DNA from: an uncultured Lachnospiraceae bacterium | Lineage (GTDB): Bacteria > Bacillota > Clostridia > Lachnospirales > Lachnospiraceae | DNA length: 64,000 nt | Reading direction: 5' to 3' | NCBI GenBank assembly: GCA_934432885.1 | Contig: CAKRYY010000005.1 | Coordinates: 19,849-83,848, forward strand | In this document: piece by piece, positions 1-64,000 of the stretch | How the letters are laid out: each line of letters starts with the position of its first letter | How positions within the stretch are numbered: position 1 is the stretch's first letter | Made by a program: the position numbers and the translations under genes | The notes under the pieces: generated by a model | What the model was told of the DNA's origin: nothing | Database searches by the model: none | Seen by the model: only the letters and a program-made list of their open reading frames with translations

Positions 1-2
1 GT

Positions 3-686
3 GCGGTTAACTTAAACTGGGATACTTTCAGCGTCAGAGATACGCTTGCAGATTTATGCGGACTTCCGGTTCGTGTTGGAAACGATGCAAATGTTGCAGC
101 GCTTGGCGAGATGTGGAAGGGCGGCGGACAGGGTTATCACAGCCTTGTGCTGGTAACGCTTGGAACCGGCGTAGGCGGCGGCGTCATTATTAACGGAGAG
201 ATTTTGAGCGGCTCAACGGGAGCTGGCGGCGAAATTGGACACATCCATATTCAGGACAACGAAGAGGATGCCTGCGGCTGTGGCAATCACGGCTGTCTGG
301 AGCAGTATGCGTCTGCAACAGGAATCGTGCGTCTGGCAAACAGAAAACTACAGGCAACGAAGGAGGCTTCTGTACTGCGGGATGGAGAAGTGACGGCAAA
401 GGCAGTATTTGATGCAGTAAAGGCTGGCGATAATGTGGCAATCCAGATAGCGGAGGAATTTGGCGATTATCTTGGAAAAGGACTGGCTGCGATTGCAGGC
501 GTGGTAAATCCCGAAGCCTTTGTCATCGGTGGCGGCGTGTCCAAGGCTGGCGATATTCTGTTTACCTTTATCGAGAAGAATTATCAAAAGTATGTATTCC
601 ATGGCAGCCGGGACGCTAAATTCGAGCTGGCGACGCTTGGAAATGATGCAGGTATCTGCGGCGCAGCAAAGCTGATCCTTGCATAA
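3..686 (+). CDS. glk: ROK-family glucokinase, 3' part (start lies before the window)
   Basis: Phosphorylates glucose to glucose-6-phosphate with ATP in the cytoplasm. The reading frame is open from base 3, so the gene enters from the left; about 227 residues are visible against roughly 310 for the family, so the N-terminal ATP-binding part is missing only because of the window edge. Visible ROK marks are GNDANVAALGE, the TLGTGVGGGVI phosphate loop, EIGHI, and the zinc-binding CGCGNHGCLEQYAS signature. The C-terminal VIGGGVS segment is present. It heads a tight gene row with murB, rapZ, whiA and an HPr-like gene. In related Clostridia an HPr kinase gene often precedes it, but that would lie outside the window. 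Confidence 0.93.
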   Translation, partial: AVNLNWDTFSVRDTLADLCGLPVRVGNDANVAALGEMWKGGGQGYHSLVLVTLGTGVGGGVIINGEILSGSTGAGGEIGHIHIQDNEEDACGCGNHGCLEQYASATGIVRLANRKLQATKEASVLRDGEVTAKAVFDAVKAGDNVAIQIAEEFGDYLGKGLAAIAGVVNPEAFVIGGGVSKAGDILFTFIEKNYQKYVFHGSRDAKFELATLGNDAGICGAAKLILA

Positions 687-726
687 GAATGTAAAAAACG
701 GCATAAGCTGAGAAAAAATAGCGCAG

Positions 727-1647
727 GTGACAAATGTGAATCAGGCATTAAAAGAATATATAGAGTCTGTTTTTGAAAAGCAGGATATTTGTTTTCAGGA
801 ACCGATGAGCAGACATACGAGCTTTCGGACCGGCGGAGAAGCAGACTGCCTTTTGCAGATACGGAGTGTGGAGCAGCTTCAAAGGATTTTATCGTATCTT
901 CGGAAAACAGGAAATGAATATTTCCTGCTGGGCAACGGAACGAATCTTCTGGTCAGCGACAGAGGCTATCAGGGCGTTGTGCTTCAGATTGGCGGAGGTC
1001 TGAGCGGAATTTCCATAGAGGGAGAAAAAATTCGCGTGCAGGCGGGGGCGCTTCTTTCTAAGACGGCAAAGGCGGCGATGGACGCAGGACTTGCCGGATT
1101 GGAATTCGCTTCCGGTATTCCGGGCAGCGTAGGCGGCGGTATCGTAATGAATGCAGGCGCTTACGATGGGGAAATGAAGCAGATTGTAGAACAGGTAACG
1201 GTATTGAACGAGGATGGAGAACTGATGGAGCTTGACTGTGATACGATGGAATTTGGCTATCGTACCAGTGTAATCCGCAACAGACCCTTTGTAGTGGTAG
1301 AAGCTCTGCTTTCGCTTCAAAAGGGTGACCCGGAACAGATTCTTGCCAAAATGGCAGATTTTGCGCAGCGGCGGAGAGCAAAACAGCCGCTGGAATATCC
1401 GAGCGCAGGCAGTACCTTTAAGCGTCCGGAGGGATATTTTGCAGGTAAGCTGATTATGGACAGCGGCATGCGTGGACGACGTGTGGGCGGTGCCCAGGTA
1501 TCGGAAAAACACTGCGGCTTTATTGTAAATACAGGAAACGCGACATCCGAAGATGTTGCGGAGCTGATGATAGAAGTACAGGAACGGGTAAAAGAACGCT
1601 TTGGCGTGATGCTGGAGCCGGAAATTGTAAAGCTTGGGAAATTCTGA
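727..1647 (+). CDS. murB: UDP-N-acetylenolpyruvoylglucosamine reductase MurB
   Basis: Cytoplasmic FAD enzyme that reduces UDP-GlcNAc-enolpyruvate to UDP-MurNAc with NADPH, the second committed step of peptidoglycan synthesis. The 306-residue product has the FAD-binding block (TGGEADC, GNGTNLLVSDRGY, GIPGSVGGGIVMNAGAYDGE) and the C-terminal catalytic domain with PSAGSTFKRPEG and GGAQVSEKHCGFIVN, of the compact Gram-positive type. The longest frame starts at GTG 727. A second GTG at 736 sits 6 bases after an AGGTG that could be its ribosome site, so 736 may be the true start (303 residues). It lies 41 bases after the glucokinase and 25 before rapZ, probably in one operon. Confidence 0.96.
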   Translation: MTNVNQALKEYIESVFEKQDICFQEPMSRHTSFRTGGEADCLLQIRSVEQLQRILSYLRKTGNEYFLLGNGTNLLVSDRGYQGVVLQIGGGLSGISIEGEKIRVQAGALLSKTAKAAMDAGLAGLEFASGIPGSVGGGIVMNAGAYDGEMKQIVEQVTVLNEDGELMELDCDTMEFGYRTSVIRNRPFVVVEALLSLQKGDPEQILAKMADFAQRRRAKQPLEYPSAGSTFKRPEGYFAGKLIMDSGMRGRRVGGAQVSEKHCGFIVNTGNATSEDVAELMIEVQERVKERFGVMLEPEIVKLGKF

Positions 1648-1672
1648 CCCGTAAAATGGGAAGTGACGACAG

Positions 1673-2545
1673 ATGAGATTTGTCATTGTGACAGGTATGA
1701 GCGGCGGCGGCAAGCGTACCGCGTTGAAAATGCTGGAGGATATGGGATTTTATTGTGTGGACAATCTTCCGATTCCTTTGCTGGAAAAATTTGTAGAATT
1801 GATTGCCATGCCAAACCGAGAGGTTTCCAAGGTGGCGCTGGGACTGGACGTGCGGACGGACCAGTCTTTTGCGGATGCAGGAAACTACATTGAAAACCTG
1901 AAAAAGAATGGCTATAAATTTGAAATTCTCTTTATGGAAGCAAGCGACAGCGTTCTGATCCGCCGTTATAAGGAGAGCCGCAGAATGCACCCGCTTGCCG
2001 CGTATGAAGGCGGCAGGGTAGAGGACGGCATCCGGCGGGAACGCAGCGTGCTTGAGAATATGAAGAAAAAGGCGGATTATGTCATTGATACCTCTAATCT
2101 GCTGACACGGGAATTAAAGGAAGAGCTTGACCGCATTTTTATCCGGAATGAAGAATATAATAGTCTCATGGTGACGGTAATGTCCTTTGGATTCAAAAAT
2201 GGGATTCCATCGGATGCAGATTTGGTATTTGACGTCAGATTCCTGCCGAACCCTTTTTATATAGAAGAGTTAAAGCATCTTACCGGAAATGATAAGGCGG
2301 TACAGGACTATGTTATGGGCTTCCCGGTATCGCAGCAGTTTATTGAAAAGCTGACGGACATGCTGTTGTTTTTGATTCCGAACTATGTAAAAGAGGGAAA
2401 ATATCAGCTGGTTGTGGCGATTGGCTGTACAGGCGGAAAGCACAGAAGCGTTACCCTTGCAAATGAACTGTATGCGCGGCTTCGCAATCAGGGCAATTAT
2501 GGATTGACAATTTTGCACAGGGACATCAAGAACGGCATAGGATAA
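1673..2545 (+). CDS. rapZ: RapZ/YvcJ-family nucleotide-binding protein
   Basis: P-loop protein of the RapZ/YvcJ family. E. coli RapZ binds small RNAs to control amino-sugar synthesis, while B. subtilis YvcJ hydrolyses nucleotides. The 290-residue product has the N-terminal kinase-like domain, the GFYCVDNLP motif, FDVRFLPNPFY and the C-terminal GCTGGKHRSV phosphate-site motif, followed by HRDIKNG. Oddity: the Walker A motif reads GMSGGGKRTA, with Arg where the family has Ser directly after the invariant Lys (usual GKS). Start ATG 1673. whiA follows 16 bases later. The B. subtilis order yvcJ-yvcK-yvcL-crh is kept here except that the yvcK homologue is absent between rapZ and whiA. Confidence 0.95.
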   Translation: MRFVIVTGMSGGGKRTALKMLEDMGFYCVDNLPIPLLEKFVELIAMPNREVSKVALGLDVRTDQSFADAGNYIENLKKNGYKFEILFMEASDSVLIRRYKESRRMHPLAAYEGGRVEDGIRRERSVLENMKKKADYVIDTSNLLTRELKEELDRIFIRNEEYNSLMVTVMSFGFKNGIPSDADLVFDVRFLPNPFYIEELKHLTGNDKAVQDYVMGFPVSQQFIEKLTDMLLFLIPNYVKEGKYQLVVAIGCTGGKHRSVTLANELYARLRNQGNYGLTILHRDIKNGIG

Positions 2546-2561
2546 GCACAGGAGGCAGGAA

Positions 2562-3485
2562 ATGTCTTTCTCCGGGGAAGTAAAGGAAGAGCTTACGCAG
2601 CATATAGACCCGCCGCGCCATTGCCAGATTGCAGAGCTGGCGGCAATCTTCTGCTACAGCGGCAGAATCAGACGGGGGAGCGCTAAAAATACGGTGCTTT
2701 TGATTCAGACGGAAAACGGACAGCTCATAAGAAAGTGCTTTACATTACTTAAGAAATCATTTAATATATGTACTGAAATTACTGGAAAAGGTTCTTACAG
2801 CCTTCAGATAGAGGATGAAGAGCAGGTGCGGCGGATTTTGCAGACGCTAAAGCTGATTGACGCATCTGGCAGGGCAAAGCAGAGAATGGACTTGGTAAGT
2901 CCATTGCTAATCAAAAATGCCTGCTGTAGAAGAGCCTTTTTAAAAGGCGCATATCTGGCGATTGGCTCTATGAGCGATCCTGAAAAAAGCTATCATCTTG
3001 AATTTGTATGCAGTACGGATTCACAGGCGCAGCAGCTGCAGGAGATTATCGGAGAGTTTGGGATAGAGGCAAGGATTATTGGCAGGAAAAATCACTTTGT
3101 GGTTTACATGAAGGAGGGCGCTGCGATTGTTGATCTTCTGAATGTAATTGGAGCCCATAAATCGTTAATGAACCTTGAAAATCTTCGTATTGTGAAGGAG
3201 ATGCGCAATTCTATAAACCGAAGGGTAAACTGTGAGGCTGCAAATATTACCAAGACAGTCAATGCTTCGGCAAAACAGATAGAAGATATTACTCTGATTC
3301 AGAGTATCCGGGGGCTTGGCGCACTTCCGGAAAATCTGCGGGAAATGGCAGAGATACGACTGGAATATCCAGACGCGCCGTTAAAGGAGCTGGGACAATA
3401 TTTAAATCCACCGGTTGGAAAATCCGGTGTCAATCATAGACTGCGGAAATTGAGTGAAATTGCGGAAGAAATCCGAGGAGAATAA
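2562..3485 (+). CDS. whiA: WhiA DNA-binding protein
   Basis: WhiA is conserved in Gram-positive bacteria and affects division and sporulation-related expression (Streptomyces) or growth and division (B. subtilis YvcL). The 307-residue product has the usual length. It begins MSFSGEVKEELTQH, followed by a degenerate LAGLIDADG homing-endonuclease fold (FLKGAYLAIGSMSDPEKSYHLEF, about residues 124-146) and a C-terminal helix-turn-helix (LGQYLNPPVGKSGVNHRLRKL, about residues 276-296). The start is supported by an AGGAGG just upstream at about 2551. It is followed 12 bases later by the HPr-like gene, matching the yvcL-crh pairing in Bacillus. DNA binding is inferred from the family. Confidence 0.96.
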   Translation: MSFSGEVKEELTQHIDPPRHCQIAELAAIFCYSGRIRRGSAKNTVLLIQTENGQLIRKCFTLLKKSFNICTEITGKGSYSLQIEDEEQVRRILQTLKLIDASGRAKQRMDLVSPLLIKNACCRRAFLKGAYLAIGSMSDPEKSYHLEFVCSTDSQAQQLQEIIGEFGIEARIIGRKNHFVVYMKEGAAIVDLLNVIGAHKSLMNLENLRIVKEMRNSINRRVNCEAANITKTVNASAKQIEDITLIQSIRGLGALPENLREMAEIRLEYPDAPLKELGQYLNPPVGKSGVNHRLRKLSEIAEEIRGE

Positions 3486-3497
3486 GGAGGAGAAATT

Positions 3498-3758
3498 ATG
3501 ATAAAGAAATCTGTTAAGATCCAGCTTTCGAATGGTCTTGAGGCAAGACCGGTAGCTCTTTTGGTTCAGGTGGCAAGCCAGTATGACAGCACGGTATATC
3601 TGGAGACCAAAGATAAGCGAATCAATGCAAAGAGCATTATGGGCATGATGAGTCTTGGTTTGAATAACGGAGAAGAAGTAACGGTAATCTGCGAAGGGGC
3701 AGATGAGAAAACAGCAAGCGTAGAGGTAGAGAGATTCTTAAGCGGCGAGGCTTCCTGA
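3498..3758 (+). CDS. Crh-like HPr-domain protein lacking the catalytic histidine
   Basis: An 86-residue protein of the HPr/Crh fold. In HPr, His15 carries phosphate for the sugar phosphotransferase system and Ser46 is phosphorylated by HPr kinase to make the CcpA corepressor. Here position 15 is Glu (LSNGLEARPVA), so phosphotransfer is not expected, while the regulatory Ser46 region is intact (INAKSIMGMMSLG, Ser at 46). This is the pattern of Bacillus Crh (Gln15), and the position straight after whiA also matches crh. The likely role is a regulatory corepressor, not a PTS carrier. AAGGAGG (3484-3490) precedes ATG 3498. Confidence 0.88.
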   Translation: MIKKSVKIQLSNGLEARPVALLVQVASQYDSTVYLETKDKRINAKSIMGMMSLGLNNGEEVTVICEGADEKTASVEVERFLSGEAS

Positions 3759-3762
3759 TGAA

Positions 3763-4668
3763 ATGAAAAAAAGATTGCTTTTTATTTATAATCCCCATGC
3801 TGGCAAGGGAAAGATTCACAATAAGCTGCTTGATATTATCGAGGCGCTTACAGATGGGGGATATGAGGTGACGGTTTCTCCAACAAAGCAAAAGGGAGAT
3901 GCAGTCAGGGCAACAAAAGAAAAAAGAAACTGTTATGACCTGGTGGTATGCAGCGGCGGAGACGGCACGCTGGATGAGGTCGTGACAGGAATGATGGAAT
4001 GTACCAAAAGAGTGCCTATTGGCTATATTCCGGCGGGCAGCACCAATGATTTTGCAAATACGCTTGGTCTGCCTAAAAATATGATAGAATCGGCGAGGAT
4101 TGCTGTAAGCGGCAGCCGCTTTTCCTGCGACATCGGCGCATTTAATGCAGATACCTTTGTATACATTGCGGCATTTGGCATTTTTACAGAGGTTTCCTAC
4201 GAGACGCCGCAGAGCTATAAGAACGTGCTCGGTCATATCGCATATCTTTTAGAGGGCATGAAACGTCTGCCCAGTGTCCGCTCGTATTATTTACAGGTGG
4301 AATACAATGGAAACCAGACAGAAGGCGAATTTCTCTTTGGGATGATCACCAATTCGACGTCGGTTGGCGGCTTTAAAAAGCTCACTGGAAAATATGTGGA
4401 GCTAAACGATGGACTGTTTGAAATGACATTGATCCGCAGACCGAAAAACGCACTGGAGCTGAATCAGATTATGGCGGCTCTGGTAACGGAGAAGCCGGAG
4501 GAATCGGACTGCATCGTTTATGCAAAGACAGACCGTATCGTTTTTCATGCACCAGAAGCAGTGGCATGGACGTTGGATGGAGAGTTTGGCGGTGAGCATA
4601 CGATGGTAGAAATTCTCAGCCGGCAGCAGGCGATTGAGATTATCGTGCCGGAGAAGAAGGAAGAATAA
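3763..4668 (+). CDS. Diacylglycerol/lipid kinase, YegS/DgkB family
   Basis: Predicted cytoplasmic or membrane-associated ATP-dependent lipid kinase, probably recycling diacylglycerol in phospholipid metabolism. The 301-residue product has the standard family length and motifs: YNPHAGKGK near the N-terminus, the nucleotide loop GGDGTLDEVV (about residues 66-75), IPAGSTNDFANTLGLP, and the C-terminal WTLDGEFGG. The start codon lies 4 bases after the HPr-like stop with no separate strong ribosome site, which suggests translational coupling. It closes the murB-rapZ-whiA operon and is followed by a strong terminator. The exact lipid substrate cannot be read from sequence. Confidence 0.9.
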   Translation: MKKRLLFIYNPHAGKGKIHNKLLDIIEALTDGGYEVTVSPTKQKGDAVRATKEKRNCYDLVVCSGGDGTLDEVVTGMMECTKRVPIGYIPAGSTNDFANTLGLPKNMIESARIAVSGSRFSCDIGAFNADTFVYIAAFGIFTEVSYETPQSYKNVLGHIAYLLEGMKRLPSVRSYYLQVEYNGNQTEGEFLFGMITNSTSVGGFKKLTGKYVELNDGLFEMTLIRRPKNALELNQIMAALVTEKPEESDCIVYAKTDRIVFHAPEAVAWTLDGEFGGEHTMVEILSRQQAIEIIVPEKKEE

Positions 4669-4686
4669 AAAGGAATAGAAAATACA

Positions 4687-4718
4687 AATGTCCCGAAGTA
4701 ATCTTCGGGACATTTTTT
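4687..4718 (+). terminator. Rho-independent terminator after the lipid kinase
   Basis: A perfect 12-bp stem (4687-4698 with 4703-4714) closed by a 4-base TAAT loop is followed by T4 after the stem. It separates the rightward operon from the leftward AEC gene ending at 4750 and may serve both directions. Confidence 0.9.
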
Positions 4719-4749
4719 ATACCTTTTAACCAAAAGCCAGAATGGAGGG

Positions 4750-5685
4750 CTAAGTTAAAGTATAAACTGATAAAAGAATAAAGATAAAAACAGTTACGAG
4801 CGTATTCATGGAGAGCGTTGTTGAAATATACACACCCTCAGAGTCCACATCGGCATAAAGCGGAATGATAAAAGGTGCTGGCAAAGAGAATAAAAGCAGC
4901 ATTGCCAGAAATTGATTTTTATCAAACGGAATGATATGGAACATGATAAATGCACAAATGCAAAGCAGAACGCCCATAACGGCAATCCGCAGAGCAATGG
5001 TCTTTGCAACCGGAGCAATCAGCTCTTTGCGCAGGGAGAGCTCATACCCTACGATAATCAAAATCATGCCTGAAGTGGGCGCTGTAATCATGGCAATCGT
5101 TTTTTCGAAAAGACCACCTGCAGGTGAAGCTGCGATATAGCTGCCAAGACCTGTAATGCCGACAATCATGCCGAGCACAACGCCGCGAAAGGCGGGATTT
5201 TTAAACATATCAATAATAATATTTTTTAAGGTAGGCTTTTCGCCTGCAGCATTTTTCAACAGTGTCAAATATACTGTATAAGCAAAAAGTACCTGCCCAA
5301 TATCCAGCGTTGCAAGATAAGAGAGCTTATCTGTACCAACAAGCAGTCCGTACAGAGCATATCCGAGCATACCAACTTCAAAACCGGATAAAAGATACGG
5401 CATGAGCTTATAACCGGGAATCAACCGTCTCAGCAGATGTCCGGCGGCAAGTGCCAGACAGCAGCTGATGAAAATGGTTAAAAAGCCCAGAACACTTTTA
5501 AAGGAATACGTGGTCGTATAAAATGCCTGAAAAAGAACTACCGGTAATGTAACGTTGGAAATGACTCCCTTAATTCCTGCAAGCCCTTCCTTGCTGACAA
5601 ATCCTTTTACCCGGCAGAGATAGCCGAGAGAAATCATAAGGATAACAGGAAATACCATTTCAAGAACAGAAAGAGCCTGTGTCAT
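4750..5685 (-). CDS. AEC-family permease (auxin-efflux-carrier type)
   Basis: Integral membrane transporter of the AEC family, which in bacteria moves organic acids or other small anions; the substrate here is unknown. The 311-residue product has about ten hydrophobic segments arranged as two five-helix halves, starting MTQALSVLEMVFPVILMIS and with a central polar loop near residues 150-165. Its start lies 5 bases from the end of the cupin gene, and both lie downstream of lsrK and lsrR, so all four are probably one transcript. The context suggests a link to AI-2 handling or its breakdown products, which is inference only. Confidence 0.87.
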   Translation of the reverse strand: MTQALSVLEMVFPVILMISLGYLCRVKGFVSKEGLAGIKGVISNVTLPVVLFQAFYTTTYSFKSVLGFLTIFISCCLALAAGHLLRRLIPGYKLMPYLLSGFEVGMLGYALYGLLVGTDKLSYLATLDIGQVLFAYTVYLTLLKNAAGEKPTLKNIIIDMFKNPAFRGVVLGMIVGITGLGSYIAASPAGGLFEKTIAMITAPTSGMILIIVGYELSLRKELIAPVAKTIALRIAVMGVLLCICAFIMFHIIPFDKNQFLAMLLLFSLPAPFIIPLYADVDSEGVYISTTLSMNTLVTVFIFILLSVYTLT

Positions 5686-5690
5686 AACGC

Positions 5691-6029
5691 TTAATCAACC
5701 TCGACCTTGTCAACCTCCTGGAAAGGAGCAAGTGTTGACACCATTTTTACAGGACCATTGGAACGGTTTATCACATAATGAACCTCCTTGGGCTCAATAT
5801 GAATCATCTGTCCTTTTTTCAGGGTATGAGCAACGCCGTCAACCTCGATGTCCACTTCGCCTTCCAGAATGTAGAAATTTTCTTCCATAATGTTGTGGTA
5901 ATGTGCCTTGAAATCCTGTCCTGCCTGGAACTGTACGATAGCAAAATTGGAGCGGGGGCCTTTCATGAGATATTTGGGACCGCTGTCACCAAAACGATAT
6001 TCCTTGTCTTTTTCATCAATAATAAACAT
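5691..6029 (-). CDS. Single-domain cupin protein in the lsr operon
   Basis: A 112-residue beta-barrel cupin with the two conserved metal-binding motifs: motif 1 as HYHNIMEENFYILEG (two His and a Glu) and motif 2 as IEPKEVHYVINRS (His). Such small cupins bind a divalent metal and are isomerases, dioxygenases or sugar-binding proteins. It is co-directional with lsrK and lsrR and lies where an accessory AI-2 gene would be expected. No LsrG (the monooxygenase-fold isomerase of phospho-AI-2) is present in the locus, so this cupin is a candidate replacement. A ribosome site (AAGGAGG) precedes ATG at 6029. Function is not established. Confidence 0.85.
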   Translation of the reverse strand: MFIIDEKDKEYRFGDSGPKYLMKGPRSNFAIVQFQAGQDFKAHYHNIMEENFYILEGEVDIEVDGVAHTLKKGQMIHIEPKEVHYVINRSNGPVKMVSTLAPFQEVDKVEVD

Positions 6030-6073
6030 AAATTCATCCTCCTTAAATTATGGCAAGGTCTGTGCACCTGAGC

Positions 6074-7639
6074 TTATAATACGCCGGGCGCTGACCACAT
6101 GCTTTTTGTAATGTGCTGATTTACCAGTTCGAGCTGTGCTGCGTAAATTTTACGCCAGTTATCATAAAGCTCTGCATATACCTTTGCATTTTCTGCATTG
6201 GGATAATAGGTCTTTTCAATCTTAACAACCTTTTTAACGGTTTCTTCAATATCAGTATAAATACCAACGCCTTTTCCTGCCAGAATAGCGGCGCCGAGAG
6301 CGGTCGCCTCCTTTACATTCGGTACATGTACCGGAATGTTTAAGACGTCTGATACAATCTGACACCATAAAGGACTCTTGGATGCGCCGGAAGCAAAAAT
6401 GATTTCCTTTGGATATTCGCCGGTAACGGAAGCAACCAGTTCGATATTGCCCTTGGTAACCATTGCCGAATTTTCCATGATAGCGCGGTAAAAGGTGTAG
6501 CGGTTGAATTTTTCGGGGTCTAAAGCAAAGTTTGTAAAGGTTGGTGCGGCGTGCTTCCATGAAATGTAATTCATGACATCTGAGAAGGTGCAGCACATGC
6601 CGTAGCAGCCAGCCGGAATTTTCTCTGCTTTTTCATTCATCAAATCATAGGTATCTCTGCCGGTCTCCTTGGAAAGCTGCTTTTCGAGCTGACAGAAGGA
6701 ATCGCGGTACCATCTCATAATCAGACCAGGATAAAATGCAAGCGCTTCATACTGCCAGAGATTAGGAAGTGCGTGGCAGTTTACACGTACGCGGCAGTCA
6801 TCATCGGTCTTGGCAACAGCAGTATTGTACTCAAACTGCCAGAAGCTTCCGCCGAAAACAGCACCCTGGGAAGGAGAAACCAGTCCGACGCCGATACAGC
6901 CAAGCTGCGCGTCGCCGCCTCCTGCTACAACAGGAGTACCTGCACAAAGTCCGGTCAAGTGGGCAGCTTCCTCGCTTACATTCGCTACAACCGTGCCGCT
7001 TTCATATACGGGCGGGAAAATATCGGATTTCAAACCGCATTTTTCCATAATGCTCTTATCCCAGTCGCGGGTTGCGAGGTCAAAGATACCTGTTGTGCTG
7101 CCGTTGCTTGGTTCGATAGACATAACGCCGGTCAGCTTTAAAATCAGCCAGTCATTAAACATGCCTACATAGGCAGTTTTTTCATAAAGCTCGGGCATTT
7201 TGTTTTTTACCCATAAAATGCGAGGAAGTGCACCGAGTGCATAGGTCTGGCCGGAAACCTTGTAGATTTCACGCTCCAGCTCGGGGGATTTCTGAATCAA
7301 TTCTATAACTTCATCGTCGGAGCGGGCGTCAACATTGGCGCATGCCCATAATTCGTGATAATCCTTGTCATAAAGGACGATGCCCTCACGCATGCAGGTT
7401 GTTGAAATCGCTGCAATTTTAGAAGGATCAATACCGGTATCGGCTAATACGTCGCGGATGCAGCCGCTTGCAAGCTCCCAGTTATGTACCCAGTCAAAAT
7501 CCATAGAGCCGGGGAAACGAGGGTCGGTTTTGTGTTCCCATTCCTGCTGGGAAACGCCAATCTGGTTGCCGTCCAGATCAAAAAGTACAGCACGGATGCT
7601 GCCTGTTCCGGCATCTAACGCCATCAAATATTTTTCCAT
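6074..7639 (-). CDS. lsrK: Autoinducer-2 kinase LsrK
   Basis: FGGY-family kinase that phosphorylates imported AI-2 (DPD) in the cytoplasm, trapping it and producing the inducer that releases LsrR. The 521-residue product follows E. coli LsrK closely throughout: MALDAGTGSIRAVLFDLDGNQ at the N-terminal phosphate loop, SMREGI-like CMREGIVLYD, ACANVDAR, GGGDAQLG, HAAPTF, and KEATALGAA near the C-terminus. The locus content (lsrR, lsrACDB, lsrF) supports LsrK over xylulokinase or another FGGY enzyme. The start ATG at 7639 is preceded by AGGAGG and lies 24 bases after lsrR. Confidence 0.93.
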   Translation of the reverse strand: MEKYLMALDAGTGSIRAVLFDLDGNQIGVSQQEWEHKTDPRFPGSMDFDWVHNWELASGCIRDVLADTGIDPSKIAAISTTCMREGIVLYDKDYHELWACANVDARSDDEVIELIQKSPELEREIYKVSGQTYALGALPRILWVKNKMPELYEKTAYVGMFNDWLILKLTGVMSIEPSNGSTTGIFDLATRDWDKSIMEKCGLKSDIFPPVYESGTVVANVSEEAAHLTGLCAGTPVVAGGGDAQLGCIGVGLVSPSQGAVFGGSFWQFEYNTAVAKTDDDCRVRVNCHALPNLWQYEALAFYPGLIMRWYRDSFCQLEKQLSKETGRDTYDLMNEKAEKIPAGCYGMCCTFSDVMNYISWKHAAPTFTNFALDPEKFNRYTFYRAIMENSAMVTKGNIELVASVTGEYPKEIIFASGASKSPLWCQIVSDVLNIPVHVPNVKEATALGAAILAGKGVGIYTDIEETVKKVVKIEKTYYPNAENAKVYAELYDNWRKIYAAQLELVNQHITKSMWSAPGVL

Positions 7640-7663
7640 TGCATTTACCTCCTATAAGATTGA

Positions 7664-8590
7664 TTATTCTTGACATAGCATTTCTGCAGTACGTTCATCT
7701 GTAATTAAAATATCCAGATAGCCACCCTTTAAAGCTGCGGCTATAGCGGAAACCTTGTGTGTCCCCGCAGCAACACCGATAACATTTTCAAGTCGGTTCA
7801 GCGTGCTTAATGGAACGCTGACGAGGCGGGAATCAACCTCCGTGTCTACAAGATTGCCATCCTTATCAATGAAATGACAGATAATATCTCCGACGGCTCC
7901 CTTCATATTTAATAGAAGAAAGTCATTGTGGCTTAAAATCGAAGATTTCACAATGGTCGCATCATCATCCATCGCACCGATGCCGACAATGGTCATGCTT
8001 GCCAGCTTTATCATATCGGATACTTCTTTAATAGAGCTTTCCTGCCTGATTGCCGCTGCCATTTCCGGTGAGGACATAATCAGCGGAGAAGGAATCAGAT
8101 ACAGCTTCGCATTAAAAATGTTAGAGCCTGAGCTGGGCAGGTAATAGCTGACACCGCCGGTCAGAGAAACGAAGGAAGCTGATGTTTCCAGATTGCGGGC
8201 AAGATAGGCGATTGTCCGGGAGGAGGTATCGCCGTATCCGAAGTTGATATAACAGTTGTCTGTAATATGGTTTCCTATGTAAATAGAGGCGGCTTTGGCT
8301 ATCGTATCATTGACACCCGAAGAGTCGGGATTTGTCGGAACCGCATAGCAGTCCTTTAAGTGATACTTCTCCATCAGCGCCGCTTCAAGAGAATGTCTCT
8401 TATCAAAAGAAGAAGAAATATGAAACTGTATGACACCGGTCTGTCTGGCTTTTTCCAGCAGCTTGATAACCCGCATCCTTGAAATGCCAAGCCTGTCGGC
8501 AATCGCCTGCTGCGTCATCTCTTCCATATAATAATACCAGGATATTTTCACCATTAAATTTTCTTCAAAGTCTATTGCAGCATCATACAT
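7664..8590 (-). CDS. lsrR: LsrR-type transcriptional repressor (SorC/DeoR-like)
   Basis: Predicted repressor of the divergent lsr operons, released by phospho-AI-2. The 308-residue protein has an N-terminal helix-turn-helix (MTQQAIADRLGISRMRVIKLLEKARQ region, about residues 24-49) and a C-terminal SorC-family sugar-phosphate-binding domain (GYGDTSSRT, SLTGGVSYY, VGIGAMDDDA, GVAAGTHKV). Its position directly upstream of lsrK and back to back with lsrA matches the enteric lsr layout. It is the first gene of the leftward transcript, with a 5' leader of about 150 bases from the promoter at 8750-8778. Confidence 0.9.
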   Translation of the reverse strand: MYDAAIDFEENLMVKISWYYYMEEMTQQAIADRLGISRMRVIKLLEKARQTGVIQFHISSSFDKRHSLEAALMEKYHLKDCYAVPTNPDSSGVNDTIAKAASIYIGNHITDNCYINFGYGDTSSRTIAYLARNLETSASFVSLTGGVSYYLPSSGSNIFNAKLYLIPSPLIMSSPEMAAAIRQESSIKEVSDMIKLASMTIVGIGAMDDDATIVKSSILSHNDFLLLNMKGAVGDIICHFIDKDGNLVDTEVDSRLVSVPLSTLNRLENVIGVAAGTHKVSAIAAALKGGYLDILITDERTAEMLCQE

Positions 8591-8749
8591 TGCGCGTTAC
8601 CTCAAACAGTTTATAACTTTCATCAACCATTATTATTATTTATATAGAAGAAACTCGTTCATCACAGAAAACTGTTACAGATAAAAGGATAAAATATACT
8701 CCATTTACAAAACAAAAGTTTGCACGACAATCAAAAGTATCTTAATGAC

Positions 8750-8778
8750 AGTATAGCAACCACACTGTAAAAAGTCAA
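8750..8778 (-). promoter_or_regulatory. Promoter of lsrR-lsrK-cupin-AEC
   Basis: Read on the minus strand, TTGACT (8778-8773), a 17-base spacer and TATACT (8755-8750) form a near-consensus sigma-A promoter. Transcription would start near 8743, leaving a leader of about 150 bases before lsrR. Confidence 0.7.
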
Positions 8779-8913
8779 TCTATAAGTACCAAAATAACAC
8801 AAGAAATTTTAATATAAAGGAAAAAACAACCAAAAATATAAAAAATGGAATGTGCAAACTGGACAGTATTTATAGAAAACGAGGAATATTTTCATCAAAA
8901 AATGTTTTTGCTA

Positions 8914-8942
8914 TTGACAAATGATAGGATACCACGTATGAT
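8914..8942 (+). promoter_or_regulatory. Promoter of lsrACDBF
   Basis: TTGACA (8914-8919), a 17-base spacer and TATGAT (8937-8942) form a near-consensus promoter about 65 bases upstream of the lsrA start. Confidence 0.75.
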
Positions 8943-9006
8943 TGATGTACAGAACAAAATATTGCACAGTACACAAATGTTGCAATGAAAGAATGGGGGA
9001 AAGGAA

Positions 9007-10542
9007 ATGCAAAAGACTGAGGCGTCGAAAAGTAAAGACATGCTGCTGTCAATTCAGAATATCCATAAGTCCTTCGGACTAAATCAGGTTTTGAAAGGCA
9101 TCAACATGGAGCTTGGAGAAGGTGAAGTCCTTTCATTGATTGGAGGAAATGGCGCCGGCAAGAGTACCCTGATGAAAATCATCATGGGAATCTATCAGCC
9201 TGATGATGGAAGCATCTATATCAAAGGCGAACAGGTGCATTTGACCAAGCCTTCCATAGCTCTTGCACATGGAATTTACATGGTTCCGCAGGAACCGATG
9301 CTTTTTCCGAATATGACGGTAGAAGAAAATATCATCATTGGTTTTGAAGAAAAACCGGCGGAGCTGCATAAAAGACTTGTGGATCAGATGAAAGAGGTCG
9401 GATGGAACATCGACCTGAGCCGTAAGGCGAGCAGCCTTTCGATTGCAGAACAGCAGCTCGTAGAAATTTTAAGAGGTCTGCTCAGACAGGCGAGAATCCT
9501 GATTTTGGATGAGCCCACCAGTGCATTAACGTTCGATGAAGCGGAGAGCCTTTTCAAATGCGTGGAGGATCTCAAGTCAAAGGGAATTGGTATTATCTAT
9601 ATCACACATAGATTGACAGAGGTATTCGAAATTTCCACCAGCGTTGCAATTATGCGTGACGGTGTAATTACCCTGAGTGGAGTGGTAAGCGAATTTACCA
9701 AAGAAGCACTTGTGCGGGGACTTCTTCCAGCAAATGCTGAGAAGGAAAAAGAAAGCAAAGAAGATACCATCAAGGGAATTGATTATAAAAATCAGAAGCC
9801 GGTCTTGGAAATCAAGGATTTCAGCGGTTATGGCTTCAATCATATTTCCTTAGAGCTTTATCCGGGAGAGATTCTTGGAGTTGCCGGCGTTGTGGGAGCG
9901 GGACGGACCGAGCTTGCGACGACGATTTTTGGAAGAGACAAGGTGCTTGGCGGCAAGGTTATTCTGGATGGCAAAGACATTACAGGCTTATCCACCAGAA
10001 AGGTACTGGAAGCCGGTTTGAATTATGTACCGGAGGACAGACATTTACATGGACTTTTCAAAATTGCCGATGTAGCAGTCAATACGACTTCTGCACTTTT
10101 GTCAGAGAAGGTAATGGGAAAATTCCTGCTGAATAAAAAGAAAGAGCAGGAGATTACACAAAAATACATAGATGATTTCCGCATTAAGGTAACTGGACAG
10201 TCACAGCTTACCGGCAGCCTTTCCGGTGGAAATCAGCAGAAAATCGTAATTGGAAGAAGCCTTTCCACACAGCCTAAGGTAGTAATTCTGGACGAGCCTA
10301 CAAGAGGAATCGATGCCGGCGCGCGTGGAGATGTTTATGCAATTATTCATCAGCTCCGTAAACAGGGCGTTTCGGTACTTCTGATTTCTTCGGATATGGA
10401 AGAAATCGTGGAACTCTCTGACAGAGTAGTATCTGTTTTCCAGGGACGTATCAATGCAGAATTCCAGAAGGATGAAATCAATCAGGATAATCTGATGGCA
10501 GCGGCATTTGATGTAAAGGCTGAGAAAGGAGCAGGAGCATGA
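9007..10542 (+). CDS. lsrA: AI-2 import ATP-binding protein LsrA
   Basis: Double ABC ATPase that drives AI-2 uptake through LsrC/LsrD. The 511-residue protein has two nucleotide-binding halves. The first has Walker A GGNGAGKST (about residues 46-54), signature LSIAEQQLVEI and Walker B ILILDEPTSA. The second has the degenerate Walker A GVVGAGRTE, signature LSGGNQQK and VVILDEPTRGID, as usual in the RbsA/LsrA carbohydrate uptake class. The start ATG 9007 follows a GGGGGAAAGGA ribosome site. Its stop overlaps the lsrC start by 4 bases, which indicates translational coupling. Confidence 0.93.
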   Translation: MQKTEASKSKDMLLSIQNIHKSFGLNQVLKGINMELGEGEVLSLIGGNGAGKSTLMKIIMGIYQPDDGSIYIKGEQVHLTKPSIALAHGIYMVPQEPMLFPNMTVEENIIIGFEEKPAELHKRLVDQMKEVGWNIDLSRKASSLSIAEQQLVEILRGLLRQARILILDEPTSALTFDEAESLFKCVEDLKSKGIGIIYITHRLTEVFEISTSVAIMRDGVITLSGVVSEFTKEALVRGLLPANAEKEKESKEDTIKGIDYKNQKPVLEIKDFSGYGFNHISLELYPGEILGVAGVVGAGRTELATTIFGRDKVLGGKVILDGKDITGLSTRKVLEAGLNYVPEDRHLHGLFKIADVAVNTTSALLSEKVMGKFLLNKKKEQEITQKYIDDFRIKVTGQSQLTGSLSGGNQQKIVIGRSLSTQPKVVILDEPTRGIDAGARGDVYAIIHQLRKQGVSVLLISSDMEEIVELSDRVVSVFQGRINAEFQKDEINQDNLMAAAFDVKAEKGAGA

Positions 10543-11558
10543 ATTATATAAAGAAAATTGCGAAAGCCCGTGAAGCGAGCAGCCTGTTATTTCTAATTAT
10601 ACTGTTTGCGATTGTTGGCTGTATCAACATAAGCTTTCTGGCACCTTCCAGTATTGCAGCATGCTTTAATGACAGCGTAGTATTTACCCTGCTGGCAGTT
10701 GGAATGGCATTTACCATTTTCATTGGAGAAATTGATGTTTCGGTTGGCGCAAACCTCGGATTTACCGCATCGGTTGTCGGCTCACTCCTGCGGGACGGTC
10801 ACAACTGGGTATTCTGCTTTGCAGTTGGTATTCTGATAGGCGCCGTAATCGGTCTGGTAAATGGCTGGGGTGTTGCAGTACTGAATATCCCATCACTGAT
10901 TTTTACACTTGGTACCAACGGCGTGCTTCGTGGATTGATTTATGTATACACAAATGGAGCATGGGTGGAAAACCTTCCGGGTGCGTTTACTGCATACTCC
11001 TCCAAGACAATGCTCGGTGATTTGACCGGCTATTATCTGGTAACGATTATTGCAGTAATCATCATACATATTCTACTGACACGTACAAGAAAAGGAAAAT
11101 ACTTTATTGCAGTCGGCGATAATGCAGGCGGCGCTACATTAGTCGGTATTCCGACAATGTGGACCAAGATTACAGCATATATCCTTTGCGGTATCTTTGC
11201 AGCGATTGCAAGTATTCTGTACGCATCACGAATTGGCTTCATTACTGCGATTGCAGGAAATGGATATGAAATGAAGGCGGTTGCAGCCTGCGTTATTGGA
11301 GGAATCAGCCTTTCAGGAGGACTTGGAAGCGTCATCGGCGCATCTATTGGCGCGGTCATCATGTCAAGCGTCAGCCGTATTCTGGTATTTATGGGATTCT
11401 CGTCCGATTATGATAATACGATTACCGGCGTTATGCTGATTGTAATTGTAGTAGTAGATGCGTTGATGCAGCGTCATGCGGCAGAGCGGATCAGGCGTGA
11501 ACGCTTATCTGCAAGAGCTTCGCATACTACTGAAGAAAAAGGAGGAGAGCAGGCATGA
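10539..11558 (+). CDS. lsrC: AI-2 transporter permease LsrC
   Basis: Membrane subunit of the AI-2 importer, 339 residues with about eight to ten transmembrane helices typical of RbsC-type permeases. Recognisable segments are FTIFIGEIDVSVGANLGFTA, NIPSLIFTLGTNGVLRG and the cytoplasmic coupling region GDNAGGATLVGIPT. Its start overlaps lsrA and its end overlaps lsrD by 4 bases each, fixing it in the operon. It is assigned as LsrC, not LsrD, by order and slightly greater length; the two permeases are paralogues. Confidence 0.9.
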   Translation: MNYIKKIAKAREASSLLFLIILFAIVGCINISFLAPSSIAACFNDSVVFTLLAVGMAFTIFIGEIDVSVGANLGFTASVVGSLLRDGHNWVFCFAVGILIGAVIGLVNGWGVAVLNIPSLIFTLGTNGVLRGLIYVYTNGAWVENLPGAFTAYSSKTMLGDLTGYYLVTIIAVIIIHILLTRTRKGKYFIAVGDNAGGATLVGIPTMWTKITAYILCGIFAAIASILYASRIGFITAIAGNGYEMKAVAACVIGGISLSGGLGSVIGASIGAVIMSSVSRILVFMGFSSDYDNTITGVMLIVIVVVDALMQRHAAERIRRERLSARASHTTEEKGGEQA

Positions 11559-12559
11559 ACAAGATGAAAAAAGCGTTTTTGAATTGGGAAACCTTTCTCC
11601 TTGGTGTTTTGCTTTTGGAATTTGTAATATTTGGCGCTAAAAATTCGAAATTCCTGATGCCGCGGGTACTGCTCGCCAGTGTAAATGACTTTATTGCAAT
11701 CTGCTTTATTGCATTGTTTGTTACCTTTGTTATGATTACCGGCGGTATTGATATACAGGCGGCAAGCATTGTCGGTCTTACTTCTATTATTATAGGTGTA
11801 GGCTGGCAGGATGGCGGCATGAACATTTGGACAGCTTCCCTGCTTGCGATTGTAGCAGCTGCATTCTGCGGAGCGCTTTCCGGTTTCTTCGTAGCCTACT
11901 GCGGAGTACAGGCGATGGTGGTTACGCTGGGTGGCAGCTTCCTATATGCAGGCTTTGCCCTTCTGGTATCAAACCTTTCTGCAACAGAGGCATATCAGGG
12001 AATCAGCGGTTTCCCGGATGACTTTAAAATTATTTCAAAGTTTAAACTGTTTGGCGTGATACCGAGCCAGCTGCTTGTATTTATTGCATTGATTATCATT
12101 GCATACATTCTGCTTCATAAATCCAAGTACGGAAGAAGCATTTTCCTTGTAGGTATCAATCAGGAAGCGGCTGAGTATTCGGGAATCAATACAAGACTTG
12201 TAATCTTAAGCACTTATGTATTATCTGCAATCAGTGCAGCACTTGCAGGAATTATGCTTACCTCTTATCTTGGAACGGCAAAGAGTGATCTGGGCTCTAA
12301 CCTGACACTGAACATTATTACAGCGGTTGTTTTGGGCGGTACGCTTAGTACCGGTGGAAAAGGAAGCGTTATCGGTACAGCACTTGCTTCACTGGTAATC
12401 GGAATCCTTCGTTTTGGACTTCCGCTCTGCTTCAAGGTAAATACGCAGTACCTCGATATTCCGGTCGGCATTCTGCTGCTGGTTGTCGTAATTGGACGTG
12501 CGATTGTTTCCAGACCGGAAACGGCAGCTTTCTTCAAAAAGCTGAAAAAAGAAAAGTAA
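11555..12559 (+). CDS. lsrD: AI-2 transporter permease LsrD
   Basis: Second membrane subunit of the AI-2 importer, 334 residues, with repeated hydrophobic helices and the RbsC-type motifs FVMITGGIDIQAASIVGLTS, GVQAMVVTLGGSFLY and GINQEAAEYSGINTR. It pairs with LsrC as a heterodimeric channel over two LsrA ATPase sites. The start overlaps the end of lsrC by 4 bases, so translation is probably coupled. lsrB follows after 75 bases. Confidence 0.9.
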   Translation: MNKMKKAFLNWETFLLGVLLLEFVIFGAKNSKFLMPRVLLASVNDFIAICFIALFVTFVMITGGIDIQAASIVGLTSIIIGVGWQDGGMNIWTASLLAIVAAAFCGALSGFFVAYCGVQAMVVTLGGSFLYAGFALLVSNLSATEAYQGISGFPDDFKIISKFKLFGVIPSQLLVFIALIIIAYILLHKSKYGRSIFLVGINQEAAEYSGINTRLVILSTYVLSAISAALAGIMLTSYLGTAKSDLGSNLTLNIITAVVLGGTLSTGGKGSVIGTALASLVIGILRFGLPLCFKVNTQYLDIPVGILLLVVVIGRAIVSRPETAAFFKKLKKEK

Positions 12560-12634
12560 GAATGCCAGTCGTGCAAACAAATGAGTTTATTCAAAGCAAA
12601 TGCTTTTGAATATAGAAAAAAGGAGGAAAAAGGA

Positions 12635-13816
12635 ATGAAGATGAAAAAAGTTATGTCACTTGTACTTGCTTTATCAATGGTACTTTCATTGACCGCTTGT
12701 GGCGGAAGCAATGCAGAAACAGCAGCTCCGGCAGCAGAACCGGCAGCAGAGGAGACAACGGCAGCTCCTGCAGCAGAAGAAGCAGCTCCTGCAGAGACAG
12801 AAGCAGCAGCGGCAACAGAAGGCGCTGACATTGCAGGAAAAACAGTTGTATTTATTCCGAAGGTAACAGGAAACGCATTCTTCGAGGCAGCAAATGATGG
12901 CGCTCAGAAATATGCGGCAGATTGGGGAATTACAGTTGATTATCAGGGAAGCGCAACCGCTGGTGTTGCTGACCAGGTACAGGTAATTAACAATGCAGTA
13001 GCAAGCGGTGCAGATGCAATCTGTATCTCTACTGTAGATGCAGCTGGTGTAAGAGATGCTTTACTGGCAGCAAAGGATGCAGGACTTACAGTATGTACAT
13101 GGGACTCTGACTCTGAGTCTGATGCTCGTTCCTTAATGGTATCTCAGGGAACTCCTGAAGTTCTTGGACAGATGCTGGTTGACATGTCTGTTGACGCATT
13201 AAAGAAACGTGGCGTTGATCCTGAAAAGGATGAAGTTAAGTATGTATGGCATTATTCACAGGCAACAGTTACAGACCAGAACTCCTGGCAGGTAGCTGGT
13301 GAAAAGATTATTGCTGAGAAATATCCGAACTGGAATAAGGTTGCAGACAACTATTACTCCAATCAGGATGCTGAGCAGGCAGTTTCTACAGGTGCAGCTA
13401 TTCTGGATGCTTATTCAGATATCGACCTGATTATCTGCAACGACTCTACAGCACTTCCTGGACAGTTAAAGGCAGCTCAGAACAAAGGTCTTACAAAAGA
13501 CGATATTACAATCACAGGCTTTGCAAGCCCTCAGTCTATCAAGGAATATTGCGATGCAGGCGTTCTGTATGAATGGGGTCTTTGGGATTGTGGTATCCAG
13601 GGCGCTTTAGGATGCTATCTTGCAGCTTACCTTGCAGCAGGAAACGAAGTTAAGGTTGGCGACAAAGTATCCGTTCCTGGTATCGGCGATGTAGAAATCC
13701 TTGCAAATGACTGCTTAACAGAAGGCGATACAACCGCAGATGTAAACAACGGTGTAGTTCTTCTTCCGGAGCGTGTTGTATTCGATGAGTCCAATGTAAA
13801 CGACTATAACTTCTAA
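12635..13816 (+). CDS. lsrB: AI-2-binding lipoprotein LsrB
   Basis: Extracellular lipid-anchored receptor delivering AI-2 to LsrACD. ATG 12635 is chosen because it follows AGGAGG with 8-base spacing and begins a signal peptide ending in the lipobox LTAC (Cys about residue 22); a longer frame from 12581 would bury the signal. An Ala/Glu/Pro-rich linker of about 45 residues follows. The core matches enteric LsrB: PKVTGNAFFEA, CTWDSDSE, TVTDQNSW, GLWDCGIQG and the C-terminal VLLPERVVF. The Lys, Asp, Asp-Gln and Pro ligand positions are kept, while the residue two after the Pro (ALPGQ) differs from the enteric Ala. It is 393 residues long. Confidence 0.93.
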   Translation: MKMKKVMSLVLALSMVLSLTACGGSNAETAAPAAEPAAEETTAAPAAEEAAPAETEAAAATEGADIAGKTVVFIPKVTGNAFFEAANDGAQKYAADWGITVDYQGSATAGVADQVQVINNAVASGADAICISTVDAAGVRDALLAAKDAGLTVCTWDSDSESDARSLMVSQGTPEVLGQMLVDMSVDALKKRGVDPEKDEVKYVWHYSQATVTDQNSWQVAGEKIIAEKYPNWNKVADNYYSNQDAEQAVSTGAAILDAYSDIDLIICNDSTALPGQLKAAQNKGLTKDDITITGFASPQSIKEYCDAGVLYEWGLWDCGIQGALGCYLAAYLAAGNEVKVGDKVSVPGIGDVEILANDCLTEGDTTADVNNGVVLLPERVVFDESNVNDYNF

Positions 13817-13839
13817 GTAGTTGAATATGTATGAGTTCA

Positions 13840-13880
13840 CGCAGGGCGCATAGCAATGTGCGCCCTTGCGGGAATTTTTA
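13840..13880 (+). terminator. Attenuating hairpin between lsrB and lsrF
   Basis: A GC-rich stem (GGGCGCA at 13844-13850 pairing with TGCGCCC at about 13859-13865, plus flanking CGCA/TTGCG) is followed by a short T run at 13876-13880. It would lower expression of lsrF relative to the transporter genes or end part of the transcripts. Confidence 0.65.
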
Positions 13881-13925
13881 TCTGGCAGAAAATATACATA
13901 GAAAATTAAGGAGGCTAAACACAAA

Positions 13926-14807
13926 ATGGCAGATTTAGAAGGATTAAAAGTAGCAAAAGATTATAAGGTCAATGTACCTTTTGCAAATCAGGGCAGCTTT
14001 CACGTAAAGGGTGCAAATAACTTGGATTGGGGTATGAAAAAACATCTTTCCAATATTTTTGATCCGGTCAGCGGAAATACAGTGATGTTTGCTTTCGATC
14101 ATGGCTATTTTATGGGATCTACAGCAGGTCTGGAAAGACTGGATATTCTTATTCCACAGCTGATTCCGTATGTAGACGTATTGATGGGCACAAGAGGAGC
14201 GCTGCGTACCTGTGTTCCACCGGAATGCCGTAAAGGAATCGCACTTCGTACAACTTCCGGATCTTCTATGTTAAATGACGACCTTTCTCATGAAGTTGTA
14301 GCGGTTGATATTGAAGATGCTGTAAGAATGAACGCAGATTGTATGGCTGTTCAGACCTTTATCGGTGCAGACGGTCAGCTTTCCAGCATTGATAACCTGT
14401 CAAAGACAATCAATGCAGGTATTCGTTACAGCGTACCGACTATGGGCGTAGTTGCTGTTGGAAAACAGATGGAACGTACGGACAGATTCTTTAAGCTGGC
14501 AACCAGAATCCTTGCAGAAATGGGCGCAAACATCATTAAGACCTATAACTGTGAGAACTTTGAAGAAGTTGTAGCAGCATGTCCGGTACCAATCGTAGTA
14601 GCAGGTGGAAAGAAGCTTCCGGAGAAGGATGCACTTACTCTGGCATACGAAGTAATCAGCAAGGGAGCAAGAGGCGTAGATATGGGACGTAATATCTTCC
14701 AGAGCCACAATCCGGTTGCTATGGCACAGGCAGTTAATATGATTGTTCATAAGGGCGCTACTGATAAGGAAGCATACGAATTTTTCCTGGATACCAAGGA
14801 TAAATAA
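13926..14807 (+). CDS. lsrF: 3-hydroxy-2,4-pentadione-5-phosphate thiolase LsrF
   Basis: Class I aldolase-fold enzyme ending AI-2 breakdown: it transfers the acetyl group of the phospho-AI-2 isomer to CoA, giving DHAP and acetyl-CoA. The 293-residue product starts MADLEGLKVAKDYKV and carries MKKHLSNIF, FAFDHGYFMGSTAGLE, the Schiff-base strand IIKTYNCENFEEVV (Lys about residue 203) and VAGGKK, as in enteric LsrF. AAGGAGG precedes the ATG. No lsrG was found, so the isomerase step must be supplied elsewhere, perhaps by the cupin at 5691. Confidence 0.93.
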   Translation: MADLEGLKVAKDYKVNVPFANQGSFHVKGANNLDWGMKKHLSNIFDPVSGNTVMFAFDHGYFMGSTAGLERLDILIPQLIPYVDVLMGTRGALRTCVPPECRKGIALRTTSGSSMLNDDLSHEVVAVDIEDAVRMNADCMAVQTFIGADGQLSSIDNLSKTINAGIRYSVPTMGVVAVGKQMERTDRFFKLATRILAEMGANIIKTYNCENFEEVVAACPVPIVVAGGKKLPEKDALTLAYEVISKGARGVDMGRNIFQSHNPVAMAQAVNMIVHKGATDKEAYEFFLDTKDK

Positions 14808-14835
14808 TCGATGCAATATAAATAATTGTCATGAG

Positions 14836-14870
14836 AAAAGGGCTGGCGATGTAATCTGCTGGCTCTTTTT
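14836..14870 (+). terminator. Probable terminator after lsrF
   Basis: AAAAGGGCT (14836-14844) pairs with GGCTCTTTT (14861-14869) including two G-U pairs, and the 3' arm runs into a T tract. It is a modest stem that would end the lsr transcript before ppdK. Confidence 0.5.
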
Positions 14871-14939
14871 GCCCATAATAGATATATAAGTGGCTATAAA
14901 CTAATATGAGGCATTAGAAAAATGGAGGGAAGGCGTAAA

Positions 14940-17573
14940 ATGAAAAAGTGGGTGTACTTATTTACAGAAGGGAATGCGGATATGCGCAACCTTCTGGGCG
15001 GAAAGGGAGCAAACCTGGCGGAGATGACAAACCTTGGGCTGCCGGTACCGCAGGGCTTTACGATCACAACAGAAGCCTGTACCCAGTATTATGAGGATGG
15101 AAAAACAATAAATGATGAGATTATGGGACAGATCATGGACCATATCGAAAAGATGGAAGAGATAACGGGAAAGAAATTCGGGGATAAGGAAAACCCGCTG
15201 CTTGTCTCCGTGCGTTCCGGCGCAAGGGCGTCCATGCCCGGCATGATGGACACCATCTTAAACCTTGGCTTAAATGAAGAGGTGGTAGAGGTGCTTTCCG
15301 CAAAGTCGGGGAACCCCAGATGGGCATGGGACTGCTACAGAAGATTCATCCAGATGTATTCGGACGTGGTAATGGAGGTCGGAAAGAAATACTTCGAAGA
15401 GCTCATCGATGAGATGAAAAAAGAGAAGGGAATCGAACAGGACGTAGATCTAACGGCAGAGGACTTAAAGAGGCTTGCAGAGCAGTTCAAGGCAGAATAT
15501 AAGGAAAAGATCGGAGAGGACTTCCCGGTGGACCCGAAGGAGCAGTTACTTGGAGCAGTCAAGGCAGTCTTCCGCTCCTGGGACAACCCAAGAGCCAACG
15601 TATACCGCAGGGACAATGACATCCCGTATTCCTGGGGAACGGCGGTCAACGTACAGATGATGGCGTTTGGAAACATGGGGGAGACCTCAGGAACAGGCGT
15701 AGCCTTTACCAGAAACCCAGCAACCGGCGAGAAGAAGCTGATGGGAGAGTTCTTATTAAATGCGCAGGGAGAGGACGTGGTTGCAGGGGTGCGCACACCG
15801 CAGCCGATAGCGAAGCTTGAGGAGATCATGCCGGAGGTATTTAAGCAGTTCACGGACATCTGCGATACGCTTGAGGACCACTACCGTGACATGCAGGATA
15901 TGGAATTCACGATAGAGGATAAGCACCTGTATATGTTACAGACAAGGAACGGAAAGCGGACGGCGAAGGCGGCGCTCAAGATTGCCTGCGACCTGGTAGA
16001 TGAGGGAATGATCACCGAGGAGAAGGCAGTTTCGATGATAGATCCCAGAAACCTTGATTCGCTGTTACATCCGCAGTTTGACGAAAAGGCCTTAAAGGCA
16101 GCCACGCCGATAGCGAAGGCGCTTGCGGCAGCGCCGGGAGCGGCATGCGGAAAAGTTGTATTTACGGCAGAGGATGCAAAGGCATGGGCAGCAAGGGGAG
16201 AGAAGGTCGTGCTGGTGCGTCTTGAGACCTCTCCGGAGGACATCGAGGGCATGAAGGCAGCGCAGGGAATCCTGACGGTAAGAGGGGGAATGACCTCCCA
16301 TGCAGCGGTCGTAGCAAGAGGAATGGGAGCCTGCTGCGTATCGGGCTGCTCAGCCATTATCATGGATGAAGCGAACAAGAGGTTTACGCTTGCAGGAAAG
16401 GAATACCAGGAAGGGGATGTCATCTCCTTTGACGGAACCACAGGAAATATCTATGACGGCGAGATCCGAACAGTGGATGCTGTCATAGCAGGAGAGTTTG
16501 GAAGGATCATGGCATGGGCGGATAAGTACAGGAGCTTAAGGGTAAGGACCAATGCGGATACGCCGTCAGATGCAAGGAAGGCAAGGGAGCTTGGAGCAGA
16601 GGGCATCGGGCTGTGCCGTACGGAGCACATGTTCTTTGAGGGCGACCGGATAGATGCCTTCCGGGAGATGATATGCTCGGATACGACGAAGGAGAGAGAG
16701 GAAGCGCTTGAGAAGATACTGCCGCTGCAGCAGGGAGACTTTGAGAAGTTATATGAAGCGATGGAGGGAAATCCTGTCACCATCCGTTTCCTTGACCCGC
16801 CATTACATGAGTTCGTGCCGACAGAGGAAGCGGACATAAAGAAGCTTGCGGATGCAAAGGGAAAGAGCGTGGAGGAGATAAAGGCGATCATCGACTCCCT
16901 GCATGAGTTCAACCCGATGATGGGACACAGGGGATGCCGGCTTGCGGTAACCTACCCGGAGATCGCAAGGATGCAGACAGCAGCGGTCATTCGTGCGGCG
17001 ATCAAGGTAAAGGGGGAGCATCCTGAGTGGAAACTGGTTCCTGAGATCATGATCCCGTTAATCGGGGACAATAAGGAGTTTGCCTTTGTAAGAAAGATCG
17101 TAAAAGAGACGGCGGATGAGGAGATCAAGAAGGCAGGGGCAGACCTTAGCTATGAAATCGGAACGATGATAGAGATACCGAGGGCTGCGCTGACAGCGGA
17201 TGAGATCGTAAAGGCGGGAGCAGAATTCTTCTGCTTTGGAACCAATGACCTGACGCAGATGACGTATGGCTTTTCACGTGATGATTCCGGAAAGTTCTTA
17301 GAGGCGTACTACAATGCTAAGATATTAGAGAATGACCCGTTTGCAAAGCTTGACCAAAGTGGAGTAGGGCAGCTGATGGAGGTAGCGATAGAGAGAGGAA
17401 AGAAGGTAAAGCCTGAGCTGCACTGCGGTATCTGCGGGGAGCATGGAGGGGACCCGTCCTCAGTAGAGTTCTGCCACCAGATAGGGCTTGACTATGTATC
17501 GTGCAGTCCGTTTCGGGTGCCGATAGCAAGGCTTGCGGCTGCACAGGCTGCGATTGCAGACAAAGCAAAATAG
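14940..17573 (+). CDS. ppdK: Pyruvate, phosphate dikinase (first copy)
   Basis: Cytoplasmic enzyme interconverting pyruvate + ATP + Pi and PEP + AMP + PPi, widely used by anaerobic Clostridia in glycolysis. ATG 14940 is chosen because a GGAGGG ribosome site lies just upstream at 14924-14929, which rules out the longer start at 14922. The 877-residue product has the full length. It has the N-terminal ATP-grasp domain (GGKGANLAEMT, SVRSGARASMPGMMDTILN), the swivelling phosphohistidine domain (GGMTSHAAVVARGMG, His in TSHAAV) and the C-terminal PEP barrel (CGICGEHGGDP). Codons favour AAG, GAG and ATC more than the neighbours do. A second copy starts at 63924. Confidence 0.97.
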   Translation: MKKWVYLFTEGNADMRNLLGGKGANLAEMTNLGLPVPQGFTITTEACTQYYEDGKTINDEIMGQIMDHIEKMEEITGKKFGDKENPLLVSVRSGARASMPGMMDTILNLGLNEEVVEVLSAKSGNPRWAWDCYRRFIQMYSDVVMEVGKKYFEELIDEMKKEKGIEQDVDLTAEDLKRLAEQFKAEYKEKIGEDFPVDPKEQLLGAVKAVFRSWDNPRANVYRRDNDIPYSWGTAVNVQMMAFGNMGETSGTGVAFTRNPATGEKKLMGEFLLNAQGEDVVAGVRTPQPIAKLEEIMPEVFKQFTDICDTLEDHYRDMQDMEFTIEDKHLYMLQTRNGKRTAKAALKIACDLVDEGMITEEKAVSMIDPRNLDSLLHPQFDEKALKAATPIAKALAAAPGAACGKVVFTAEDAKAWAARGEKVVLVRLETSPEDIEGMKAAQGILTVRGGMTSHAAVVARGMGACCVSGCSAIIMDEANKRFTLAGKEYQEGDVISFDGTTGNIYDGEIRTVDAVIAGEFGRIMAWADKYRSLRVRTNADTPSDARKARELGAEGIGLCRTEHMFFEGDRIDAFREMICSDTTKEREEALEKILPLQQGDFEKLYEAMEGNPVTIRFLDPPLHEFVPTEEADIKKLADAKGKSVEEIKAIIDSLHEFNPMMGHRGCRLAVTYPEIARMQTAAVIRAAIKVKGEHPEWKLVPEIMIPLIGDNKEFAFVRKIVKETADEEIKKAGADLSYEIGTMIEIPRAALTADEIVKAGAEFFCFGTNDLTQMTYGFSRDDSGKFLEAYYNAKILENDPFAKLDQSGVGQLMEVAIERGKKVKPELHCGICGEHGGDPSSVEFCHQIGLDYVSCSPFRVPIARLAAAQAAIADKAK

Positions 17574-17907
17574 AAATGCCAGATGCCCCAAAAGGTGCAT
17601 CAAAATAATCAGCTAATTTCAACCTTTCATTTATATAGTCGTAATGCAGAATCTCCGGCTGCCGCAGTTATGCGGCACCGGAGGTTTTGTGTTATAACGT
17701 TTTATGTTATACTGAAATGGAAAGTTGATAATCACTCTCAACTATCAATAAATAAAATACATATAGCTTATAATGTATAAATAAAAGCTACAAATAAGGC
17801 AAACCGAATGTGTAATAAAATCCCAATTTTTAATATACTTTTTGAAGGAAAAAGCATTGCTTTAAGGCTTTTTTCAAGGAAAAAATACAGAAGGCGGTGG
17901 AACTTGC
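17574..17907. promoter_or_regulatory. Intergenic region before the MMPL gene, with a Fur-like box
   Basis: This 334-bp stretch holds the ppdK terminator and then AT-rich sequence with no gene. The partly symmetric 17-mer TTGATAATCACTCTCAA (17725-17741) resembles a Fur-family box: six of eight positions match between the arms around a central C. A TATACT hexamer lies at 17708-17713 and a TATAAT at 17769-17774, but neither has a convincing -35 element. Confidence 0.4.
17653..17690 (+). terminator. Terminator after ppdK
   Basis: CTCCGG-C-TGCCGCA pairs with TGCGGCACCGGAG across a 4-base loop with one bulged C, followed by TTTTGT. The stem is strong and lies about 80 bases after the ppdK stop. 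Confidence 0.75.
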
Positions 17908-20205
17908 TTGTTTACTGAAAAATGGAAAATATTTCTGGATAAGCTTGCACACAGAAAGGAAGAAGGACCCGAAGAGGTGAAAGCGCGGCTTGCCCGGCTT
18001 AAAACAGATGGAATTGCAAAGACAATCGTAAGAAAACGGCATTTCTTTGAAATGATTTTCATAGTCTTAATCTTTCTGAGTGCAATCAATGCGCCTCTTG
18101 TTAAAGTAAATTATGACCTGACAGAATATCTGCCAGCAACGGCAGAATCGAAGGTTGCGATTGACCTGATGGAAAAAGAGTTCGGCTATCCCGGTACGGC
18201 GCGGATTATGATTAAGGATGTTTCGATTTATGAAGCATATATGTACAAGCAGCGGATAGAAAATATCGACGGCGTTGACATGGTAACATGGATGACGGAG
18301 GACGTCTATATGACGGAGGACTTCATCGATCTGGATGCGGAAAAGGATTACTACAGGGATCGCTGCGCGGTGATGGATGTTACCTTCGATAAGGGCGATA
18401 ATGATGATTTGACCAAGGAAGCGGTTGGCAGGATTCAGGATATGCTGGGAGAACGCGGCAGATATGCGGGACCGGCGGTAGAAAATAAATCTCTTGAGGA
18501 AACGCTGGATAAGGAAATGCAGGTTATTATGACAGTTGCAGTCATTCTGATTTTGATTATCCTGTGTGCGACGACGGATTCGTGGTTTGAGCCAGTGCTA
18601 TTCTTGTCTGTTATGGGAATTGCCATTATTTTGAATATGGGAAGCAATATCATGCTGGGTACGATTTCCTTCATGAGCTCCAGTGTGGCGGCGGTGCTCC
18701 AGCTTGCAACATCGATGGACTATTCGGTATTTCTGCTACATACCTATGTGCGCCGCAATGAAGCGAAGCCCGGCAATAAGGAAAAAGCAATGGCGGGCGC
18801 TTTGAAGGAATCCGCAGTTTCCATTCTTTCGAGTGCAATGACTACCTTTGTGGGCTTTATGGCATTGCTTTCGATGCGGTTTGGACTCGGCAGGGACGTA
18901 GGTCTGGTGCTTGGCAAAAGTATTATCTGCAGTGTAGCGACGGTGCTCTTTTTGATGCCTGCACTGCTGCTTCGATTTGGCGATTTAATTGAAAAGACAA
19001 AGCATCGTACCCTGATGCCGAAATTCAAGCTGGCTTCCAGAGCAGTATTTAAGGTACGCTATCTGGTGCTTGCGCTGATGATTATTGTTGTAGTTCCGGC
19101 TTATGTAGCGCAGAATATGAACAGCTTTACCTTTGGAAACAGTGCACTTGGCAGGAGCGAGGGTACAAAGGTATATGCAGATACAGCGGAAATTGAGGAA
19201 AAGTTTGGAAGAAGCAATCTTTATCTGGTGATTGTTCCGAATGAAACACCTATCAAGGAACGTGACCTTGCAAGTGAGTTGGAAGACCTCTATTATGTCA
19301 AGAGTGTAAAGGGCATTGCAAACGTATTGCCAGTGGGTATTCCGGAGAGCATTGTTCCGGAGAGTATTGAAAAACAGCTCCGGACGGAAAATTATGCCCG
19401 GATGCTTATGTATACAAGAACGGATACAGAAAGTGAGCTGGCATTCCAGACCTCTGATGAAATCAAGTCAATTGTGCGGAAATATTATCCTGAAAATTCC
19501 TATGTGGTGGGCAATACGCCGTCCACGCAGGATTTAAAGGAGCTCATGGTGCCGGACTACGCAGTAACCAATGTAATTTCACTGATTGCGGTAGCAGTGG
19601 TCGTTGGAATTGCCTTTAAGTCCTTCCTGCTTCCGATACTTGTCTTGATTCCGATTACGATTGCGACCTATATCAACATGACAGTGCCGTATTTACAGGG
19701 CGAAAGCTTCATGTTCAATGGTTTTATCATTGTAAGCTGTATCCAGCTTGGCGCGACGGTAGATTATTCTATCCTGCTGACCAATAACTATATCTATAAC
19801 AGGGAGCATGGAATGGAGAAAAAGCAGGCGGCTCTGGATGCACTGCAAAGAAGTATTCTTTCTATTCTGACTTCCGGCACGATTCTGACAGTAGCGGGCT
19901 ATGGTATTTACTTTATTTCCTCGGTCAGCGCGATTTCTTCGCTTGGACACCTGATTGGACGGGGCGGTCTGATTAGTATGTGCATGGTTATTCTTGCAGT
20001 GCCGGCGCTTTTGACGGTATTCGATACGCTGGTATTTAAGGAAAAAGCCATTACCGATAAAATGAATCAAAAGGCTCTGGAACGTCTGCGGAAGCGTGCT
20101 GCAAAGCGGCATGAGAAGCGAAAAGAGCTTATGGCGCGCATTGCGCAGCGCAGGCAGAAAAAGCAGGAGCAGACAGAGCAGAAGGGAGGAAATGAAGATG
20201 AATAG
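17908..20205 (+). CDS. MMPL/RND-family membrane exporter
   Basis: Large integral membrane protein (765 residues) with the RND layout: one N-terminal helix (about residues 48-65), an extracellular domain, a bundle of helices near residues 208-365, a second extracellular domain and a second bundle near 555-710. The characteristic STSMDYSVFLLHTY-like sequence ATSMDYSVFLLHTY and the paired QLGATVDYSILLTNNY carry the proton-relay Asp-Tyr pairs of MMPL proteins. A Lys/Arg/Gln-rich cytoplasmic tail ends the protein. The start is TTG 17908 after AAGGCGGTGG; the next in-frame ATG is far inside. It is translationally coupled to the secreted protein that follows. The substrate is unknown. Confidence 0.85.
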   Translation: MFTEKWKIFLDKLAHRKEEGPEEVKARLARLKTDGIAKTIVRKRHFFEMIFIVLIFLSAINAPLVKVNYDLTEYLPATAESKVAIDLMEKEFGYPGTARIMIKDVSIYEAYMYKQRIENIDGVDMVTWMTEDVYMTEDFIDLDAEKDYYRDRCAVMDVTFDKGDNDDLTKEAVGRIQDMLGERGRYAGPAVENKSLEETLDKEMQVIMTVAVILILIILCATTDSWFEPVLFLSVMGIAIILNMGSNIMLGTISFMSSSVAAVLQLATSMDYSVFLLHTYVRRNEAKPGNKEKAMAGALKESAVSILSSAMTTFVGFMALLSMRFGLGRDVGLVLGKSIICSVATVLFLMPALLLRFGDLIEKTKHRTLMPKFKLASRAVFKVRYLVLALMIIVVVPAYVAQNMNSFTFGNSALGRSEGTKVYADTAEIEEKFGRSNLYLVIVPNETPIKERDLASELEDLYYVKSVKGIANVLPVGIPESIVPESIEKQLRTENYARMLMYTRTDTESELAFQTSDEIKSIVRKYYPENSYVVGNTPSTQDLKELMVPDYAVTNVISLIAVAVVVGIAFKSFLLPILVLIPITIATYINMTVPYLQGESFMFNGFIIVSCIQLGATVDYSILLTNNYIYNREHGMEKKQAALDALQRSILSILTSGTILTVAGYGIYFISSVSAISSLGHLIGRGGLISMCMVILAVPALLTVFDTLVFKEKAITDKMNQKALERLRKRAAKRHEKRKELMARIAQRRQKKQEQTEQKGGNEDE

Positions 20206-22078
20206 AAAATACGGAAAACGGGCGGCGGCACTTGCCCTGACAACGATTTTGACGGCAGGCAGCATAGCAATGGATTTGCAGGCGGCAGCACCTGCAGTCG
20301 GAGTTGATGAATCTGTTTATGTAAATCTGGATTATTATGGAAAAGTAGATGAAGTCAATATTGTAAAGGGCTGTGTCTTAAATGGCAATACACAAATCGT
20401 CGATTACGGCGATTACAAGGATGTTGTCAATATGAGCAACAGCGCCACTCCGACGCTTGAGGATGGAAAGGTTACCTGGGACTTAAGCGGGCAGGATGAG
20501 GAACGTTTTTACTTCGAGGGAAAGACGGATAAGCTGACAAGGGAGCTGCCCTGGAATTTTGACATTACCTATAAGTTAAACGGCAAGGAATGTAAGGCAG
20601 AGGAGCTTGCCGGAGCAAGCGGCATGGTAACGACGCTGATTGAAGTAACGCCAAATGAAAAAGCGCCGGAATATTATAGAAATAATATGATTCTTACCGT
20701 TGCAACGCTGGTGGATATGGATAAGGACAATTATTCACTGGAAGCGCCGGGCTCTCAGCTTCAGACTATCGGAACCAAAAAGGTCGTGCTTTTTATGGCG
20801 CTGCCTGGTGAGGATGGAACCTTTCGAATTGATATCGGAACAAACAGCTTTGAAAGCATTGGCATGATGATTATGATGGTGCCTGCAACGCTTTCCTCAC
20901 TTGACAGAATCAGTGACATTCGGGAGGTTAAGGATAAGGTACGGGATTCGATGGACGCCATGAGTGACAGCGCGGATGTCATTTTAGACAATCTGGTTAC
21001 TATGAAGGGTGCACTGGAAGAGACCCAGAAGGGCGTGCAGTCTGCACAGCAGGCAAAGGCGACCTATGACGCAGGCAGGGATCAGGTAAAAGCGGATGCA
21101 GATGCAGCCATCAATTCGCTGGATGGAATTAAGAACAGCCTGACGCTCCTTTCGGCACAGACTGCGATTGAGAAAGCAGATTATATTGATGCAATGAATC
21201 AGCTTGAAACCATCCGTCAGAGTATTTATGAGATGGATAATTACCTTGAGGACATGGAGGATGCAACCAAAGACCTTGAGGATTCCCTGAAGGATCTGCG
21301 GCATAAGATGAAGGATGGCGCGAGCGATACAGAGGATGAGATAGAAGATATAATAAGTGATTTACAAAATATTTATGGAACTGACCCGGGAGCGGTATTG
21401 GTCGGTGCAGAGGTTGGTTATCTTGCAAACTTTGCAGGTGTACTTACGAAATCCGCAGTTCCAGTGGTTGAAGATACCGAAGGCGTGGTACATGAGCTTA
21501 GCAATCTGACGAACAAGGCAAGCGAGGTATTGAACGAAAGCTACAGTCTTGGCGGACATATCACGCAGGATTATAAGGAGCATATCCTGATGCTGCTAGA
21601 TGAAACGCAGCAGTTTATTGACAATTCCAATGTATCGGTAACAGCGACGCAGACGGCGCTCAGAAGTATGCGGAGCCTGATGGATGCAACAGAGAAGAGC
21701 ATGGATGCAGCCATCAATTCAAGCTTAAGCGGTATGATTGGTATTTTGGACAGCGGCATTGGCATTGCAGGCGGCAGTGAGGTTTTCCGTGATGCGAAAA
21801 ACACAATGAAGGATGCAGTGGATGATGAACTGGATGAGATTGAGGATGAAACGAATATCCTGAACATTGATACGCAGGAAACCTTCCCGTCCTTTACTTC
21901 TGATAAGAATAAGACACCGGACAGTATTCAGATCATCATGCGGACGCAGGAAATCAGCATTGACGATGACGACGACAATACAGTGGATTTGGAAAAAGCG
22001 CCGGAGGACATCGGCGTATGGGGCAGATTAAAAGCAGTATTTGTAAAGATATTCCACTGGTTTGTAAAAGAGAAATAA
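20198..22078 (+). CDS. Secreted coiled-coil protein paired with the MMPL exporter
   Basis: A 626-residue exported protein of unknown function. ATG 20198 follows AAGGGAGGA at good spacing and overlaps the last codons of the MMPL gene by 8 bases; the shorter-spaced ATG at 20192 is less likely. A signal peptide (RKYGKRAAALALTTILTAGS and a cleavage zone near LQAAA) is followed by a beta-rich region of about 200 residues. A long helical coiled-coil stretch follows (about residues 235-560), with heptad-like acidic runs. The C-terminus is an amphipathic basic segment (WGRLKAVFVKIFHWFVKEK). Coupling to an RND exporter suggests that the two form one export or envelope complex. YhgE/Pip-like proteins show a similar pairing. 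Confidence 0.75.
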   Translation: MNRKYGKRAAALALTTILTAGSIAMDLQAAAPAVGVDESVYVNLDYYGKVDEVNIVKGCVLNGNTQIVDYGDYKDVVNMSNSATPTLEDGKVTWDLSGQDEERFYFEGKTDKLTRELPWNFDITYKLNGKECKAEELAGASGMVTTLIEVTPNEKAPEYYRNNMILTVATLVDMDKDNYSLEAPGSQLQTIGTKKVVLFMALPGEDGTFRIDIGTNSFESIGMMIMMVPATLSSLDRISDIREVKDKVRDSMDAMSDSADVILDNLVTMKGALEETQKGVQSAQQAKATYDAGRDQVKADADAAINSLDGIKNSLTLLSAQTAIEKADYIDAMNQLETIRQSIYEMDNYLEDMEDATKDLEDSLKDLRHKMKDGASDTEDEIEDIISDLQNIYGTDPGAVLVGAEVGYLANFAGVLTKSAVPVVEDTEGVVHELSNLTNKASEVLNESYSLGGHITQDYKEHILMLLDETQQFIDNSNVSVTATQTALRSMRSLMDATEKSMDAAINSSLSGMIGILDSGIGIAGGSEVFRDAKNTMKDAVDDELDEIEDETNILNIDTQETFPSFTSDKNKTPDSIQIIMRTQEISIDDDDDNTVDLEKAPEDIGVWGRLKAVFVKIFHWFVKEK

Positions 22079-22116
22079 AGAACGGTTTAAATGAGCCAAT
22101 AAAGAATCAGTAAATG

Positions 22117-22160
22117 AAAGCTCCCTTTTGTAAGTGACTTAGCAAAAGGGAGCTTTTTAT
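22117..22160 (+). terminator. Bidirectional terminator between convergent genes
   Basis: A perfect 14-bp stem (22117-22130 with 22143-22156) is followed by TTTTTAT on the plus strand. It lies between the secreted protein gene and the leftward symporter gene. Confidence 0.9.
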
Positions 22161-22166
22161 CTTATC

Positions 22167-23570
22167 TTATTTTATCTTTCCTTCTTTTTTCAAAACATCC
22201 TGGAAGTCTATCATATCCTTTGCAATCTCACCGCTCATAAGAAGCAGGCAGATAAGGTTTGGAATAGCCATCAGTGCGTTTGCGATGTCGGAGAGATTCC
22301 ATACGAGGTCAAGTGTAGCGACAGAACCAACATAAACAACGAGAGAAAACAGAACACGGTAAATCATATTGTATTTATGCGTTCCCAGTATGTATTCATA
22401 AGCTTTCTCACCATGATATTCCCAGCCGAGAATCGTAGAAAAGGCAAAGAGCGTGATGCCGATGCTGACCATCCAGCCGCCTGCAGGACCAAGAATCGTG
22501 GAGAAGGCTGCAATAGTTAAGGAAGAACCCTGATACAGCTCGCCGGTTGCCGGATTTATCTGTCCCAAAACGCCGGAGCTTGCAATAGCGAGACCTGTCA
22601 TGGTGCAGACAACGATGGTATCCCAGAAGGTTCCTGTCATATTGATGTAAGCCTGACGAACCGGGTGGTCGGTGGTTGCTGCTGCTGCGGTAATCGCTGC
22701 GGAGCCCATGCCGGCTTCATTGGAGAATACGCCACGTGCAACACCGTACCGCATTGCGTTCATCATGGAAGCAGTAATGGTACCGCAAAGTCCACCGCCG
22801 ACTGCCTGCGGGCTGAATGCCATGCTGAAAATCATAGAAAGACCGGACGGAACGTTAGAAATATTGCCAATGATAACAATAAGTGAAGCGATAACATAAA
22901 AAATTGCCATAACAGGAACAACGACCTGTGATACTTTGGAAATAGACTTGATGCCACCGACAATAATCAGGAGTGAAAGCACTGTCAGAACAACGCCGAT
23001 AGCCCATTCGGGAATAGCAAAGGTCTCATTTAAAGCGCTGGTAATGGAGTTTGCCTGTGTCATATTACCAATACCAAAGGAAGCGACAACTGCAAAGAAA
23101 GCGAAGAGCCATCCTAAGATGCTGCCTGCTGTTTTATTCTTGAAGGCCTTCTTCATAGTATACATCGGACCGCCAGACATTTCGCCGTCAGCATTAACGC
23201 CTCTGTACTTGATTGCCAGCATACATTCGCTGAATTTGGAAGTAAGCCCGAAGCAGGCGGAAATCCACATCCAGACAAGTGCTCCGGGACCACCGGAAAC
23301 CATTGCGGTAGCAACGCCGACGATATTACCGGTACCAATAGTAGCAGCAAGAGCTGTTGTCAGGGCTGAAAAAGGAGAAATATCACCTTCACCGTTTTTC
23401 TGGCGCGCCTCCTTGCTCAGCGTGCTCTTTAAGGCGTAACCAAGATTGCGCCAGGGTAAAAATCTTGTACGGATTGTCAAAAAGATTCCGGTGCCGACCA
23501 GAAGAACCAGCATGATGGGTCCCCATACGAAACTGTCTACGGCAGCAACCGCGTTTGAAAATGTAGTCAT
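22167..23570 (-). CDS. Sodium:alanine/glycine symporter (AGCS family)
   Basis: Integral membrane Na+-coupled importer of alanine or glycine, 467 residues with about eleven transmembrane helices. AGCS marks are SPFSALTTALAATIGTGNIVGVATA near residues 63-87, GPGALVWMWISACFG, MSGGPMYTMKKAF, and the later GVFSNEAGMGSAAI. The start at 23570 is preceded by GAGGAGG. Expression may be attenuated, because a strong intrinsic terminator lies between its promoter and the ribosome site (23591-23634). The amino acid preference cannot be fixed from sequence. Confidence 0.93.
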   Translation of the reverse strand: MTTFSNAVAAVDSFVWGPIMLVLLVGTGIFLTIRTRFLPWRNLGYALKSTLSKEARQKNGEGDISPFSALTTALAATIGTGNIVGVATAMVSGGPGALVWMWISACFGLTSKFSECMLAIKYRGVNADGEMSGGPMYTMKKAFKNKTAGSILGWLFAFFAVVASFGIGNMTQANSITSALNETFAIPEWAIGVVLTVLSLLIIVGGIKSISKVSQVVVPVMAIFYVIASLIVIIGNISNVPSGLSMIFSMAFSPQAVGGGLCGTITASMMNAMRYGVARGVFSNEAGMGSAAITAAAATTDHPVRQAYINMTGTFWDTIVVCTMTGLAIASSGVLGQINPATGELYQGSSLTIAAFSTILGPAGGWMVSIGITLFAFSTILGWEYHGEKAYEYILGTHKYNMIYRVLFSLVVYVGSVATLDLVWNLSDIANALMAIPNLICLLLMSGEIAKDMIDFQDVLKKEGKIK

Positions 23571-23590
23571 AATAACTTCCTCCTCTGCTA

Positions 23591-23634
23591 AAAAAATAAA
23601 ACGGACGTAATGCGATGCACGCTATTACGTCCGT
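23591..23634 (-). terminator. Leader terminator/attenuator upstream of the AGCS gene
   Basis: Read leftward, an 11-bp perfect stem (23634-23624 with 23611-23601), extended by an inner GCG/CGC pair, is followed by TTTTATTTTTTT and then directly by the AGCS ribosome site. It therefore lies inside the 5' leader of that gene. Confidence 0.85.
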
Positions 23635-23652
23635 TGTAATTGCACTCATTGT

Positions 23653-23681
23653 AATATAGTTTAGCTGCTTAGTCAAGAAAA
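23653..23681 (-). promoter_or_regulatory. Promoter upstream of the AGCS leader terminator
   Basis: Reading leftward, TTGACT near 23681-23676 is followed by a 17-base spacer and TACAAT near 23658-23653. Transcription would start only about 15 bases before the attenuating hairpin. Confidence 0.55.
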
Positions 23682-23755
23682 AAAGAGACCTTTTTTTAAA
23701 TTTTTCTACAGGCAGTACCTGTAAGAAAAAACATAAAAAGGCCTGAAAAGGGAGG

Positions 23756-23782
23756 ATGCCAAGTAAATAATTTACTTGGCAT
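23756..23782 (-). terminator. Palindrome after the cyclophilin gene, possible terminator
   Basis: A perfect 12-bp inverted repeat (ATGCCAAGTAAA with TTTACTTGGCAT) closes over 3 bases. It lies downstream of the leftward cyclophilin gene, but the T run after it is weak, so an operator role is also possible. Confidence 0.45.
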
Positions 23783-23942
23783 TATTATGAAAAAGCTATT
23801 TATAAGTAATGTAGGTAATTTGCATTGCTGTATCTTATGTTCTTAGTATAAGATATGAATTTGGATAAAAAATGTTATGCAAATTAAGTTTCTTTAAATG
23901 AAATGTAAATAAAATATGAACGTTAAAGTAAACGAAAATGTC

Positions 23943-24461
23943 CTACACTCTTTCCGGTTCCGGATAGCTTTCTCCAAAGGTCTCCACTGTCATGCTCTTA
24001 ATCTGCTGCTTTTCCAACGGTCTGTCAGAAAAATCCGTTGCACACTGAGCAATCTTGTCAACGACATCCATGCCTTCGATTACCTTGCCAAAAGCAGCGT
24101 AGGCGCCGTCCAGATGTGGACTGTTTTTGTGCATGATAAAGAACTGGCTGCCTGCGGAATCCGGCATCATGCTTCGAGCCATAGAGAGTACGCCCTCTGT
24201 GTGCTTCAAATCATTCTGGAAGCCATTCTGTGAAAATTCGCCGCGAATACTGTAGCCGGGACCTCCCATGCCGCTGCCTTCAGGATCTCCTCCCTGAATC
24301 ATGAAGCCATTGATAACACGGTGAAAAATCAGCCCATCATAAAAATTTTTATTTACGAGGCTGATAAAGTTGTTTACGGTATTGGGCGCGATTTCGGGAT
24401 AAAGCTCAGCCCGGATGATGTCGCCGTTTTCCATTGTGACAGTAATAACAGGATTTTTCAT
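23943..24461 (-). CDS. Cyclophilin-type peptidyl-prolyl cis-trans isomerase
   Basis: Cytoplasmic folding catalyst that isomerises Xaa-Pro bonds; 172 residues with no signal peptide, the standard length of small bacterial cyclophilins. Diagnostic motifs are FHRVINGFMIQGGDPEGSGMGG (catalytic Arg in FHRV), GSQFFIM and LDGAYAAFGKVIEGMDVVDKI. The N-terminus begins MKNPVITVTMENGDI. It is transcribed away from the GNAT gene at 24542 and is followed by a palindrome that may end the transcript. Confidence 0.95.
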   Translation of the reverse strand: MKNPVITVTMENGDIIRAELYPEIAPNTVNNFISLVNKNFYDGLIFHRVINGFMIQGGDPEGSGMGGPGYSIRGEFSQNGFQNDLKHTEGVLSMARSMMPDSAGSQFFIMHKNSPHLDGAYAAFGKVIEGMDVVDKIAQCATDFSDRPLEKQQIKSMTVETFGESYPEPERV

Positions 24462-24541
24462 AGCAGATGCTTTCCTTTCTGATAAAATTAGTTTATAACA
24501 GGTATTATAATGGCAAATTTAAGTTTCGTAAAGGGGCGCGC

Positions 24542-25312
24542 ATGTTACAGGAGATTGCGGTAACGGTGGATAAGCAAAAGGATATTTTATATCTGACGGA
24601 TGATGCAGAGCTTTTAAAACGCCTTATAGGAGAGGGAAAAAAGGCTGCAGTCGTTTTAAATGAGAAAAACAGGCAGGAAGATTTTAGCGGGGCACCTTAC
24701 GCAGTGGAGGCGTGGGAGGAGCTTACGCAGCGGGATTTTGAACGCATTTACAGGAGACTGGCGCACCTGCCCTGGGAAATAGCGAAAACCAGACGCTGCA
24801 AAATCAGGGAAATGATGCCTCAGGATGCAGAAGCGCTCTGCGAGCTGTATCTGGATGCGCAGATAAAAAGGTATATGCGGGATGGCTTTGCTGATATTGC
24901 CCAGCAGAGACAGTACATTGAGGATTACTGCCGTTTTACCTACGCATTTTATGAGTGTGGTATCTGGCTTATAGAGAAAAGGGATACGGGAAAAATTATT
25001 GGAAAAGCAGGACTGGAAATATGTGAGCAGGGTGCAGAGCTTGGCTATGCGCTTGGCGCAGATTTCAGAGGGCAAGGCTATGCCTATGAGGCGTGCAGTG
25101 CGGTACTTGCTTATGCAGAGGAGGAAGAACTGTGCGAGCGTGTATTTGCCCGGATAGAAAAAGAAAACCAGCCTTCCAGAAGGCTTCTGGAAAGGCTGGG
25201 ATTTTACAGGGTAGAAACGAATTTAGAAAATACTGAGCAATATGAAAAAATACTTATACCACCGGAAGCAGCTCTACAACATGCAGATCACGGCGTTTGC
25301 TCAAGTCAATAA
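24542..25312 (+). CDS. GNAT-family N-acetyltransferase
   Basis: A 256-residue protein with a C-terminal acetyl-CoA-dependent N-acetyltransferase domain. Motif A reads LGYALGADFRGQGYAYEA (about residues 181-198, the R/Q-x-x-G-x-G/A pyrophosphate loop), followed by ARIEKENQPSRRLLERLGF. The first 90 residues are an extra domain not recognised. ATG 24542 is preferred because AAAGGGGCG lies at 24529-24537, and an upstream extension from 24467 has no ribosome site. The 3' end overlaps the convergent HD-GYP gene by 59 bases. The acceptor substrate is unknown; RimJ/RimL-like protein acetylation is possible. Confidence 0.85.
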   Translation: MLQEIAVTVDKQKDILYLTDDAELLKRLIGEGKKAAVVLNEKNRQEDFSGAPYAVEAWEELTQRDFERIYRRLAHLPWEIAKTRRCKIREMMPQDAEALCELYLDAQIKRYMRDGFADIAQQRQYIEDYCRFTYAFYECGIWLIEKRDTGKIIGKAGLEICEQGAELGYALGADFRGQGYAYEACSAVLAYAEEEELCERVFARIEKENQPSRRLLERLGFYRVETNLENTEQYEKILIPPEAALQHADHGVCSSQ

Positions 25313-26378
25313 ATTCGGTGCCGCACTGGATAATCGGTCTGCCGAGACGATTACGGTTAATGAATACGACATAGCCGACGGTGCCGTTATTTAAACGTAC
25401 AGGACAGTTTAAATAGGTATTGACTGTATTTTCCAGAAATACAAGGATAGAACGGGTATCGAATTTGCGAAGCCCTTCTTCCTCGAAGTGTTCGATAACA
25501 TCAAAGGGTGACATTGCCTTACGATAAGAACGGTCAGACGTCATGGCGTTGTAAATGTCGCAGATTGTAACAAGCTTTGCAAAGCGGTCAATCTGGCTGC
25601 CCTTTAATTTATGCGGATATCCGCTGCCGTCACACCGCTCATGGTGCATCAGAGCAGACAATTTGACTGTCTCATTGACATGCCATTCCTCCAGCATGTG
25701 ATAGCCCTTTTCCGCATGGGTATTGATAATGGCGCGTTCCTCGGGAGTTAAGGGCCCCGGCTTTTGGATAATCTCGTCAGGAATTGCCAGCTTGCCGATG
25801 TCATGGAACATACCGCAGGCAGCAGCCATCCGGCAGTCCTCTTCCGAATATTCCAGCCAGCGGGCAAGCATATTGCAGAGCAGAGAAACATTGATTGAGT
25901 GGGCATATACGCTGGAATCATATTCCTTCATATAAATCAGCATTTCTAAAACGCTGGTGTCCGTATGCTTCTTTCCAATCAGTGCCATAGTCTGGTCGAG
26001 AACGGTATGAACGTCCAGTGTTGTATTTTTGGAAACCAGATTATTGATGGTAACCTGAAAATAATTAACGCCGGTATCAAAAGCCTGCTTATATTCACGG
26101 ATACGCTCGGCGCGTACCTTACGAACCTCATCCGGCAGCTTGGAAACAAAACCTGGAACGTCATCCCCCATAATAGGCTCTTCTTTTTTCTTTTTGGGAG
26201 GCTCCTCTTTTTTGGTATCGTCAATTCGGACAGAACGTACGGAATAAAGCTGAAGCTGTTTAATCAGGCTGTCTGTCAAAGCAACATCCTTTGGAACAAG
26301 GAGCTGCCCGCTTAACGCATAAACATCTTCTGCAGTGACCATTCCTGGTATGAGCTGTTCGGAAGTAATCCTTTTCAT
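25254..26378 (-). CDS. HD-GYP domain protein, probable cyclic-di-GMP phosphodiesterase
   Basis: A 374-residue cytoplasmic protein. The C-terminal HD-GYP hydrolase domain shows HDIGKLAIPDEIIQKPG, then the ERAIINTHAEKGY His and the HHERCDGSGYPHKL signature that names the family, all at spacing expected for metal-dependent hydrolysis of cyclic dinucleotides. The N-terminal 100 residues contain a DUF3391-like segment (QLLVPKDVALTDSLIKQLQ) and a Lys/Glu/Pro-rich linker. Start ATG 26378. It converges with the GNAT gene. No receiver or membrane domain is present, so the input signal is not visible. Confidence 0.9.
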   Translation of the reverse strand: MKRITSEQLIPGMVTAEDVYALSGQLLVPKDVALTDSLIKQLQLYSVRSVRIDDTKKEEPPKKKKEEPIMGDDVPGFVSKLPDEVRKVRAERIREYKQAFDTGVNYFQVTINNLVSKNTTLDVHTVLDQTMALIGKKHTDTSVLEMLIYMKEYDSSVYAHSINVSLLCNMLARWLEYSEEDCRMAAACGMFHDIGKLAIPDEIIQKPGPLTPEERAIINTHAEKGYHMLEEWHVNETVKLSALMHHERCDGSGYPHKLKGSQIDRFAKLVTICDIYNAMTSDRSYRKAMSPFDVIEHFEEEGLRKFDTRSILVFLENTVNTYLNCPVRLNNGTVGYVVFINRNRLGRPIIQCGTEFIDLSKRRDLHVVELLPVV

Positions 26379-26591
26379 AATGTGTCTCTCTTCCTGTCAA
26401 AATGCCTAAAAATATCGGTCTATAGCTATTTTTATTATAGAACTTTTTAAGCTTACCGTCAACTGCTGATATTGAGAAAACGCGCCGCTTTGACTGGACA
26501 AAGTCCCATATTTAGACTATTATTAAAAACATATCAGATGAAGAAAAAGAGTTTGCCTGCAAACTCTGCTTATACAGAAGGGAAGGGTACT

Positions 26592-27797
26592 ATGATAGCC
26601 AGTCATTATGAGAAAATGCTTCAGGGAAAATCCGTAATCCGTGAACTGTCAGAATTTGCGGCAGCGAGAGGTGGGGAAATCGGATATGAAAATGTTTTTG
26701 ATTACAGTCTTGGAAATCCATCGGTACCGGTGCCAAAAGCGGTGACAGAGACGATGATACGGCTTTTGCAGGAAAAAGACCCGATGGAGCTGCACGGATA
26801 CAGCCCGTCGCTGGGGATTACGGCAGTACGGGAAAAGGTTGCCGCTTCTCTGGAAAAGCGGTTTTTACTTCCTTATAAAAAAGAAGATATTTTTATGACC
26901 TCCGGCGCTGCTGGCGCAATCGCACATGCTCTGCGTGCAGTAACGCAGCCGGGAGACGAGGTGCTTACCTTTGCCCCCTGTTTTTCGGAATATTTTCCTT
27001 ATGTAAACGGCACAGGGGCGACATTAAAGGTCGTGCCTGCCAATACAGAGACATTTCAGATTAATTTTCAGGCGTTTGAGAAGATGCTATCTGAAAATGT
27101 GACAGCAGTTTTGATTAACACACCGAATAATCCCTCCGGCATCGTATATTCCGCAGAAACCCTAAAGACTCTGGCGAGAATACTGACAGAGCGGTCTGCG
27201 CAGTACGGCCATACGATTTATCTGATTTCGGACGAGCCGTACCGGGAAATTGTATTTGCAAACGTAGATGCTCCGGTCGTTTCTGCGTACTATGACGATA
27301 CGCTGATGTGCTACTCCTTTTCCAAATCGCTGTCTTTTCCAGGCGAGCGTATTGGTTATGTGGCGGTAAATCCCGCTTGCAGGGATGCTGAGAAAATCGT
27401 TCAGATGTGCGGACAGATTTCGAGAGAAACCGGGCATAACTGTCCGGCATCCCTGATACAGCTCACTGTAGCGGAGCACCTTGATATGACGTCTGATTTA
27501 TCCGTCTATGAGACGAACCGCAATATCCTTTGCCGGGAATTAAAAGCGCTTGGCTTTTTCTTCGTAGAGCCGGGCGGAACCTTTTATATTTTCCCAAAAG
27601 CATTGGAGGAGGACGCTAAAAAGTTTTGCGAAAAGGCAAAAAAATATGATTTGGTTATGGTGCCGGGCGATGGTTTTGGCTGTCCGGGATTTTTCCGTAT
27701 GGCATATTGTATTGATACCGAAAAGGTGGAGCGTTCCATTGCTGCGCTGCGCACCTTCGTAGAAACAGAGTATCCAAATCGCGTTCCATGTAAATAA
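26592..27797 (+). CDS. PLP-dependent aminotransferase, class I/II
   Basis: Cytoplasmic fold-type I pyridoxal-phosphate enzyme, 401 residues. It shows the aspartate-aminotransferase pattern: SLGNPSVPVP, SGAAGAIAHALRA for phosphate binding, NTPNNPSG, SDEPYREIVF and the Schiff-base lysine in SFSKSLSFPGERIGY, followed by the C-terminal FRMAYC Arg. The start at ATG 26592 is chosen because GGAAGGG lies just before it and the upstream extension from 26472 is not protein-like. The amino acid substrate is not determinable. A patatin gene follows on the same strand. Confidence 0.9.
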   Translation: MIASHYEKMLQGKSVIRELSEFAAARGGEIGYENVFDYSLGNPSVPVPKAVTETMIRLLQEKDPMELHGYSPSLGITAVREKVAASLEKRFLLPYKKEDIFMTSGAAGAIAHALRAVTQPGDEVLTFAPCFSEYFPYVNGTGATLKVVPANTETFQINFQAFEKMLSENVTAVLINTPNNPSGIVYSAETLKTLARILTERSAQYGHTIYLISDEPYREIVFANVDAPVVSAYYDDTLMCYSFSKSLSFPGERIGYVAVNPACRDAEKIVQMCGQISRETGHNCPASLIQLTVAEHLDMTSDLSVYETNRNILCRELKALGFFFVEPGGTFYIFPKALEEDAKKFCEKAKKYDLVMVPGDGFGCPGFFRMAYCIDTEKVERSIAALRTFVETEYPNRVPCK

Positions 27798-27870
27798 GAA
27801 AGAACGATGAAATCAAACTGCGCTGCATATACTGTCAAGGGCAGAAGGCGCAGAGGTTAAGAAAGAAGGA

Positions 27871-28725
27871 ATGAGTTTGTATCAGGCAGGACTGGTATTA
27901 GAGGGCGGCGGTATGCGCGGGATGTATACCTGCGGCGTACTGGAATTTTTTCTGGAAAAGGAGCTTATATTTTCGGACTGCTATGGTGTATCGGCAGGCG
28001 CCTGTCATCTGTGCAGCTACTTATCAGGGCAAAAGGGGCGCGCGCTGCACGTAGGAATCGATTATCTGCAATGCCGCGATTATTGCAGCCTTAGCAGCCT
28101 TTTGCGGACGGGAGACCTTTTTAATAAGGACTTTTGCTATGATCTGATTCCCAATTATTTGAATCCTTATGATTATGAAGCGTTTGAGCGCTATCCGGGC
28201 AGGGCGTATGCAGTGGCTACCAATATTGAGACCGGAGAAGCCGAATACCTGCGTCTTAAGCACATGCAGACGGATATTGAAGCAGTCCGGGCGTCCAGCT
28301 CACTGCCTCTGGTTTCTAAAAATGTAAGAATTGGAAATAAGTTGTATCTGGACGGCGGTATTTCAGACGCGATTCCGTTGCAGAAATCCATTCTGGACGG
28401 CAATCAAAAAAATATTGTCGTTTTAACCAAGGAGGTTGGCTACAGGAGAAAGCCTTCTTCGCTGCTGCCGCTCATCCGCGTGGCGTATCTGCGGTATCCG
28501 AAGGTATATGAGCTGATGAAAAATCGTCATATCGCTTATAACAGGACATTGGATATGGTAGAGAAAAAGGAAAAGGCGGGAGAAATCATTGTACTGCGTC
28601 CAAAGGAAAATGGTGGAATCGGCAGAATTGAAAAGGACAAAGAAAAACTGATGGCGCTGTATCGGCAGGGCTATGAGGACGCAAAGGCGAGATATGAAGA
28701 AATTCTTGCCTATCTGGAAGCATAA
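27871..28725 (+). CDS. Patatin-like phospholipase (RssA/YlbK type)
   Basis: A 284-residue predicted serine acyl hydrolase. The oxyanion hole GGGMRGMYTCG (residues 12-22), nucleophile elbow GVSAG (Ser about residue 41) and catalytic Asp in YLDGGISDAIP (about residue 159) make the full Ser-Asp dyad. No signal peptide or membrane helix is present, so it is cytoplasmic. It sits 27 bases before uppP, suggesting co-transcription and perhaps a shared lipid theme. The natural lipid substrate is unknown. Confidence 0.9.
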   Translation: MSLYQAGLVLEGGGMRGMYTCGVLEFFLEKELIFSDCYGVSAGACHLCSYLSGQKGRALHVGIDYLQCRDYCSLSSLLRTGDLFNKDFCYDLIPNYLNPYDYEAFERYPGRAYAVATNIETGEAEYLRLKHMQTDIEAVRASSSLPLVSKNVRIGNKLYLDGGISDAIPLQKSILDGNQKNIVVLTKEVGYRRKPSSLLPLIRVAYLRYPKVYELMKNRHIAYNRTLDMVEKKEKAGEIIVLRPKENGGIGRIEKDKEKLMALYRQGYEDAKARYEEILAYLEA

Positions 28726-28752
28726 TCAATAGAAGAAATAGGAGGAATCGTC

Positions 28753-29586
28753 TTGGCAGAACTGATAAAGGCAGTTTTATTTGGCATTGTGGAGGGTATC
28801 ACAGAGTGGCTTCCCATCAGCAGTACGGGACACATGATACTTTTGAATGAATTTGTAAAGCTGGACGTCAGTCCGGCATTTTGGGATATGTTTCTTGTCG
28901 TAATCCAGCTTGGCGCAATCCTTGCGGTAGTGCTGCTGTACTTCGACCGGATATTTCCGTTTCAGTTTGGGAAAAAGGGAGGCATCCTGCGGATGGATGT
29001 CATCAATGTGTGGATAAAAATTATTGTTGGCTGTCTTCCGGCGGTTATCATCGGCATGCCGTTTGACAATCTCTTTGAAGAATTGTTTTATAACTACCAG
29101 ACAGTTGCAATTATGCTGATTTTATTTGGTATTGCATTTATTGTGATTGAGAACCGGAATAAAAAATGGAAGCCCAGAATAAAGCGTGTAGATGAAATCA
29201 CGCTTCCCATTGCTTTTGCAATCGGCATCTTTCAGTTGATAGCAGGAATTTTCCCGGGGACATCGCGCTCCGGCTCGACAATCGTAGGAGCGCTTTTGCT
29301 CGGCGTATCCCGTACGGCTGCCGCAGAGTTTACATTTTTTATGGCAGTGCCGGTCATGTTTGGCGCAAGCCTTTTAAAGATTTTGAAATTTATCATGAAA
29401 GGAGCCAGCATCAGCGGTGCTGAGTGGATGATACTGTTTGTGGGCTGCGTTGTGGCATTTGTCGTATCTATCGTGGTAATCCGTTTCCTGATGGGATATA
29501 TCAAAAAGCATGACTTCAAGGTGTTTGGCTGGTACAGAATTGTGCTCGGCATCCTTGTGCTTTCTTATTTTACATTTTTTGCATAG
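28753..29586 (+). CDS. uppP: Undecaprenyl-diphosphatase UppP/BacA
   Basis: Integral membrane phosphatase that recycles undecaprenyl pyrophosphate to the lipid carrier for peptidoglycan; it can confer bacitracin resistance. The 277-residue protein has about eight helices and both family motifs: EGITEWLPISSTGHMIL near the N-terminus, and PGTSRSGSTIVGALLLGVSR near residues 171-190. The start codon is TTG 28753, 6 bases after GGAGGA; no in-frame ATG lies upstream. Confidence 0.96.
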   Translation: MAELIKAVLFGIVEGITEWLPISSTGHMILLNEFVKLDVSPAFWDMFLVVIQLGAILAVVLLYFDRIFPFQFGKKGGILRMDVINVWIKIIVGCLPAVIIGMPFDNLFEELFYNYQTVAIMLILFGIAFIVIENRNKKWKPRIKRVDEITLPIAFAIGIFQLIAGIFPGTSRSGSTIVGALLLGVSRTAAAEFTFFMAVPVMFGASLLKILKFIMKGASISGAEWMILFVGCVVAFVVSIVVIRFLMGYIKKHDFKVFGWYRIVLGILVLSYFTFFA

Positions 29587-29621
29587 CATCTGAATAAAAT
29601 GAAAAATTTTCTCAAAACATA

Positions 29622-29666
29622 TTGACAGGACGTCATGTCTTGAATATAATAACAGTAATCATTACT
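29622..29666 (+). promoter_or_regulatory. Promoter and PerR/Fur-like box for reverse rubrerythrin
   Basis: TTGACA (29622-29627), a 17-base spacer and TATAAT (29645-29650) form a perfect-consensus promoter. Directly downstream, AGTAATCATTACT (29654-29666) is a perfect 6-1-6 palindrome at the expected start site, where a peroxide or iron repressor of the Fur family would block transcription. Confidence 0.75.
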
Positions 29667-29712
29667 AATAAATAACGGCAGAGAATACTGCACATAATAA
29701 GGAGGAAAAAAG

Positions 29713-30252
29713 ATGAAATTTGTATGTCAGGTATGTGGATATGTTCATGAAGGAGATGCGGCACCGGAGAAGTGCCCGGTATGTAATGCGCCTGCTTCTA
29801 AATTTACACAGCAGAGCGAAGAAAAGGTTTGGGCTGCAGAGCATGTAGTGGGCGTTGCTCAGGGCGTTAGCCAGGACATTCTGGATGATTTACGTGCGAA
29901 TTTTAACGGCGAGTGCTCAGAGGTCGGCATGTATCTTGCAATGGCAAGAGTAGCGCATAGAGAGGGCTATCCGGAAATCGGACTTTACTGGGAAAAAGCT
30001 GCATGGGAAGAGGCAGAGCATGCTGCAAAGTTTGCAGAGCTGCTTGGTGAGGTTGTGACAGATTCTACCAAGAAAAATCTGGAAATGCGGGTAGATGCTG
30101 AAAATGGTGCAACTGCTGGAAAGTTTGACCTTGCAAAGAGAGCTAAGGCTGCTAACCTTGATGCAATCCATGATACCGTTCATGAGATGGCTAGAGATGA
30201 GGCTAGACATGGAAAAGCTTTTGAGGGATTACTCAAGAGATATTTCGGTTAA
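29713..30252 (+). CDS. Reverse rubrerythrin
   Basis: Cytoplasmic non-haem iron protein that reduces hydrogen peroxide and helps anaerobes survive oxygen. The domains are in reversed order: an N-terminal rubredoxin-like iron site ([20 protein letters not shown], residues 5-24) precedes the four-helix di-iron domain with [32 protein letters not shown] and [13 protein letters not shown] ligands. The 179-residue length fits the reverse rubrerythrin type described in Clostridium. A GGAGG ribosome site precedes ATG. A consensus promoter with an overlapping palindrome suggests strong, peroxide-regulated expression. Confidence 0.94.
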
Positions 30253-30284
30253 TTAAAAATCGAGCATATTGGTGCTTAAATAGT

Positions 30285-30321
30285 ATGAGGTGTGACTGCT
30301 GAGAAGTCACACCTCATTTTA
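30285..30321 (+). terminator. Bidirectional terminator between rubrerythrin and DegV
   Basis: A perfect 13-bp stem (30285-30297 with 30305-30317) closed by 7 bases is followed by a short T run. It lies between convergent genes. Confidence 0.85.
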
Positions 30322-30338
30322 AGTTTTAGTTTTGCAGT

Positions 30339-31226
30339 TTATTCTGTTCTTTCTTTTCCCCAGAAAAAGAGTGCGACCGTACCCGGACCGGTATGGCTGC
30401 CAATGGTTGTGCCGATGTCATTGATTTCCACATTGCCATTTAAGTGCGGAAATTTCTGGATAATCAGTGCAGCGACTGCCTCGGCATCCTCCAGACAGGC
30501 AGAATGTGAAAGATAGCATTTATCGCTGTAGGAGAGTCCATTGTCTGCATTTTCTTCCATTTTGGTTACAATACCCTGAATGACCTTGCGCTTACCGCGG
30601 AATTTAAGGCGCGGAACCAGTTTTCCAGAATCGTCTACATTGAGCAGAGGACAGATATTTAAAATATTGCCAATGGTCCCGGCTGTTTTTGAAATCCTGC
30701 CGCCCTTGATATAAAAGGAAAGGTCGGTGGAAAAAAACCAGTGGTTTACCCGTCTCTTATTTTCCTCAAGCCATGTGGCAAGGTCTTCCATAGACATTCC
30801 TGCATCCCGGAGGTCCGCTGCCTTGTCCATAAGCAGGCCGTAACCGGAGGAAGCGGCAAGTGAATCTATGATAATCATATTGCGTTCCGGATATTTTTCA
30901 AGCAGTGTATTTTTTGCAATATTTGCGGAGTTGAAAACACCGGATAAGCCGGAGGAAAGACAAAGATGCAAAATATCAAAGCCTTCCTTTAAAAAGCTTT
31001 CAAAATATTCTTCAAATTCTTCTGCATTTACCTGGGAGGTCTTTGTCTGAGCGCCATCTGCCATCGCCTGATAAAAATCAGGGAATGCCATTGTCATACC
31101 CAAATCATCTTCATACTGTTTGCCATCAAGCTCATAATGAAAACAGATATAGTGTATATTTCGTTTCGTAAAATGTTCTTTTGTCAAATCCGCTGTAGAA
31201 CAGCAGCTAAGGATGTACTTGTTCAT
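30339..31226 (-). CDS. DegV-family fatty-acid-binding protein
   Basis: A 295-residue cytoplasmic protein of the DegV (FakB-like) family, which binds fatty acids and in Firmicutes can present them to a fatty acid kinase for phospholipid synthesis. Motifs are SCCSTADL at the N-terminus, TSQVNAEEFEEYFESFL, LHLCLSSGLSGVFNSA (lipid-carboxylate loop), IIDSLAASSGYG and the C-terminal GTTIGSHTGPGTVALFF. The start at 31226 gives the common family length. No FakA kinase is nearby. Confidence 0.92.
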   Translation of the reverse strand: MNKYILSCCSTADLTKEHFTKRNIHYICFHYELDGKQYEDDLGMTMAFPDFYQAMADGAQTKTSQVNAEEFEEYFESFLKEGFDILHLCLSSGLSGVFNSANIAKNTLLEKYPERNMIIIDSLAASSGYGLLMDKAADLRDAGMSMEDLATWLEENKRRVNHWFFSTDLSFYIKGGRISKTAGTIGNILNICPLLNVDDSGKLVPRLKFRGKRKVIQGIVTKMEENADNGLSYSDKCYLSHSACLEDAEAVAALIIQKFPHLNGNVEINDIGTTIGSHTGPGTVALFFWGKERTE

Positions 31227-31308
31227 AATGATACCCTCAATTTCTTTTTTTCTTTATCCGATTCACAGTCAGTTTAACATCAATTTGCTTGGTTTTCAAT
31301 ATTTGAGA

Positions 31309-31488
31309 AACAGTTCAGCCATGCAGAAATCATTGTGCCATTTGAACGTGAGAGCCTGCTCTCAAAGGGCAGATGACACAATGATTTCTATAGGGCGGAC
31401 GCCCGACATGAAATAAGTTGTCGGCAGTAACAAATATGGTTCGCCAACAGGCGCAATCCGACAACTTATGAATGATGGCTGAACTGTT
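31309..31488. repeat. 180-bp nested inverted-repeat element
   Basis: Perfect 14-bp outer arms (31309-31322 with 31475-31488) enclose two further hairpins. The first is a 13-bp stem (31325-31337 with 31377-31389) extended inward by 6 more pairs and a TGAGAG-CCTG-CTCTCA tip. The second is a 12-bp stem (31413-31424 with 31458-31469) with an inner CGCC/GGCG tip. A small GGGC-GGAC-GCCC hairpin lies between them at 31393-31404. As RNA this would fold as a multi-branch junction; as DNA it resembles a miniature inverted-repeat element. No coding frame is convincing. The rest of the gap 31227-31624 holds AT-rich sequence and the PHO box. Confidence 0.8.
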
Positions 31489-31519
31489 ACATTAAAGTTA
31501 AATGAGAAATCAAGTGTTT

Positions 31520-31576
31520 GATTTTACACAGATTTTACATAAGCCTCATGATGATTTTACACGGAATTGATAGAAT
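31520..31576 (+). promoter_or_regulatory. PHO-box direct repeats and promoter of the phosphate operon
   Basis: GATTTTACA occurs at 31520, 31531 and 31553, phased by exactly 11 bp (one 11-bp unit degenerate). This matches the direct-repeat TTTACA pattern bound by PhoB/PhoP. TAGAAT at 31571-31576 could be the -10 element, with the repeats replacing a -35. Confidence 0.75.
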
Positions 31577-31624
31577 CATACATGGAAACGGAAATATAAT
31601 AAAACGTTATGTAGGAGAGAAAAA

Positions 31625-33307
31625 ATGACATTGGCGGATTTGGGATTGATTTTTCAATTTATTGGCGGTCTTGGACTTTTCCTTTACGGTATGAAAATCA
31701 TGGCGGACGGCTTACAGAAAGCTGCCGACAGTAAAGTAAAATCATTGATGGGATTTTTAACCAAAAACAGGCTGGTTGGAGTTCTGGTTGGCGCCGGCAT
31801 TACGACGATTATCCAGAGCAGTTCGGCGACAACCGTCATGGTAGTCGGTTTTGTAAATGCAGGCATGCTGACGCTGACACAGGCAGTCGGTGTTATCATG
31901 GGTGCGAATATCGGTACGACGGTAACGGCGTGGCTGGTGTCCTTAAGCGAGTGGGGAAGCGTTTTAAAGCCGGAATTTTTAGCGCCTCTGGTTGTTGGAA
32001 TCGGCGCATTCATGCTTTTATTTGCAAGAAGTGAAAAGAAAATCAAGATTGGAGAAATCCTGACAGGCTTTGGCGTGCTCTTTATCGGACTTACCTTCAT
32101 GTCGGATGCCATTACTCCATATAAGGATGCTCCTGTTTTTGCAGATGCATTCAGAGTGCTTGGAAGAAATCCGCTTCTGGCGGTTCTGGCAGGTGCAGTG
32201 GTAACAGCAATTATTCAAAGCTCGTCCGCGTCGGTTGGAATTTTGCAGACACTTGCGATGAACGGCGTAGTAAACTGGCAGTCTGCAATTTTCATTACAC
32301 TTGGACAGAATATAGGAACCTGTGTGACAGCGCTGATTTCCAGCGCGGGCACTGGAAAAAATGCAAAACGGGCATCCATTATCCATCTGATGTTCAATGT
32401 AATCGGCAGTATCTGGGTCGGCATTGTAATGTTCTTTTTCTTCCGATTCCAGAGAGAGCTTGCTGCATCTACGATTAACAGTGTAGAAATCTCTATTTTC
32501 CATACGATATTTAATGTTACGAATACGGTTATTCTATTTCCTTTTGCAAATGGGCTGGTACGCCTCTCCAAGGTGCTGATACCTGATGAGGAAAAGGCGG
32601 AGGAAACAGAGGATATGAGCATTTCTGCACAGGCAGCAAGAAGGCTTGACCGCAGAATGTTAAACAATCCTTCCCTCGCGCTTGAGGCGGCGGTAAGCGA
32701 AACGCTCTTTATGGGAAAGCTGGCGCTTTCGAATCTTAAGGCGGCGATGTCCGCAGTAATGGAAAGCAATAAGGAAACCATAAAGCAGGTACAGCAGACG
32801 GAGCAGGAAATTAACCAGCTGGAAACATTGCTGACTGCATTCTTGGTGGAGGTAGACAATCTTTCCCTGACAGAAAAGCAGCATCTGACTGTAAAAAATC
32901 TGTTCTATACGGTCAGCGATATTGAGCGGGTAGGCGATCATGGTGAAAATATTGCCGAGCTTGCAGAAATGAAGCGCAAGGACAAGATAAAATTTTCGGA
33001 AAAGGGCGAAAAGGATTTAAACAAAATGTACGATGCGGCGCTGCGTACACTGGAATATGCAATGGAAGCAAGAAAGACAGAGAACAGGAAAACGGCGCTG
33101 CTTGCGCTGGAGGCAGAAGAAGCAGTTGATGGAATCGAGAAGGAACTGCGGGATAAACATATTCAGAGACTTTCCAAGGGAAAATGCGCGCCGGAAAGCG
33201 GTGTAATTTTTCTGGATATTTTAAGCAATCTGGAAAGGATTGCTGACCATGCAGATAATATTGCGGGATATGTTGCAACGGAAAGCAAAAGTGTGGTACA
33301 GTCGTAG
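31625..33307 (+). CDS. Na+/phosphate cotransporter with PhoU-like C-terminal domain
   Basis: Membrane Na+-coupled phosphate importer of the NptA/YjbB family, 560 residues. The membrane part (about residues 1-310) contains the duplicated QSSSA motifs (TTIIQSSSATTVMVVGFVNAG and IIQSSSASVGILQTLAMNG) that form the inverted-repeat transport core. The C-terminal 220 residues are helical and PhoU-like (SNLERIADHADNIAGY), linking transport to phosphate signalling. It is first in an operon with a PhoB-type regulator and PhoR-type kinase and has PHO-box repeats upstream, so induction by phosphate starvation is likely. Confidence 0.93.
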   Translation: MTLADLGLIFQFIGGLGLFLYGMKIMADGLQKAADSKVKSLMGFLTKNRLVGVLVGAGITTIIQSSSATTVMVVGFVNAGMLTLTQAVGVIMGANIGTTVTAWLVSLSEWGSVLKPEFLAPLVVGIGAFMLLFARSEKKIKIGEILTGFGVLFIGLTFMSDAITPYKDAPVFADAFRVLGRNPLLAVLAGAVVTAIIQSSSASVGILQTLAMNGVVNWQSAIFITLGQNIGTCVTALISSAGTGKNAKRASIIHLMFNVIGSIWVGIVMFFFFRFQRELAASTINSVEISIFHTIFNVTNTVILFPFANGLVRLSKVLIPDEEKAEETEDMSISAQAARRLDRRMLNNPSLALEAAVSETLFMGKLALSNLKAAMSAVMESNKETIKQVQQTEQEINQLETLLTAFLVEVDNLSLTEKQHLTVKNLFYTVSDIERVGDHGENIAELAEMKRKDKIKFSEKGEKDLNKMYDAALRTLEYAMEARKTENRKTALLALEAEEAVDGIEKELRDKHIQRLSKGKCAPESGVIFLDILSNLERIADHADNIAGYVATESKSVVQS

Positions 33308-33338
33308 AAACAGAAGCTGCAAAGAGGAGTGACCGGAA

Positions 33339-34034
33339 ATGGATACGCAGAGAATCTTTGTAATTGAGGACGATGAAAATATCAGGGAATTGGTCAAGGT
33401 CGCACTGGAAGGCTATGGGTATCAGGTCGATGCCTTTGAAACTGCGGAGGCGGCGCTTGTGGAAATGGAAGCTGTAAAGCCTGCACTTGCGATTTTTGAC
33501 CTGATGCTGCCGGGGATGGACGGGCTTGCGGCGATAAAAAAGATTCGGGAAGAAAAGAAGCTTTCCGAGATGCCGATAATTGTTCTGACAGCAAAGGACA
33601 AGGAATATGACAAGGTTGTAGGACTGGACGGCGGCGCAGACGATTACATGACAAAGCCCTTCAGCGTTATGGAGCTCGCGGCGAGGGTGCGCTCCCTGCT
33701 GCGGCGCAGTGTCAGAGAGAGCCAGACGCATAGCAGCGAGCAAGAGAGCTTTGGCAAGCTGTCGTTGGATAGGGCAGTGCGGGAGGTATTCATGGAAGGA
33801 GAGCTGGTTGCACTTACCTATAAGGAATATGAGCTCCTTACATACCTGATTGAAAACCGGATGCGGGTTGTGCCGAGAGAAGAACTGTTAGATAAGCTCT
33901 GGGATTATAATGCCGATATTGAGACGAGGACACTTGATATTCATATCAGAACGCTGCGTCAGAAGCTTGGTGAAGAAGGCGGCAGTTACATCAGAACAGT
34001 CAGGAGCGTAGGGTATCGCTTCGTTCCTGCATAG
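33339..34034 (+). CDS. PhoB/PhoP-type response regulator (OmpR family)
   Basis: A 231-residue two-component regulator. The N-terminal receiver has the acidic pair EDDE, phosphoacceptor Asp in IFDLMLPGMDG (about residue 52), the LTAKDKE Thr and the KPFS Lys. The C-terminal winged helix shows LTYKEYELLTYLIENR and DIHIRTLRQKLGEEGG ending in VRSVGYRFVPA. It lies 31 bases after the phosphate transporter and 12 bases before its kinase. The context makes phosphate control likely, probably through the PHO-box repeats at 31520. Confidence 0.92.
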   Translation: MDTQRIFVIEDDENIRELVKVALEGYGYQVDAFETAEAALVEMEAVKPALAIFDLMLPGMDGLAAIKKIREEKKLSEMPIIVLTAKDKEYDKVVGLDGGADDYMTKPFSVMELAARVRSLLRRSVRESQTHSSEQESFGKLSLDRAVREVFMEGELVALTYKEYELLTYLIENRMRVVPREELLDKLWDYNADIETRTLDIHIRTLRQKLGEEGGSYIRTVRSVGYRFVPA

Positions 34035-34046
34035 AGGAAATGGAAA

Positions 34047-35462
34047 ATGAAAAAGGCGATTTTGCTTCGATTTACGATTATTTTATTTATGGCACTGGCA
34101 GTCAGCAGTGCCATTTCCTATTATTTTATGGGAAATAAGCTGTTGGCGGATAATGTAAGTAATCTGTTGAACATGGTGCGTATGATAGATTATGCGCTGG
34201 ATTATGACGGTGATATACAGGCACAGTGTGTGAAGATACAGAAGCAGCTGAAGGATGACAGCGCAAGAATTACAGTAATTGCTGCTGACGGCACCGTCGT
34301 TGCGGATACGGAAGCGGAAAGCTATGCTGGCATGGAGAATCATCTGGAGCGTGAGGAAATTCAGGAGGCGCTTGCAGGCAGGGCTGGCTATGCGACAAGG
34401 TATTCGCAGACGCTTTCAGAAAATATGCTTTATGTTGCGGACCATTCTGCAAAGAGGGCGTATGTTGTGCGTGCGGCAATCGCTTATGCGGGGCTTCGGG
34501 ATTATATGCCAAGCATTATCCCTTTGCTGCTTCTTGGCGTTGCAGTCGCTTATGTTGTTGCGGTTATCGTATCCATTCATTTTGCAAACACAATTACCAG
34601 ACCGCTTTCGGAGATTTCACAGGAGCTGCAGAAAATTCATACAAATACATGGGATTTTCATTTTCAGAAATATCGTTACGAAGAACTGAATATTATTTCA
34701 GAGGCGACCACCAGACTTGCAGAGGAAGTACAGGCGCATATTTCACGTCTGGAATTTGAAAAAAAAGTACGGCAGGAATTTTTCAGCAACGCTTCACATG
34801 AGCTGAAAACGCCGATTACTGCAATACGCGGATATGCGGAGCTTTTGGATAATGGCTTTGTGGAGGATGAAGAAACAAAGAAAAAATTCATCCGGAGGAT
34901 TTTAAAATCAACGGAGAATATGACCCAGCTCATTGAAGACATTTTAATGATTTCGAGGCTTGAGACAAAGGATGCAGAGGTCAGCTTTTCAATGGTGCGC
35001 CTCAATCCACTGGTGGAGGATGTATTTGACGCAGTGGAGCCGATTGCGGCAGAGTATGGTGTAACGCTGCATCGGGAGTGTGAGCCGGTGGCGATAGAGG
35101 CATCTGTAAAGCAGATGCGGGAGCTGCTCATGAACCTGATTGTAAATGGAATCAAGTATAATCATCCGGGTGGAAACGTATGGGTAAAGATTGCCTCCAG
35201 TGGACATAATGCGGTAATCCGCGTCAAGGATGACGGAATGGGAATCAGCGAGGCGGATCAGCAGCGCGTCTTCGAGCGGTTTTACCGCGTCGATAAGGGA
35301 AGAAGCAAAAAGATGGGCGGTACCGGTCTGGGGCTTTCTATCGTAAAACACATCGTAGAATTCAATGAGGGATACATGCGCTTAAAGAGTCAGGTTGGGA
35401 AGGGAAGTGAATTTATTATCAGTCTTCCGCTGGAAAGAGAGCGGCAGGATGGGCTTTCTTGA
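34047..35462 (+). CDS. PhoR-type sensor histidine kinase
   Basis: Membrane histidine kinase of 471 residues. Helices at about residues 5-25 and 158-180 bracket an extracytoplasmic sensor region. A HAMP segment (FANTITRPLSEISQELQKI) leads to the dimerisation helix with the phosphoacceptor His in FFSNASHELKTPITAIRGY. The ATPase domain has NLIVNGIKYNHPGG, VKDDGMGISE and GGTGLGLSIVKHIV. It partners the response regulator directly upstream; both lie behind the phosphate transporter and its PHO box. The stop overlaps the promoter of the next gene. Confidence 0.92.
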   Translation: MKKAILLRFTIILFMALAVSSAISYYFMGNKLLADNVSNLLNMVRMIDYALDYDGDIQAQCVKIQKQLKDDSARITVIAADGTVVADTEAESYAGMENHLEREEIQEALAGRAGYATRYSQTLSENMLYVADHSAKRAYVVRAAIAYAGLRDYMPSIIPLLLLGVAVAYVVAVIVSIHFANTITRPLSEISQELQKIHTNTWDFHFQKYRYEELNIISEATTRLAEEVQAHISRLEFEKKVRQEFFSNASHELKTPITAIRGYAELLDNGFVEDEETKKKFIRRILKSTENMTQLIEDILMISRLETKDAEVSFSMVRLNPLVEDVFDAVEPIAAEYGVTLHRECEPVAIEASVKQMRELLMNLIVNGIKYNHPGGNVWVKIASSGHNAVIRVKDDGMGISEADQQRVFERFYRVDKGRSKKMGGTGLGLSIVKHIVEFNEGYMRLKSQVGKGSEFIISLPLERERQDGLS

Positions 35463-35487
35463 CAATTCTAACTGACTTTGCTACACT
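35459..35487 (+). promoter_or_regulatory. Promoter of the Lys/Ala-rich protein gene
   Basis: TTGACA (35459-35464, overlapping the phoR-type stop codon), a 17-base spacer and TACACT (35482-35487) form a good promoter about 70 bases before the start codon. Confidence 0.65.
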
Positions 35488-35558
35488 TCTTGATGACATC
35501 AGGTGTTACTTGAACGTAACTGTTAATATGGTTTGAGGGCGAGAACCCGGAGGAGATT

Positions 35559-36047
35559 ATGATGAAAGCGACAAAGAAGGCAGCCGTAAAGGAAGCGGTC
35601 AAGACAGAAGCGGTAAAAGTAGAAAGCGCAGTAAAGAGTGCGGCACAGAAGGCAGAACCTGTTGTGAAAGCGGCAGTAGAAAAGGCAGAACCTGTTGTAA
35701 AAGCGGCAGTAGAGAAAGCAGAGCCTGTTGTAAAGGCAGCAGCACAGAAAGCAGCTCCTGCTGTAAAGAAGGCTGAGGAAGCAAAAAAGACCATCAAAGA
35801 GACTGCAAAGAAGGCAGCGGCAAAGAAGGCTTCTGCGAAAAAAGCAGAAGTAGCTGCAAAGGTAAGCGTGCAGTTTGATGGAAAGACCTATACCACAGAG
35901 GATTTGGTTAAGATTGCAAAGGATGTATGGAAATACGACCTTAAGAAAGAGGAAGAATTCAAATCTGTTGAGATTTATGTAAAACCGGAAGAAAGCGCTG
36001 CTTATTATGTGATTGACGGCGAAGTAAGCGGTAAATTCGCACTGTAA
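35559..36047 (+). CDS. Lys/Ala-rich repeat protein with C-terminal DUF6465-like domain
   Basis: A 162-residue protein of unknown function. The first 110 residues are almost only Ala, Lys, Val, Glu and Pro and contain about three and a half copies of an 11-residue unit of the form KAEPVVKAAVE, like the tail of histone H1 or phasins. The last 55 residues form a compact domain (VQFDGKTYTTEDLVKIAKDVW and a final YYVIDGEVSGKFAL) shared by small Clostridia proteins. The start may be 35559 or 35562, both behind GGAGGAG. DNA binding or a structural role is possible but unproven. A strong terminator follows. Confidence 0.8.
   Translation: MMKATKKAAVKEAVKTEAVKVESAVKSAAQKAEPVVKAAVEKAEPVVKAAVEKAEPVVKAAAQKAAPAVKKAEEAKKTIKETAKKAAAKKASAKKAEVAAKVSVQFDGKTYTTEDLVKIAKDVWKYDLKKEEEFKSVEIYVKPEESAAYYVIDGEVSGKFAL
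35652..35768 (+). repeat. 33-bp tandem coding repeats
   Basis: Three full 33-bp units (35652-35684, 35685-35717, 35718-35750) and a partial fourth code for the repeated 11-residue AEPVVKA-type unit. The units differ by a few mostly silent or conservative changes, so the copy number may vary between strains. Confidence 0.85.
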
Positions 36048-36088
36048 AATATGTGCTTTGTAATAGTGTACATAAGGAAGTAAGAAAT

Positions 36089-36126
36089 GCCCTGAGGCAG
36101 CATAGCGCTGCTTCAGGGTATTTTTT
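36089..36126 (+). terminator. Terminator overlapping the convergent gene's stop codon
   Basis: CCCTGAGGCAGC (36090-36101) pairs with GCTGCTTCAGGG (36107-36118) with one G-U pair, followed by TATTTTTT. The last codons and stop of the leftward membrane protein (ending at 36113) lie within the 3' arm. Confidence 0.85.
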
Positions 36127-37315
36127 CTGCTTCATATTCTTCGGCATAGGAATCAAACACAAGGTCTTTGATATGGGAATCCTTATAGGATGCGGCAATG
36201 ATTCTGCCGGAATCCAGCGCAAGGTCAAGCGTTCCGTCTGCTTTCTGTATCAAATCGGTAAACTGTACGACAACCTCTGCATCGCAGGCGGTGCCGTCCT
36301 CCTGTGAAAGCGTTGCCAGATAGACAAGCTTTAAATCGTTGTTATGAGATTTTGAAGTTTCAAAATACTCTGGTCTTAAAACGTTCAGATAGGTCGAAAG
36401 GAGGCGCGGATTGCTCCATTTAAAGGTAGTCTTTCCGTTTACCCAAATTGGCATCAGGTTTGCCTCGCTGAAAATTCGAAGCCCATATTCATTTGCATCG
36501 CCGAGCAGGGAGGCTGCCGTTTCATGCAGAGTCTGCAGGTGCTCGTCTGAAAGCTCGGAGGCATCCCGCACAAAGCGTTCCCTGTTTTCAATGGAATACT
36601 GCCTTTGGTAATTCGATTCCTTTTCGCAGATATACTGGTTTTCAACAGCAAGGCTTTCGGAAAAGGAGGCGGTTATGGTAAAGGTATCGCCAAGGTCATA
36701 AAATGGCTTTTCTGCTTCAATCTGATAGGTAATAGTCTGCAAAAACGGGTCGCTGCTTGTATTTTCAAGGGAAACGGTAAGCTCGGGAGCAATGCCCTCG
36801 TAGGTAAGGGAAAGCGCATCAAAAACAGTGCTGACAGAAAGTGGCCTGCCCTCCGGCAGACCGGCAACCGTAATCTGGCAGCTGTCCGCTTTGATGCGGA
36901 GTCCCTGCTCCTTTGCAAAATCCTGATTGTAGACAAAATATACGCTGAGCTGGTCTCCATTTTGAAGCTTGCCATTGTCAGAGAGCAGTTCAACTTTAAG
37001 GTCATCCAGAAATGGACCATATTTTGCAGAGGGCTTCAGGGAAAGGTGCGCTGTTCCTTTGGTATTGTAGCCTGAATAGGTAACGGCGACATAATCCTCT
37101 AGGGAAACTGTTTCAAAGCTGGAATACCAGAATAAAAAGGCGAAAAGAGCAATGGCGAAAACAGAAAGGATTGCGGCAAGGATAATACGGTGCATGGAGC
37201 GCTGCTTTTTCTGCTTTTTTCTTTTGCCTGTTTTCTGTGGCTTGTCCGCTGCCTTTCCGGCTTTTTTCTTCTTCTTTTTTTTAGGTTCTTTTTCCTTATT
37301 TTTATCTGCTGTCAT
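36113..37315 (-). CDS. Single-pass membrane protein, function unknown
   Basis: A 400-residue protein with a very basic cytoplasmic N-terminus (two Lys clusters, residues 7-41), one transmembrane helix (about residues 43-65) and a large extracellular part of about 330 residues. The outer part looks beta-rich and may hold tandem Ig-like domains (segments GTAHLSLKPSAKYGP and DLGDTFTITASFSES), ending in a mixed domain. The family was not recognised. The start ATG 37315 lies opposite the hrcA promoter region. Its stop sits in the terminator hairpin of the convergent gene. An envelope role is inferred only from topology. Confidence 0.75.
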   Translation of the reverse strand: MTADKNKEKEPKKKKKKKAGKAADKPQKTGKRKKQKKQRSMHRIILAAILSVFAIALFAFLFWYSSFETVSLEDYVAVTYSGYNTKGTAHLSLKPSAKYGPFLDDLKVELLSDNGKLQNGDQLSVYFVYNQDFAKEQGLRIKADSCQITVAGLPEGRPLSVSTVFDALSLTYEGIAPELTVSLENTSSDPFLQTITYQIEAEKPFYDLGDTFTITASFSESLAVENQYICEKESNYQRQYSIENRERFVRDASELSDEHLQTLHETAASLLGDANEYGLRIFSEANLMPIWVNGKTTFKWSNPRLLSTYLNVLRPEYFETSKSHNNDLKLVYLATLSQEDGTACDAEVVVQFTDLIQKADGTLDLALDSGRIIAASYKDSHIKDLVFDSYAEEYEAEKIP

Positions 37316-37430
37316 GTTGTTTCCTTATTAAATGTGTAAAATATATGTAAAATGCACTGCACTCTCTAGTATAGGTGTTTTAAGCCCGATTCGTAAATAG
37401 AAAAATTTAAAAAATATTTTTGAAAAAGAA

Positions 37431-37459
37431 TTGACAATAAATATAGATAGTGCTATGTT
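37431..37459 (+). promoter_or_regulatory. Promoter of the heat-shock operon
   Basis: TTGACA (37431-37436), a 17-base spacer and TATGTT (37454-37459) form a sigma-A promoter directly upstream of the CIRCE element. Confidence 0.85.
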
Positions 37460-37473
37460 ATGTACAGAAGGTG

Positions 37474-37500
37474 TTAGCACTCATAACAGACGAGTGCTAA
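37474..37500 (+). promoter_or_regulatory. CIRCE operator
   Basis: TTAGCACTC (37474-37482), nine bases, then GAGTGCTAA (37492-37500): a perfect match to the CIRCE inverted repeat bound by HrcA. It spans the expected transcript start, so HrcA should autorepress the operon until heat shock. Confidence 0.98.
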
Positions 37501-37523
37501 TAACGAAAAGGAGGATGATGGAT

Positions 37524-38561
37524 ATGCAGCAGCTGGATGAGAGAAAAATGAAAATTCTGCAAGCCATTATCCGTAATTATCTGGAAACAGGAGAGCCAGT
37601 TGGCAGCAGGACGATTTCCAAGTACACAGATTTGAATTTAAGCTCGGCGACGATTCGAAATGAGATGGCAGATTTGGAGGAGCTTGGATACATCTTACAG
37701 CCGCACACCTCCGCCGGCAGGATTCCTTCCGATAAGGGCTATCGTTTGTATGTTGATAACCTGATGCAGGAGAAGGAAAAAGAAGTAGAAGAAATCAAGG
37801 GTATGCTTCTTGAAAAAGAAGACAAAATGGACCAGCTTTTAAAGCAGGTGGCAAAGGTATTGGCGGTAAATACCAATTATGCAACCATGATTTCCGCACC
37901 GCAGACCAGAACCAATAAGCTGAAGTTCATCCAGCTTTCGAAGGTAGATGCAAGACAGCTTTTGGCGGTCATTGTTGTAGAAGGCAATGTTATCAAAAAC
38001 AATATGCTGACGATGGAAGAAGAGCTTGACGATGAAACGATTCTGAAGCTGAACATTCTTCTGAATACACACCTGAATGGATTGTCCAGTGAAGAAATCA
38101 ACCTCGGAATGATTTCAACCATGAAAAAACAGGCAGGTATCCACAGTGATATTGTCAGCAAGGTTATCGACGCTGTCGCAGAAGCGATTCGGGGCGACGA
38201 GGATTTGGAGATTTATACCAGCGGCGCAAATAATATTTTCCGTTATCCTGAGCTTGCAGACCATCAGAAGGCAAGCGAACTGATTAACACCTTTGAAGAA
38301 AAGCAGATGCTGACGGAGCTGGTACAGGAAACGCTGGCAGATGAAAATAATACTGGAATTCAGGTTTATATCGGAGAAGAGACACCGATTAAAACCATGA
38401 AGGACTGCAGCATTGTAACCGCAACCTATGAATTGGGAGAGGGTATGCGGGGAACCATCGGTATTATAGGACCGACGAGAATGGATTATGATAAGGTTTT
38501 GAATACCTTAAAGACACTGACCAATCAACTGGATGACTTATATAATAAAAAAACGCAGTAG
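37524..38561 (+). CDS. hrcA: Heat-inducible transcription repressor HrcA
   Basis: Repressor of class I heat-shock genes; binds CIRCE. ATG 37524 (345 residues) is chosen because AAAGGAGG ends at 37514, giving 9-base spacing; ATGs at 37515 and 37518 are too close, and a longer frame from 37431 would include the CIRCE element. The N-terminal winged helix (LDERKMKILQAIIRNYLETG, GSRTISKYTDLNLSSATIRNEM) and the GYILQPHTSAGRIPSDKGYR motif are typical. The C-terminal GAF-like dimer domain ends with GTIGIIGPTRMDYDKV. grpE follows after 15 bases. Confidence 0.97.
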   Translation: MQQLDERKMKILQAIIRNYLETGEPVGSRTISKYTDLNLSSATIRNEMADLEELGYILQPHTSAGRIPSDKGYRLYVDNLMQEKEKEVEEIKGMLLEKEDKMDQLLKQVAKVLAVNTNYATMISAPQTRTNKLKFIQLSKVDARQLLAVIVVEGNVIKNNMLTMEEELDDETILKLNILLNTHLNGLSSEEINLGMISTMKKQAGIHSDIVSKVIDAVAEAIRGDEDLEIYTSGANNIFRYPELADHQKASELINTFEEKQMLTELVQETLADENNTGIQVYIGEETPIKTMKDCSIVTATYELGEGMRGTIGIIGPTRMDYDKVLNTLKTLTNQLDDLYNKKTQ

Positions 38562-38576
38562 GAAGGAAGAAAAAAC

Positions 38577-39170
38577 GTGGCAGAAGAATTGAAGCAGGAG
38601 CCTTTACAGGAAGAGATGCAGCCGGAAGCAGAAGAAGCTACAGCAAAGGAAGCTTCTGATAAGGCACAGGAAGATAAGCCATTAACCAAAGAAGAAGCAA
38701 AGGCGGCAAAGAAAAAAGCAAAGGCAGAAAAAAAGGATAAATCAAAAGAAAAGATAGAAGAACTGGAAGACAGGGTAAAACGTCAGATGGCAGAGTTCGA
38801 AAATTTCCGGAAACGTACGGAAAAAGAAAAAGCCCAGATGTTTGAAACCGGCGCAAAGAGCGTAATCGAAAAGATACTTCCGGTTGTCGATAATTTTGAA
38901 AGAGGCTTAAACGCCGTGCCGGAGGGAGAGCAGGATAGCTTCGCTGAAGGCATGAATATGATTTATAAGCAGCTTATGACAGAGCTGGAAGCAATCGGCG
39001 TAAAACCGATTGAGGCGGTCGGTACAGAATTCAATCCGGATTTCCATAATGCAGTGATGCAGGTGGAGAGCGATGAATATGAATCCGGTATCGTAGCGCA
39101 GGAACTGCAAAAAGGTTATATGTACCGCGACACCGTAGTGAGACACAGTATGGTGGCAGTTGTACAGTAA
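38577..39170 (+). CDS. grpE: GrpE nucleotide exchange factor
   Basis: Co-chaperone that drives ADP release from DnaK. The 197-residue product has an acidic, Lys/Glu-rich N-terminal tail, a long helix with RQMAEFENFRKRTEKEK, and the C-terminal beta domain with VGTEFNPDFHNAVM and ELQKGYMYRDTVVRHSMVAV. The start codon is GTG 38577 behind GGAAGGAAG. It is the second gene of the CIRCE-controlled operon. Confidence 0.97.
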   Translation: MAEELKQEPLQEEMQPEAEEATAKEASDKAQEDKPLTKEEAKAAKKKAKAEKKDKSKEKIEELEDRVKRQMAEFENFRKRTEKEKAQMFETGAKSVIEKILPVVDNFERGLNAVPEGEQDSFAEGMNMIYKQLMTELEAIGVKPIEAVGTEFNPDFHNAVMQVESDEYESGIVAQELQKGYMYRDTVVRHSMVAVVQ

Positions 39171-39211
39171 ATAAATAAGCAAAATCGTTTACAATGACAA
39201 GATGGATATAG

Positions 39212-41101
<1,890 letters not shown>

Positions 41102-41116
41102 GAGAAAAACGCAGGT

Positions 41117-41139
41117 GGGGCATAGTTGTTTTATGCCCC
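41117..41139 (+). other. Hairpin between dnaK and dnaJ
   Basis: GGGGCATA (41117-41124) pairs with TATGCCCC (41132-41139) over 7 bases, with no clean T run after it. It may stabilise or partly attenuate the transcript so that dnaJ is made at a lower level than dnaK. Confidence 0.6.
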
Positions 41140-41200
41140 TTATGCTGCGCTAGAGGGATAGCGCGGAAGAAACCGAAACAATATGGAAAGGTAGACCATT

Positions 41201-42373
41201 ATGGCAGAACAAAAACGCGATTATTATGAAGTTCTGGGAGTAGACAAAAACGCTGATGAAGCAGCGATAAAAAAAGCATATAGGGTTCTTGCCAAAAAAT
41301 ATCATCCGGATATGAATCCGGGAGATAAGGATGCTGAACAGAAGTTCAAGGAAGCGTCGGAGGCGTATGCCATTCTGAGCGACCCTGAGAAGCGCCGCCA
41401 GTATGATCAGTTTGGACATGCGGCATTTGAAGGCGGAGCTGGAGGAGCCGGCGGATTCGGTGGCTTTGATTTTAACAGCGCAGACTTTGGCGATATTTTC
41501 GGTGATATTTTTGGCGATTTGTTTGGAGGCGGCAGAAGAGGTGGACGCAGCAGCGGTCCTATGAAGGGAGCTAATCTTCGCACCAGCGTGCAGATTACAT
41601 TTGAGGAAGCTGTCTTTGGCGTAGAAAAAGAGATTGAGCTGACATTAAAGGATGAATGTCCGACCTGTCATGGAAGCGGTGCAAAGCCGGGAACCAGTGC
41701 ACAGACCTGTCAGAAATGTGGCGGCAAGGGTCAGGTGGTATTTACCCAGCAGTCTTTCTTTGGAACAGTAAGGAATGTACAGACCTGTCCGGAGTGCGGC
41801 GGCAGCGGCAAGGTAATTAAGGAAAAATGTACGGATTGTCATGGCACTGGCTATATTGCAAACCGTAAAAAAATCAAGATTACGATTCCTGCGGGAATTG
41901 ATAATGGACAGAGCGTCCGGATTCGTGACAAAGGTGAGCCGGGAACAAATGGAGGACCGAGAGGTGATTTGCTGGTTGAGGTAATTGTACAGCGTCATCC
42001 GATTTTCCAGCGGCAGGATTACAATATCTATTCGACTGTTCCGGTGTCCTTTGCAGTAGCAGCACTTGGCGGCGAGGTTGTTATTGACACGGTGGATGGC
42101 AAGGTAATCTACGAAGTGAAGGCGGGAACACAGACTGACACACGTGTCAGATTGAAAGGAAAAGGCGTTCCGTCACTGCGTAATAAGGATGTCCGCGGTG
42201 ACCATTATGTTACACTGGTAGTGCAGGTGCCGGATAAGCTTTCTCACGAAGCCAAGGAGCTTTTGAAGAAATTTGACGAACTGACCGGGGACAGCTTGAA
42301 CGCAGCAAAGCGTGCAGAAGCTGGAAAGGGCAAAGAGCCAAAGGATAAAAAGAAAAAAGGCTTTTGGAAGTAA
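41201..42373 (+). CDS. dnaJ: DnaJ co-chaperone (Hsp40)
   Basis: Stimulates DnaK ATPase and delivers substrates; 390 residues with full class A layout. The J domain (residues 5-70) contains the HPD triad in [11 protein letters not shown] Gly/Phe-rich linker with repeated GDIFGD units follows. The zinc domain has four CxxCxGxG repeats ([32 protein letters not shown]), and the C-terminal substrate domains carry [15 protein letters not shown]. It is the last gene of the heat-shock operon. Confidence 0.98.
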
Positions 42374-42385
42374 GGGGAATTGAGA

Positions 42386-42431
42386 AATGCCGATACCCTA
42401 TAAATGTTAGCAATTATGGAGTATCGGTATT
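42386..42431 (+). terminator. Possible terminator after dnaJ
   Basis: AATGCCGATAC (42386-42396) pairs with GTATCGGTATT (42421-42431) around a 24-base loop that can partly fold. It lies just after dnaJ and before the Abi promoter. There is little T tract, so efficiency is uncertain. Confidence 0.45.
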
Positions 42432-42451
42432 TCGCGGTATAAAAGTGTGTA

Positions 42452-42481
42452 TTGACAACAAAGAGCAAATGCACATATAAT
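42452..42481 (+). promoter_or_regulatory. Promoter of the small RNA upstream of the Abi_2 gene
   Basis: TTGACA (42452-42457), an 18-base spacer and TATAAT (42476-42481): both hexamers are perfect consensus. The predicted start is about 42488, a few bases before the structured RNA. Confidence 0.85.
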
Positions 42482-42487
42482 AATCTT

Positions 42488-42540
42488 AACAGAACCCAAC
42501 ACGCCTCTCAACGATGCGGACCACGTTGGGTCTTTTATTT
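42488..42540 (+). ncRNA. Putative AbiF-type small RNA with intrinsic terminator
   Basis: A transcript of about 50 bases from the strong promoter would contain ACCCAAC paired with GTTGGGT (42494-42500 with about 42525-42531). These enclose a 24-base structured loop (ACGCCTCTCAACGATGCGGACCAC region), and a T-rich tract follows. The location directly upstream of an Abi_2 gene matches the AbiF RNA motif known from comparative genomics. The stem plus T tract probably ends transcription, giving a free RNA that may act as the antitoxin or guide-like partner. Assignment to the motif is from memory of its features and was not checked with a covariance model. Confidence 0.7.
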
Positions 42541-42554
42541 TATGGAGAAGATTT

Positions 42555-43430
42555 GTGGAGAAATATAAAAAGCAAAAACCGCCTATGTCAATAAGGCAGC
42601 AGATTATAAACTTAAAAGAGCTTGGATTGATTGTTGAAAATGAAGACTATGCTGAACATATTTTAAATGATATTTCATATTTTCGGCTGATAAAAGCATA
42701 TAGTTTAAATCTGAAAATAAGAAATGGCAGTTATTTCGATGGAGTAACATTTGAACACATAGTTGAATTGTATTTATTTAATGCAAATTTTCGGCAACTG
42801 ATTTTTGCGCAGATTGAAAAAATAGAAATAAATACCCGATGCAGAGTAGGAAATTATTTTTCGGAAAAATACGGTGTGCTTGGATATAGAGAATGTGAAC
42901 ATTTTTCCAGAGAGGATTATCATAAAGTATTTTTAAAAGACATAGAAGCAGAAATAAGGAGAAATGCGAGAGCGCCTTTTGTGAAAAATTTTCTGGAAAA
43001 TTATGAAGAAGGGGCGCTTCCATTTTATGCTTTGGTTGAAATATTCAGTTTTGGAACCCTGTCAAAATTTTATAAAAATATGAAAAATGAAGATAAAAAG
43101 GAAATTGCGAAAACATTTGGAATTGGGTATACATATTTTGAAAGCTGGTTGGAAAGTATTGCTTACGTAAGAAATATATGTGCTCATTATGGAAGGCTGT
43201 ATAATGCAAAACTGGCAAAGATGCCTCAGCTATACCGAGAATATAGTAAAAAAGGGATTTCTAATAATCGTATTTTTGCTGTGCTTTTGTGTATGAAGAT
43301 AATACAAAAAGCAGATAAGCATTGGAGAATATTTATTGACGAGATAGAAATGCTCTTTGATAGGTATGAGGGAATTGACATTCATACAATGGGATTCCCT
43401 GAAAATTGGAAGAAAATGTTGTACATATAA
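42555..43430 (+). CDS. Abi_2 (AbiD/AbiF-like) HEPN protein
   Basis: A 291-residue protein of the Abi_2 family, first known from lactococcal abortive-infection systems and considered HEPN-type RNases. The N-terminus (KKQKPPMSIRQQIINLKELG, then a SYFRLIKAY-like DISYFRLIKAYSLN) and EKIEINTRCRVGNYFSEKYG are family segments. The HEPN active-site motif appears as VRNICAHYGRLYNAK (R-x4-H, about residues 201-206). Start GTG 42555 is supported by GGAG at 42544-42547; an ATG at 42542 is out of frame. The gene is clearly more AT-rich than its neighbours, suggesting transfer. A strong promoter and small RNA lie upstream and a terminator downstream, so it is a self-contained defence or toxin module. Confidence 0.88.
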   Translation: MEKYKKQKPPMSIRQQIINLKELGLIVENEDYAEHILNDISYFRLIKAYSLNLKIRNGSYFDGVTFEHIVELYLFNANFRQLIFAQIEKIEINTRCRVGNYFSEKYGVLGYRECEHFSREDYHKVFLKDIEAEIRRNARAPFVKNFLENYEEGALPFYALVEIFSFGTLSKFYKNMKNEDKKEIAKTFGIGYTYFESWLESIAYVRNICAHYGRLYNAKLAKMPQLYREYSKKGISNNRIFAVLLCMKIIQKADKHWRIFIDEIEMLFDRYEGIDIHTMGFPENWKKMLYI

Positions 43431-43435
43431 ACAGG

Positions 43436-43466
43436 CGGCAGTCAGGATATCTGGCTGCCGTCTTTT
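43436..43466 (+). terminator. Terminator after the Abi_2 gene
   Basis: CGGCAGTCAG (43436-43445) pairs with CTGGCTGCCG (43451-43460), with one G-U pair, followed by TCTTTT. It closes the defence cassette. Confidence 0.75.
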
Positions 43467-43510
43467 ATGCTTTCCATTTATTCTTTTTTATAAGGAAAAA
43501 GCAGAAAATA

Positions 43511-44214
43511 TCAAAAGAATTCATCAATGCAGACTGTCTTTCCAAGCACTGTGCGGACAACATGAAGCGACAGCTTTTCATCTGCCTGCATGCTCCACTT
43601 AACGAGCGTCAGGCAGCGGTTTTCGATTTCAATACAGGTAATGCCGGAGGGGTGAATACAGCTTCCGGTATTGCAGTAGGGAGAAGCCTTTGTTCCAATC
43701 ATCGGGTGGTGTGTATGACCTGTAACAAGGATGCAGTGATGCGTTTTTGCCCAGCCAGTCAGCCGCAGCTCGGATATTTTTTTTCGCTTATTATTTTTGG
43801 CTGCACTGGTAGGGTCCGGGATGCCGAGCTTTTCGAGAACACTCCAGACGTAGCGTACGAGAAAGCGGGAAAGACGCCACAATGTACTGTTCAGCAAATC
43901 TACCTGATGGCCGTGTGTCAGATAAATATCGCGCCGGTGCTTTTCGTCCTGCCTGAGTGCATTTCCTGTATTCTTTGGATGGAACGGTTTTCCCAGAGCT
44001 CGTCGCCGTCGCCAAGCTCGAGATAGGTAAAGGAAAGCCGGTCATAAAACTGTAGGGCTGCCAGATAGAGATATTCGTTTTTTAAGAAATTGTCATTGGC
44101 ATTTCCCACACCCCGGTGGCAGTCACTGAACAGGACGTAGCGGGAATCTGCCTGCAATGGCAGCCGCAGCGCATGCGCAAACGCTTTAGAAACGCGGTCT
44201 TTTTTGATGTCCAT
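43511..44214 (-). pseudogene. Metallophosphoesterase gene with internal deletion and frameshift
   Basis: Two halves of one calcineurin-type phosphoesterase are in different frames. The upstream half (start about 44214, MDIKKDRVSKAF) has the metal motifs VLFSDCHRGVGNANDNF and LELGDGDELWENR, then runs into a stop near 43918. The downstream half resumes in another frame near 43950 (NALRQDEKHRRDIYLTHGHQ) and carries TSAAKN and the last ligand motif LVTGHTHHP. The segment that should hold the GNHD motif between them is missing. So there is an out-of-frame internal deletion and the enzyme is very likely inactive. The gene start overlaps the DUF4474 end by 29 bases. Confidence 0.75.
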
Positions 44215-45076
44215 TTTTGCGAAAAAATAAAAGTCGGCGAAAGAGCGGCGGAAGCAGATAATACAGATACAAAAGTCGGTCCATGGTGCAGGCAAATGGG
44301 CGCATCAGGAAACGGTAGAGGCAGCAGGAAAGGCGGTTCTGCCAGTCGGAACGCCATACAAAAAAGGCAGGACGGAATTGCTTTGCACATGGGGTAGAAA
44401 AAAGGATAGAGACAGTCAGCCCGCAGACACAAAAACAGCAGCGGTCGTAGCCGGCATTTGTAAGACCCTGCAGAAATCCGGAGAGCATTTCCTGATTGGG
44501 AAAGGTAATACAGGCGCGCATGGTCAGCTCATAGGGTCTGCTGTACAGACCGGGACAGAAGCCGGTCAGCCACCAATGTGTCTGTTGAATGGTAAACAGA
44601 AGCCGCTCATGGTGGTAGAGCTTCATGGACATGCGCAGAAAGCGTTCATTTGGGATGCTGTGAAACTGCGCCTTGTCATATTGTGTGGGAGAAAGCAGCG
44701 TATCTGCATAATAAACGCCGATTTCAGCACCGGTATTGATTCCATACTGCCCTTTCCAAAGCTCAATCAACCAAGTCCTGCCGTCATAATCAAAATAGAT
44801 TGGCTCTCTGTCAAATAAAATATGAAAGCGGGGCGCGGTCCGGTCGAACAGGGTGCGATAGCCAAAATTTCGCTGCCAGGCATCTGTGGAAGAGGTAACG
44901 ATGTCCTGACCTCCGCAGTAAAGGAAGCCAAAGGGACTTAAAAGAGAATATAAAATCCGAAGCTTTTTGCAGCATTTCATGCAGCGGATACGCCGGCAGA
45001 TCTGAGCAGCGCGCCAGCGGGCGAGCAAAAAGCAAAAAAGCGCCAGAAAGAGAAGAAGTGCCAGAATGAAATACAT
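44186..45076 (-). CDS. DUF4474 domain protein with N-terminal membrane anchor
   Basis: A 296-residue protein of unknown function. The N-terminus is a hydrophobic anchor (YFILALLLFLALFCFLLA) and the body matches the DUF4474 pattern: NFGYRTLFDRTAPRFHILFD, then YDGRTWLIELWKGQYGINTGAEIGVY. The C-terminal half is rich in Cys, Arg, Leu and aromatic residues, unusual for a soluble domain. Its ribosome site (AAGGAAG) lies in the 3' arm of a leader hairpin (45076-45132). It is paired with a phosphoesterase gene that is broken, so the pair may be decaying. Confidence 0.75.
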   Translation of the reverse strand: MYFILALLLFLALFCFLLARWRAAQICRRIRCMKCCKKLRILYSLLSPFGFLYCGGQDIVTSSTDAWQRNFGYRTLFDRTAPRFHILFDREPIYFDYDGRTWLIELWKGQYGINTGAEIGVYYADTLLSPTQYDKAQFHSIPNERFLRMSMKLYHHERLLFTIQQTHWWLTGFCPGLYSRPYELTMRACITFPNQEMLSGFLQGLTNAGYDRCCFCVCGLTVSILFSTPCAKQFRPAFFVWRSDWQNRLSCCLYRFLMRPFACTMDRLLYLYYLLPPLFRRLLFFRKNGHQKRPRF

Positions 45077-45132
45077 GTGTTCTTCCTTATAGATTTTATA
45101 CTATAGTATGTAACCTGAAGGAAAAGAACACA
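45076..45132 (-). promoter_or_regulatory. Hairpin covering the DUF4474 ribosome site
   Basis: In the leftward transcript a 5' arm (45132-45118) pairs over about 13 positions, with a 2-base bulge, with the 3' arm (45088-45076), which contains the AAGGAAG ribosome site and touches the ATG. A palindrome ATACTATAGTAT (45098-45109) lies in the loop. Translation may be reduced by this structure. Confidence 0.55.
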
Positions 45133-45138
45133 GAATGA

Positions 45139-45855
45139 TTATAAACTGTGGGAAAGCCAGCGCTGCAGAGCGGCTTTGTCATAGTTTATGACAAGACTGT
45201 CAGGAAAACCTTCTGCCTTTAGAAAAGCAGAAGCCATAGAAACATTTCCGATGTCACAGAGCCTGTGGCTGTCGCTGGAAAGGATGACCGGATAATCCAG
45301 CCTGCGGCAGATGGAAAGGATTTTGCGCAGGTTATCACGGGTATTGCCCCGATACTGCATGGGTGAAAAGGAAGTGTTATTGATTTCAAGAAGTATCTGC
45401 TTTTCTCTTGCTGCACAAATCAGTCTTTCGTAGTCGGTTTCATAACGGGCATCGTCGCAGTGCCCGATAATACGCACCTGTGGATGTTCCATTGCACTTA
45501 AATAGGCATCTGTATTCTGAAAAATATTGCCCGGTGCAAGGAAAGGGCGGTGGATACTGACGATGGCATAGTCAAGAGCCGAAAGGATATTATCTTCAAG
45601 ATCAAGAGCGCCCTGAAAGGAAAGAATACTTGCTTCTGTACCATAATATAGATGGACGGATTCACGGATGTGGGGAGCACTCTTTAAACTTCTGAAATAA
45701 GAAGCCTTTGCGGCGCCGGGAGTTGCTGGGCCGTGATCGGATATACCTAACAGGTAAAGTCCCTTTTTTGAGGCCTCCCGCGCCATAGCCTGAATGGTTT
45801 CAGGGGCGCTGTGACCGCTTGCGATAGAATGTGTGTGAAGGTCGGCGTAAAGCAT
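45139..45855 (-). CDS. PHP-domain phosphoesterase (YcdX-like)
   Basis: A 238-residue predicted metal-dependent phosphatase. ATG 45855 is used because AAAGGAG lies just before it and it begins MLYADLHTHSIASGHS, the first PHP metal motif; an upstream extension to 45921 is not needed. Other ligands are GISDHGPA, YGTEAS, IIGHCDD, LEINNTSF and LSSDSHRLCDIG, giving the trinuclear metal site. It closely fits the YcdX/histidinol-phosphatase-like group; the substrate is unknown. The gene lies 40 bases after the DeoR regulator on the same strand and may be co-transcribed. Confidence 0.9.
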   Translation of the reverse strand: MLYADLHTHSIASGHSAPETIQAMAREASKKGLYLLGISDHGPATPGAAKASYFRSLKSAPHIRESVHLYYGTEASILSFQGALDLEDNILSALDYAIVSIHRPFLAPGNIFQNTDAYLSAMEHPQVRIIGHCDDARYETDYERLICAAREKQILLEINNTSFSPMQYRGNTRDNLRKILSICRRLDYPVILSSDSHRLCDIGNVSMASAFLKAEGFPDSLVINYDKAALQRWLSHSL

Positions 45856-45895
45856 AGTGTTCTCCTTTGAAATGAAAAAGGGATTTCCATTACAA

Positions 45896-46669
45896 TTATA
45901 ATGGAGCTGGGGTACATTCATAAATATTTACGTTTTTCCGTTCCAAAAAGCTCTTCCATTCTGAAGAAAAATGATAGTCAGATATAATTCCATAAATAGG
46001 CTCATAGTCGCAGATGTGGACAAAAGAGGTCTTGTCAAATTTTGATTTATCAGCGATTAAATAAATGGAATTGCTTGAATGTAAAAGGGTCTGGCGAATC
46101 AGGGCGATGTCCTCGTTGGAATCTGTAATGCCATGCTGCATGGAAAGAGAGCGGCAGGACATAAAGGTTTTGTCCAGAAAATATTCCTTTAATCCCTGTA
46201 CAGCGGCGCGTCCGTTGAAAGCCCGGGATTTTGCGGTATAAGTACCTCCGATGCCTACTAAATGAATCGTATCACAGTCCTTGAGCTGATCAATAACCAT
46301 CAGCGAATTGGTAACTACAGTAAGTCTCATACCTTTTATTTTTTTTGCAACAAAGGTTGCTGTTGTGGAGGCATCCAGAAAAATCGTATCTCCATGATGA
46401 ATCAGTTCGGAGCATTTTTCTGCGATTGCCTCTTTGCTTTCAATGCAGGCGGTTTCCCGGAGCGTAAGGTCAATATCGTTAATTACGCCATCCTGAATAA
46501 AAGCGCCTCCGTATGTCCTTGAAAGAAATCCCTCATTCTCAAGCTGCTGCAGATCCTTACGGATGGTTTCCTCTGTGACGGAAAATCTTTTTGAGAGTTC
46601 TGTTACAGTAACACTTTTTTTCTCGAGCATAATATCTTTGATTTGCGCTTTTCTTGTAACGGCTAACAT
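45896..46669 (-). CDS. DeoR-family regulator, likely controlling the BMC and transporter operons
   Basis: A 257-residue DeoR-type repressor. The N-terminal helix-turn-helix reads VTVTELSKRFSVTEETIRKDLQQLENEG, followed by LSRTYGGAF. The C-terminal sugar-phosphate sensor domain contains HHGDTIFLDASTTATFVAKKI and IADKSKFDKTSFVHI. It is divergent from the aldolase gene of the BMC operon, separated by a region holding four copies of AAACAAAGA; a fifth copy lies upstream of the transporter operon. By family precedent the effector would be a sugar phosphate of the pathway, for example a 5-substituted ribose- or ribulose-1-phosphate. AAAGGGG precedes the start. Confidence 0.88.
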   Translation of the reverse strand: MLAVTRKAQIKDIMLEKKSVTVTELSKRFSVTEETIRKDLQQLENEGFLSRTYGGAFIQDGVINDIDLTLRETACIESKEAIAEKCSELIHHGDTIFLDASTTATFVAKKIKGMRLTVVTNSLMVIDQLKDCDTIHLVGIGGTYTAKSRAFNGRAAVQGLKEYFLDKTFMSCRSLSMQHGITDSNEDIALIRQTLLHSSNSIYLIADKSKFDKTSFVHICDYEPIYGIISDYHFSSEWKSFLERKNVNIYECTPAPL

Positions 46670-46785
46670 GCCATTGTCCCCTTTCGCTTGTAAATAGTTT
46701 AGGTTAGATTACAGGATTAAAAATCCTGCTTTTAGTATACCTGTTTTTAAAATCATAGTAAAGAAAATTATAAAGAAAAACATAA

Positions 46786-46919
46786 AAACAAAGATTATAA
46801 AAGAAAAAACAAACAAAATAAAGGATATAGTATTGACAAAACAAAGACAAATGATATAATTTTTACTATAAAAACAAAGAAAATAAAAGATAAAAGAAGA
46901 AAAATGAGGAAAACAAAGA
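46786..46919 (+). promoter_or_regulatory. BMC operon promoter with repeated DeoR-like operators
   Basis: TTGACA (46833-46838), 16 bases, TATAAT (46855-46860) form a strong promoter. The 9-mer AAACAAAGA occurs at 46786, 46839, 46872 and 46911, that is before, inside and after the promoter, as expected for a DeoR-type repressor binding several direct repeats. Confidence 0.7.
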
Positions 46920-46937
46920 AACAAAAGGGGTGAAGAG

Positions 46938-47861
46938 ATGGTAACAATAAAAGGCGTAAAGTATATGTCTGATTTTGAAGCCAAAAATGCGATTATTGAC
47001 ATCGGAAAACGCATGTATCTCAGAGGCTTTGTGGCGGCTAACGACGGCAATATTACCTGTAAGGTCGGCCCTAATGCTATCTGGGCGACGCCGACTGGGG
47101 TATCAAAGGGATTTATGAAGCCGGAAATGCTGGTCAAACTGGATTTGAGCGGAAAGGTGCTTCAGGGCAGTGCAAAACCTTCCTCTGAAATTAAGATGCA
47201 CCTGCGGGTATATGAGGAAAATCCGGATGTTATGGCAGTGACACATGCACATCCGCCTATCGCAACAGCTTTTGCCGTAGCGGGTATAGGACTGGAAAAG
47301 CCAATCCTGACAGAAGGAGTTACTACACTTGGAGTTGTACCGGTTGCAAAATATGCAACGCCGGGTACACAGGAAGTGCCGGATTCCATTGCACCGTTTG
47401 TCAATGATTATAATGCGGTTTTGCTTTCAAATCATGGAGCGCTTACCTGGGGTAAGGATGCTTATGAGGCGTTTTACAGACTGGAATCAGTAGAGTATTA
47501 TGCAAACCTGTTGATGTATACAGGAAATATTATTGGCAAACAAAATGCGCTCTCCTGTGATCAGGTACAGACGCTTCTTGATAACCGGAAAAATTTTGGA
47601 ATTACAACAGGGGGCACGCCGCCATGTGCATGTGAGGCGACCAATACCCACGATGTTATTACCAATGTGATAAACGGAGCAAAAGGAGCCTGCGATACAA
47701 CAGGGCTTAAGGGTGTGACCCCGATTGTAAGACCTGGAGAGAATCCAATCGGCTGTGGCTGTGGAAGTATTCCGACAGAAGGCTTTGATAGCAAAGCAAA
47801 AAGTAAGGAAGAAATTATAGCTGAAGTTGTTCGCAGGGTAACCCAGAGCATGGAAAAATAG
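46938..47861 (+). CDS. Class II aldolase with BMC-targeting C-terminal extension
   Basis: Zinc aldolase of the FucA/RhaD/AraD superfamily, predicted to split a 5-substituted ribulose-1-phosphate into DHAP and a small aldehyde (acetaldehyde from 5-deoxyribose, methylthioacetaldehyde from methylthioribose). Metal ligands are visible as Glu84, His103 and His105 (THAHPP) and His166 (SNHGAL). The family is about 215 residues, while this protein has 307. The extra tail holds two Cys pairs (C230/C232 and C273/C275), a flexible linker and a final amphipathic helix (SKEEIIAEVVRRVTQSMEK) that looks like an encapsulation peptide. First gene of the BMC operon, with AGGGGTGAAG before ATG. Confidence 0.88.
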   Translation: MVTIKGVKYMSDFEAKNAIIDIGKRMYLRGFVAANDGNITCKVGPNAIWATPTGVSKGFMKPEMLVKLDLSGKVLQGSAKPSSEIKMHLRVYEENPDVMAVTHAHPPIATAFAVAGIGLEKPILTEGVTTLGVVPVAKYATPGTQEVPDSIAPFVNDYNAVLLSNHGALTWGKDAYEAFYRLESVEYYANLLMYTGNIIGKQNALSCDQVQTLLDNRKNFGITTGGTPPCACEATNTHDVITNVINGAKGACDTTGLKGVTPIVRPGENPIGCGCGSIPTEGFDSKAKSKEEIIAEVVRRVTQSMEK

Positions 47862-47873
47862 GAGGCGAGAGAG

Positions 47874-49307
47874 ATGGAAATCAGTTCAAATGAAATTGAA
47901 CAGATTGTCAGAAGCGTATTGGCGGGACTTACATCTGAGGGACCGTCTGCAGGTGCGATTCTGGCACAGAGCGCATCCGGTGGTGAGAGGGGTGTGTTCG
48001 AACGCTGTGAGGATGCCATTGATGCGGCATATATAGCACAGAAAAACTGGTATTTGAATTATAAGGTAGAGGATAGAGAGCGCATTATTTCTGCGATTCG
48101 TAGAGTGAGTCTGGAGCATGCAGAGGATTTTGCGAGGCGTGTTCGTGATGAGACGGGAATGGGACGCTATGAGGACAAGGTACAAAAGCATATCAGCGTT
48201 ATAAAGGGTACGCCTGGTACGGAATGTCTTAAAACGGAAGCGATTTCCGGCGATGCAGGCCTGATGCTGGAGGAGAGAGGACCGTTTGGCGTAATTGGCG
48301 CCATTACTCCTTCGACAAATCCGACAGAGACGATTATCAATAATACCATTGGAATGATTGCAGGCGGAAATGCGGTAGTGTTTAATGTACATCCGGGAGC
48401 AAAACGTACCTGTGCTTATGCCCTGCAGATACTGCACGACACCATTGTGGAAAATGGAGGACCGAAAAATCTTATCACTATGACGAAAGAACCCACAATG
48501 GAAACAGTGGATATTTTGACCTCGAGTCCCAAAATCCGACTGATGGTTGGTACTGGAGGTATGCCGATGGTTAATGCACTGCTTCATTCCGGCAAAAAGA
48601 CGATTGGAGCGGGTGCGGGAAATCCACCGGTGGTTGTGGATGAGACAGCGGATATTACTTTGGCGGCGAAAGAAATCTTCAGGGGAGCTTCCTTTGATAA
48701 CAATTTGCTTTGTCTTGCAGAAAAAGAGGTATTTGCAGTTGCTTCCATTGAAAAGGAGCTTGTGCACAACATGGTGCGAGAGGGAGCTTACCTGCTGAAT
48801 GAGGAACAGGTAAACAAGCTGCTTGGTATTGTATTTTTAAATAAAGATGGCAAGTATTCGGTAAATAAGAAATGGGTCGGAAAAGATGCAGGTCTGATGC
48901 TGGAACAGCTTGGCATTACAGACCGGTCGGATACAAGGCTCTTAATATGTGAAGTGCCGCATGACCATCCATTTGTTATGGTAGAACAGCTTATGCCCAT
49001 ACTGCCAATTGTAAGCTGCCGTGACTTTAAAGAAGCAGTTGAATTTGCGGTAATTGCAGAGTGCGGAAATCGTCACACCGCTTCCATGTTCTCGAAGGAT
49101 GTTAATAATATGACATACTTTGCGAAACGGATTGAAACGACAATCTTTGTAAAAAATGGAGCGACATTAAAAGGCGTAGGCATTGGCGGTGAAGGTCATG
49201 CAACTATGACAATCGCAGGACCGACCGGAGAAGGACTTACCTGTGCAAGAAGCTTTACCAGATTCCGCAGATGTCAGCTTGCTGACGGCGGTCTCAGAAT
49301 TGTTTGA
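47874..49307 (+). CDS. BMC-associated CoA-acylating aldehyde dehydrogenase (PduP-like)
   Basis: Oxidises the aldehyde released by the aldolase to acyl-CoA with NAD+ and CoA inside the shell. The 477-residue product belongs to the PduP/EutE class, with ITPSTNPTETIINNTIGMI, HPGAKRTC, VGTGGMPMV and catalytic Cys280 in SFDNNLLCLAEKEV. The N-terminus (SSNEIEQIVRSVLAGLTSEG) is an amphipathic helix followed by a linker, the normal encapsulation peptide of such enzymes. It lies 12 bases after the aldolase gene. Confidence 0.94.
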   Translation: MEISSNEIEQIVRSVLAGLTSEGPSAGAILAQSASGGERGVFERCEDAIDAAYIAQKNWYLNYKVEDRERIISAIRRVSLEHAEDFARRVRDETGMGRYEDKVQKHISVIKGTPGTECLKTEAISGDAGLMLEERGPFGVIGAITPSTNPTETIINNTIGMIAGGNAVVFNVHPGAKRTCAYALQILHDTIVENGGPKNLITMTKEPTMETVDILTSSPKIRLMVGTGGMPMVNALLHSGKKTIGAGAGNPPVVVDETADITLAAKEIFRGASFDNNLLCLAEKEVFAVASIEKELVHNMVREGAYLLNEEQVNKLLGIVFLNKDGKYSVNKKWVGKDAGLMLEQLGITDRSDTRLLICEVPHDHPFVMVEQLMPILPIVSCRDFKEAVEFAVIAECGNRHTASMFSKDVNNMTYFAKRIETTIFVKNGATLKGVGIGGEGHATMTIAGPTGEGLTCARSFTRFRRCQLADGGLRIV

Positions 49308-49322
49308 TAAGGAGATGGGATA

Positions 49323-49646
49323 ATGGGGAAACGGGCAGTTGGTTTTCTGGAATGTGCTGGCTATGCGACAGTTCTATATGCAATGGATAAGGCGTGTAAG
49401 GCGGCGGATGTTGAGATTATTGGCATAGATACCATCAATCCCAAAGATACCAGTGCATTTATCCCAATGACGGCGCAGGTAAAATTTGCGGGTACAGTTT
49501 CAAATGTAAAAATTGCTGCAGAGGTTGCAGGACAGGCGGCACTTCGATTCAACAGTGAAAAAGAGGTTCTCACAGATGTAATTGAACTGCCCTATGACGG
49601 AACAGAGTATTTGGCACATATAACAAAGATTAAATTTAACAGATAA
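49323..49646 (+). CDS. BMC shell hexamer protein, divergent BMC-H
   Basis: A 107-residue single BMC-domain protein expected to form hexameric shell tiles. The start [36 protein letters not shown] and the [12 protein letters not shown] helix are BMC signatures. It is less like PduA than its neighbours: it has a longer C-terminal strand ([22 protein letters not shown]) and an altered pore-loop segment, so it may form tiles with a special pore. GGAGATGGGATAATG context at the start. Confidence 0.88.
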
Positions 49647-49665
49647 GATTAAGGAGGAAATGGGT

Positions 49666-49947
49666 ATGTCGAACATGACAGCAATCGGAATGGTAGAAAC
49701 AAGAGGTCTTACAGCATCTATTGAGGCGGCAGATGCTATGTTAAAAGCAGCAGATGTAGAACTGGTAGGAACAGAAAAGATTGGTTCCGGTCTGGTAACA
49801 GTTATCGTAAAGGGAGAAGTAGGCGCAGTGAAGGCAGCTACAGAATCTGGACAGGAAGCAGCTTCCAGAATTGGTGAGCTTGTAGCTGTACATGTAATTC
49901 CGAGACCGCATCAGGATGTTACAAGAATTCTTCCGGTATTAAAATAA
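49666..49947 (+). CDS. BMC shell hexamer protein, PduA/EutM-type (copy 1)
   Basis: A 93-residue canonical BMC-H protein: [41 protein letters not shown], and the C-terminal [10 protein letters not shown]. The pore loop is KIGSG, as in PduA-type tiles that pass small polar metabolites. ATG 49666 is preferred over 49660 because AGGAGG ends at 49657, leaving 8 bases. It is a close paralogue of the protein at 50280; a third BMC-H gene lies between them. Confidence 0.93.
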
Positions 49948-49957
49948 GAGTTAGGTT

Positions 49958-50266
49958 GTGATTGGTTTGAAATGGAATGCGATTGGCGTGGTAGAAGTTA
50001 CAAATTATTCAAATACGGTTGTGGTAATGGATTCCATGTTAAAGGCGGCAGATGTCGAGATTGTCAGCTTCCATAAAAAACTTGGCGGAAAGATGGTTCG
50101 TGGAGTTGTGGCGGGTGAGGTTTCCGCGGTGGAAGCGTCTATAGATGCCGCTGAAACGAGCAGAACGCTGATAGGAGGAGATAACCTCAAGGTTGCCGTT
50201 TGTATCAGCAATCCGCATCCGGAAGTGGTAAAGCTGTTGAATATGTTAAATGAACGTGAGTCATGA
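49958..50266 (+). CDS. BMC shell hexamer protein, divergent BMC-H
   Basis: A 102-residue BMC-domain protein with [33 protein letters not shown] and [13 protein letters not shown]. The pore-loop region reads KKLGGKMV, so the pore is more basic than in the PduA-like copies. The start is GTG 49958 with only a weak ribosome site; TTG 49967 is an alternative. Its last codons are close to the ribosome site of the next shell gene. Confidence 0.88.
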
Positions 50267-50279
50267 GAGGAGAAAAAAG

Positions 50280-50576
50280 ATGGCGGAAGGAATAAAGAGA
50301 GGAATGCTTGCACTTGGCATGGTAGAAACAAGAGGTCTTACAGCATCCATTGAGGCGGCAGATGCTATGTTAAAGGCGGCAGATGTAGAGCTTGTAGGAA
50401 CAGAGAAAATCGGCTCTGGTTTAGTGACTGTTATGGTACAGGGAGATGTTGCAGCGGTAAAGGCGGCTGTTGAATCTGGACAGGAAGCGGCTTCCAGAAT
50501 TGGTGAGCTTGTAGCGACACATGTAATCCCAAGACCGCATCAGAGCGTGGGCACTATTCTTCCCTATGCAAAATAA
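50280..50576 (+). CDS. BMC shell hexamer protein, PduA/EutM-type (copy 2)
   Basis: A 98-residue canonical BMC-H protein almost identical in its core to the one at 49666 ([20 protein letters not shown] and the KIGSG pore loop are the same). The differing parts are the N-terminus ([13 protein letters not shown]) and the last ten residues. ATG 50280 follows GAGAGGAG; a longer frame from 50250 overlaps the previous gene and is not supported. A recent duplication or gene conversion is likely. Confidence 0.93.
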
Positions 50577-50597
50577 AAGAGCTAAAGAGGTTGAAGT

Positions 50598-51242
50598 ATG
50601 GCTGGATATGAAGCGCTTGTAGAAAAGGTTACAAGACTTGTTATTGAGCAGTTAAGACTGCTTAGTGAGCATCCGTATCAGATACCGGTTGGAATTTCTG
50701 CCAGACACATCCATTTGGAGAGAGCGCATGTAGAGGCGCTGTTTGGGACGGGATATCGATTGACCCCTATGAAACCAATCAGCCAGCCTGGACAGTATGC
50801 TTCGGAAGAAACAGTGGAGGTAATCGGTCCCAAAGGAAAACCTGTAAAGCTTCGGGTGCTCGGTCCTGAGAGAAAACATACCCAGGTAGAAGTATCCCTG
50901 TCGGATAGCAGAAACCTCGGGATTATTCCGCCGGTCAGAGCATCGGGGGATATTGCCGGAACGCCGGGAATTAAAATCAGGGGGCCTCAGGGTGAGATTG
51001 AGATAAAAGAAGGCGTCATAATACCGGATCGGCATGTCCACATGACACCGGAGGAAGCAAGATGGTATGGCGTTGAAAATGGTGAACGCGTCAGGGTAGC
51101 TGTGCCGGGAAATAAGGGCGGTATTATGAATAATGTGATTGTCCGCGTATCAGAAAGCTGCAGCCTGGATTTTCATATTGATACGGATGATGCAAATGCT
51201 TTCCAACTAACGCAGGGACAGATGGTGGAAATTATAAAGTAA
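50598..51242 (+). CDS. pduL: Phosphate acyltransferase PduL
   Basis: Converts acyl-CoA and phosphate to acyl-phosphate, regenerating CoA inside the compartment. The 214-residue product has both zinc-binding barrels: SARHIHLERAHVEALFG (His37, His39) and IIPDRHVHMTPEEA (His146, His148), plus the LRVLGPERKHTQVEVSLSD strand. The first 22 residues (YEALVEKVTRLVIEQLRLL) form an amphipathic helix typical of the encapsulation peptide of PduL. It sits between the hexamer and pentamer shell genes, usual for core metabolosomes. Confidence 0.95.
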   Translation: MAGYEALVEKVTRLVIEQLRLLSEHPYQIPVGISARHIHLERAHVEALFGTGYRLTPMKPISQPGQYASEETVEVIGPKGKPVKLRVLGPERKHTQVEVSLSDSRNLGIIPPVRASGDIAGTPGIKIRGPQGEIEIKEGVIIPDRHVHMTPEEARWYGVENGERVRVAVPGNKGGIMNNVIVRVSESCSLDFHIDTDDANAFQLTQGQMVEIIK

Positions 51243-51261
51243 ATGGAAAGAGAGAGCGCAC

Positions 51262-51522
51262 ATGATTATTGGAACGGTAAAAGGGACAATCGTATCGACA
51301 AGAAAATTTCAAAATCTAGTAGGCTATAAATTGTTGATGATAGAGCCCTATTTTGGTAATCGCGAACAGATTCTGGTGGCAGCCGATTCACTGGGGGCAG
51401 GGATTGGAGAGCTGGTACTGGTAACGACAGATAATACGACTCAATATGCGCTGGAACGTTCTGCACCTGTAGATGCGTTTGTTGTCGGTATCGTGGATGC
51501 GCCGCCTGTAATGGGAAAATAA
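51262..51522 (+). CDS. BMC shell vertex protein, EutN/CcmL family (BMC-P)
   Basis: An 86-residue pentamer-forming protein that caps shell vertices. It begins MIIGTVKGTIVSTRKFQNLVGYKLLM and contains the conserved VAADSLGAGIGELVLVTTD segment of EutN/CcmL. It is the only vertex protein seen in the locus. Confidence 0.94.
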   Translation: MIIGTVKGTIVSTRKFQNLVGYKLLMIEPYFGNREQILVAADSLGAGIGELVLVTTDNTTQYALERSAPVDAFVVGIVDAPPVMGK

Positions 51523-51596
51523 TAGGAATTAACTGAGGCTATTGCTTTGATGCGATGGCCTCAGAGCATATCATTTTGATTTTTGGGAGAACAATT

Positions 51597-52712
51597 ATGA
51601 GCGAGAAGGTATTGCGTGTGCTTGCAGTGGCAGATCCTGCGGTAACTGCTTATACAGATAAAAGATTTGGAATATTGGAAAATTATCCAGAGAAGGTCCA
51701 GTTTGATGCTGTACCCTGGGAGAGATATTACAGCACTATGATGGATGTATTTGCTGGAAAAGCGCAGTACGATATTGTGATGGTTGCAGGACATTTGTGG
51801 CTGTGCGACTTTGTAAGAAAGGGGTATCTTGCAGAACTTTCGTATGATTTTGAGGATATTCTGCCGGTTATTGCGGCTGAAATGCAGTATGAAGGAAAGA
51901 CATATTTATCGCCTTCCTTTTGTGATGGACATATTGTGACATATAGAAAAAGTGCCTTAAAGAAAGTGCTTGGAAGAACTTTTGACAATATGATTACGCC
52001 GCAGGAATTTGCGGAGGCGGCATATTTACTGGCAAAGGAAACGGGAAAGCCTGCTGTTGCGCTTAAGGCAAGCGTGGCGGAGATTTTTACAGATGCGCTT
52101 CCTTTTCTACGCATGAATGGCGTTGATCCGTATTGTGGGACAAAAGCAGACTGTAACAGAAAGGAAGTAATTGAAGGGCTGGAAGCATACTGTGGTCTGA
52201 AAAAGATTGCGCTTGCGGGATGTGATACTTTTGGAAATGATGAGGTGGCAGCTGCCATACGTGAGAACAAAGTGCCGCTTGCAACGACATGGAGCGGGCA
52301 GATGGGTGTCGTTTATACGGACGACTGCGTGCAGAAGGAGGATATTGGATTTGCGGCGTTTACTACCGGATGGAATGTGAGTTGGTCCTTTGCTGTCAGC
52401 CAGAACAGTACGCAGAAGAAGGAAGCGGAAAAATTTTTGGCATTTCTTCGCAGCCCGCAGGTTGACAAAATTGCAGGGAACGTAAGCGGCTCGCCGGTAC
52501 GGCTTTGCAATTATAAGGCAGAGGATGATGAACATCCCTGGTATGCCTGCCAGTTAAAGATGTTTGAAAAGGCGGCACCGCTGCCGGATATGCCGTTTGC
52601 TGGCGATAAAAATGGAATTTTCTATCAGGAAATTTCAAATGCATTTACAGGTAAAAAGACGCCTGCACAGGCAATGAAGGATGCACAGGAAGCTATAAAC
52701 CGGATTGGATAG
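51597..52712 (+). CDS. Solute-binding-protein-fold protein without signal peptide, in the BMC operon
   Basis: A 371-residue protein of the bacterial extracellular solute-binding family 1 type, judged by the layout VLRVLAVADPAVTAYT, AQYDIVMVAGHLWLCDFVRKGYL, the central EVIEGLEAYCGLKK and the C-terminal EKFLAFLRSPQVD and ISNAFTGKKTPAQAMKDAQEAI. ATG 51597 follows TGGGAGAAC. Neither this start nor the upstream extension (51555) has a signal peptide or lipobox, so it should stay in the cytoplasm, which is unusual for the family. It lies between the vertex gene and the flavoprotein gene. Function is unknown; an intracellular ligand-binding or cargo role is possible. Confidence 0.75.
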   Translation: MSEKVLRVLAVADPAVTAYTDKRFGILENYPEKVQFDAVPWERYYSTMMDVFAGKAQYDIVMVAGHLWLCDFVRKGYLAELSYDFEDILPVIAAEMQYEGKTYLSPSFCDGHIVTYRKSALKKVLGRTFDNMITPQEFAEAAYLLAKETGKPAVALKASVAEIFTDALPFLRMNGVDPYCGTKADCNRKEVIEGLEAYCGLKKIALAGCDTFGNDEVAAAIRENKVPLATTWSGQMGVVYTDDCVQKEDIGFAAFTTGWNVSWSFAVSQNSTQKKEAEKFLAFLRSPQVDKIAGNVSGSPVRLCNYKAEDDEHPWYACQLKMFEKAAPLPDMPFAGDKNGIFYQEISNAFTGKKTPAQAMKDAQEAINRIG

Positions 52713-52724
52713 CAGGAAAAGAAT

Positions 52725-54056
52725 ATGAGAGTTGTTATAATCGGAGGAATTGCTGCTGGCATGTCTGCGGCCTCCAAGATTGCAAGGATGGATAAAACAG
52801 CAGAAATTATTGTATATGAAAGAAAGGGCTTTCTTTCGTATGGCGCTTGCGGACTGCCTTATTATGTAGGCGGGTTTAATGATGATTACCGCAGAATGAT
52901 TGCAAGAACAGAAGAACAGTTTGAAGCCATGGGGATAAAAACGTTTCTGCACCATGAGGTAACATCGGTAGACTTTGAAGGAAAGCTGGTGTCTGGAAGA
53001 AATTTAAAGAGCGGAGAAAATTTCCAGTGCCCGTATGACAAACTGATGATTGCAACAGGCGCAGCGTCTATCGTTCCTCCTTTTGAGGGAAGAGAACTGA
53101 TGGGAGTGCATGTGCTCAAGACAATGGAGGATGGCATTTTTATCAGAGAGCTTGCAAAACAGCCTGAAATCAAAAATGTGACAATCGTAGGCGGCGGCTA
53201 TATTGGAATTGAATGTGTAGAGGCATTTCTGCATTTGGGGAAAAAGGTCCGTTTAATTGAAGCTGCAGACAGAATCCTGACGCCTTTTGACGAAGAGTTA
53301 TCAGAGCTGGCACAGGAAGAGCTGCTGGCGCATGGCGTAGAGTTGTGCCTGAATGAGAAGGTTGTAAAATTTTCAGGGACAGATTATGTACAGGAAGTAG
53401 AAACGGACAAAGGACGGTATCAGGCAGAACTGGTCATTATTGCTGTTGGAGTGAAGCCTTCTACCGAATTCCTAAACGGCACCAATATAAAGCTTGCAAA
53501 AAATGGTGCAATCATGGTGAACCGCAGACTGGAAACGTCCATCCCTGATGTGTATGCAGCGGGGGATTGCTGCCTTGTCTATCATAGAGAAACTGGAAAA
53601 GATGCTTTCCTTGCGCTTGGTACAGTAGCAAATAAATGCGGCAGGCTGGCGGGAGCTAATATATGTGGCGCAGGGCAGGAGTTTACAGGAGCGCTTGGTT
53701 CTGCAGCGATTAAGGTCTTGAACCTTGAGATGGGAAGGACCGGACTTGGAGAAAAGCAGGCGGCGCAGTTTGGCTACTCGTATAGGACAATTATAATCCG
53801 GGCATACGATCATCCGGCGTACTATCCAAATCCGACGCCGATTACCATAAAGCTGATTTATGAACGCGGCAGCAGGCGGATTTTGGGCGCGCAGGCGTGT
53901 GGAAATAAGGGAGCTGTTATGAGGATAGATATTTTTGCAGTGGCAATCCATAATGGGATGACGACGCAGGAACTTGGAATGACAGACCTTGTTTATGCCC
54001 CTCCCTTTGCCGGCGTATGGGATGCAGTTCAGATAGCATGCAATGCAGCCAAGTAA
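52725..54056 (+). CDS. CoA-disulfide-reductase/NADH-oxidase-like flavoprotein
   Basis: A 443-residue FAD- and NAD(P)H-dependent pyridine nucleotide disulfide oxidoreductase. The FAD loop is VVIIGGIAAGMSAASKIAR, the single redox Cys is C42 in LSYGACGLPYYVGG, the second dinucleotide loop is VTIVGGGYIGIECVE, and PDVYAAGDC binds FAD. One Cys in this position is typical of CoA-disulfide reductase and water-forming NADH oxidase. In a BMC operon it could keep CoA reduced or reoxidise NADH. There is no rhodanese domain. It lies 12 bases after the solute-binding-like gene. Confidence 0.9.
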   Translation: MRVVIIGGIAAGMSAASKIARMDKTAEIIVYERKGFLSYGACGLPYYVGGFNDDYRRMIARTEEQFEAMGIKTFLHHEVTSVDFEGKLVSGRNLKSGENFQCPYDKLMIATGAASIVPPFEGRELMGVHVLKTMEDGIFIRELAKQPEIKNVTIVGGGYIGIECVEAFLHLGKKVRLIEAADRILTPFDEELSELAQEELLAHGVELCLNEKVVKFSGTDYVQEVETDKGRYQAELVIIAVGVKPSTEFLNGTNIKLAKNGAIMVNRRLETSIPDVYAAGDCCLVYHRETGKDAFLALGTVANKCGRLAGANICGAGQEFTGALGSAAIKVLNLEMGRTGLGEKQAAQFGYSYRTIIIRAYDHPAYYPNPTPITIKLIYERGSRRILGAQACGNKGAVMRIDIFAVAIHNGMTTQELGMTDLVYAPPFAGVWDAVQIACNAAK

Positions 54057-54083
54057 AGCAGTATTTAAAGTAAGGAAAAAAGA

Positions 54084-54923
54084 ATGGATAAATTGGTTTC
54101 ACTACAAGAAGCAATGGCAAGCGTAAGGGATGGCGATACAGTTGCGCTTGGCGGCAATGTACTGCACCGGGCACCTATGGCGGCATGTATGGAGCTTGCC
54201 AGACAGAAAAAAAGAGAACTTAGGCTGGTAAAGACCGCGGGAGCTATGGACGTGGATATTTTGTGCATGGCAGGATGTGTTGATAGCGTCGATGCGGGAT
54301 TTATCAGCTATGAAACAGAATATTCTCTGGCGTCTCATTATAGAAAGGCTGTACAGGAAGGACGTGTAAAGGGAAATGAGCACGCCTGCTATACAGTAAT
54401 ATCGGCGCTTCGTGCAGCGGCGGCAGGCATTCCGTTTATGCCGGTAAGAGGATTGAAGAGCGGAGATTTGCTTGACGTTAATGATTATTTCTCTTCCGTA
54501 GAGGACCCGTTTGGAAGTGGAAGGGTCAATGTGGTAAGGGCAATCCGGCCCGATGTGTGCATTTTACACGTACAGCGGGCAGAGAAAAATGGAAATGTCC
54601 AGATTCTAGGACCTAAATTTGACGATGTTTTAATGTCACGTGCTTCCGAAAAGGTTATTGTTACTACTGAGACGATTGTTCCGGATGGCTATTTTTCGCG
54701 CGGAAAAGAAAAGGCAGATATTCCACATTTTATGGTGACTGCAGTGGTGCATGTGCCGAAAGGGGCAAGCCCCTGCTCTTGCGATGGCTTTTATGATATT
54801 AACCGTCCTTGCCTGAATGAATTTAAGGCATTGAAGAAGGAAGAAGAGCTTGCGGCATTTCTGCAGGCATACGGCAGAGATAACTTGGGAAGAAAGGGAG
54901 CCGGAAGCGGATGGGAATGGTAG
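54084..54923 (+). CDS. CoA-transferase-like enzyme, alpha subunit (GctA family)
   Basis: A 279-residue subunit of the class I CoA-transferase superfamily, nearest to the glutaconate CoA-transferase alpha chain. It shows VRDGDTVALGGNVLHRAPMAACMEL, AGAMDVDILCMAGCVDSVDAGFISYE and PDVCILHVQRAEKNGNVQILG. It overlaps the beta-subunit gene by 13 bases, so the two are made together. The acyl-CoA substrate is unknown; in context it could be an acyl-CoA derived from the BMC product. The partner appears to lack the catalytic Glu, so true CoA transfer is doubtful. Confidence 0.85.
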   Translation: MDKLVSLQEAMASVRDGDTVALGGNVLHRAPMAACMELARQKKRELRLVKTAGAMDVDILCMAGCVDSVDAGFISYETEYSLASHYRKAVQEGRVKGNEHACYTVISALRAAAAGIPFMPVRGLKSGDLLDVNDYFSSVEDPFGSGRVNVVRAIRPDVCILHVQRAEKNGNVQILGPKFDDVLMSRASEKVIVTTETIVPDGYFSRGKEKADIPHFMVTAVVHVPKGASPCSCDGFYDINRPCLNEFKALKKEEELAAFLQAYGRDNLGRKGAGSGWEW

Positions 54924-55648
54924 ACGAAAAGGAATATAGAATATGCGATATTATGGTATGCGCGATGGCGAGGCTGATACGCAATGGAGATACCGTGTTT
55001 CATGGCGTGTCATCCCACATGCCGATGATCGCCCTGATGCTGGCAAAGAGTATGCAGGCTCCGGATGCCGTACATTTGAATATACCGGGAGGCGTTGACC
55101 CGGCACCGGTACACCTTATGAAAAATACAAGCGCCGGTGCAGAGCTTTTGGAGAAAAGCTGCGCCTATTTTCCGTTGCAGGAGGTATTTGATCTGTCAAT
55201 GAGAGGAAAGTTAGACGTTGCCTTTTTGAGCGGAATACAGTTTGATGTAAATGGAAATGTCAATGCGTCTGTAATTGGCGATTATCATAAACCAAAGGTA
55301 AGGATGCCGGGCGGGGCAGGCAGTGCAGTGCTTATTCCGACGGTAAAACGGGCGATTTTGTGGAGAACGAAGCATGACAGGAGAACCTTTGTGGAGAAGG
55401 TCGATTTTGTAACTACGCGGGGAAATATTGACAGGATAGTTACTCCGCTGTGCGTTTTTCGTTATGATGGGAGGCGGTTGTGCCTTGATACGGTGCATCC
55501 GGGAGTATCCGCGGAATTATTGCAGGAAAACACAGGATTTCCATTGGATATGTCCCAGATAAGAAGAACGCCGCTTCCGACGGAAGAGGAACTGAGAAAA
55601 TTACGCCTGATTGATCCGAAGGATTACCGGAATATAGAATTTCTATAG
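54911..55648 (+). CDS. CoA-transferase-like enzyme, beta subunit (GctB family) lacking the usual Glu
   Basis: A 245-residue partner of the previous gene. It follows GctB along its length: LIRNGDTVFHGVSSHMPMIALMLA, GKLDVAFLSGIQFDVNGNVNASVIGDYHKPKVRMPGG and LENTGF-like LQENTGFPLDM. In Acidaminococcus GctB the nucleophile Glu54 lies in IIVESGLMD. The aligned segment here is HLNIPGGVD, with Ile58 at the Glu position. Relatives without this Glu, such as the mycobacterial IpdAB pair, act as hydrolases instead. So either the chemistry differs or the catalytic residue is elsewhere. Confidence 0.82.
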   Translation: MGMVDEKEYRICDIMVCAMARLIRNGDTVFHGVSSHMPMIALMLAKSMQAPDAVHLNIPGGVDPAPVHLMKNTSAGAELLEKSCAYFPLQEVFDLSMRGKLDVAFLSGIQFDVNGNVNASVIGDYHKPKVRMPGGAGSAVLIPTVKRAILWRTKHDRRTFVEKVDFVTTRGNIDRIVTPLCVFRYDGRRLCLDTVHPGVSAELLQENTGFPLDMSQIRRTPLPTEEELRKLRLIDPKDYRNIEFL

Positions 55649-55677
55649 AGAAAACGTAAATTGCGAGAGGTGAAGGT

Positions 55678-56832
55678 ATGGGAGCAGAAAGAATCAATGC
55701 GGTAAAAACAAGCTTTTTTGGAAAGGGAGCGATTGGTCTCTTACCGGCGGAGCTTAAAAAAAGACGCTACAAAAGAGTCCTGATTGTAACAGATAAATTT
55801 TTATATGAAACGAACGTTGCAAAGCGGGTAGGCGATGAAGTGCTTAAGGCAGATATTGAGTACGCTATTTATTATCAGGTGACGCCAAATCCGACGACGG
55901 CGGTTGTAAATGAGTGTATTGAGGCGGCACGGACATTACAGGTGGATGCGCTTGTCGCTGTTGGAGGTGGCTCCGCGATTGATACCTGTAAAGCGGTAAG
56001 TATTGTGCTTGCTAATGGCGGTAAGGTAGAGGATTATGAGGGCGAAGAGAAGTCTGTAAAGCGTGGAATTCCGATTATTGCAATCAACACGACAGCAGGA
56101 ACTGGCTCAGAGGTAACCTGTTTTTATATTGTAACAGACAGTGTGCGCCACTCAAAGATGTGCATGGTAGATACAAACTGTATGGTGGATATTGCCATCA
56201 ATGATACTGATTTTATGATGTCCATGCCAAAAGGACTGACTGCATCTACAGGAATGGATGCAATGACGCATGCGATTGAAGCTGCGCTGACGTGGAAGTC
56301 AACGCCTTTGACGGATAAGGATGCGTATTGGGCGATTACAACAATCAAAGAATATCTGCCCAGAGCAGTGGCTGATGGTAATGACGTAAAGGCGAGGGAG
56401 ATGATGGCGTATGCGGAAAATGTCGCAGGAATGGCATTTTCTAATGCAGGCTTGGGAATGGTGCATGCAATGGCACATGCTTTAGGCGGATTTTATAATC
56501 TTCCGCATGGAGTGTGCAATGCCGTATTGCTTCCGTATGTATTGGAATATAATGGAAAATTTCAGGAATCGGCACAGCGGTTTGAAAAAATAGCGGATGC
56601 GCTTGGAATCCAGAGAATGGGAAATACGGACGCAGTGAAGGCGGTTGTGGAGGCGATCCGCAAATTATCCAGAGAAATTGGGATTCCGGGCAACCTTACG
56701 GAATTGAAAAAAGTCAGGGAAGCTGATTTTGAAGCCCTGGCAAAGCTGGCGGCGGCAGATACCTGCATGGGGGCAAATATTGTGAAGCCTTCTCTGCAGG
56801 ATATAATAGCGGTATATCACAGTGCATTATAG
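55678..56832 (+). CDS. Iron-containing alcohol dehydrogenase (PduQ/FucO-like)
   Basis: A 384-residue group III alcohol dehydrogenase that would reduce part of the aldehyde to alcohol and regenerate NAD+ for the acylating dehydrogenase. NAD binding is GGGSAIDTCKAV and NTTAGTGSEVT. The iron ligands are Asp194, His198 (GMDAMTHAIEA), His263 and His277 (GMVHAMAHALGGFYNLPHG). No clear encapsulation peptide is seen, so it may work inside or outside the shell. The gene follows the beta subunit by 29 bases with a GAGAGGTGAAGG ribosome site. Confidence 0.93.
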   Translation: MGAERINAVKTSFFGKGAIGLLPAELKKRRYKRVLIVTDKFLYETNVAKRVGDEVLKADIEYAIYYQVTPNPTTAVVNECIEAARTLQVDALVAVGGGSAIDTCKAVSIVLANGGKVEDYEGEEKSVKRGIPIIAINTTAGTGSEVTCFYIVTDSVRHSKMCMVDTNCMVDIAINDTDFMMSMPKGLTASTGMDAMTHAIEAALTWKSTPLTDKDAYWAITTIKEYLPRAVADGNDVKAREMMAYAENVAGMAFSNAGLGMVHAMAHALGGFYNLPHGVCNAVLLPYVLEYNGKFQESAQRFEKIADALGIQRMGNTDAVKAVVEAIRKLSREIGIPGNLTELKKVREADFEALAKLAAADTCMGANIVKPSLQDIIAVYHSAL

Positions 56833-56859
56833 AATGGATGAAAGGCAGGCGAAAGCGCT

Positions 56860-57048
56860 ATGGAAAAGAATGTAACAGTAAAGAAAAAACAGGTACAAAC
56901 AGATACAAAAACAACAGTTCTTACGGCTCCGGCGCAGGCAGTTACAGAAATGCTTGTCACAAAAGCGGAGGAAGCTTTGCCCGATAGAACAAAAGGAATA
57001 GTCCATTGGGGAGAAGAAAAAAATACGCTCCCATACTATTTACTGTAG
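56860..57048 (+). CDS. Small protein at the end of the BMC operon, function unknown
   Basis: A 62-residue protein with a Lys/Thr-rich N-terminus, a short helical stretch (AQAVTEMLVTKAEEAL) and an aromatic C-terminus (HWGEEKNTLPYYLL). It lies 27 bases after the alcohol dehydrogenase on the same strand and directly before the operon terminator, with a GAAAG-type weak ribosome site. The helix could resemble an encapsulation peptide. No family was recognised. Its position makes it a likely real gene, but this is uncertain. Confidence 0.5.
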   Translation: MEKNVTVKKKQVQTDTKTTVLTAPAQAVTEMLVTKAEEALPDRTKGIVHWGEEKNTLPYYLL

Positions 57049-57060
57049 TATTTTCATCCT

Positions 57061-57113
57061 GAGAACCTCTTTTGTTGGGTTTAAATTGCCCAATGAAAGA
57101 GGTTCTTTTTTTA
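57061..57113 (+). terminator. Terminator of the BMC operon
   Basis: GAACCTCTTT (57063-57072) pairs with AAAGAGGTTC (57097-57106), with an inner TTGGG/CCCAA stem, followed by TTTTTTT. A strong intrinsic terminator. Confidence 0.92.
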
Positions 57114-57518
57114 CCATATTTGTAAAAGTGCACAAAACGGAAAATGCAGCATACTAAATTCGTTTAGTACATAAACAAAAGACGATTTAGTTAATGTAAA
57201 CAATAGCATTATTCTTAAAAATTTAAAATATGTGCAAATATACAAACAAAATCAGAGATAAATAGAAAAGTTGCATAAAATTAGGAAAGCATATAAAAAT
57301 GACAGATTACTAAATGAATTACTAAACAAATAACTAAACGATTAGCAAATATAAAACTAAACAGAACTAAACAAAGACATTATTAACGAAAATCAGAACT
57401 AAACCAAACTAAATATTGATTTAGAGCCAAATTAAAGGTATGATTAAAACATGAAATCAATAACACAACAAATTGTGCGATTTCAACAAATAATTATTTT
57501 AACTAAGGAGGTTACGTT
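57114..57518 (+). promoter_or_regulatory. Control region of the transporter-mtnKA operon with ACTAAAC array
   Basis: ACTAAA occurs in direct orientation at 57309, 57321, 57333, 57356, 57366, 57398 and 57408, mostly followed by C. A 6-4-6 dyad (ACTAAA-TTCG-TTTAGT) lies at 57153-57168 and an inverted TTTAGT at 57186. The array ends just before TTGATT (57416-57421), a 17-base spacer and TATGAT (57439-57444). One copy of AAACAAAGA (57369-57377), the motif repeated at the BMC promoter, is embedded. No gene is seen in this 405-bp stretch. Confidence 0.7.
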
Positions 57519-58742
57519 ATGAAGAGAAAGTTATTGAGCGCATTATTATGCGTGGCAATGGTAGCTTCGATGCTTACCGGGTGCGGAAGCGCCAAGAGTG
57601 AGGAAGCAGCTGCCACTGCACCTGCGGCAGAAGCAGAAACCGCTGCACCTGCTGCGGAAGCAACAGGGGAAACTGCTGCAAGCTCCACTACGGAAAGTCC
57701 TGTAGCTGGCAAGAAGGTGGCATATATTATGATTATGCCGTCAGCTTCTATTTTCCAGATGTGGAAAGATTCCTGTGCAGAGTTATGTAATGCACTGGGC
57801 GTACAGTTTGATTTCTTCTTCTGCGACGGAGATTTTAACAAGTGGCAGGATACCATTCGTACATGCGCATCAGCAGGATATGATGGCTTGCTGGTAAGCC
57901 ATGGAAATCAGGATGGTTCTTATGTGTTCTTAAAAGAGATTACAGAGCAGTATCCGGATATGAAGATTGTTACATTTGATACACAGTTCTATGCAGATGG
58001 CGAGTATAAGAAACTGGATGGCGTTACACAGATGTTCCAGCAGGATGCTTCCCTGGTAACAGTTCTTCTGGATCAGCAGATTGCAGAGAAGAAGGCAAGA
58101 GGAGAGGAAGGACCTGCAAGACTGATTAAAGTCTGGAGAGGACCGAACTACAACAGTCCGTTTGACCGTCGTGAGGTAGGCTGGAAAGAATATGAAGATG
58201 CAGGAAAAATCGTAACAGTTGGCGAAATTCAGCCGTTGCAGGATTCCGCAGATTCCGCGAATACAGTAACAGCAGCATATCTTCAGAGCATTAAGCGTGA
58301 AGATGTAGACGGAATGGTTGTTTACTATGACCTGTATGCACAGGGCGCATATAACGCAATCCTTGAAAATGATAACTTCAATGGCAAAAACGGAGCAGCT
58401 CTTTCAATGGGTTCTGTAGATATTGACCCGGTTGATGTTACAAATATGCAGACAAATCCTGATATCTGGTCTGCAGCTGGTACAACAGACTGGACGATGA
58501 ACGGCGAAATCGGCATGCGTATCCTGATGCTTGAGATTGCAGGAGAATATGACAAGATATATGACCCTGCTTCCGGACAGAGCGGTGTTGATGTTGTAGA
58601 AGTTCCGGGTACAGCAATTCCGGCAACAAGCCTGAAGGCAGATTCTACAGTAGAGAATCTTGGAGATATTGCAGGCGAAACATACGGCAACCTTGATTAT
58701 CTGTCAGAGACAGACTGGATGCCTAAGAATCTGATTCACTAA
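57519..58742 (+). CDS. Sugar-binding lipoprotein of the Rbs-type ABC transporter
   Basis: Lipid-anchored receptor predicted to capture 5-deoxyribose, 5-methylthioribose or a related sugar. The 407-residue product has a signal peptide ending in the lipobox MLTGC (Cys about residue 22), an Ala/Glu-rich linker and a type I periplasmic-binding fold (VAYIMIMPSASIFQMWKDSC, YDGLLVSHGNQDGSY, KIVTFDTQF, VDGMVVYYDLYAQGAYNAI). AAGGAGG precedes ATG. The sugar assignment rests only on the following mtnK and mtnA genes and on the family; it is not the AI-2 receptor, which is encoded at 12635. Confidence 0.88.
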   Translation: MKRKLLSALLCVAMVASMLTGCGSAKSEEAAATAPAAEAETAAPAAEATGETAASSTTESPVAGKKVAYIMIMPSASIFQMWKDSCAELCNALGVQFDFFFCDGDFNKWQDTIRTCASAGYDGLLVSHGNQDGSYVFLKEITEQYPDMKIVTFDTQFYADGEYKKLDGVTQMFQQDASLVTVLLDQQIAEKKARGEEGPARLIKVWRGPNYNSPFDRREVGWKEYEDAGKIVTVGEIQPLQDSADSANTVTAAYLQSIKREDVDGMVVYYDLYAQGAYNAILENDNFNGKNGAALSMGSVDIDPVDVTNMQTNPDIWSAAGTTDWTMNGEIGMRILMLEIAGEYDKIYDPASGQSGVDVVEVPGTAIPATSLKADSTVENLGDIAGETYGNLDYLSETDWMPKNLIH

Positions 58743-58752
58743 GAAAAACAAA

Positions 58753-58813
58753 ATAAAAATCGGAAGCCCTGAGGAGGGAGCAGGGACTCTCTCCCAGCTT
58801 CCGGATTTTATGA
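58753..58813 (+). terminator. Attenuating hairpin after the binding-protein gene
   Basis: AAAATCGGAAGCC-type sequence (from about 58755) pairs with the GCTTCCGGATTTT segment (to about 58811), with an inner GGGAG/CTCCC-like part. It lies between the lipoprotein and ATPase genes and would give the usual excess of binding protein over ATPase. Confidence 0.65.
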
Positions 58814-58859
58814 CATAATAAAAATTTTTATAATTACAGGCAGCTGAAAAGAGGACGAT

Positions 58860-60389
58860 ATGGAAAAGAAAGTATTAAAAACGAAAAATGTATCCATAAG
58901 TTTCCCGGGAGTTAAGGCGCTGGATAGCGTGGACTTTGAAGTATCAACTGGAGAAATCAGAGCCGTTGTAGGTGCTAACGGTGCCGGAAAATCAACCTTG
59001 ATGAAGGTTCTGGCAGGAGCAAACCCAGGCTACACAGGGGAAGTTTTGTTAGATGATCAGGTTGTTGAGCTGAGAACACCCATTGATGCAAAGAAATTGG
59101 GCGTTCAGATTGTTTATCAGGAGGTAGACACATCTTTAGTCCCTACACTGTCAGTGGCGGAAAACATCATGATCAATGAAATGGTCATGAGCGGCGGCGT
59201 GGGAATGAATTGGAAAAAAACACGTGAAGAGGCTAAAAAAGCGCTTTCGCGTTTGAATATTAAAGATATTGATGTAAATACGCTTGTTCAGAATCTGTCA
59301 CTTGCGCAGAAACAGATGGTTCTCATTGCGAGAGCAATCCGTATGGAATGTAATTTCCTGATTCTGGATGAGCCGACAGCGCCATTAAGTGCATCTGAGA
59401 CGAAGGAACTTTTTGAGGTAGTAAGACTTTTGCGCGATACAGAAAATCTGGCGGTTATCTTTATTTCCCACAGATTAAATGAAATTCTTGAAATATGTGA
59501 GAAATATACCGTTATGAGAAACGGTCAGCTGGTAGATAACACCCCCATTACAAAGGAAACAAGTACAAAGGAAATCGTAGAAAAAATGCTTGGAAGATCC
59601 TTTGAAGAAAGCTTTCCAAAGGAAACGTGTGAAATTGGAGAAGAGGTTTTCCGCGTAGAGAATCTAAGCGGTGCAGACGGCAAGGTGGATAATGTATCCT
59701 TCCATGTAAGAGCAGGCGAAATCGTAGGAATCGCGGGACTTGTAGGAGCTGGAAAATCAGAGCTTTGCAAAACCATTTTTGGAGCATATAAAAAGACTGG
59801 CGGAAAGGTCATCTTAAATGGAAAGGAATTGAAAATCAAGGTTCCTGCGGATGCAGTAAAAAATGGCATTGCGTTTGTGCCTGAGGAAAGGCGTAAGGAA
59901 GGCGTGCTTGTTGAGGAAAATGTAGCACTCAATCTTTCGGCAGCAGCGCTTGACCAGTTCTGCACAGCTTCCTTTGTAAATACCCAGAAGGTAAACGAAA
60001 ATGCAGAAAAATATGTGAAAAGTCTCGGCATAAAGACGCCGTCTATCAAGCAGCTTGTCAAGAACTTATCGGGCGGTAATCAACAGAAGGTTGCCGTAGG
60101 GAAGTGGCTGACTGCTGACGGTGAGCTGTATATGTTTGACGAACCTACCAAGGGTGTTGATGTCGGGGCAAAACAGGATATTTTCCACCTCATAAATAAC
60201 ATTGCCAAAAAGGGAAAAGGCGTTATTTACGCAACCTGTGAGGATTCAGAATTATTATCCTTAACGGACAGAATTTATGTTATGTACAGCGGAAAGATTA
60301 TGGCGGAGCTTGAAACTGCAAAGACGAGCGATGATGAAATTATGTATTATGCAGTCGGCGGCGATGCACAAGAACAGGATGAGACCTGA
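58860..60389 (+). CDS. Sugar ABC transporter ATP-binding protein (RbsA-like)
   Basis: A 509-residue double ATPase for the sugar importer. Half 1 has VVGANGAGKSTLMKVLAGA, LSLAQKQMV and FLILDEPTAPLS. Half 2 has GLVGAGKSELCKTIFGA, LSGGNQQKVAVGKWL and YMFDEPTKGVDVG. It differs from LsrA, whose second Walker A ends in R: here it keeps GAGKS. It is followed 28 bases later by the permease. Confidence 0.93.
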   Translation: MEKKVLKTKNVSISFPGVKALDSVDFEVSTGEIRAVVGANGAGKSTLMKVLAGANPGYTGEVLLDDQVVELRTPIDAKKLGVQIVYQEVDTSLVPTLSVAENIMINEMVMSGGVGMNWKKTREEAKKALSRLNIKDIDVNTLVQNLSLAQKQMVLIARAIRMECNFLILDEPTAPLSASETKELFEVVRLLRDTENLAVIFISHRLNEILEICEKYTVMRNGQLVDNTPITKETSTKEIVEKMLGRSFEESFPKETCEIGEEVFRVENLSGADGKVDNVSFHVRAGEIVGIAGLVGAGKSELCKTIFGAYKKTGGKVILNGKELKIKVPADAVKNGIAFVPEERRKEGVLVEENVALNLSAAALDQFCTASFVNTQKVNENAEKYVKSLGIKTPSIKQLVKNLSGGNQQKVAVGKWLTADGELYMFDEPTKGVDVGAKQDIFHLINNIAKKGKGVIYATCEDSELLSLTDRIYVMYSGKIMAELETAKTSDDEIMYYAVGGDAQEQDET

Positions 60390-60417
60390 ATAATTAGAAA
60401 ACGGAGGTAAAAAACAG

Positions 60418-61410
60418 GTGAAAACTTCGACGAAAAACAAAGATTTTAATATGAGCCGTTTCCTAGTTAGCTGGGCGGCTGTGTTCGCACTGATCCTTTG
60501 CTTCATTCTCTTTACAGCATTAAAGGGCAGCGCATTTATGTCATCAAGCAATATGGTAAATATTTTAAGGGCAATGTCCATCAACACGGTATTTGCCATT
60601 GCAGCAACGATAACAATGGCACCGGATGGATTTGATATGTCGGCGGCAACCCTGGCAAGCTGTTCTGCCTATGCTTTTGTATCGGCATTCCTCTGGTTCG
60701 GACTTCCGCTTCCGGTGGCAATTCTCGTGAGCATTATCACCACGATTATTATGTATCAGCTGACAATGTTTTTGATTCTTGTATGTAAAATTCCGGATAT
60801 GCTGGCAACATGTGCATTGATGTTTGTACATCAGGGACTTGGACAGTGGTACATAGGCGGTGGCGCCGTTTCAACAGGTATGCAGACATCCTGGCATACA
60901 GCACCTGCACGTACAGCTCTTACAGAAGGCTTTTCCGCGATTGGCCGTGCTCCCTGGATTATCATCATTATGTTTGCATGCGTTATTGTGGCACATATTT
61001 TCTTGAATTATACAAAGCAGGGCCGCTATCTGTATGCGATGGGCGGAAACAAACAGGCAGCTAAGCTTTCCGGTATCAATACAAGCAGATACCGCTACAT
61101 GGCAGGTATGATTACAGCCGTATTCATTGCGATAGCAGGTATTCTCGTAGCATCGAGAGGAAGCTCTGCACAGGTAATGTGCTGTGACGATTATCTGATG
61201 CCTTCTCTGGCAGCTGTTTTCGTAGGTCGTACAGTAGGCGGTGCAGAAAAGCCTAATGCAATTGGAACCATGATTGGTGCTTGCCTGGTATCTACATTGG
61301 AGAATGGTCTTACGATTCTGGCAGTTCCTTTTTATGTACTGCCTGCAGTAAAGGGCGCGGTTCTCGGACTTGCATTGATTGCAGCGTATGCAACAAAGAA
61401 ACAGGACTAA
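60418..61410 (+). CDS. Sugar ABC transporter permease (RbsC-like)
   Basis: A 330-residue membrane protein with about nine helices. RbsC-type motifs are FAIAATITMAPDGFDMSAATLAS, the cytoplasmic coupling segment MGGNKQAAKLSGINTSRYR and PSLAAVFVGRTVGGAEKPNAIGT. Only one permease is present, so it would form a homodimer, unlike the LsrC/LsrD pair. The start codon is GTG 60418 after ACGGAGGT. Confidence 0.92.
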   Translation: MKTSTKNKDFNMSRFLVSWAAVFALILCFILFTALKGSAFMSSSNMVNILRAMSINTVFAIAATITMAPDGFDMSAATLASCSAYAFVSAFLWFGLPLPVAILVSIITTIIMYQLTMFLILVCKIPDMLATCALMFVHQGLGQWYIGGGAVSTGMQTSWHTAPARTALTEGFSAIGRAPWIIIIMFACVIVAHIFLNYTKQGRYLYAMGGNKQAAKLSGINTSRYRYMAGMITAVFIAIAGILVASRGSSAQVMCCDDYLMPSLAAVFVGRTVGGAEKPNAIGTMIGACLVSTLENGLTILAVPFYVLPAVKGAVLGLALIAAYATKKQD

Positions 61411-61447
61411 TTTAAATTATCTTATAAAAGAAAAGAGGTAGAGCGAT

Positions 61448-62677
61448 ATGTCACGTTTTGACAAGTATTTTTTGATGAGTGTAGATGATATTGCGGAGTA
61501 TGTAGAGGAAAAACTTCATTTCTTTCCTGCAGGTGCAAAGCTTACCTGTAAAGAGATTGGTGATGGAAACTTAAATTATGTGTTCCGGTTAAAGGATGAG
61601 AACACAGGAAAATCCATCATTGTAAAGCAGGCAGGAGAAAGCCTCAGAATTGACGAGTCCATGAAACTTTCCACAGACAGAGGCAGAATTGAAGCCAAGA
61701 TACTTGGGATTCAGGGGAAGGCTGCACCCGGACTTGTACCGGAGGTTTATCTTTACGACGGCGTAATGTGCGCTATGTCAATGGAAGACATGATAGGACA
61801 TTCCATGATGCGTACAGCCCTGATTAACCATGAGATATTCCCACTGTTTGCAGAGCATATTTCCACATTCCTTGTAAATTCACTTTTGCTTTCTACGGAT
61901 ATTGTAATGAATCATAAGGAAAAGAAGGAAAATGTAAAAGCGTTTATCAATCCTGATCTGTGTGAGATTTCAGAGGATTTGGTATTCAGCGAGCCTTTCA
62001 TCGATTACAACCATCGTAATAATGTATTTCCGCCTAATGCCGAATTTGTGCAGAAGGAGCTTTATGATGACAAGAAGCTTCATCTGGAGGCTGCAAAACT
62101 GAAATTTGATTTTATGAACAATGCACAGGCGTTGATTCATGGAGATCTTCATACGGGCTCTATTTTTATCAATAAAGAGCATACATACGTATTCGATCCG
62201 GAATTTGCCTTCTATGGACCTATGGGATATGACATCGGCAATGTAATTGCAAATATGTTTTTTGCATGGGCAAACGGTGATGCCACGATTGAAGATGCCG
62301 CTCAGAAAGAGGAATTCTGTGGATGGATAATAGACTGCATCGAAGAGATTGTTGATAAGTTCATTGCAAAATTCAAGAAAGCTTATCAGGAACATGTAAC
62401 AGACATCATGGCGAAAACAGAAGGCTTTATGGACTATTATCTGGGAACCGTGTTGGCAGATACAGCCGGTATTGCCGGATTGGAATCCATCCGCCGTATT
62501 GTTGGAATGGCTAATAATAAAGATATTACGACCATTCAGGATGAGGAAAAACGGGCACGGGCTGAAAGAATTATTGTTACACTTGCCAAGAATTACATTA
62601 TGAACAGAACACAGTTTACCTCAGGCGCTGCTTATAGAAAAGCCATCGAAGAGGCTATTGCAACATTTAAAAACTAA
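61448..62677 (+). CDS. mtnK: 5-methylthioribose kinase MtnK (or 5-deoxyribose kinase)
   Basis: Phosphorylates the C1 hydroxyl of 5-methylthioribose, and in related systems 5-deoxyribose, trapping the imported sugar. The 409-residue product has the MtnK layout of the protein-kinase-like fold: EIGDGNLNYVFRL phosphate loop, IIVKQAGESLR lysine, the catalytic ALIHGDLHTGSIF (residues 229-240) and the metal-binding VFDPEFAFYGPMGYDIGN. It is followed by mtnA after 21 bases and preceded by the sugar transporter. The first two pathway enzymes are thus linked to uptake, while the aldolase is in the BMC operon. Confidence 0.93.
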   Translation: MSRFDKYFLMSVDDIAEYVEEKLHFFPAGAKLTCKEIGDGNLNYVFRLKDENTGKSIIVKQAGESLRIDESMKLSTDRGRIEAKILGIQGKAAPGLVPEVYLYDGVMCAMSMEDMIGHSMMRTALINHEIFPLFAEHISTFLVNSLLLSTDIVMNHKEKKENVKAFINPDLCEISEDLVFSEPFIDYNHRNNVFPPNAEFVQKELYDDKKLHLEAAKLKFDFMNNAQALIHGDLHTGSIFINKEHTYVFDPEFAFYGPMGYDIGNVIANMFFAWANGDATIEDAAQKEEFCGWIIDCIEEIVDKFIAKFKKAYQEHVTDIMAKTEGFMDYYLGTVLADTAGIAGLESIRRIVGMANNKDITTIQDEEKRARAERIIVTLAKNYIMNRTQFTSGAAYRKAIEEAIATFKN

Positions 62678-62698
62678 AATCAAAAAAGGAGAACTGTC

Positions 62699-63805
62699 AT
62701 GGAAGAAAAGAAATCTATAATGGATTATGAGACAGTTGCGCTGGATGATACAAAAGATGCGCTTGTAATCATTGACCAGACAAAACTGCCTTATAAAACA
62801 GAAATCCTTGAGCTGACAGATCAGGAGGATATCTGGAATGCAATTTATCTGCTTCAGGTAAGAGGGGCACCGGCGATAGGAGTAGCGGCTGCCATCGGCA
62901 TCTATCTTGCGGCGAAAGGGATTAAGGCAGATACATGGGATGAATTTTATCCTCAGTTTGTAAAAGCAAAGGAATATCTTGATTCAGCACGTCCTACAGC
63001 AGTAAATCTTTCATGGGCACTGAACAGAATGGATGCGGTTTGTCAGGCAAATAAAGATAAGACAATACCGGAAATCAAAAAGATTCTGCATGATGCTGCA
63101 GTTGAAATTAAGGATGAGGACATCTGGGTATGCAAGACGATCGGTGAGTATGGCTTATCACTTGTAAAGCCGGGCGATGGACTTTTGACGCATTGCAATG
63201 CAGGAAAGCTGGCGACGGTTAAATATGGAACTGCAACAGCACCGATGTATCTTGGATATGAGAGAGGCTATAATTTCCGCATTTTTGCAGATGAGACGAG
63301 ACCCCTTCTTCAGGGTGCACGCCTGACAGCATTTGAGCTGTATGAATCCGGACTGGATGTGACGTTAATTTGCGATAATATGTCTGCAACCGTTATGAAA
63401 AATAAATGGGTGGATGCTGTCTTTGTAGGCTGCGACCGTGTTGCAGCAAATGGAGATACTGCAAATAAAATCGGAACCTCAGTAGTTGCGACTGTAGCAA
63501 AACGGTACAATATTCCTGTATACATTTGTGCGCCTACTTCTACCATTGATATGAACACACCGACGGGAGCGGATATCAAGATTGAACAGCGGCCAGCAGA
63601 AGAAGTTACAGAAATGTGGTATAAAGAGCGCATGGCGCCAAAGGGTGTAAAAGTATTCAATCCTTGCTTTGATGTGACGGATCATGACCTGATTGCCGGA
63701 ATTATTACAGAGTATGGAATTGCAAGAGCACCGTTTACGGAATCCTTTAAGGAGATATTTGCCAAAAAAGAAGCAGCAAAGGGACAGAAGAAGATAGCAG
63801 AATAA
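62699..63805 (+). CDS. mtnA: Methylthioribose-1-phosphate isomerase MtnA
   Basis: Converts the aldose 1-phosphate to methylthioribulose-1-phosphate (or 5-deoxyribulose-1-phosphate), the substrate expected for the class II aldolase. The 368-residue product belongs to the eIF2B-like isomerase family. It has QVRGAPAIGVAAAIG, PTAVNLSWAL, the catalytic Cys166 in LLTHCNAGKLAT and Asp246 in VFVGCDRVAANGDTANKIGT. None of the later methionine-salvage genes (mtnB, mtnD and so on) is nearby, which favours the aldolase route. AAAAGGAG precedes ATG. Confidence 0.95.
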   Translation: MEEKKSIMDYETVALDDTKDALVIIDQTKLPYKTEILELTDQEDIWNAIYLLQVRGAPAIGVAAAIGIYLAAKGIKADTWDEFYPQFVKAKEYLDSARPTAVNLSWALNRMDAVCQANKDKTIPEIKKILHDAAVEIKDEDIWVCKTIGEYGLSLVKPGDGLLTHCNAGKLATVKYGTATAPMYLGYERGYNFRIFADETRPLLQGARLTAFELYESGLDVTLICDNMSATVMKNKWVDAVFVGCDRVAANGDTANKIGTSVVATVAKRYNIPVYICAPTSTIDMNTPTGADIKIEQRPAEEVTEMWYKERMAPKGVKVFNPCFDVTDHDLIAGIITEYGIARAPFTESFKEIFAKKEAAKGQKKIAE

Positions 63806-63821
63806 TATACTTGTCCATAAC

Positions 63822-63877
63822 AAAAAAGCATTATAAATGCCGGTATTTCATTTCCTACATTTACAATGCTTTTTTTG
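63822..63877 (+). terminator. Terminator of the transporter-mtnKA operon
   Basis: AAAAAAGCATT (63822-63832) pairs with AATGCTTTTTT (63866-63876), with an inner AAATG/CATTT pair. The T run in the 3' arm makes it an intrinsic terminator before the second ppdK. Confidence 0.75.
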
Positions 63878-63923
63878 GCTTATAAAAACTTTTGTTTCTT
63901 TTGGGAGAATGGGAGGAATGGCT

Positions 63924-64000
63924 ATGAAAAAGTGGGTGTACTTATTTACAGAAGGGAATGCGGATATGCGCAACCTTCTGGGCGGAAAGGGAGCAAACCT
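63924..64000 (+). CDS. ppdK: Pyruvate, phosphate dikinase, second copy (5' end only)
   Basis: The first 77 bases of a second ppdK gene run off the right edge. They are identical, including silent positions, to bases 14940-15016 of the first copy, while the sequences just upstream differ (GGGAGGAATGGCT here). It encodes MKKWVYLFTEGNADMRNLLG and more. A GGGAGG ribosome site lies at 63911-63916. Whether the whole gene is intact and identical lies outside the window. Confidence 0.9.
   Translation, partial: MKKWVYLFTEGNADMRNLLGGKGAN

Follow-up and report, generated by a model that had tools for sequence, protein, structure and literature searches.

We propose that the locus at positions 45,896 to 63,805 of the window (the whole stretch of 64,000 nucleotides analysed here, from a gut-type bacterium) probably encodes a catabolic metabolosome for the DHAP shunt, in which 5-deoxyribulose-1-phosphate and/or its methylthio analogue would be cleaved into DHAP and an aldehyde. 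5-Deoxyribose is the most likely substrate, and 5-methylthioribose (MTR) is probably an additional one. What we observed is the gene content, the conserved linkage, the targeting-like helices, and a locus free of genes for a fucose/rhamnose kinase or isomerase and for a glycyl-radical enzyme. The original prediction had read it as a microcompartment (BMC) for 5-deoxyribose or MTR salvage, and the conserved adjacency of mtnK/mtnA and BMC genes supports this idea, with the enzyme specificity being predicted.

Gene content and encapsulation-like helices

The genes of the window were called using open reading frames (ORFs) and HMM profile matches, and those of the locus are as follows.

45896..46669, - strand: DeoR-family regulator (PF00455/PF08220), divergent from the BMC operon
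46938..47861, + strand: class II aldolase, signature enzyme, with a C-terminal linker of about 79 residues and an amphipathic encapsulation-like helix
47874..49307, + strand: CoA-acylating aldehyde dehydrogenase (AldDH), EutE/PduP-type (PRK15398, 644 bits, cut-off 403), with an N-terminal encapsulation-like helix
49323..49646, + strand: BMC-H shell protein 1 (PF00936)
49660..49947, + strand: BMC-H shell protein 2 (PF00936)
49958..50266, + strand: BMC-H shell protein 3 (PF00936)
50250..50576, + strand: BMC-H shell protein 4 (PF00936)
50598..51242, + strand: PduL phosphotransacylase (PRK15070), with an N-terminal encapsulation-like helix
51262..51522, + strand: BMC-P vertex protein, EutN/CcmL (PF03319)
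51555..52712, + strand: SBP_bac_1 solute-binding-fold protein (SBP1; PF01547) without signal peptide, sequence start judged by eye
52725..54056, + strand: CoA-disulfide-reductase-type FAD protein (CoADR; PRK09564), nearest solved chain 3cgb, motifs conserved
54084..54923, + strand: CoA-transferase-fold subunit A (CtA; PF01144), nearest solved chain 5mzw_A
54911..55648, + strand: CoA-transferase-fold subunit B (CtB; PF01144), conserved loop LNIPGG
55678..56832, + strand: iron-containing alcohol dehydrogenase (ADH), lactaldehyde-reductase-like (TIGR02638, 409 bits, below its cut-off of 523)
57519..58742, + strand: lipoprotein-like sugar-binding protein of an ABC importer (PF13407)
58860..60389, + strand: sugar ABC importer ATPase (PF00005, twice)
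60418..61410, + strand: sugar ABC importer permease (PF02653)
61448..62677, + strand: MtnK-type 5-deoxy/5-methylthioribose kinase (TIGR01767, 423 bits, cut-off 275)
62699..63805, + strand: MtnA-type 5-deoxy/5-methylthioribose-1-phosphate isomerase (TIGR00512, 405 bits, cut-off 279)

Every gene named in the original prediction (DeoR, aldolase, AldDH, shell, PduL, iron ADH, importer, mtnK, and mtnA) was confirmed by ORFs and HMMs. We also found four genes that it had not named, namely the solute-binding protein without signal peptide, the CoA-disulfide reductase, and the CoA-transferase-fold pair. As judged from the genes, the window contains a metabolosome set (BMC-H, BMC-P, acylating AldDH, and phosphotransacylase), and the DHAP-shunt set of MtnK, MtnA, and class II aldolase is also present.

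The tails claimed earlier on the aldolase and AldDH scored above most of 500 shuffles: 3 of 500 were as high for the C-terminal helix of the aldolase and 1 of 500 for the N-terminal helix of AldDH. For the N-terminal helix of PduL, 3 of 500 shuffles were as high. The predicted structure of the aldolase is of low confidence (mean pLDDT 64.7). Among the aldolases listed, the C-terminal tail was present in all 30 distinct full-length BMC-adjacent ones, and it was missing in 6 of 12 mtnA-linked aldolases without BMC-H. The tail is not a perfect sign of encapsulation, and six aldolase genomes (G476, G540, G580, G699, G414, and G048) had it with no PF00936 match. In addition, the amphipathicity of the tail, computed for eight BMC-adjacent aldolases, was weak in L016 and modest in L075; AldDH was without the N-terminal helix in 5 of 12 rows (L012, L014, L025, L027, and L028), and the PduL helix was weak in L012 and L028.

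Linkage of mtnK and mtnA with the shell genes

MtnA and/or MtnK adjoined the BMC in 23 of the 30 loci retrieved with a CtA gene, and the remaining 7 were cut by a contig end on the informative side, at or just before the aldolase. The co-occurrence of mtnK/mtnA with the shell that the original prediction implied was thus seen in 23 of 23 informative loci, whose hosts were Lachnospiraceae, other Clostridia, Bacillaceae, and Vagococcus. The gene order varied. For instance, order A was mtnK-mtnA/DeoR/Ald-AldDH-BMC, order B formed one run (Ald-CoADR-CtAB-mtnK-mtnA-PduL-AldDH-BMC), and order C was mtnK-mtnA/DeoR/RuBisCO-like protein-Ald-PduL-BMC-P-BMC. Since the linkage persists through these changes, one-run forms included, the two operons cannot be regarded as unlinked in relatives. 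The DeoR gene was kept beside the aldolase in most window-type loci of relatives, and copies of the importer's sugar-binding protein (72-77% identical) adjoined other mtnK loci.

In the family survey, MtnK was rare (15 of 329 genomes), and in 8 of these 15 the distance to an aldolase match was no more than 5 kb. All nine aldolases of at least 59% identity in 391 genomes of the class were beside MtnA; meanwhile, 4 of the 16 full aldolase places of at least 55% identity in the family survey were without mtnA/mtnK in the stretch examined. No MtnK was found within 20 kb of the sister-clade (glycyl-radical/rhamnose-type) aldolase places in the 329 genomes. Furthermore, the window MtnK grouped with BMC-adjacent MtnK (100/100), and the window MtnA likewise grouped with BMC-adjacent copies. 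Among 20 related genomes checked, 17 had a single MtnK match, 16 had an MTA/SAH nucleosidase above cut-off, and in 18 no MtnD (the acireductone dioxygenase of oxygen-dependent methionine salvage) exceeded the cut-off, the exceptions being G010 and G014.

Between and before the window's two operons, we found the following features.

46833..46860, + strand: promoter-like site in front of the BMC operon (TTGACA-16-TATAAT, agreeing with the consensus at 12 of 12 positions), amid AAACAAA repeats
57061..57107, + strand: terminator-like hairpin between the two operons (20-pair stem and T run)
57321..57404, + strand: ACTAAAC repeat array before the importer-mtnKA operon (5 of the 7 window copies; a sixth at 57162 on the other strand)

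The promoter-like site of the BMC operon was the best of 38 in the window scan, and another lies at 57416 between the two operons; the scan totals were not above shuffles (38 promoter-like sites, 34.8 expected; 17 terminator-like sites, 13.6 expected). From these elements, the two operons seem to be separate transcription units with their own promoters and partly different repeat arrays. A shared operator was sought in the window and not shown: the ACTAAAC repeats were missing from the BMC promoter, and AAACAAA, which lies in A-rich sequence, had seven copies around the BMC promoter and four before the importer. In L081 (L. celerecrescens), both promoters carry an exact copy of the 15-mer AAAACAACATAAAAC. 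We gave it little weight because it was picked by eye from these sequences, was found in only some of the 25 sequences scanned, and was missing from both window promoters. A search for riboswitches gave no Rfam match of any kind across the window at gathering cut-offs.

The separate promoter-like site, the hairpin, and the partly different repeats would also suit two unrelated operons that are neighbours by chance, and the window order (importer-mtnK-mtnA downstream of ADH) was matched in no other mapped locus. However, such chance is extremely unlikely, given the adjacency kept over genera and rearranged orders, the rarity of MtnK, and the grouping of the window MtnK and MtnA with BMC-adjacent copies.

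Aldolase relationships and candidate substrates

The best PDB sequence match of the window aldolase, 6btd, suggested orthology with DrdA of B. thuringiensis, and the phylogenetic tree ruled this out: DrdA was placed in a group with FucA and cluster O that is separate from the window clade (98/93). The clade uniting the window aldolase with those of A, B, and X and most of D received only moderate support (89/79). Glycyl-radical BMC aldolases are found in the clade next to it, whose members accompany a glycyl radical enzyme (L063 and L071 among others) or RhaA/RhaB (L103).

The neighbour clade, together with the lactaldehyde-reductase-like ADH, raises the reading of a fucose/rhamnose-type (PVM-like or GRM5-like) BMC merely beside mtnKA, whose aldolase would cleave L-fuculose- or L-rhamnulose-1-phosphate to lactaldehyde. 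Published PVM-like class II aldolase loci are also predicted to be fucose/rhamnose-like in the available part of PMC8156839. To search for such genes, E. coli FucI, FucK, RhaA, and RhaB and the L071 glycyl-radical enzyme were used as tblastn queries against 113 loci and the window. FucI matched the E. coli control alone, and strong RhaA/RhaB matches were confined to this control and L103. Glycyl-radical enzyme matches were found in L052, L055, L060, L063, L071, and weakly L077, and weak FGGY-kinase matches in L069, L070, and L111. No window-type, B, or C locus among them matched FucI, RhaA, or the glycyl-radical enzyme, and the weak FucK/RhaB matches in the window map to its LsrK gene. Furthermore, the GRM-type aldolases formed their own clade (97/100), and mtnA/mtnK adjoined every informative locus. 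Thus, we consider the fucose/rhamnose-type reading very unlikely.

Another C5 sugar such as ribose, with ribulose-1-phosphate cleaved to glycolaldehyde, is suggested by the match of the aldolase to the model for archaeal ribulose-1-phosphate aldolases (94 bits against a cut-off of 300), and by a ribokinase-like gene near L016 with homologues near L077 and L068. It is nevertheless highly improbable: the window MtnK exceeds its equivalog cut-off, and DrdK was inactive on ribose according to the available text of PMC6079011.

It could also be that the BMC mainly serves MTR, as a sulfur or carbon salvage organelle for methylthioacetaldehyde in which CoADR and CtAB would work on methylthioacetyl-CoA. 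The MtnK/MtnA families take their names from MTR, and the best NCBIfam model of the variant C RuBisCO-like protein is MtnW, with scores far below cut-off (199 against 409 and 154 against 514 bits). Moreover, CoADR and CtAB are tied to this locus and are otherwise unexplained; together with SBP1, they are given no step in the proposed DHAP-shunt metabolosome, which speaks against it. However, AldDH, PduL, and ADH are the standard core BMC chemistry for acetaldehyde or propionaldehyde, and CoADR/CtAB were not seen in variant C within the stretches examined. In addition, the kinase does not discriminate between the two sugars, because DrdK takes 5-deoxyribose and MTR about equally (PMC6079011, available part). 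We therefore regard MTR as an unlikely main substrate.

The role of CtAB as an ordinary CoA-transferase is doubtful. Its CtB loop LNIPGG, kept across the CtB rows, has no Glu or Cys and aligns with the active-site segment of AibB, which we take to carry the catalytic residue. For the CoADR/CtAB-bearing loci (window type and B), we note a very improbable scheme, in which the shell would also handle MTR: the disulfide-oxidoreductase-family protein, assisted by the CoA-transferase-fold pair, might reductively split the C-S bond of AldDH-made methylthioacetyl-CoA into acetyl-CoA and methanethiol. Reductive C-S bond cleavage has a precedent in 2-ketopropyl-CoM oxidoreductase.

Proposed pathway and relation to known systems

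For the DHAP-shunt metabolosome, we infer the substrate, flux, co-induction, and shell assembly from the sequence. The 5-deoxypentose would be imported by the ABC transporter or made in the cell by MTA/5′-deoxyadenosine nucleosidase. MtnK would phosphorylate it at C1, MtnA would isomerise the product to the ribulose-1-phosphate form, and the shell-targeted aldolase would cleave this form within the shell into DHAP and either acetaldehyde or methylthioacetaldehyde. DHAP would enter glycolysis. Meanwhile, AldDH may convert a portion of the aldehyde into acyl-CoA and PduL may turn this into acyl-phosphate for ATP, with the iron ADH reducing the remainder to alcohol, so that NADH and CoA would be recycled locally. 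DHA kinase genes were found near the operon end in relatives, and they would be superfluous if DHAP is the aldolase product.

The DHAP shunt is reported to give DHAP and acetaldehyde through DrdKIA in B. thuringiensis (PMC6079011) and to be under a DeoR-family repressor in E. coli (PMC12632272). On 5-deoxyribose, the plain E. coli shunt allowed growth with aerobic respiration or TMAO, and not by fermentation or with nitrate, in the available part of PMC10986504. Like these systems (DrdK-DrdI-DrdA; MtnK-MtnA-Ald2), the window brings together an MtnK-type kinase, an MtnA-type isomerase, and a class II aldolase, with a sugar importer and a DeoR-family regulator nearby. However, its aldolase lies in another clade than DrdA and has a shell-targeting-like tail, and the system is linked to a shell, AldDH, PduL, and ADH.

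The GRM5/PVM fucose/rhamnose BMCs share DeoR, a tailed class II aldolase of a neighbouring clade, AldDH, PduL, and BMC-H/BMC-P, whereas window-type loci carry mtnK/mtnA and are without a glycyl radical enzyme or fucose/rhamnose isomerase. The PVM-like locus type (Axen 2014; Sutter 2021), compared by description only, could include the window locus. It is described as fucose/rhamnose-like and the available description does not mention mtnK/mtnA, while the window has an ADH. In the SPU microcompartments for 2-deoxyribose-5-phosphate, as far as the available description goes, a sugar-phosphate aldolase likewise supplies acetaldehyde to AldDH within the shell, although SPU uses a DeoC-type aldolase and RpiB and the window a class II aldolase and MtnK/MtnA.

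Our literature search found no published description of a BMC of this kind or of a DHAP shunt joined to a microcompartment, in line with the original prediction, which knew of no described BMC with this substrate. If the proposal is true, a class II aldolase metabolosome for which we found no substrate assigned in print would gain one, and 5-deoxypentoses, which radical SAM and polyamine chemistry leave behind as waste, would join the known BMC substrates. The improbable MTR scheme, if true, would mean oxygen-independent salvage of sulfur and carbon within a microcompartment. Furthermore, the DHAP-shunt metabolosome would give a reason for the shell in fermenters, which could gain ATP from the aldehyde through AldDH, PduL, and ADH while keeping their redox balance.

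Linkage of mtnK and mtnA to the microcompartment genes

Every gene named in the original prediction was found in its place as an ORF with a profile match, but four genes between the shell gene BMC-P and the iron alcohol dehydrogenase gene (ADH) had been overlooked. These encode an SBP_bac_1 protein (SBP1), a flavoprotein of the CoA-disulfide-reductase type (CoADR), and two CoA-transferase-fold subunits (CtA and CtB, together CtAB). The nearest relative found was an uncultured Lachnospiraceae genome (G001, locus L001), with an aldolase identity of 88% and an MtnK, at a contig end, that is 87% identical over 205 residues.

The proposed association of mtnK and mtnA with the shell genes was borne out in relatives. 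Among 30 loci retrieved by a scan with the CtA gene, MtnA and/or MtnK adjoins BMC genes in 23 (22 directly, and L028 through the longer stretch L084). The remaining seven loci (L001, L002, L005, L022, L026, L029, and L030) are uninformative, because their stretches start inside the operon or at most 0.4 kb from the aldolase; no mtnK-mtnA was found 3′ of the operon in those of the seven whose sequence extends past it. The hosts include Lacrimispora, Anaerocolumna, Acetanaerobacterium, a Candidatus Epulonipiscium MAG, several Bacillaceae, Clostridium, and Vagococcus, among others.

Gene orders of the relatives' loci (Ald, class II aldolase; AldDH, CoA-acylating aldehyde dehydrogenase; BMC-H and BMC-P, shell proteins)
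Order A: mtnK-mtnA / DeoR reversed / Ald-AldDH-BMC-H-PduL-BMC-P-(SBP1)-CoADR-CtA-CtB-(ADH)
Order B (L016, L021, L023, L024), a single run: Ald-CoADR-CtA-CtB-mtnK-mtnA-PduL-AldDH
Order C (L073, L074, L075): mtnK-mtnA / DeoR reversed / RuBisCO-like protein-Ald-PduL-BMC-P-(AldDH)-BMC-H

In order B, BMC-H comes next wherever the stretch extends that far, and in L021 the importer sits between CtB and mtnK. The importer precedes mtnK in L074 and L075 of order C, and AldDH was not found in L075. The order of the window, with importer-mtnK-mtnA 3′ of ADH, was matched by no other locus mapped. In Clostridium bovifaecis (L028), the match to the BMC-linked mtnK (G016:C1:811759-812958) is broken by one internal stop, and a second mtnK of that genome has none.

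Candidate transcription signals in the window
46833: sigma-70-like promoter of the BMC operon, 12/12 consensus matches
57061-57107: terminator-like hairpin after the BMC operon, 20-pair stem
57416: promoter-like site of the importer-mtnKA operon, 9/12 consensus matches

Over the whole scan, such sites were not enriched (38 promoter-like sites vs 34.8 in shuffles; 17 terminator-like sites vs 13.6). Six of the seven copies of ACTAAAC in the window lie within 57162-57404, and AAACAAA has seven copies around the BMC promoter and four ahead of the importer. Since the promoter-like sites are separate and the repeats partly different, co-regulation by one repressor is without support in the window. 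An ORF of 62 codons (56860-57048) lies directly 3′ of the ADH gene, ahead of the hairpin.

The linkage was also surveyed in genomes. The family of L. celerecrescens (Lachnospiraceae) was covered by 329 genomes: aldolase matches (1e-30) were present in 115, PF00936 (1e-8) in 100, and MtnK (1e-40) in 15, at 17 places. Eight of the 17 lie less than 5 kb from an aldolase place (G179, G003, G004, G271, G273, G095, G169, and G293), and BMC genes stand alongside in all of these except G169 and G293. At the MtnK places of G190, G314, and G338, a DrdA/FucA-like aldolase (~30% identity) occurs within a few kb. Family aldolases of at least 55% identity occupy 16 near-complete places (a 17th, G039, is a contig-end fragment): MtnK lies within 5 kb at eight, only MtnA at two (G283 and G205), and neither in the fetched stretch at four (G048, G269, G124, and G061); two (G152 and G223) were left without an extended stretch. 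For the family's aldolase places below 55% identity, the shortest distance to a listed MtnK place was 23 kb (G099), with none inside 20 kb. In G048 (L072, 10611-11414), a tailed aldolase with 72% identity to that of the window stands beside DeoR and PTS-like genes (PTS named by eye), with no mtnA, mtnK, or BMC genes beside it.

Meanwhile, a class survey of 391 genomes gave aldolase matches (1e-50) in 83 and MtnK (1e-60) in 14. All nine aldolases of at least 59% identity adjoin MtnA, and an MtnK match is absent from four of these genomes (G364, G370, G414, and G487). PF00936 was searched in 18 genomes, including eight of the nine (all but G004), and was positive in four; among the eight it was found in G487 alone, ~1 Mb away. 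A BMC-P-like gene adjoins mtnA in G487, where it matches PF03319, and in G414, whose copy is 71% identical to that of G487.

Aldolase, kinase, and isomerase

The MtnK of the window scored 423 bits against a curated cut-off of 275, and its MtnA 405 bits against 279 (TIGR00512). The aldolase reached 122 bits with the best known-equivalog model (cut-off 250) and 113 bits with L-fuculose-P aldolase PRK06833 (cut-off 264). It falls under all known equivalog cut-offs and is thus a class II aldolase without assigned specificity. Among 12 aligned aldolases, S82-S83-E84, H103, H105, and H166 do not vary; by analogy with FucA, these residues would be the catalytic Glu and the metal ligands.

Genes of fucose, rhamnose, and glycyl-radical pathways were searched in 113 loci and the window. 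The E. coli control was the sole match for FucI in this set; for RhaA and RhaB, matches came from the control and from L103, where an aldolase (54% identical) stands with AldDH and BMC-H. Glycyl-radical enzymes were matched in L052, L055, L060, L063, and L071, and weakly in L077; weak FGGY-kinase matches were found in L069, L070, L111, and the LsrK gene of the window.

In a tree of 56 aldolases, the window sequence grouped with types A, B, and X and three of the four D rows (X and D being further row types) in a clade of 33 rows with moderate support (89/79). Aldolases of glycyl-radical-type BMCs formed a separate clade (97/100), and both were split from DrdA, FucA, and canonical drd-like clusters (98/93), though long branches make deep joins unsure. 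Type C and L077 aldolases had no resolved placement in this tree. For the kinase (36 rows), the window MtnK fell in a 100/100 clade with the BMC-adjacent MtnK of L085, L082, L061, and L081, together with four copies not adjoining this BMC type. In the isomerase tree of 45 rows, the clade with the window MtnA (99/95) comprises 13 rows, of which 10 are BMC-adjacent. Among 20 related genomes, 17 had one MtnK match, 16 had MTA/SAH nucleosidase above cut-off, and two had MtnD above cut-off.

A tail reaching ~28 to 90 residues past the core ends all 30 distinct full-length BMC-adjacent aldolases printed. When computed for eight of the BMC-adjacent enzymes, amphipathicity of the tail came out clear for the window aldolase (0.68) and weak for that of L016 (0.37), and the AlphaFold model of the window aldolase has a helix at 290-306 behind a disordered stretch (pLDDT ~64). 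For comparison, 12 mtnA-linked aldolases without BMC-H alongside were inspected: six end right after the core (L076, L077, L079, L088, L100, and L102), and six keep the tail (L098, L099, L101, L104, L105, and L110). PF00936 was not found in six genomes having tailed aldolases, which are perhaps left over from shell loss. In four of these six genomes, G476 (L101), G540 (L104), G580 (L110), and G699 (L105), the tailed aldolase belongs to an mtnK-mtnA-aldolase cluster, a possible relic of a lost shell. The L101 cluster stands by cobalamin-like genes (read by eye).

Additional genes of the locus and the window

CoADR, CtAB, the DhaK/DhaL-like genes, and SBP1 have no firm step in the proposed pathway. 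CoADR, which keeps the motifs SYGACG, YYP, and YAPPF, lies with CtAB between the aldolase and mtnK in order B. Both are retained in order A, whose loci had been retrieved by CtA, and neither was found in the fetched order C stretches. The nearest PDB entry to CtAB (window 54084-55648) is AibAB (5mzw). The CtAB loop aligned to the AibB segment that is presumably the active-site segment is without Glu or Cys, the EHACYT and LNIPGG motifs are conserved, and the pair may possibly catalyze a new type of reaction. SBP1 (window 51555-52712) has a solute-binding fold and lies inside the BMC operon, as in many relatives; having no signal peptide, it is probably cytosolic. A DhaK-like gene lies 3′ of ADH in ten order A loci, with a DhaL-like gene too in L006, and DhaK homologues occur near the locus in further A and B loci.

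DhaK/DhaL-like genes directly 3′ of ADH
L006, 12768-14486
L003, 12860-14530 (DhaL by eye)

Order C places a RuBisCO-like protein within a non-carboxysome BMC locus, between DeoR and the tailed aldolase (L073 3849-4973, L074 9876-11027, L075 10843-11979); it matches PF00016, and the nearest PDB chain is 3qfw.

The window also carries a complete-looking AI-2 (lsr) system at 6074-14807 with LsrK, LsrR, LsrA, LsrC, LsrD, LsrB, and LsrF-type genes, of which LsrK and LsrF score above and the others below NCBIfam cut-offs. Furthermore, the window contains two copies, 100% identical, of 77 bases at the beginning of a pyruvate, phosphate dikinase gene (14940-15016 and 63924-64000); the second lies just 3′ of mtnA and runs off the window end. 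The repeat reflects a recent duplication or else an assembly join. In G001 there is a single pyruvate, phosphate dikinase gene, and a DhaK-like gene (by eye, stretch L114) instead follows mtnA.

A proposed 5-deoxypentose metabolosome

Comparative genomics supports the original idea of a BMC for 5-deoxyribose or 5-methylthioribose well, and, judging from sequence, the locus is quite probably a 5-deoxypentose (DHAP shunt) metabolosome. In the portions available of PMC6079011, DrdK, DrdI, and DrdA together break 5-deoxyribose down to DHAP and acetaldehyde; with MTR, the products are DHAP and a thio-aldehyde. Homology and linkage suggest that MtnK and MtnA would carry out the same first two steps as DrdK and DrdI, and that aldol cleavage would follow inside the shell. 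AldDH and PduL would then yield acetyl-phosphate, and ADH ethanol. MtnR, the repressor of the E. coli DHAP shunt, is a DeoR-family protein according to excerpts of PMC12632272, and a DeoR gene is likewise conserved at the present locus.

No open full-text paper joining a microcompartment with 5-deoxyribose, mtnK, or the DHAP shunt was found. In Acetobacterium woodii, a methylthioribose kinase gene adjoins the pdu cluster and was judged unrelated to BMC function, as a section of PMC7593272 states. BMC catalogues (PMC4207490, PMC8217296, and PMC8156839) include class II aldolase types in their accessible sections, and "thioribose" is absent from the two of them that were searched for it. It is likely that the locus has already been named as a BMC type in print; an earlier assignment of a 5-deoxypentose substrate to such a BMC was not found in the open literature.

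E. coli with the DHAP shunt shows no fermentative growth on 5-deoxyribose (PMC10986504, in part). Thus, a shell that couples oxidation and reduction of the aldehyde would be an advantage for anaerobes.
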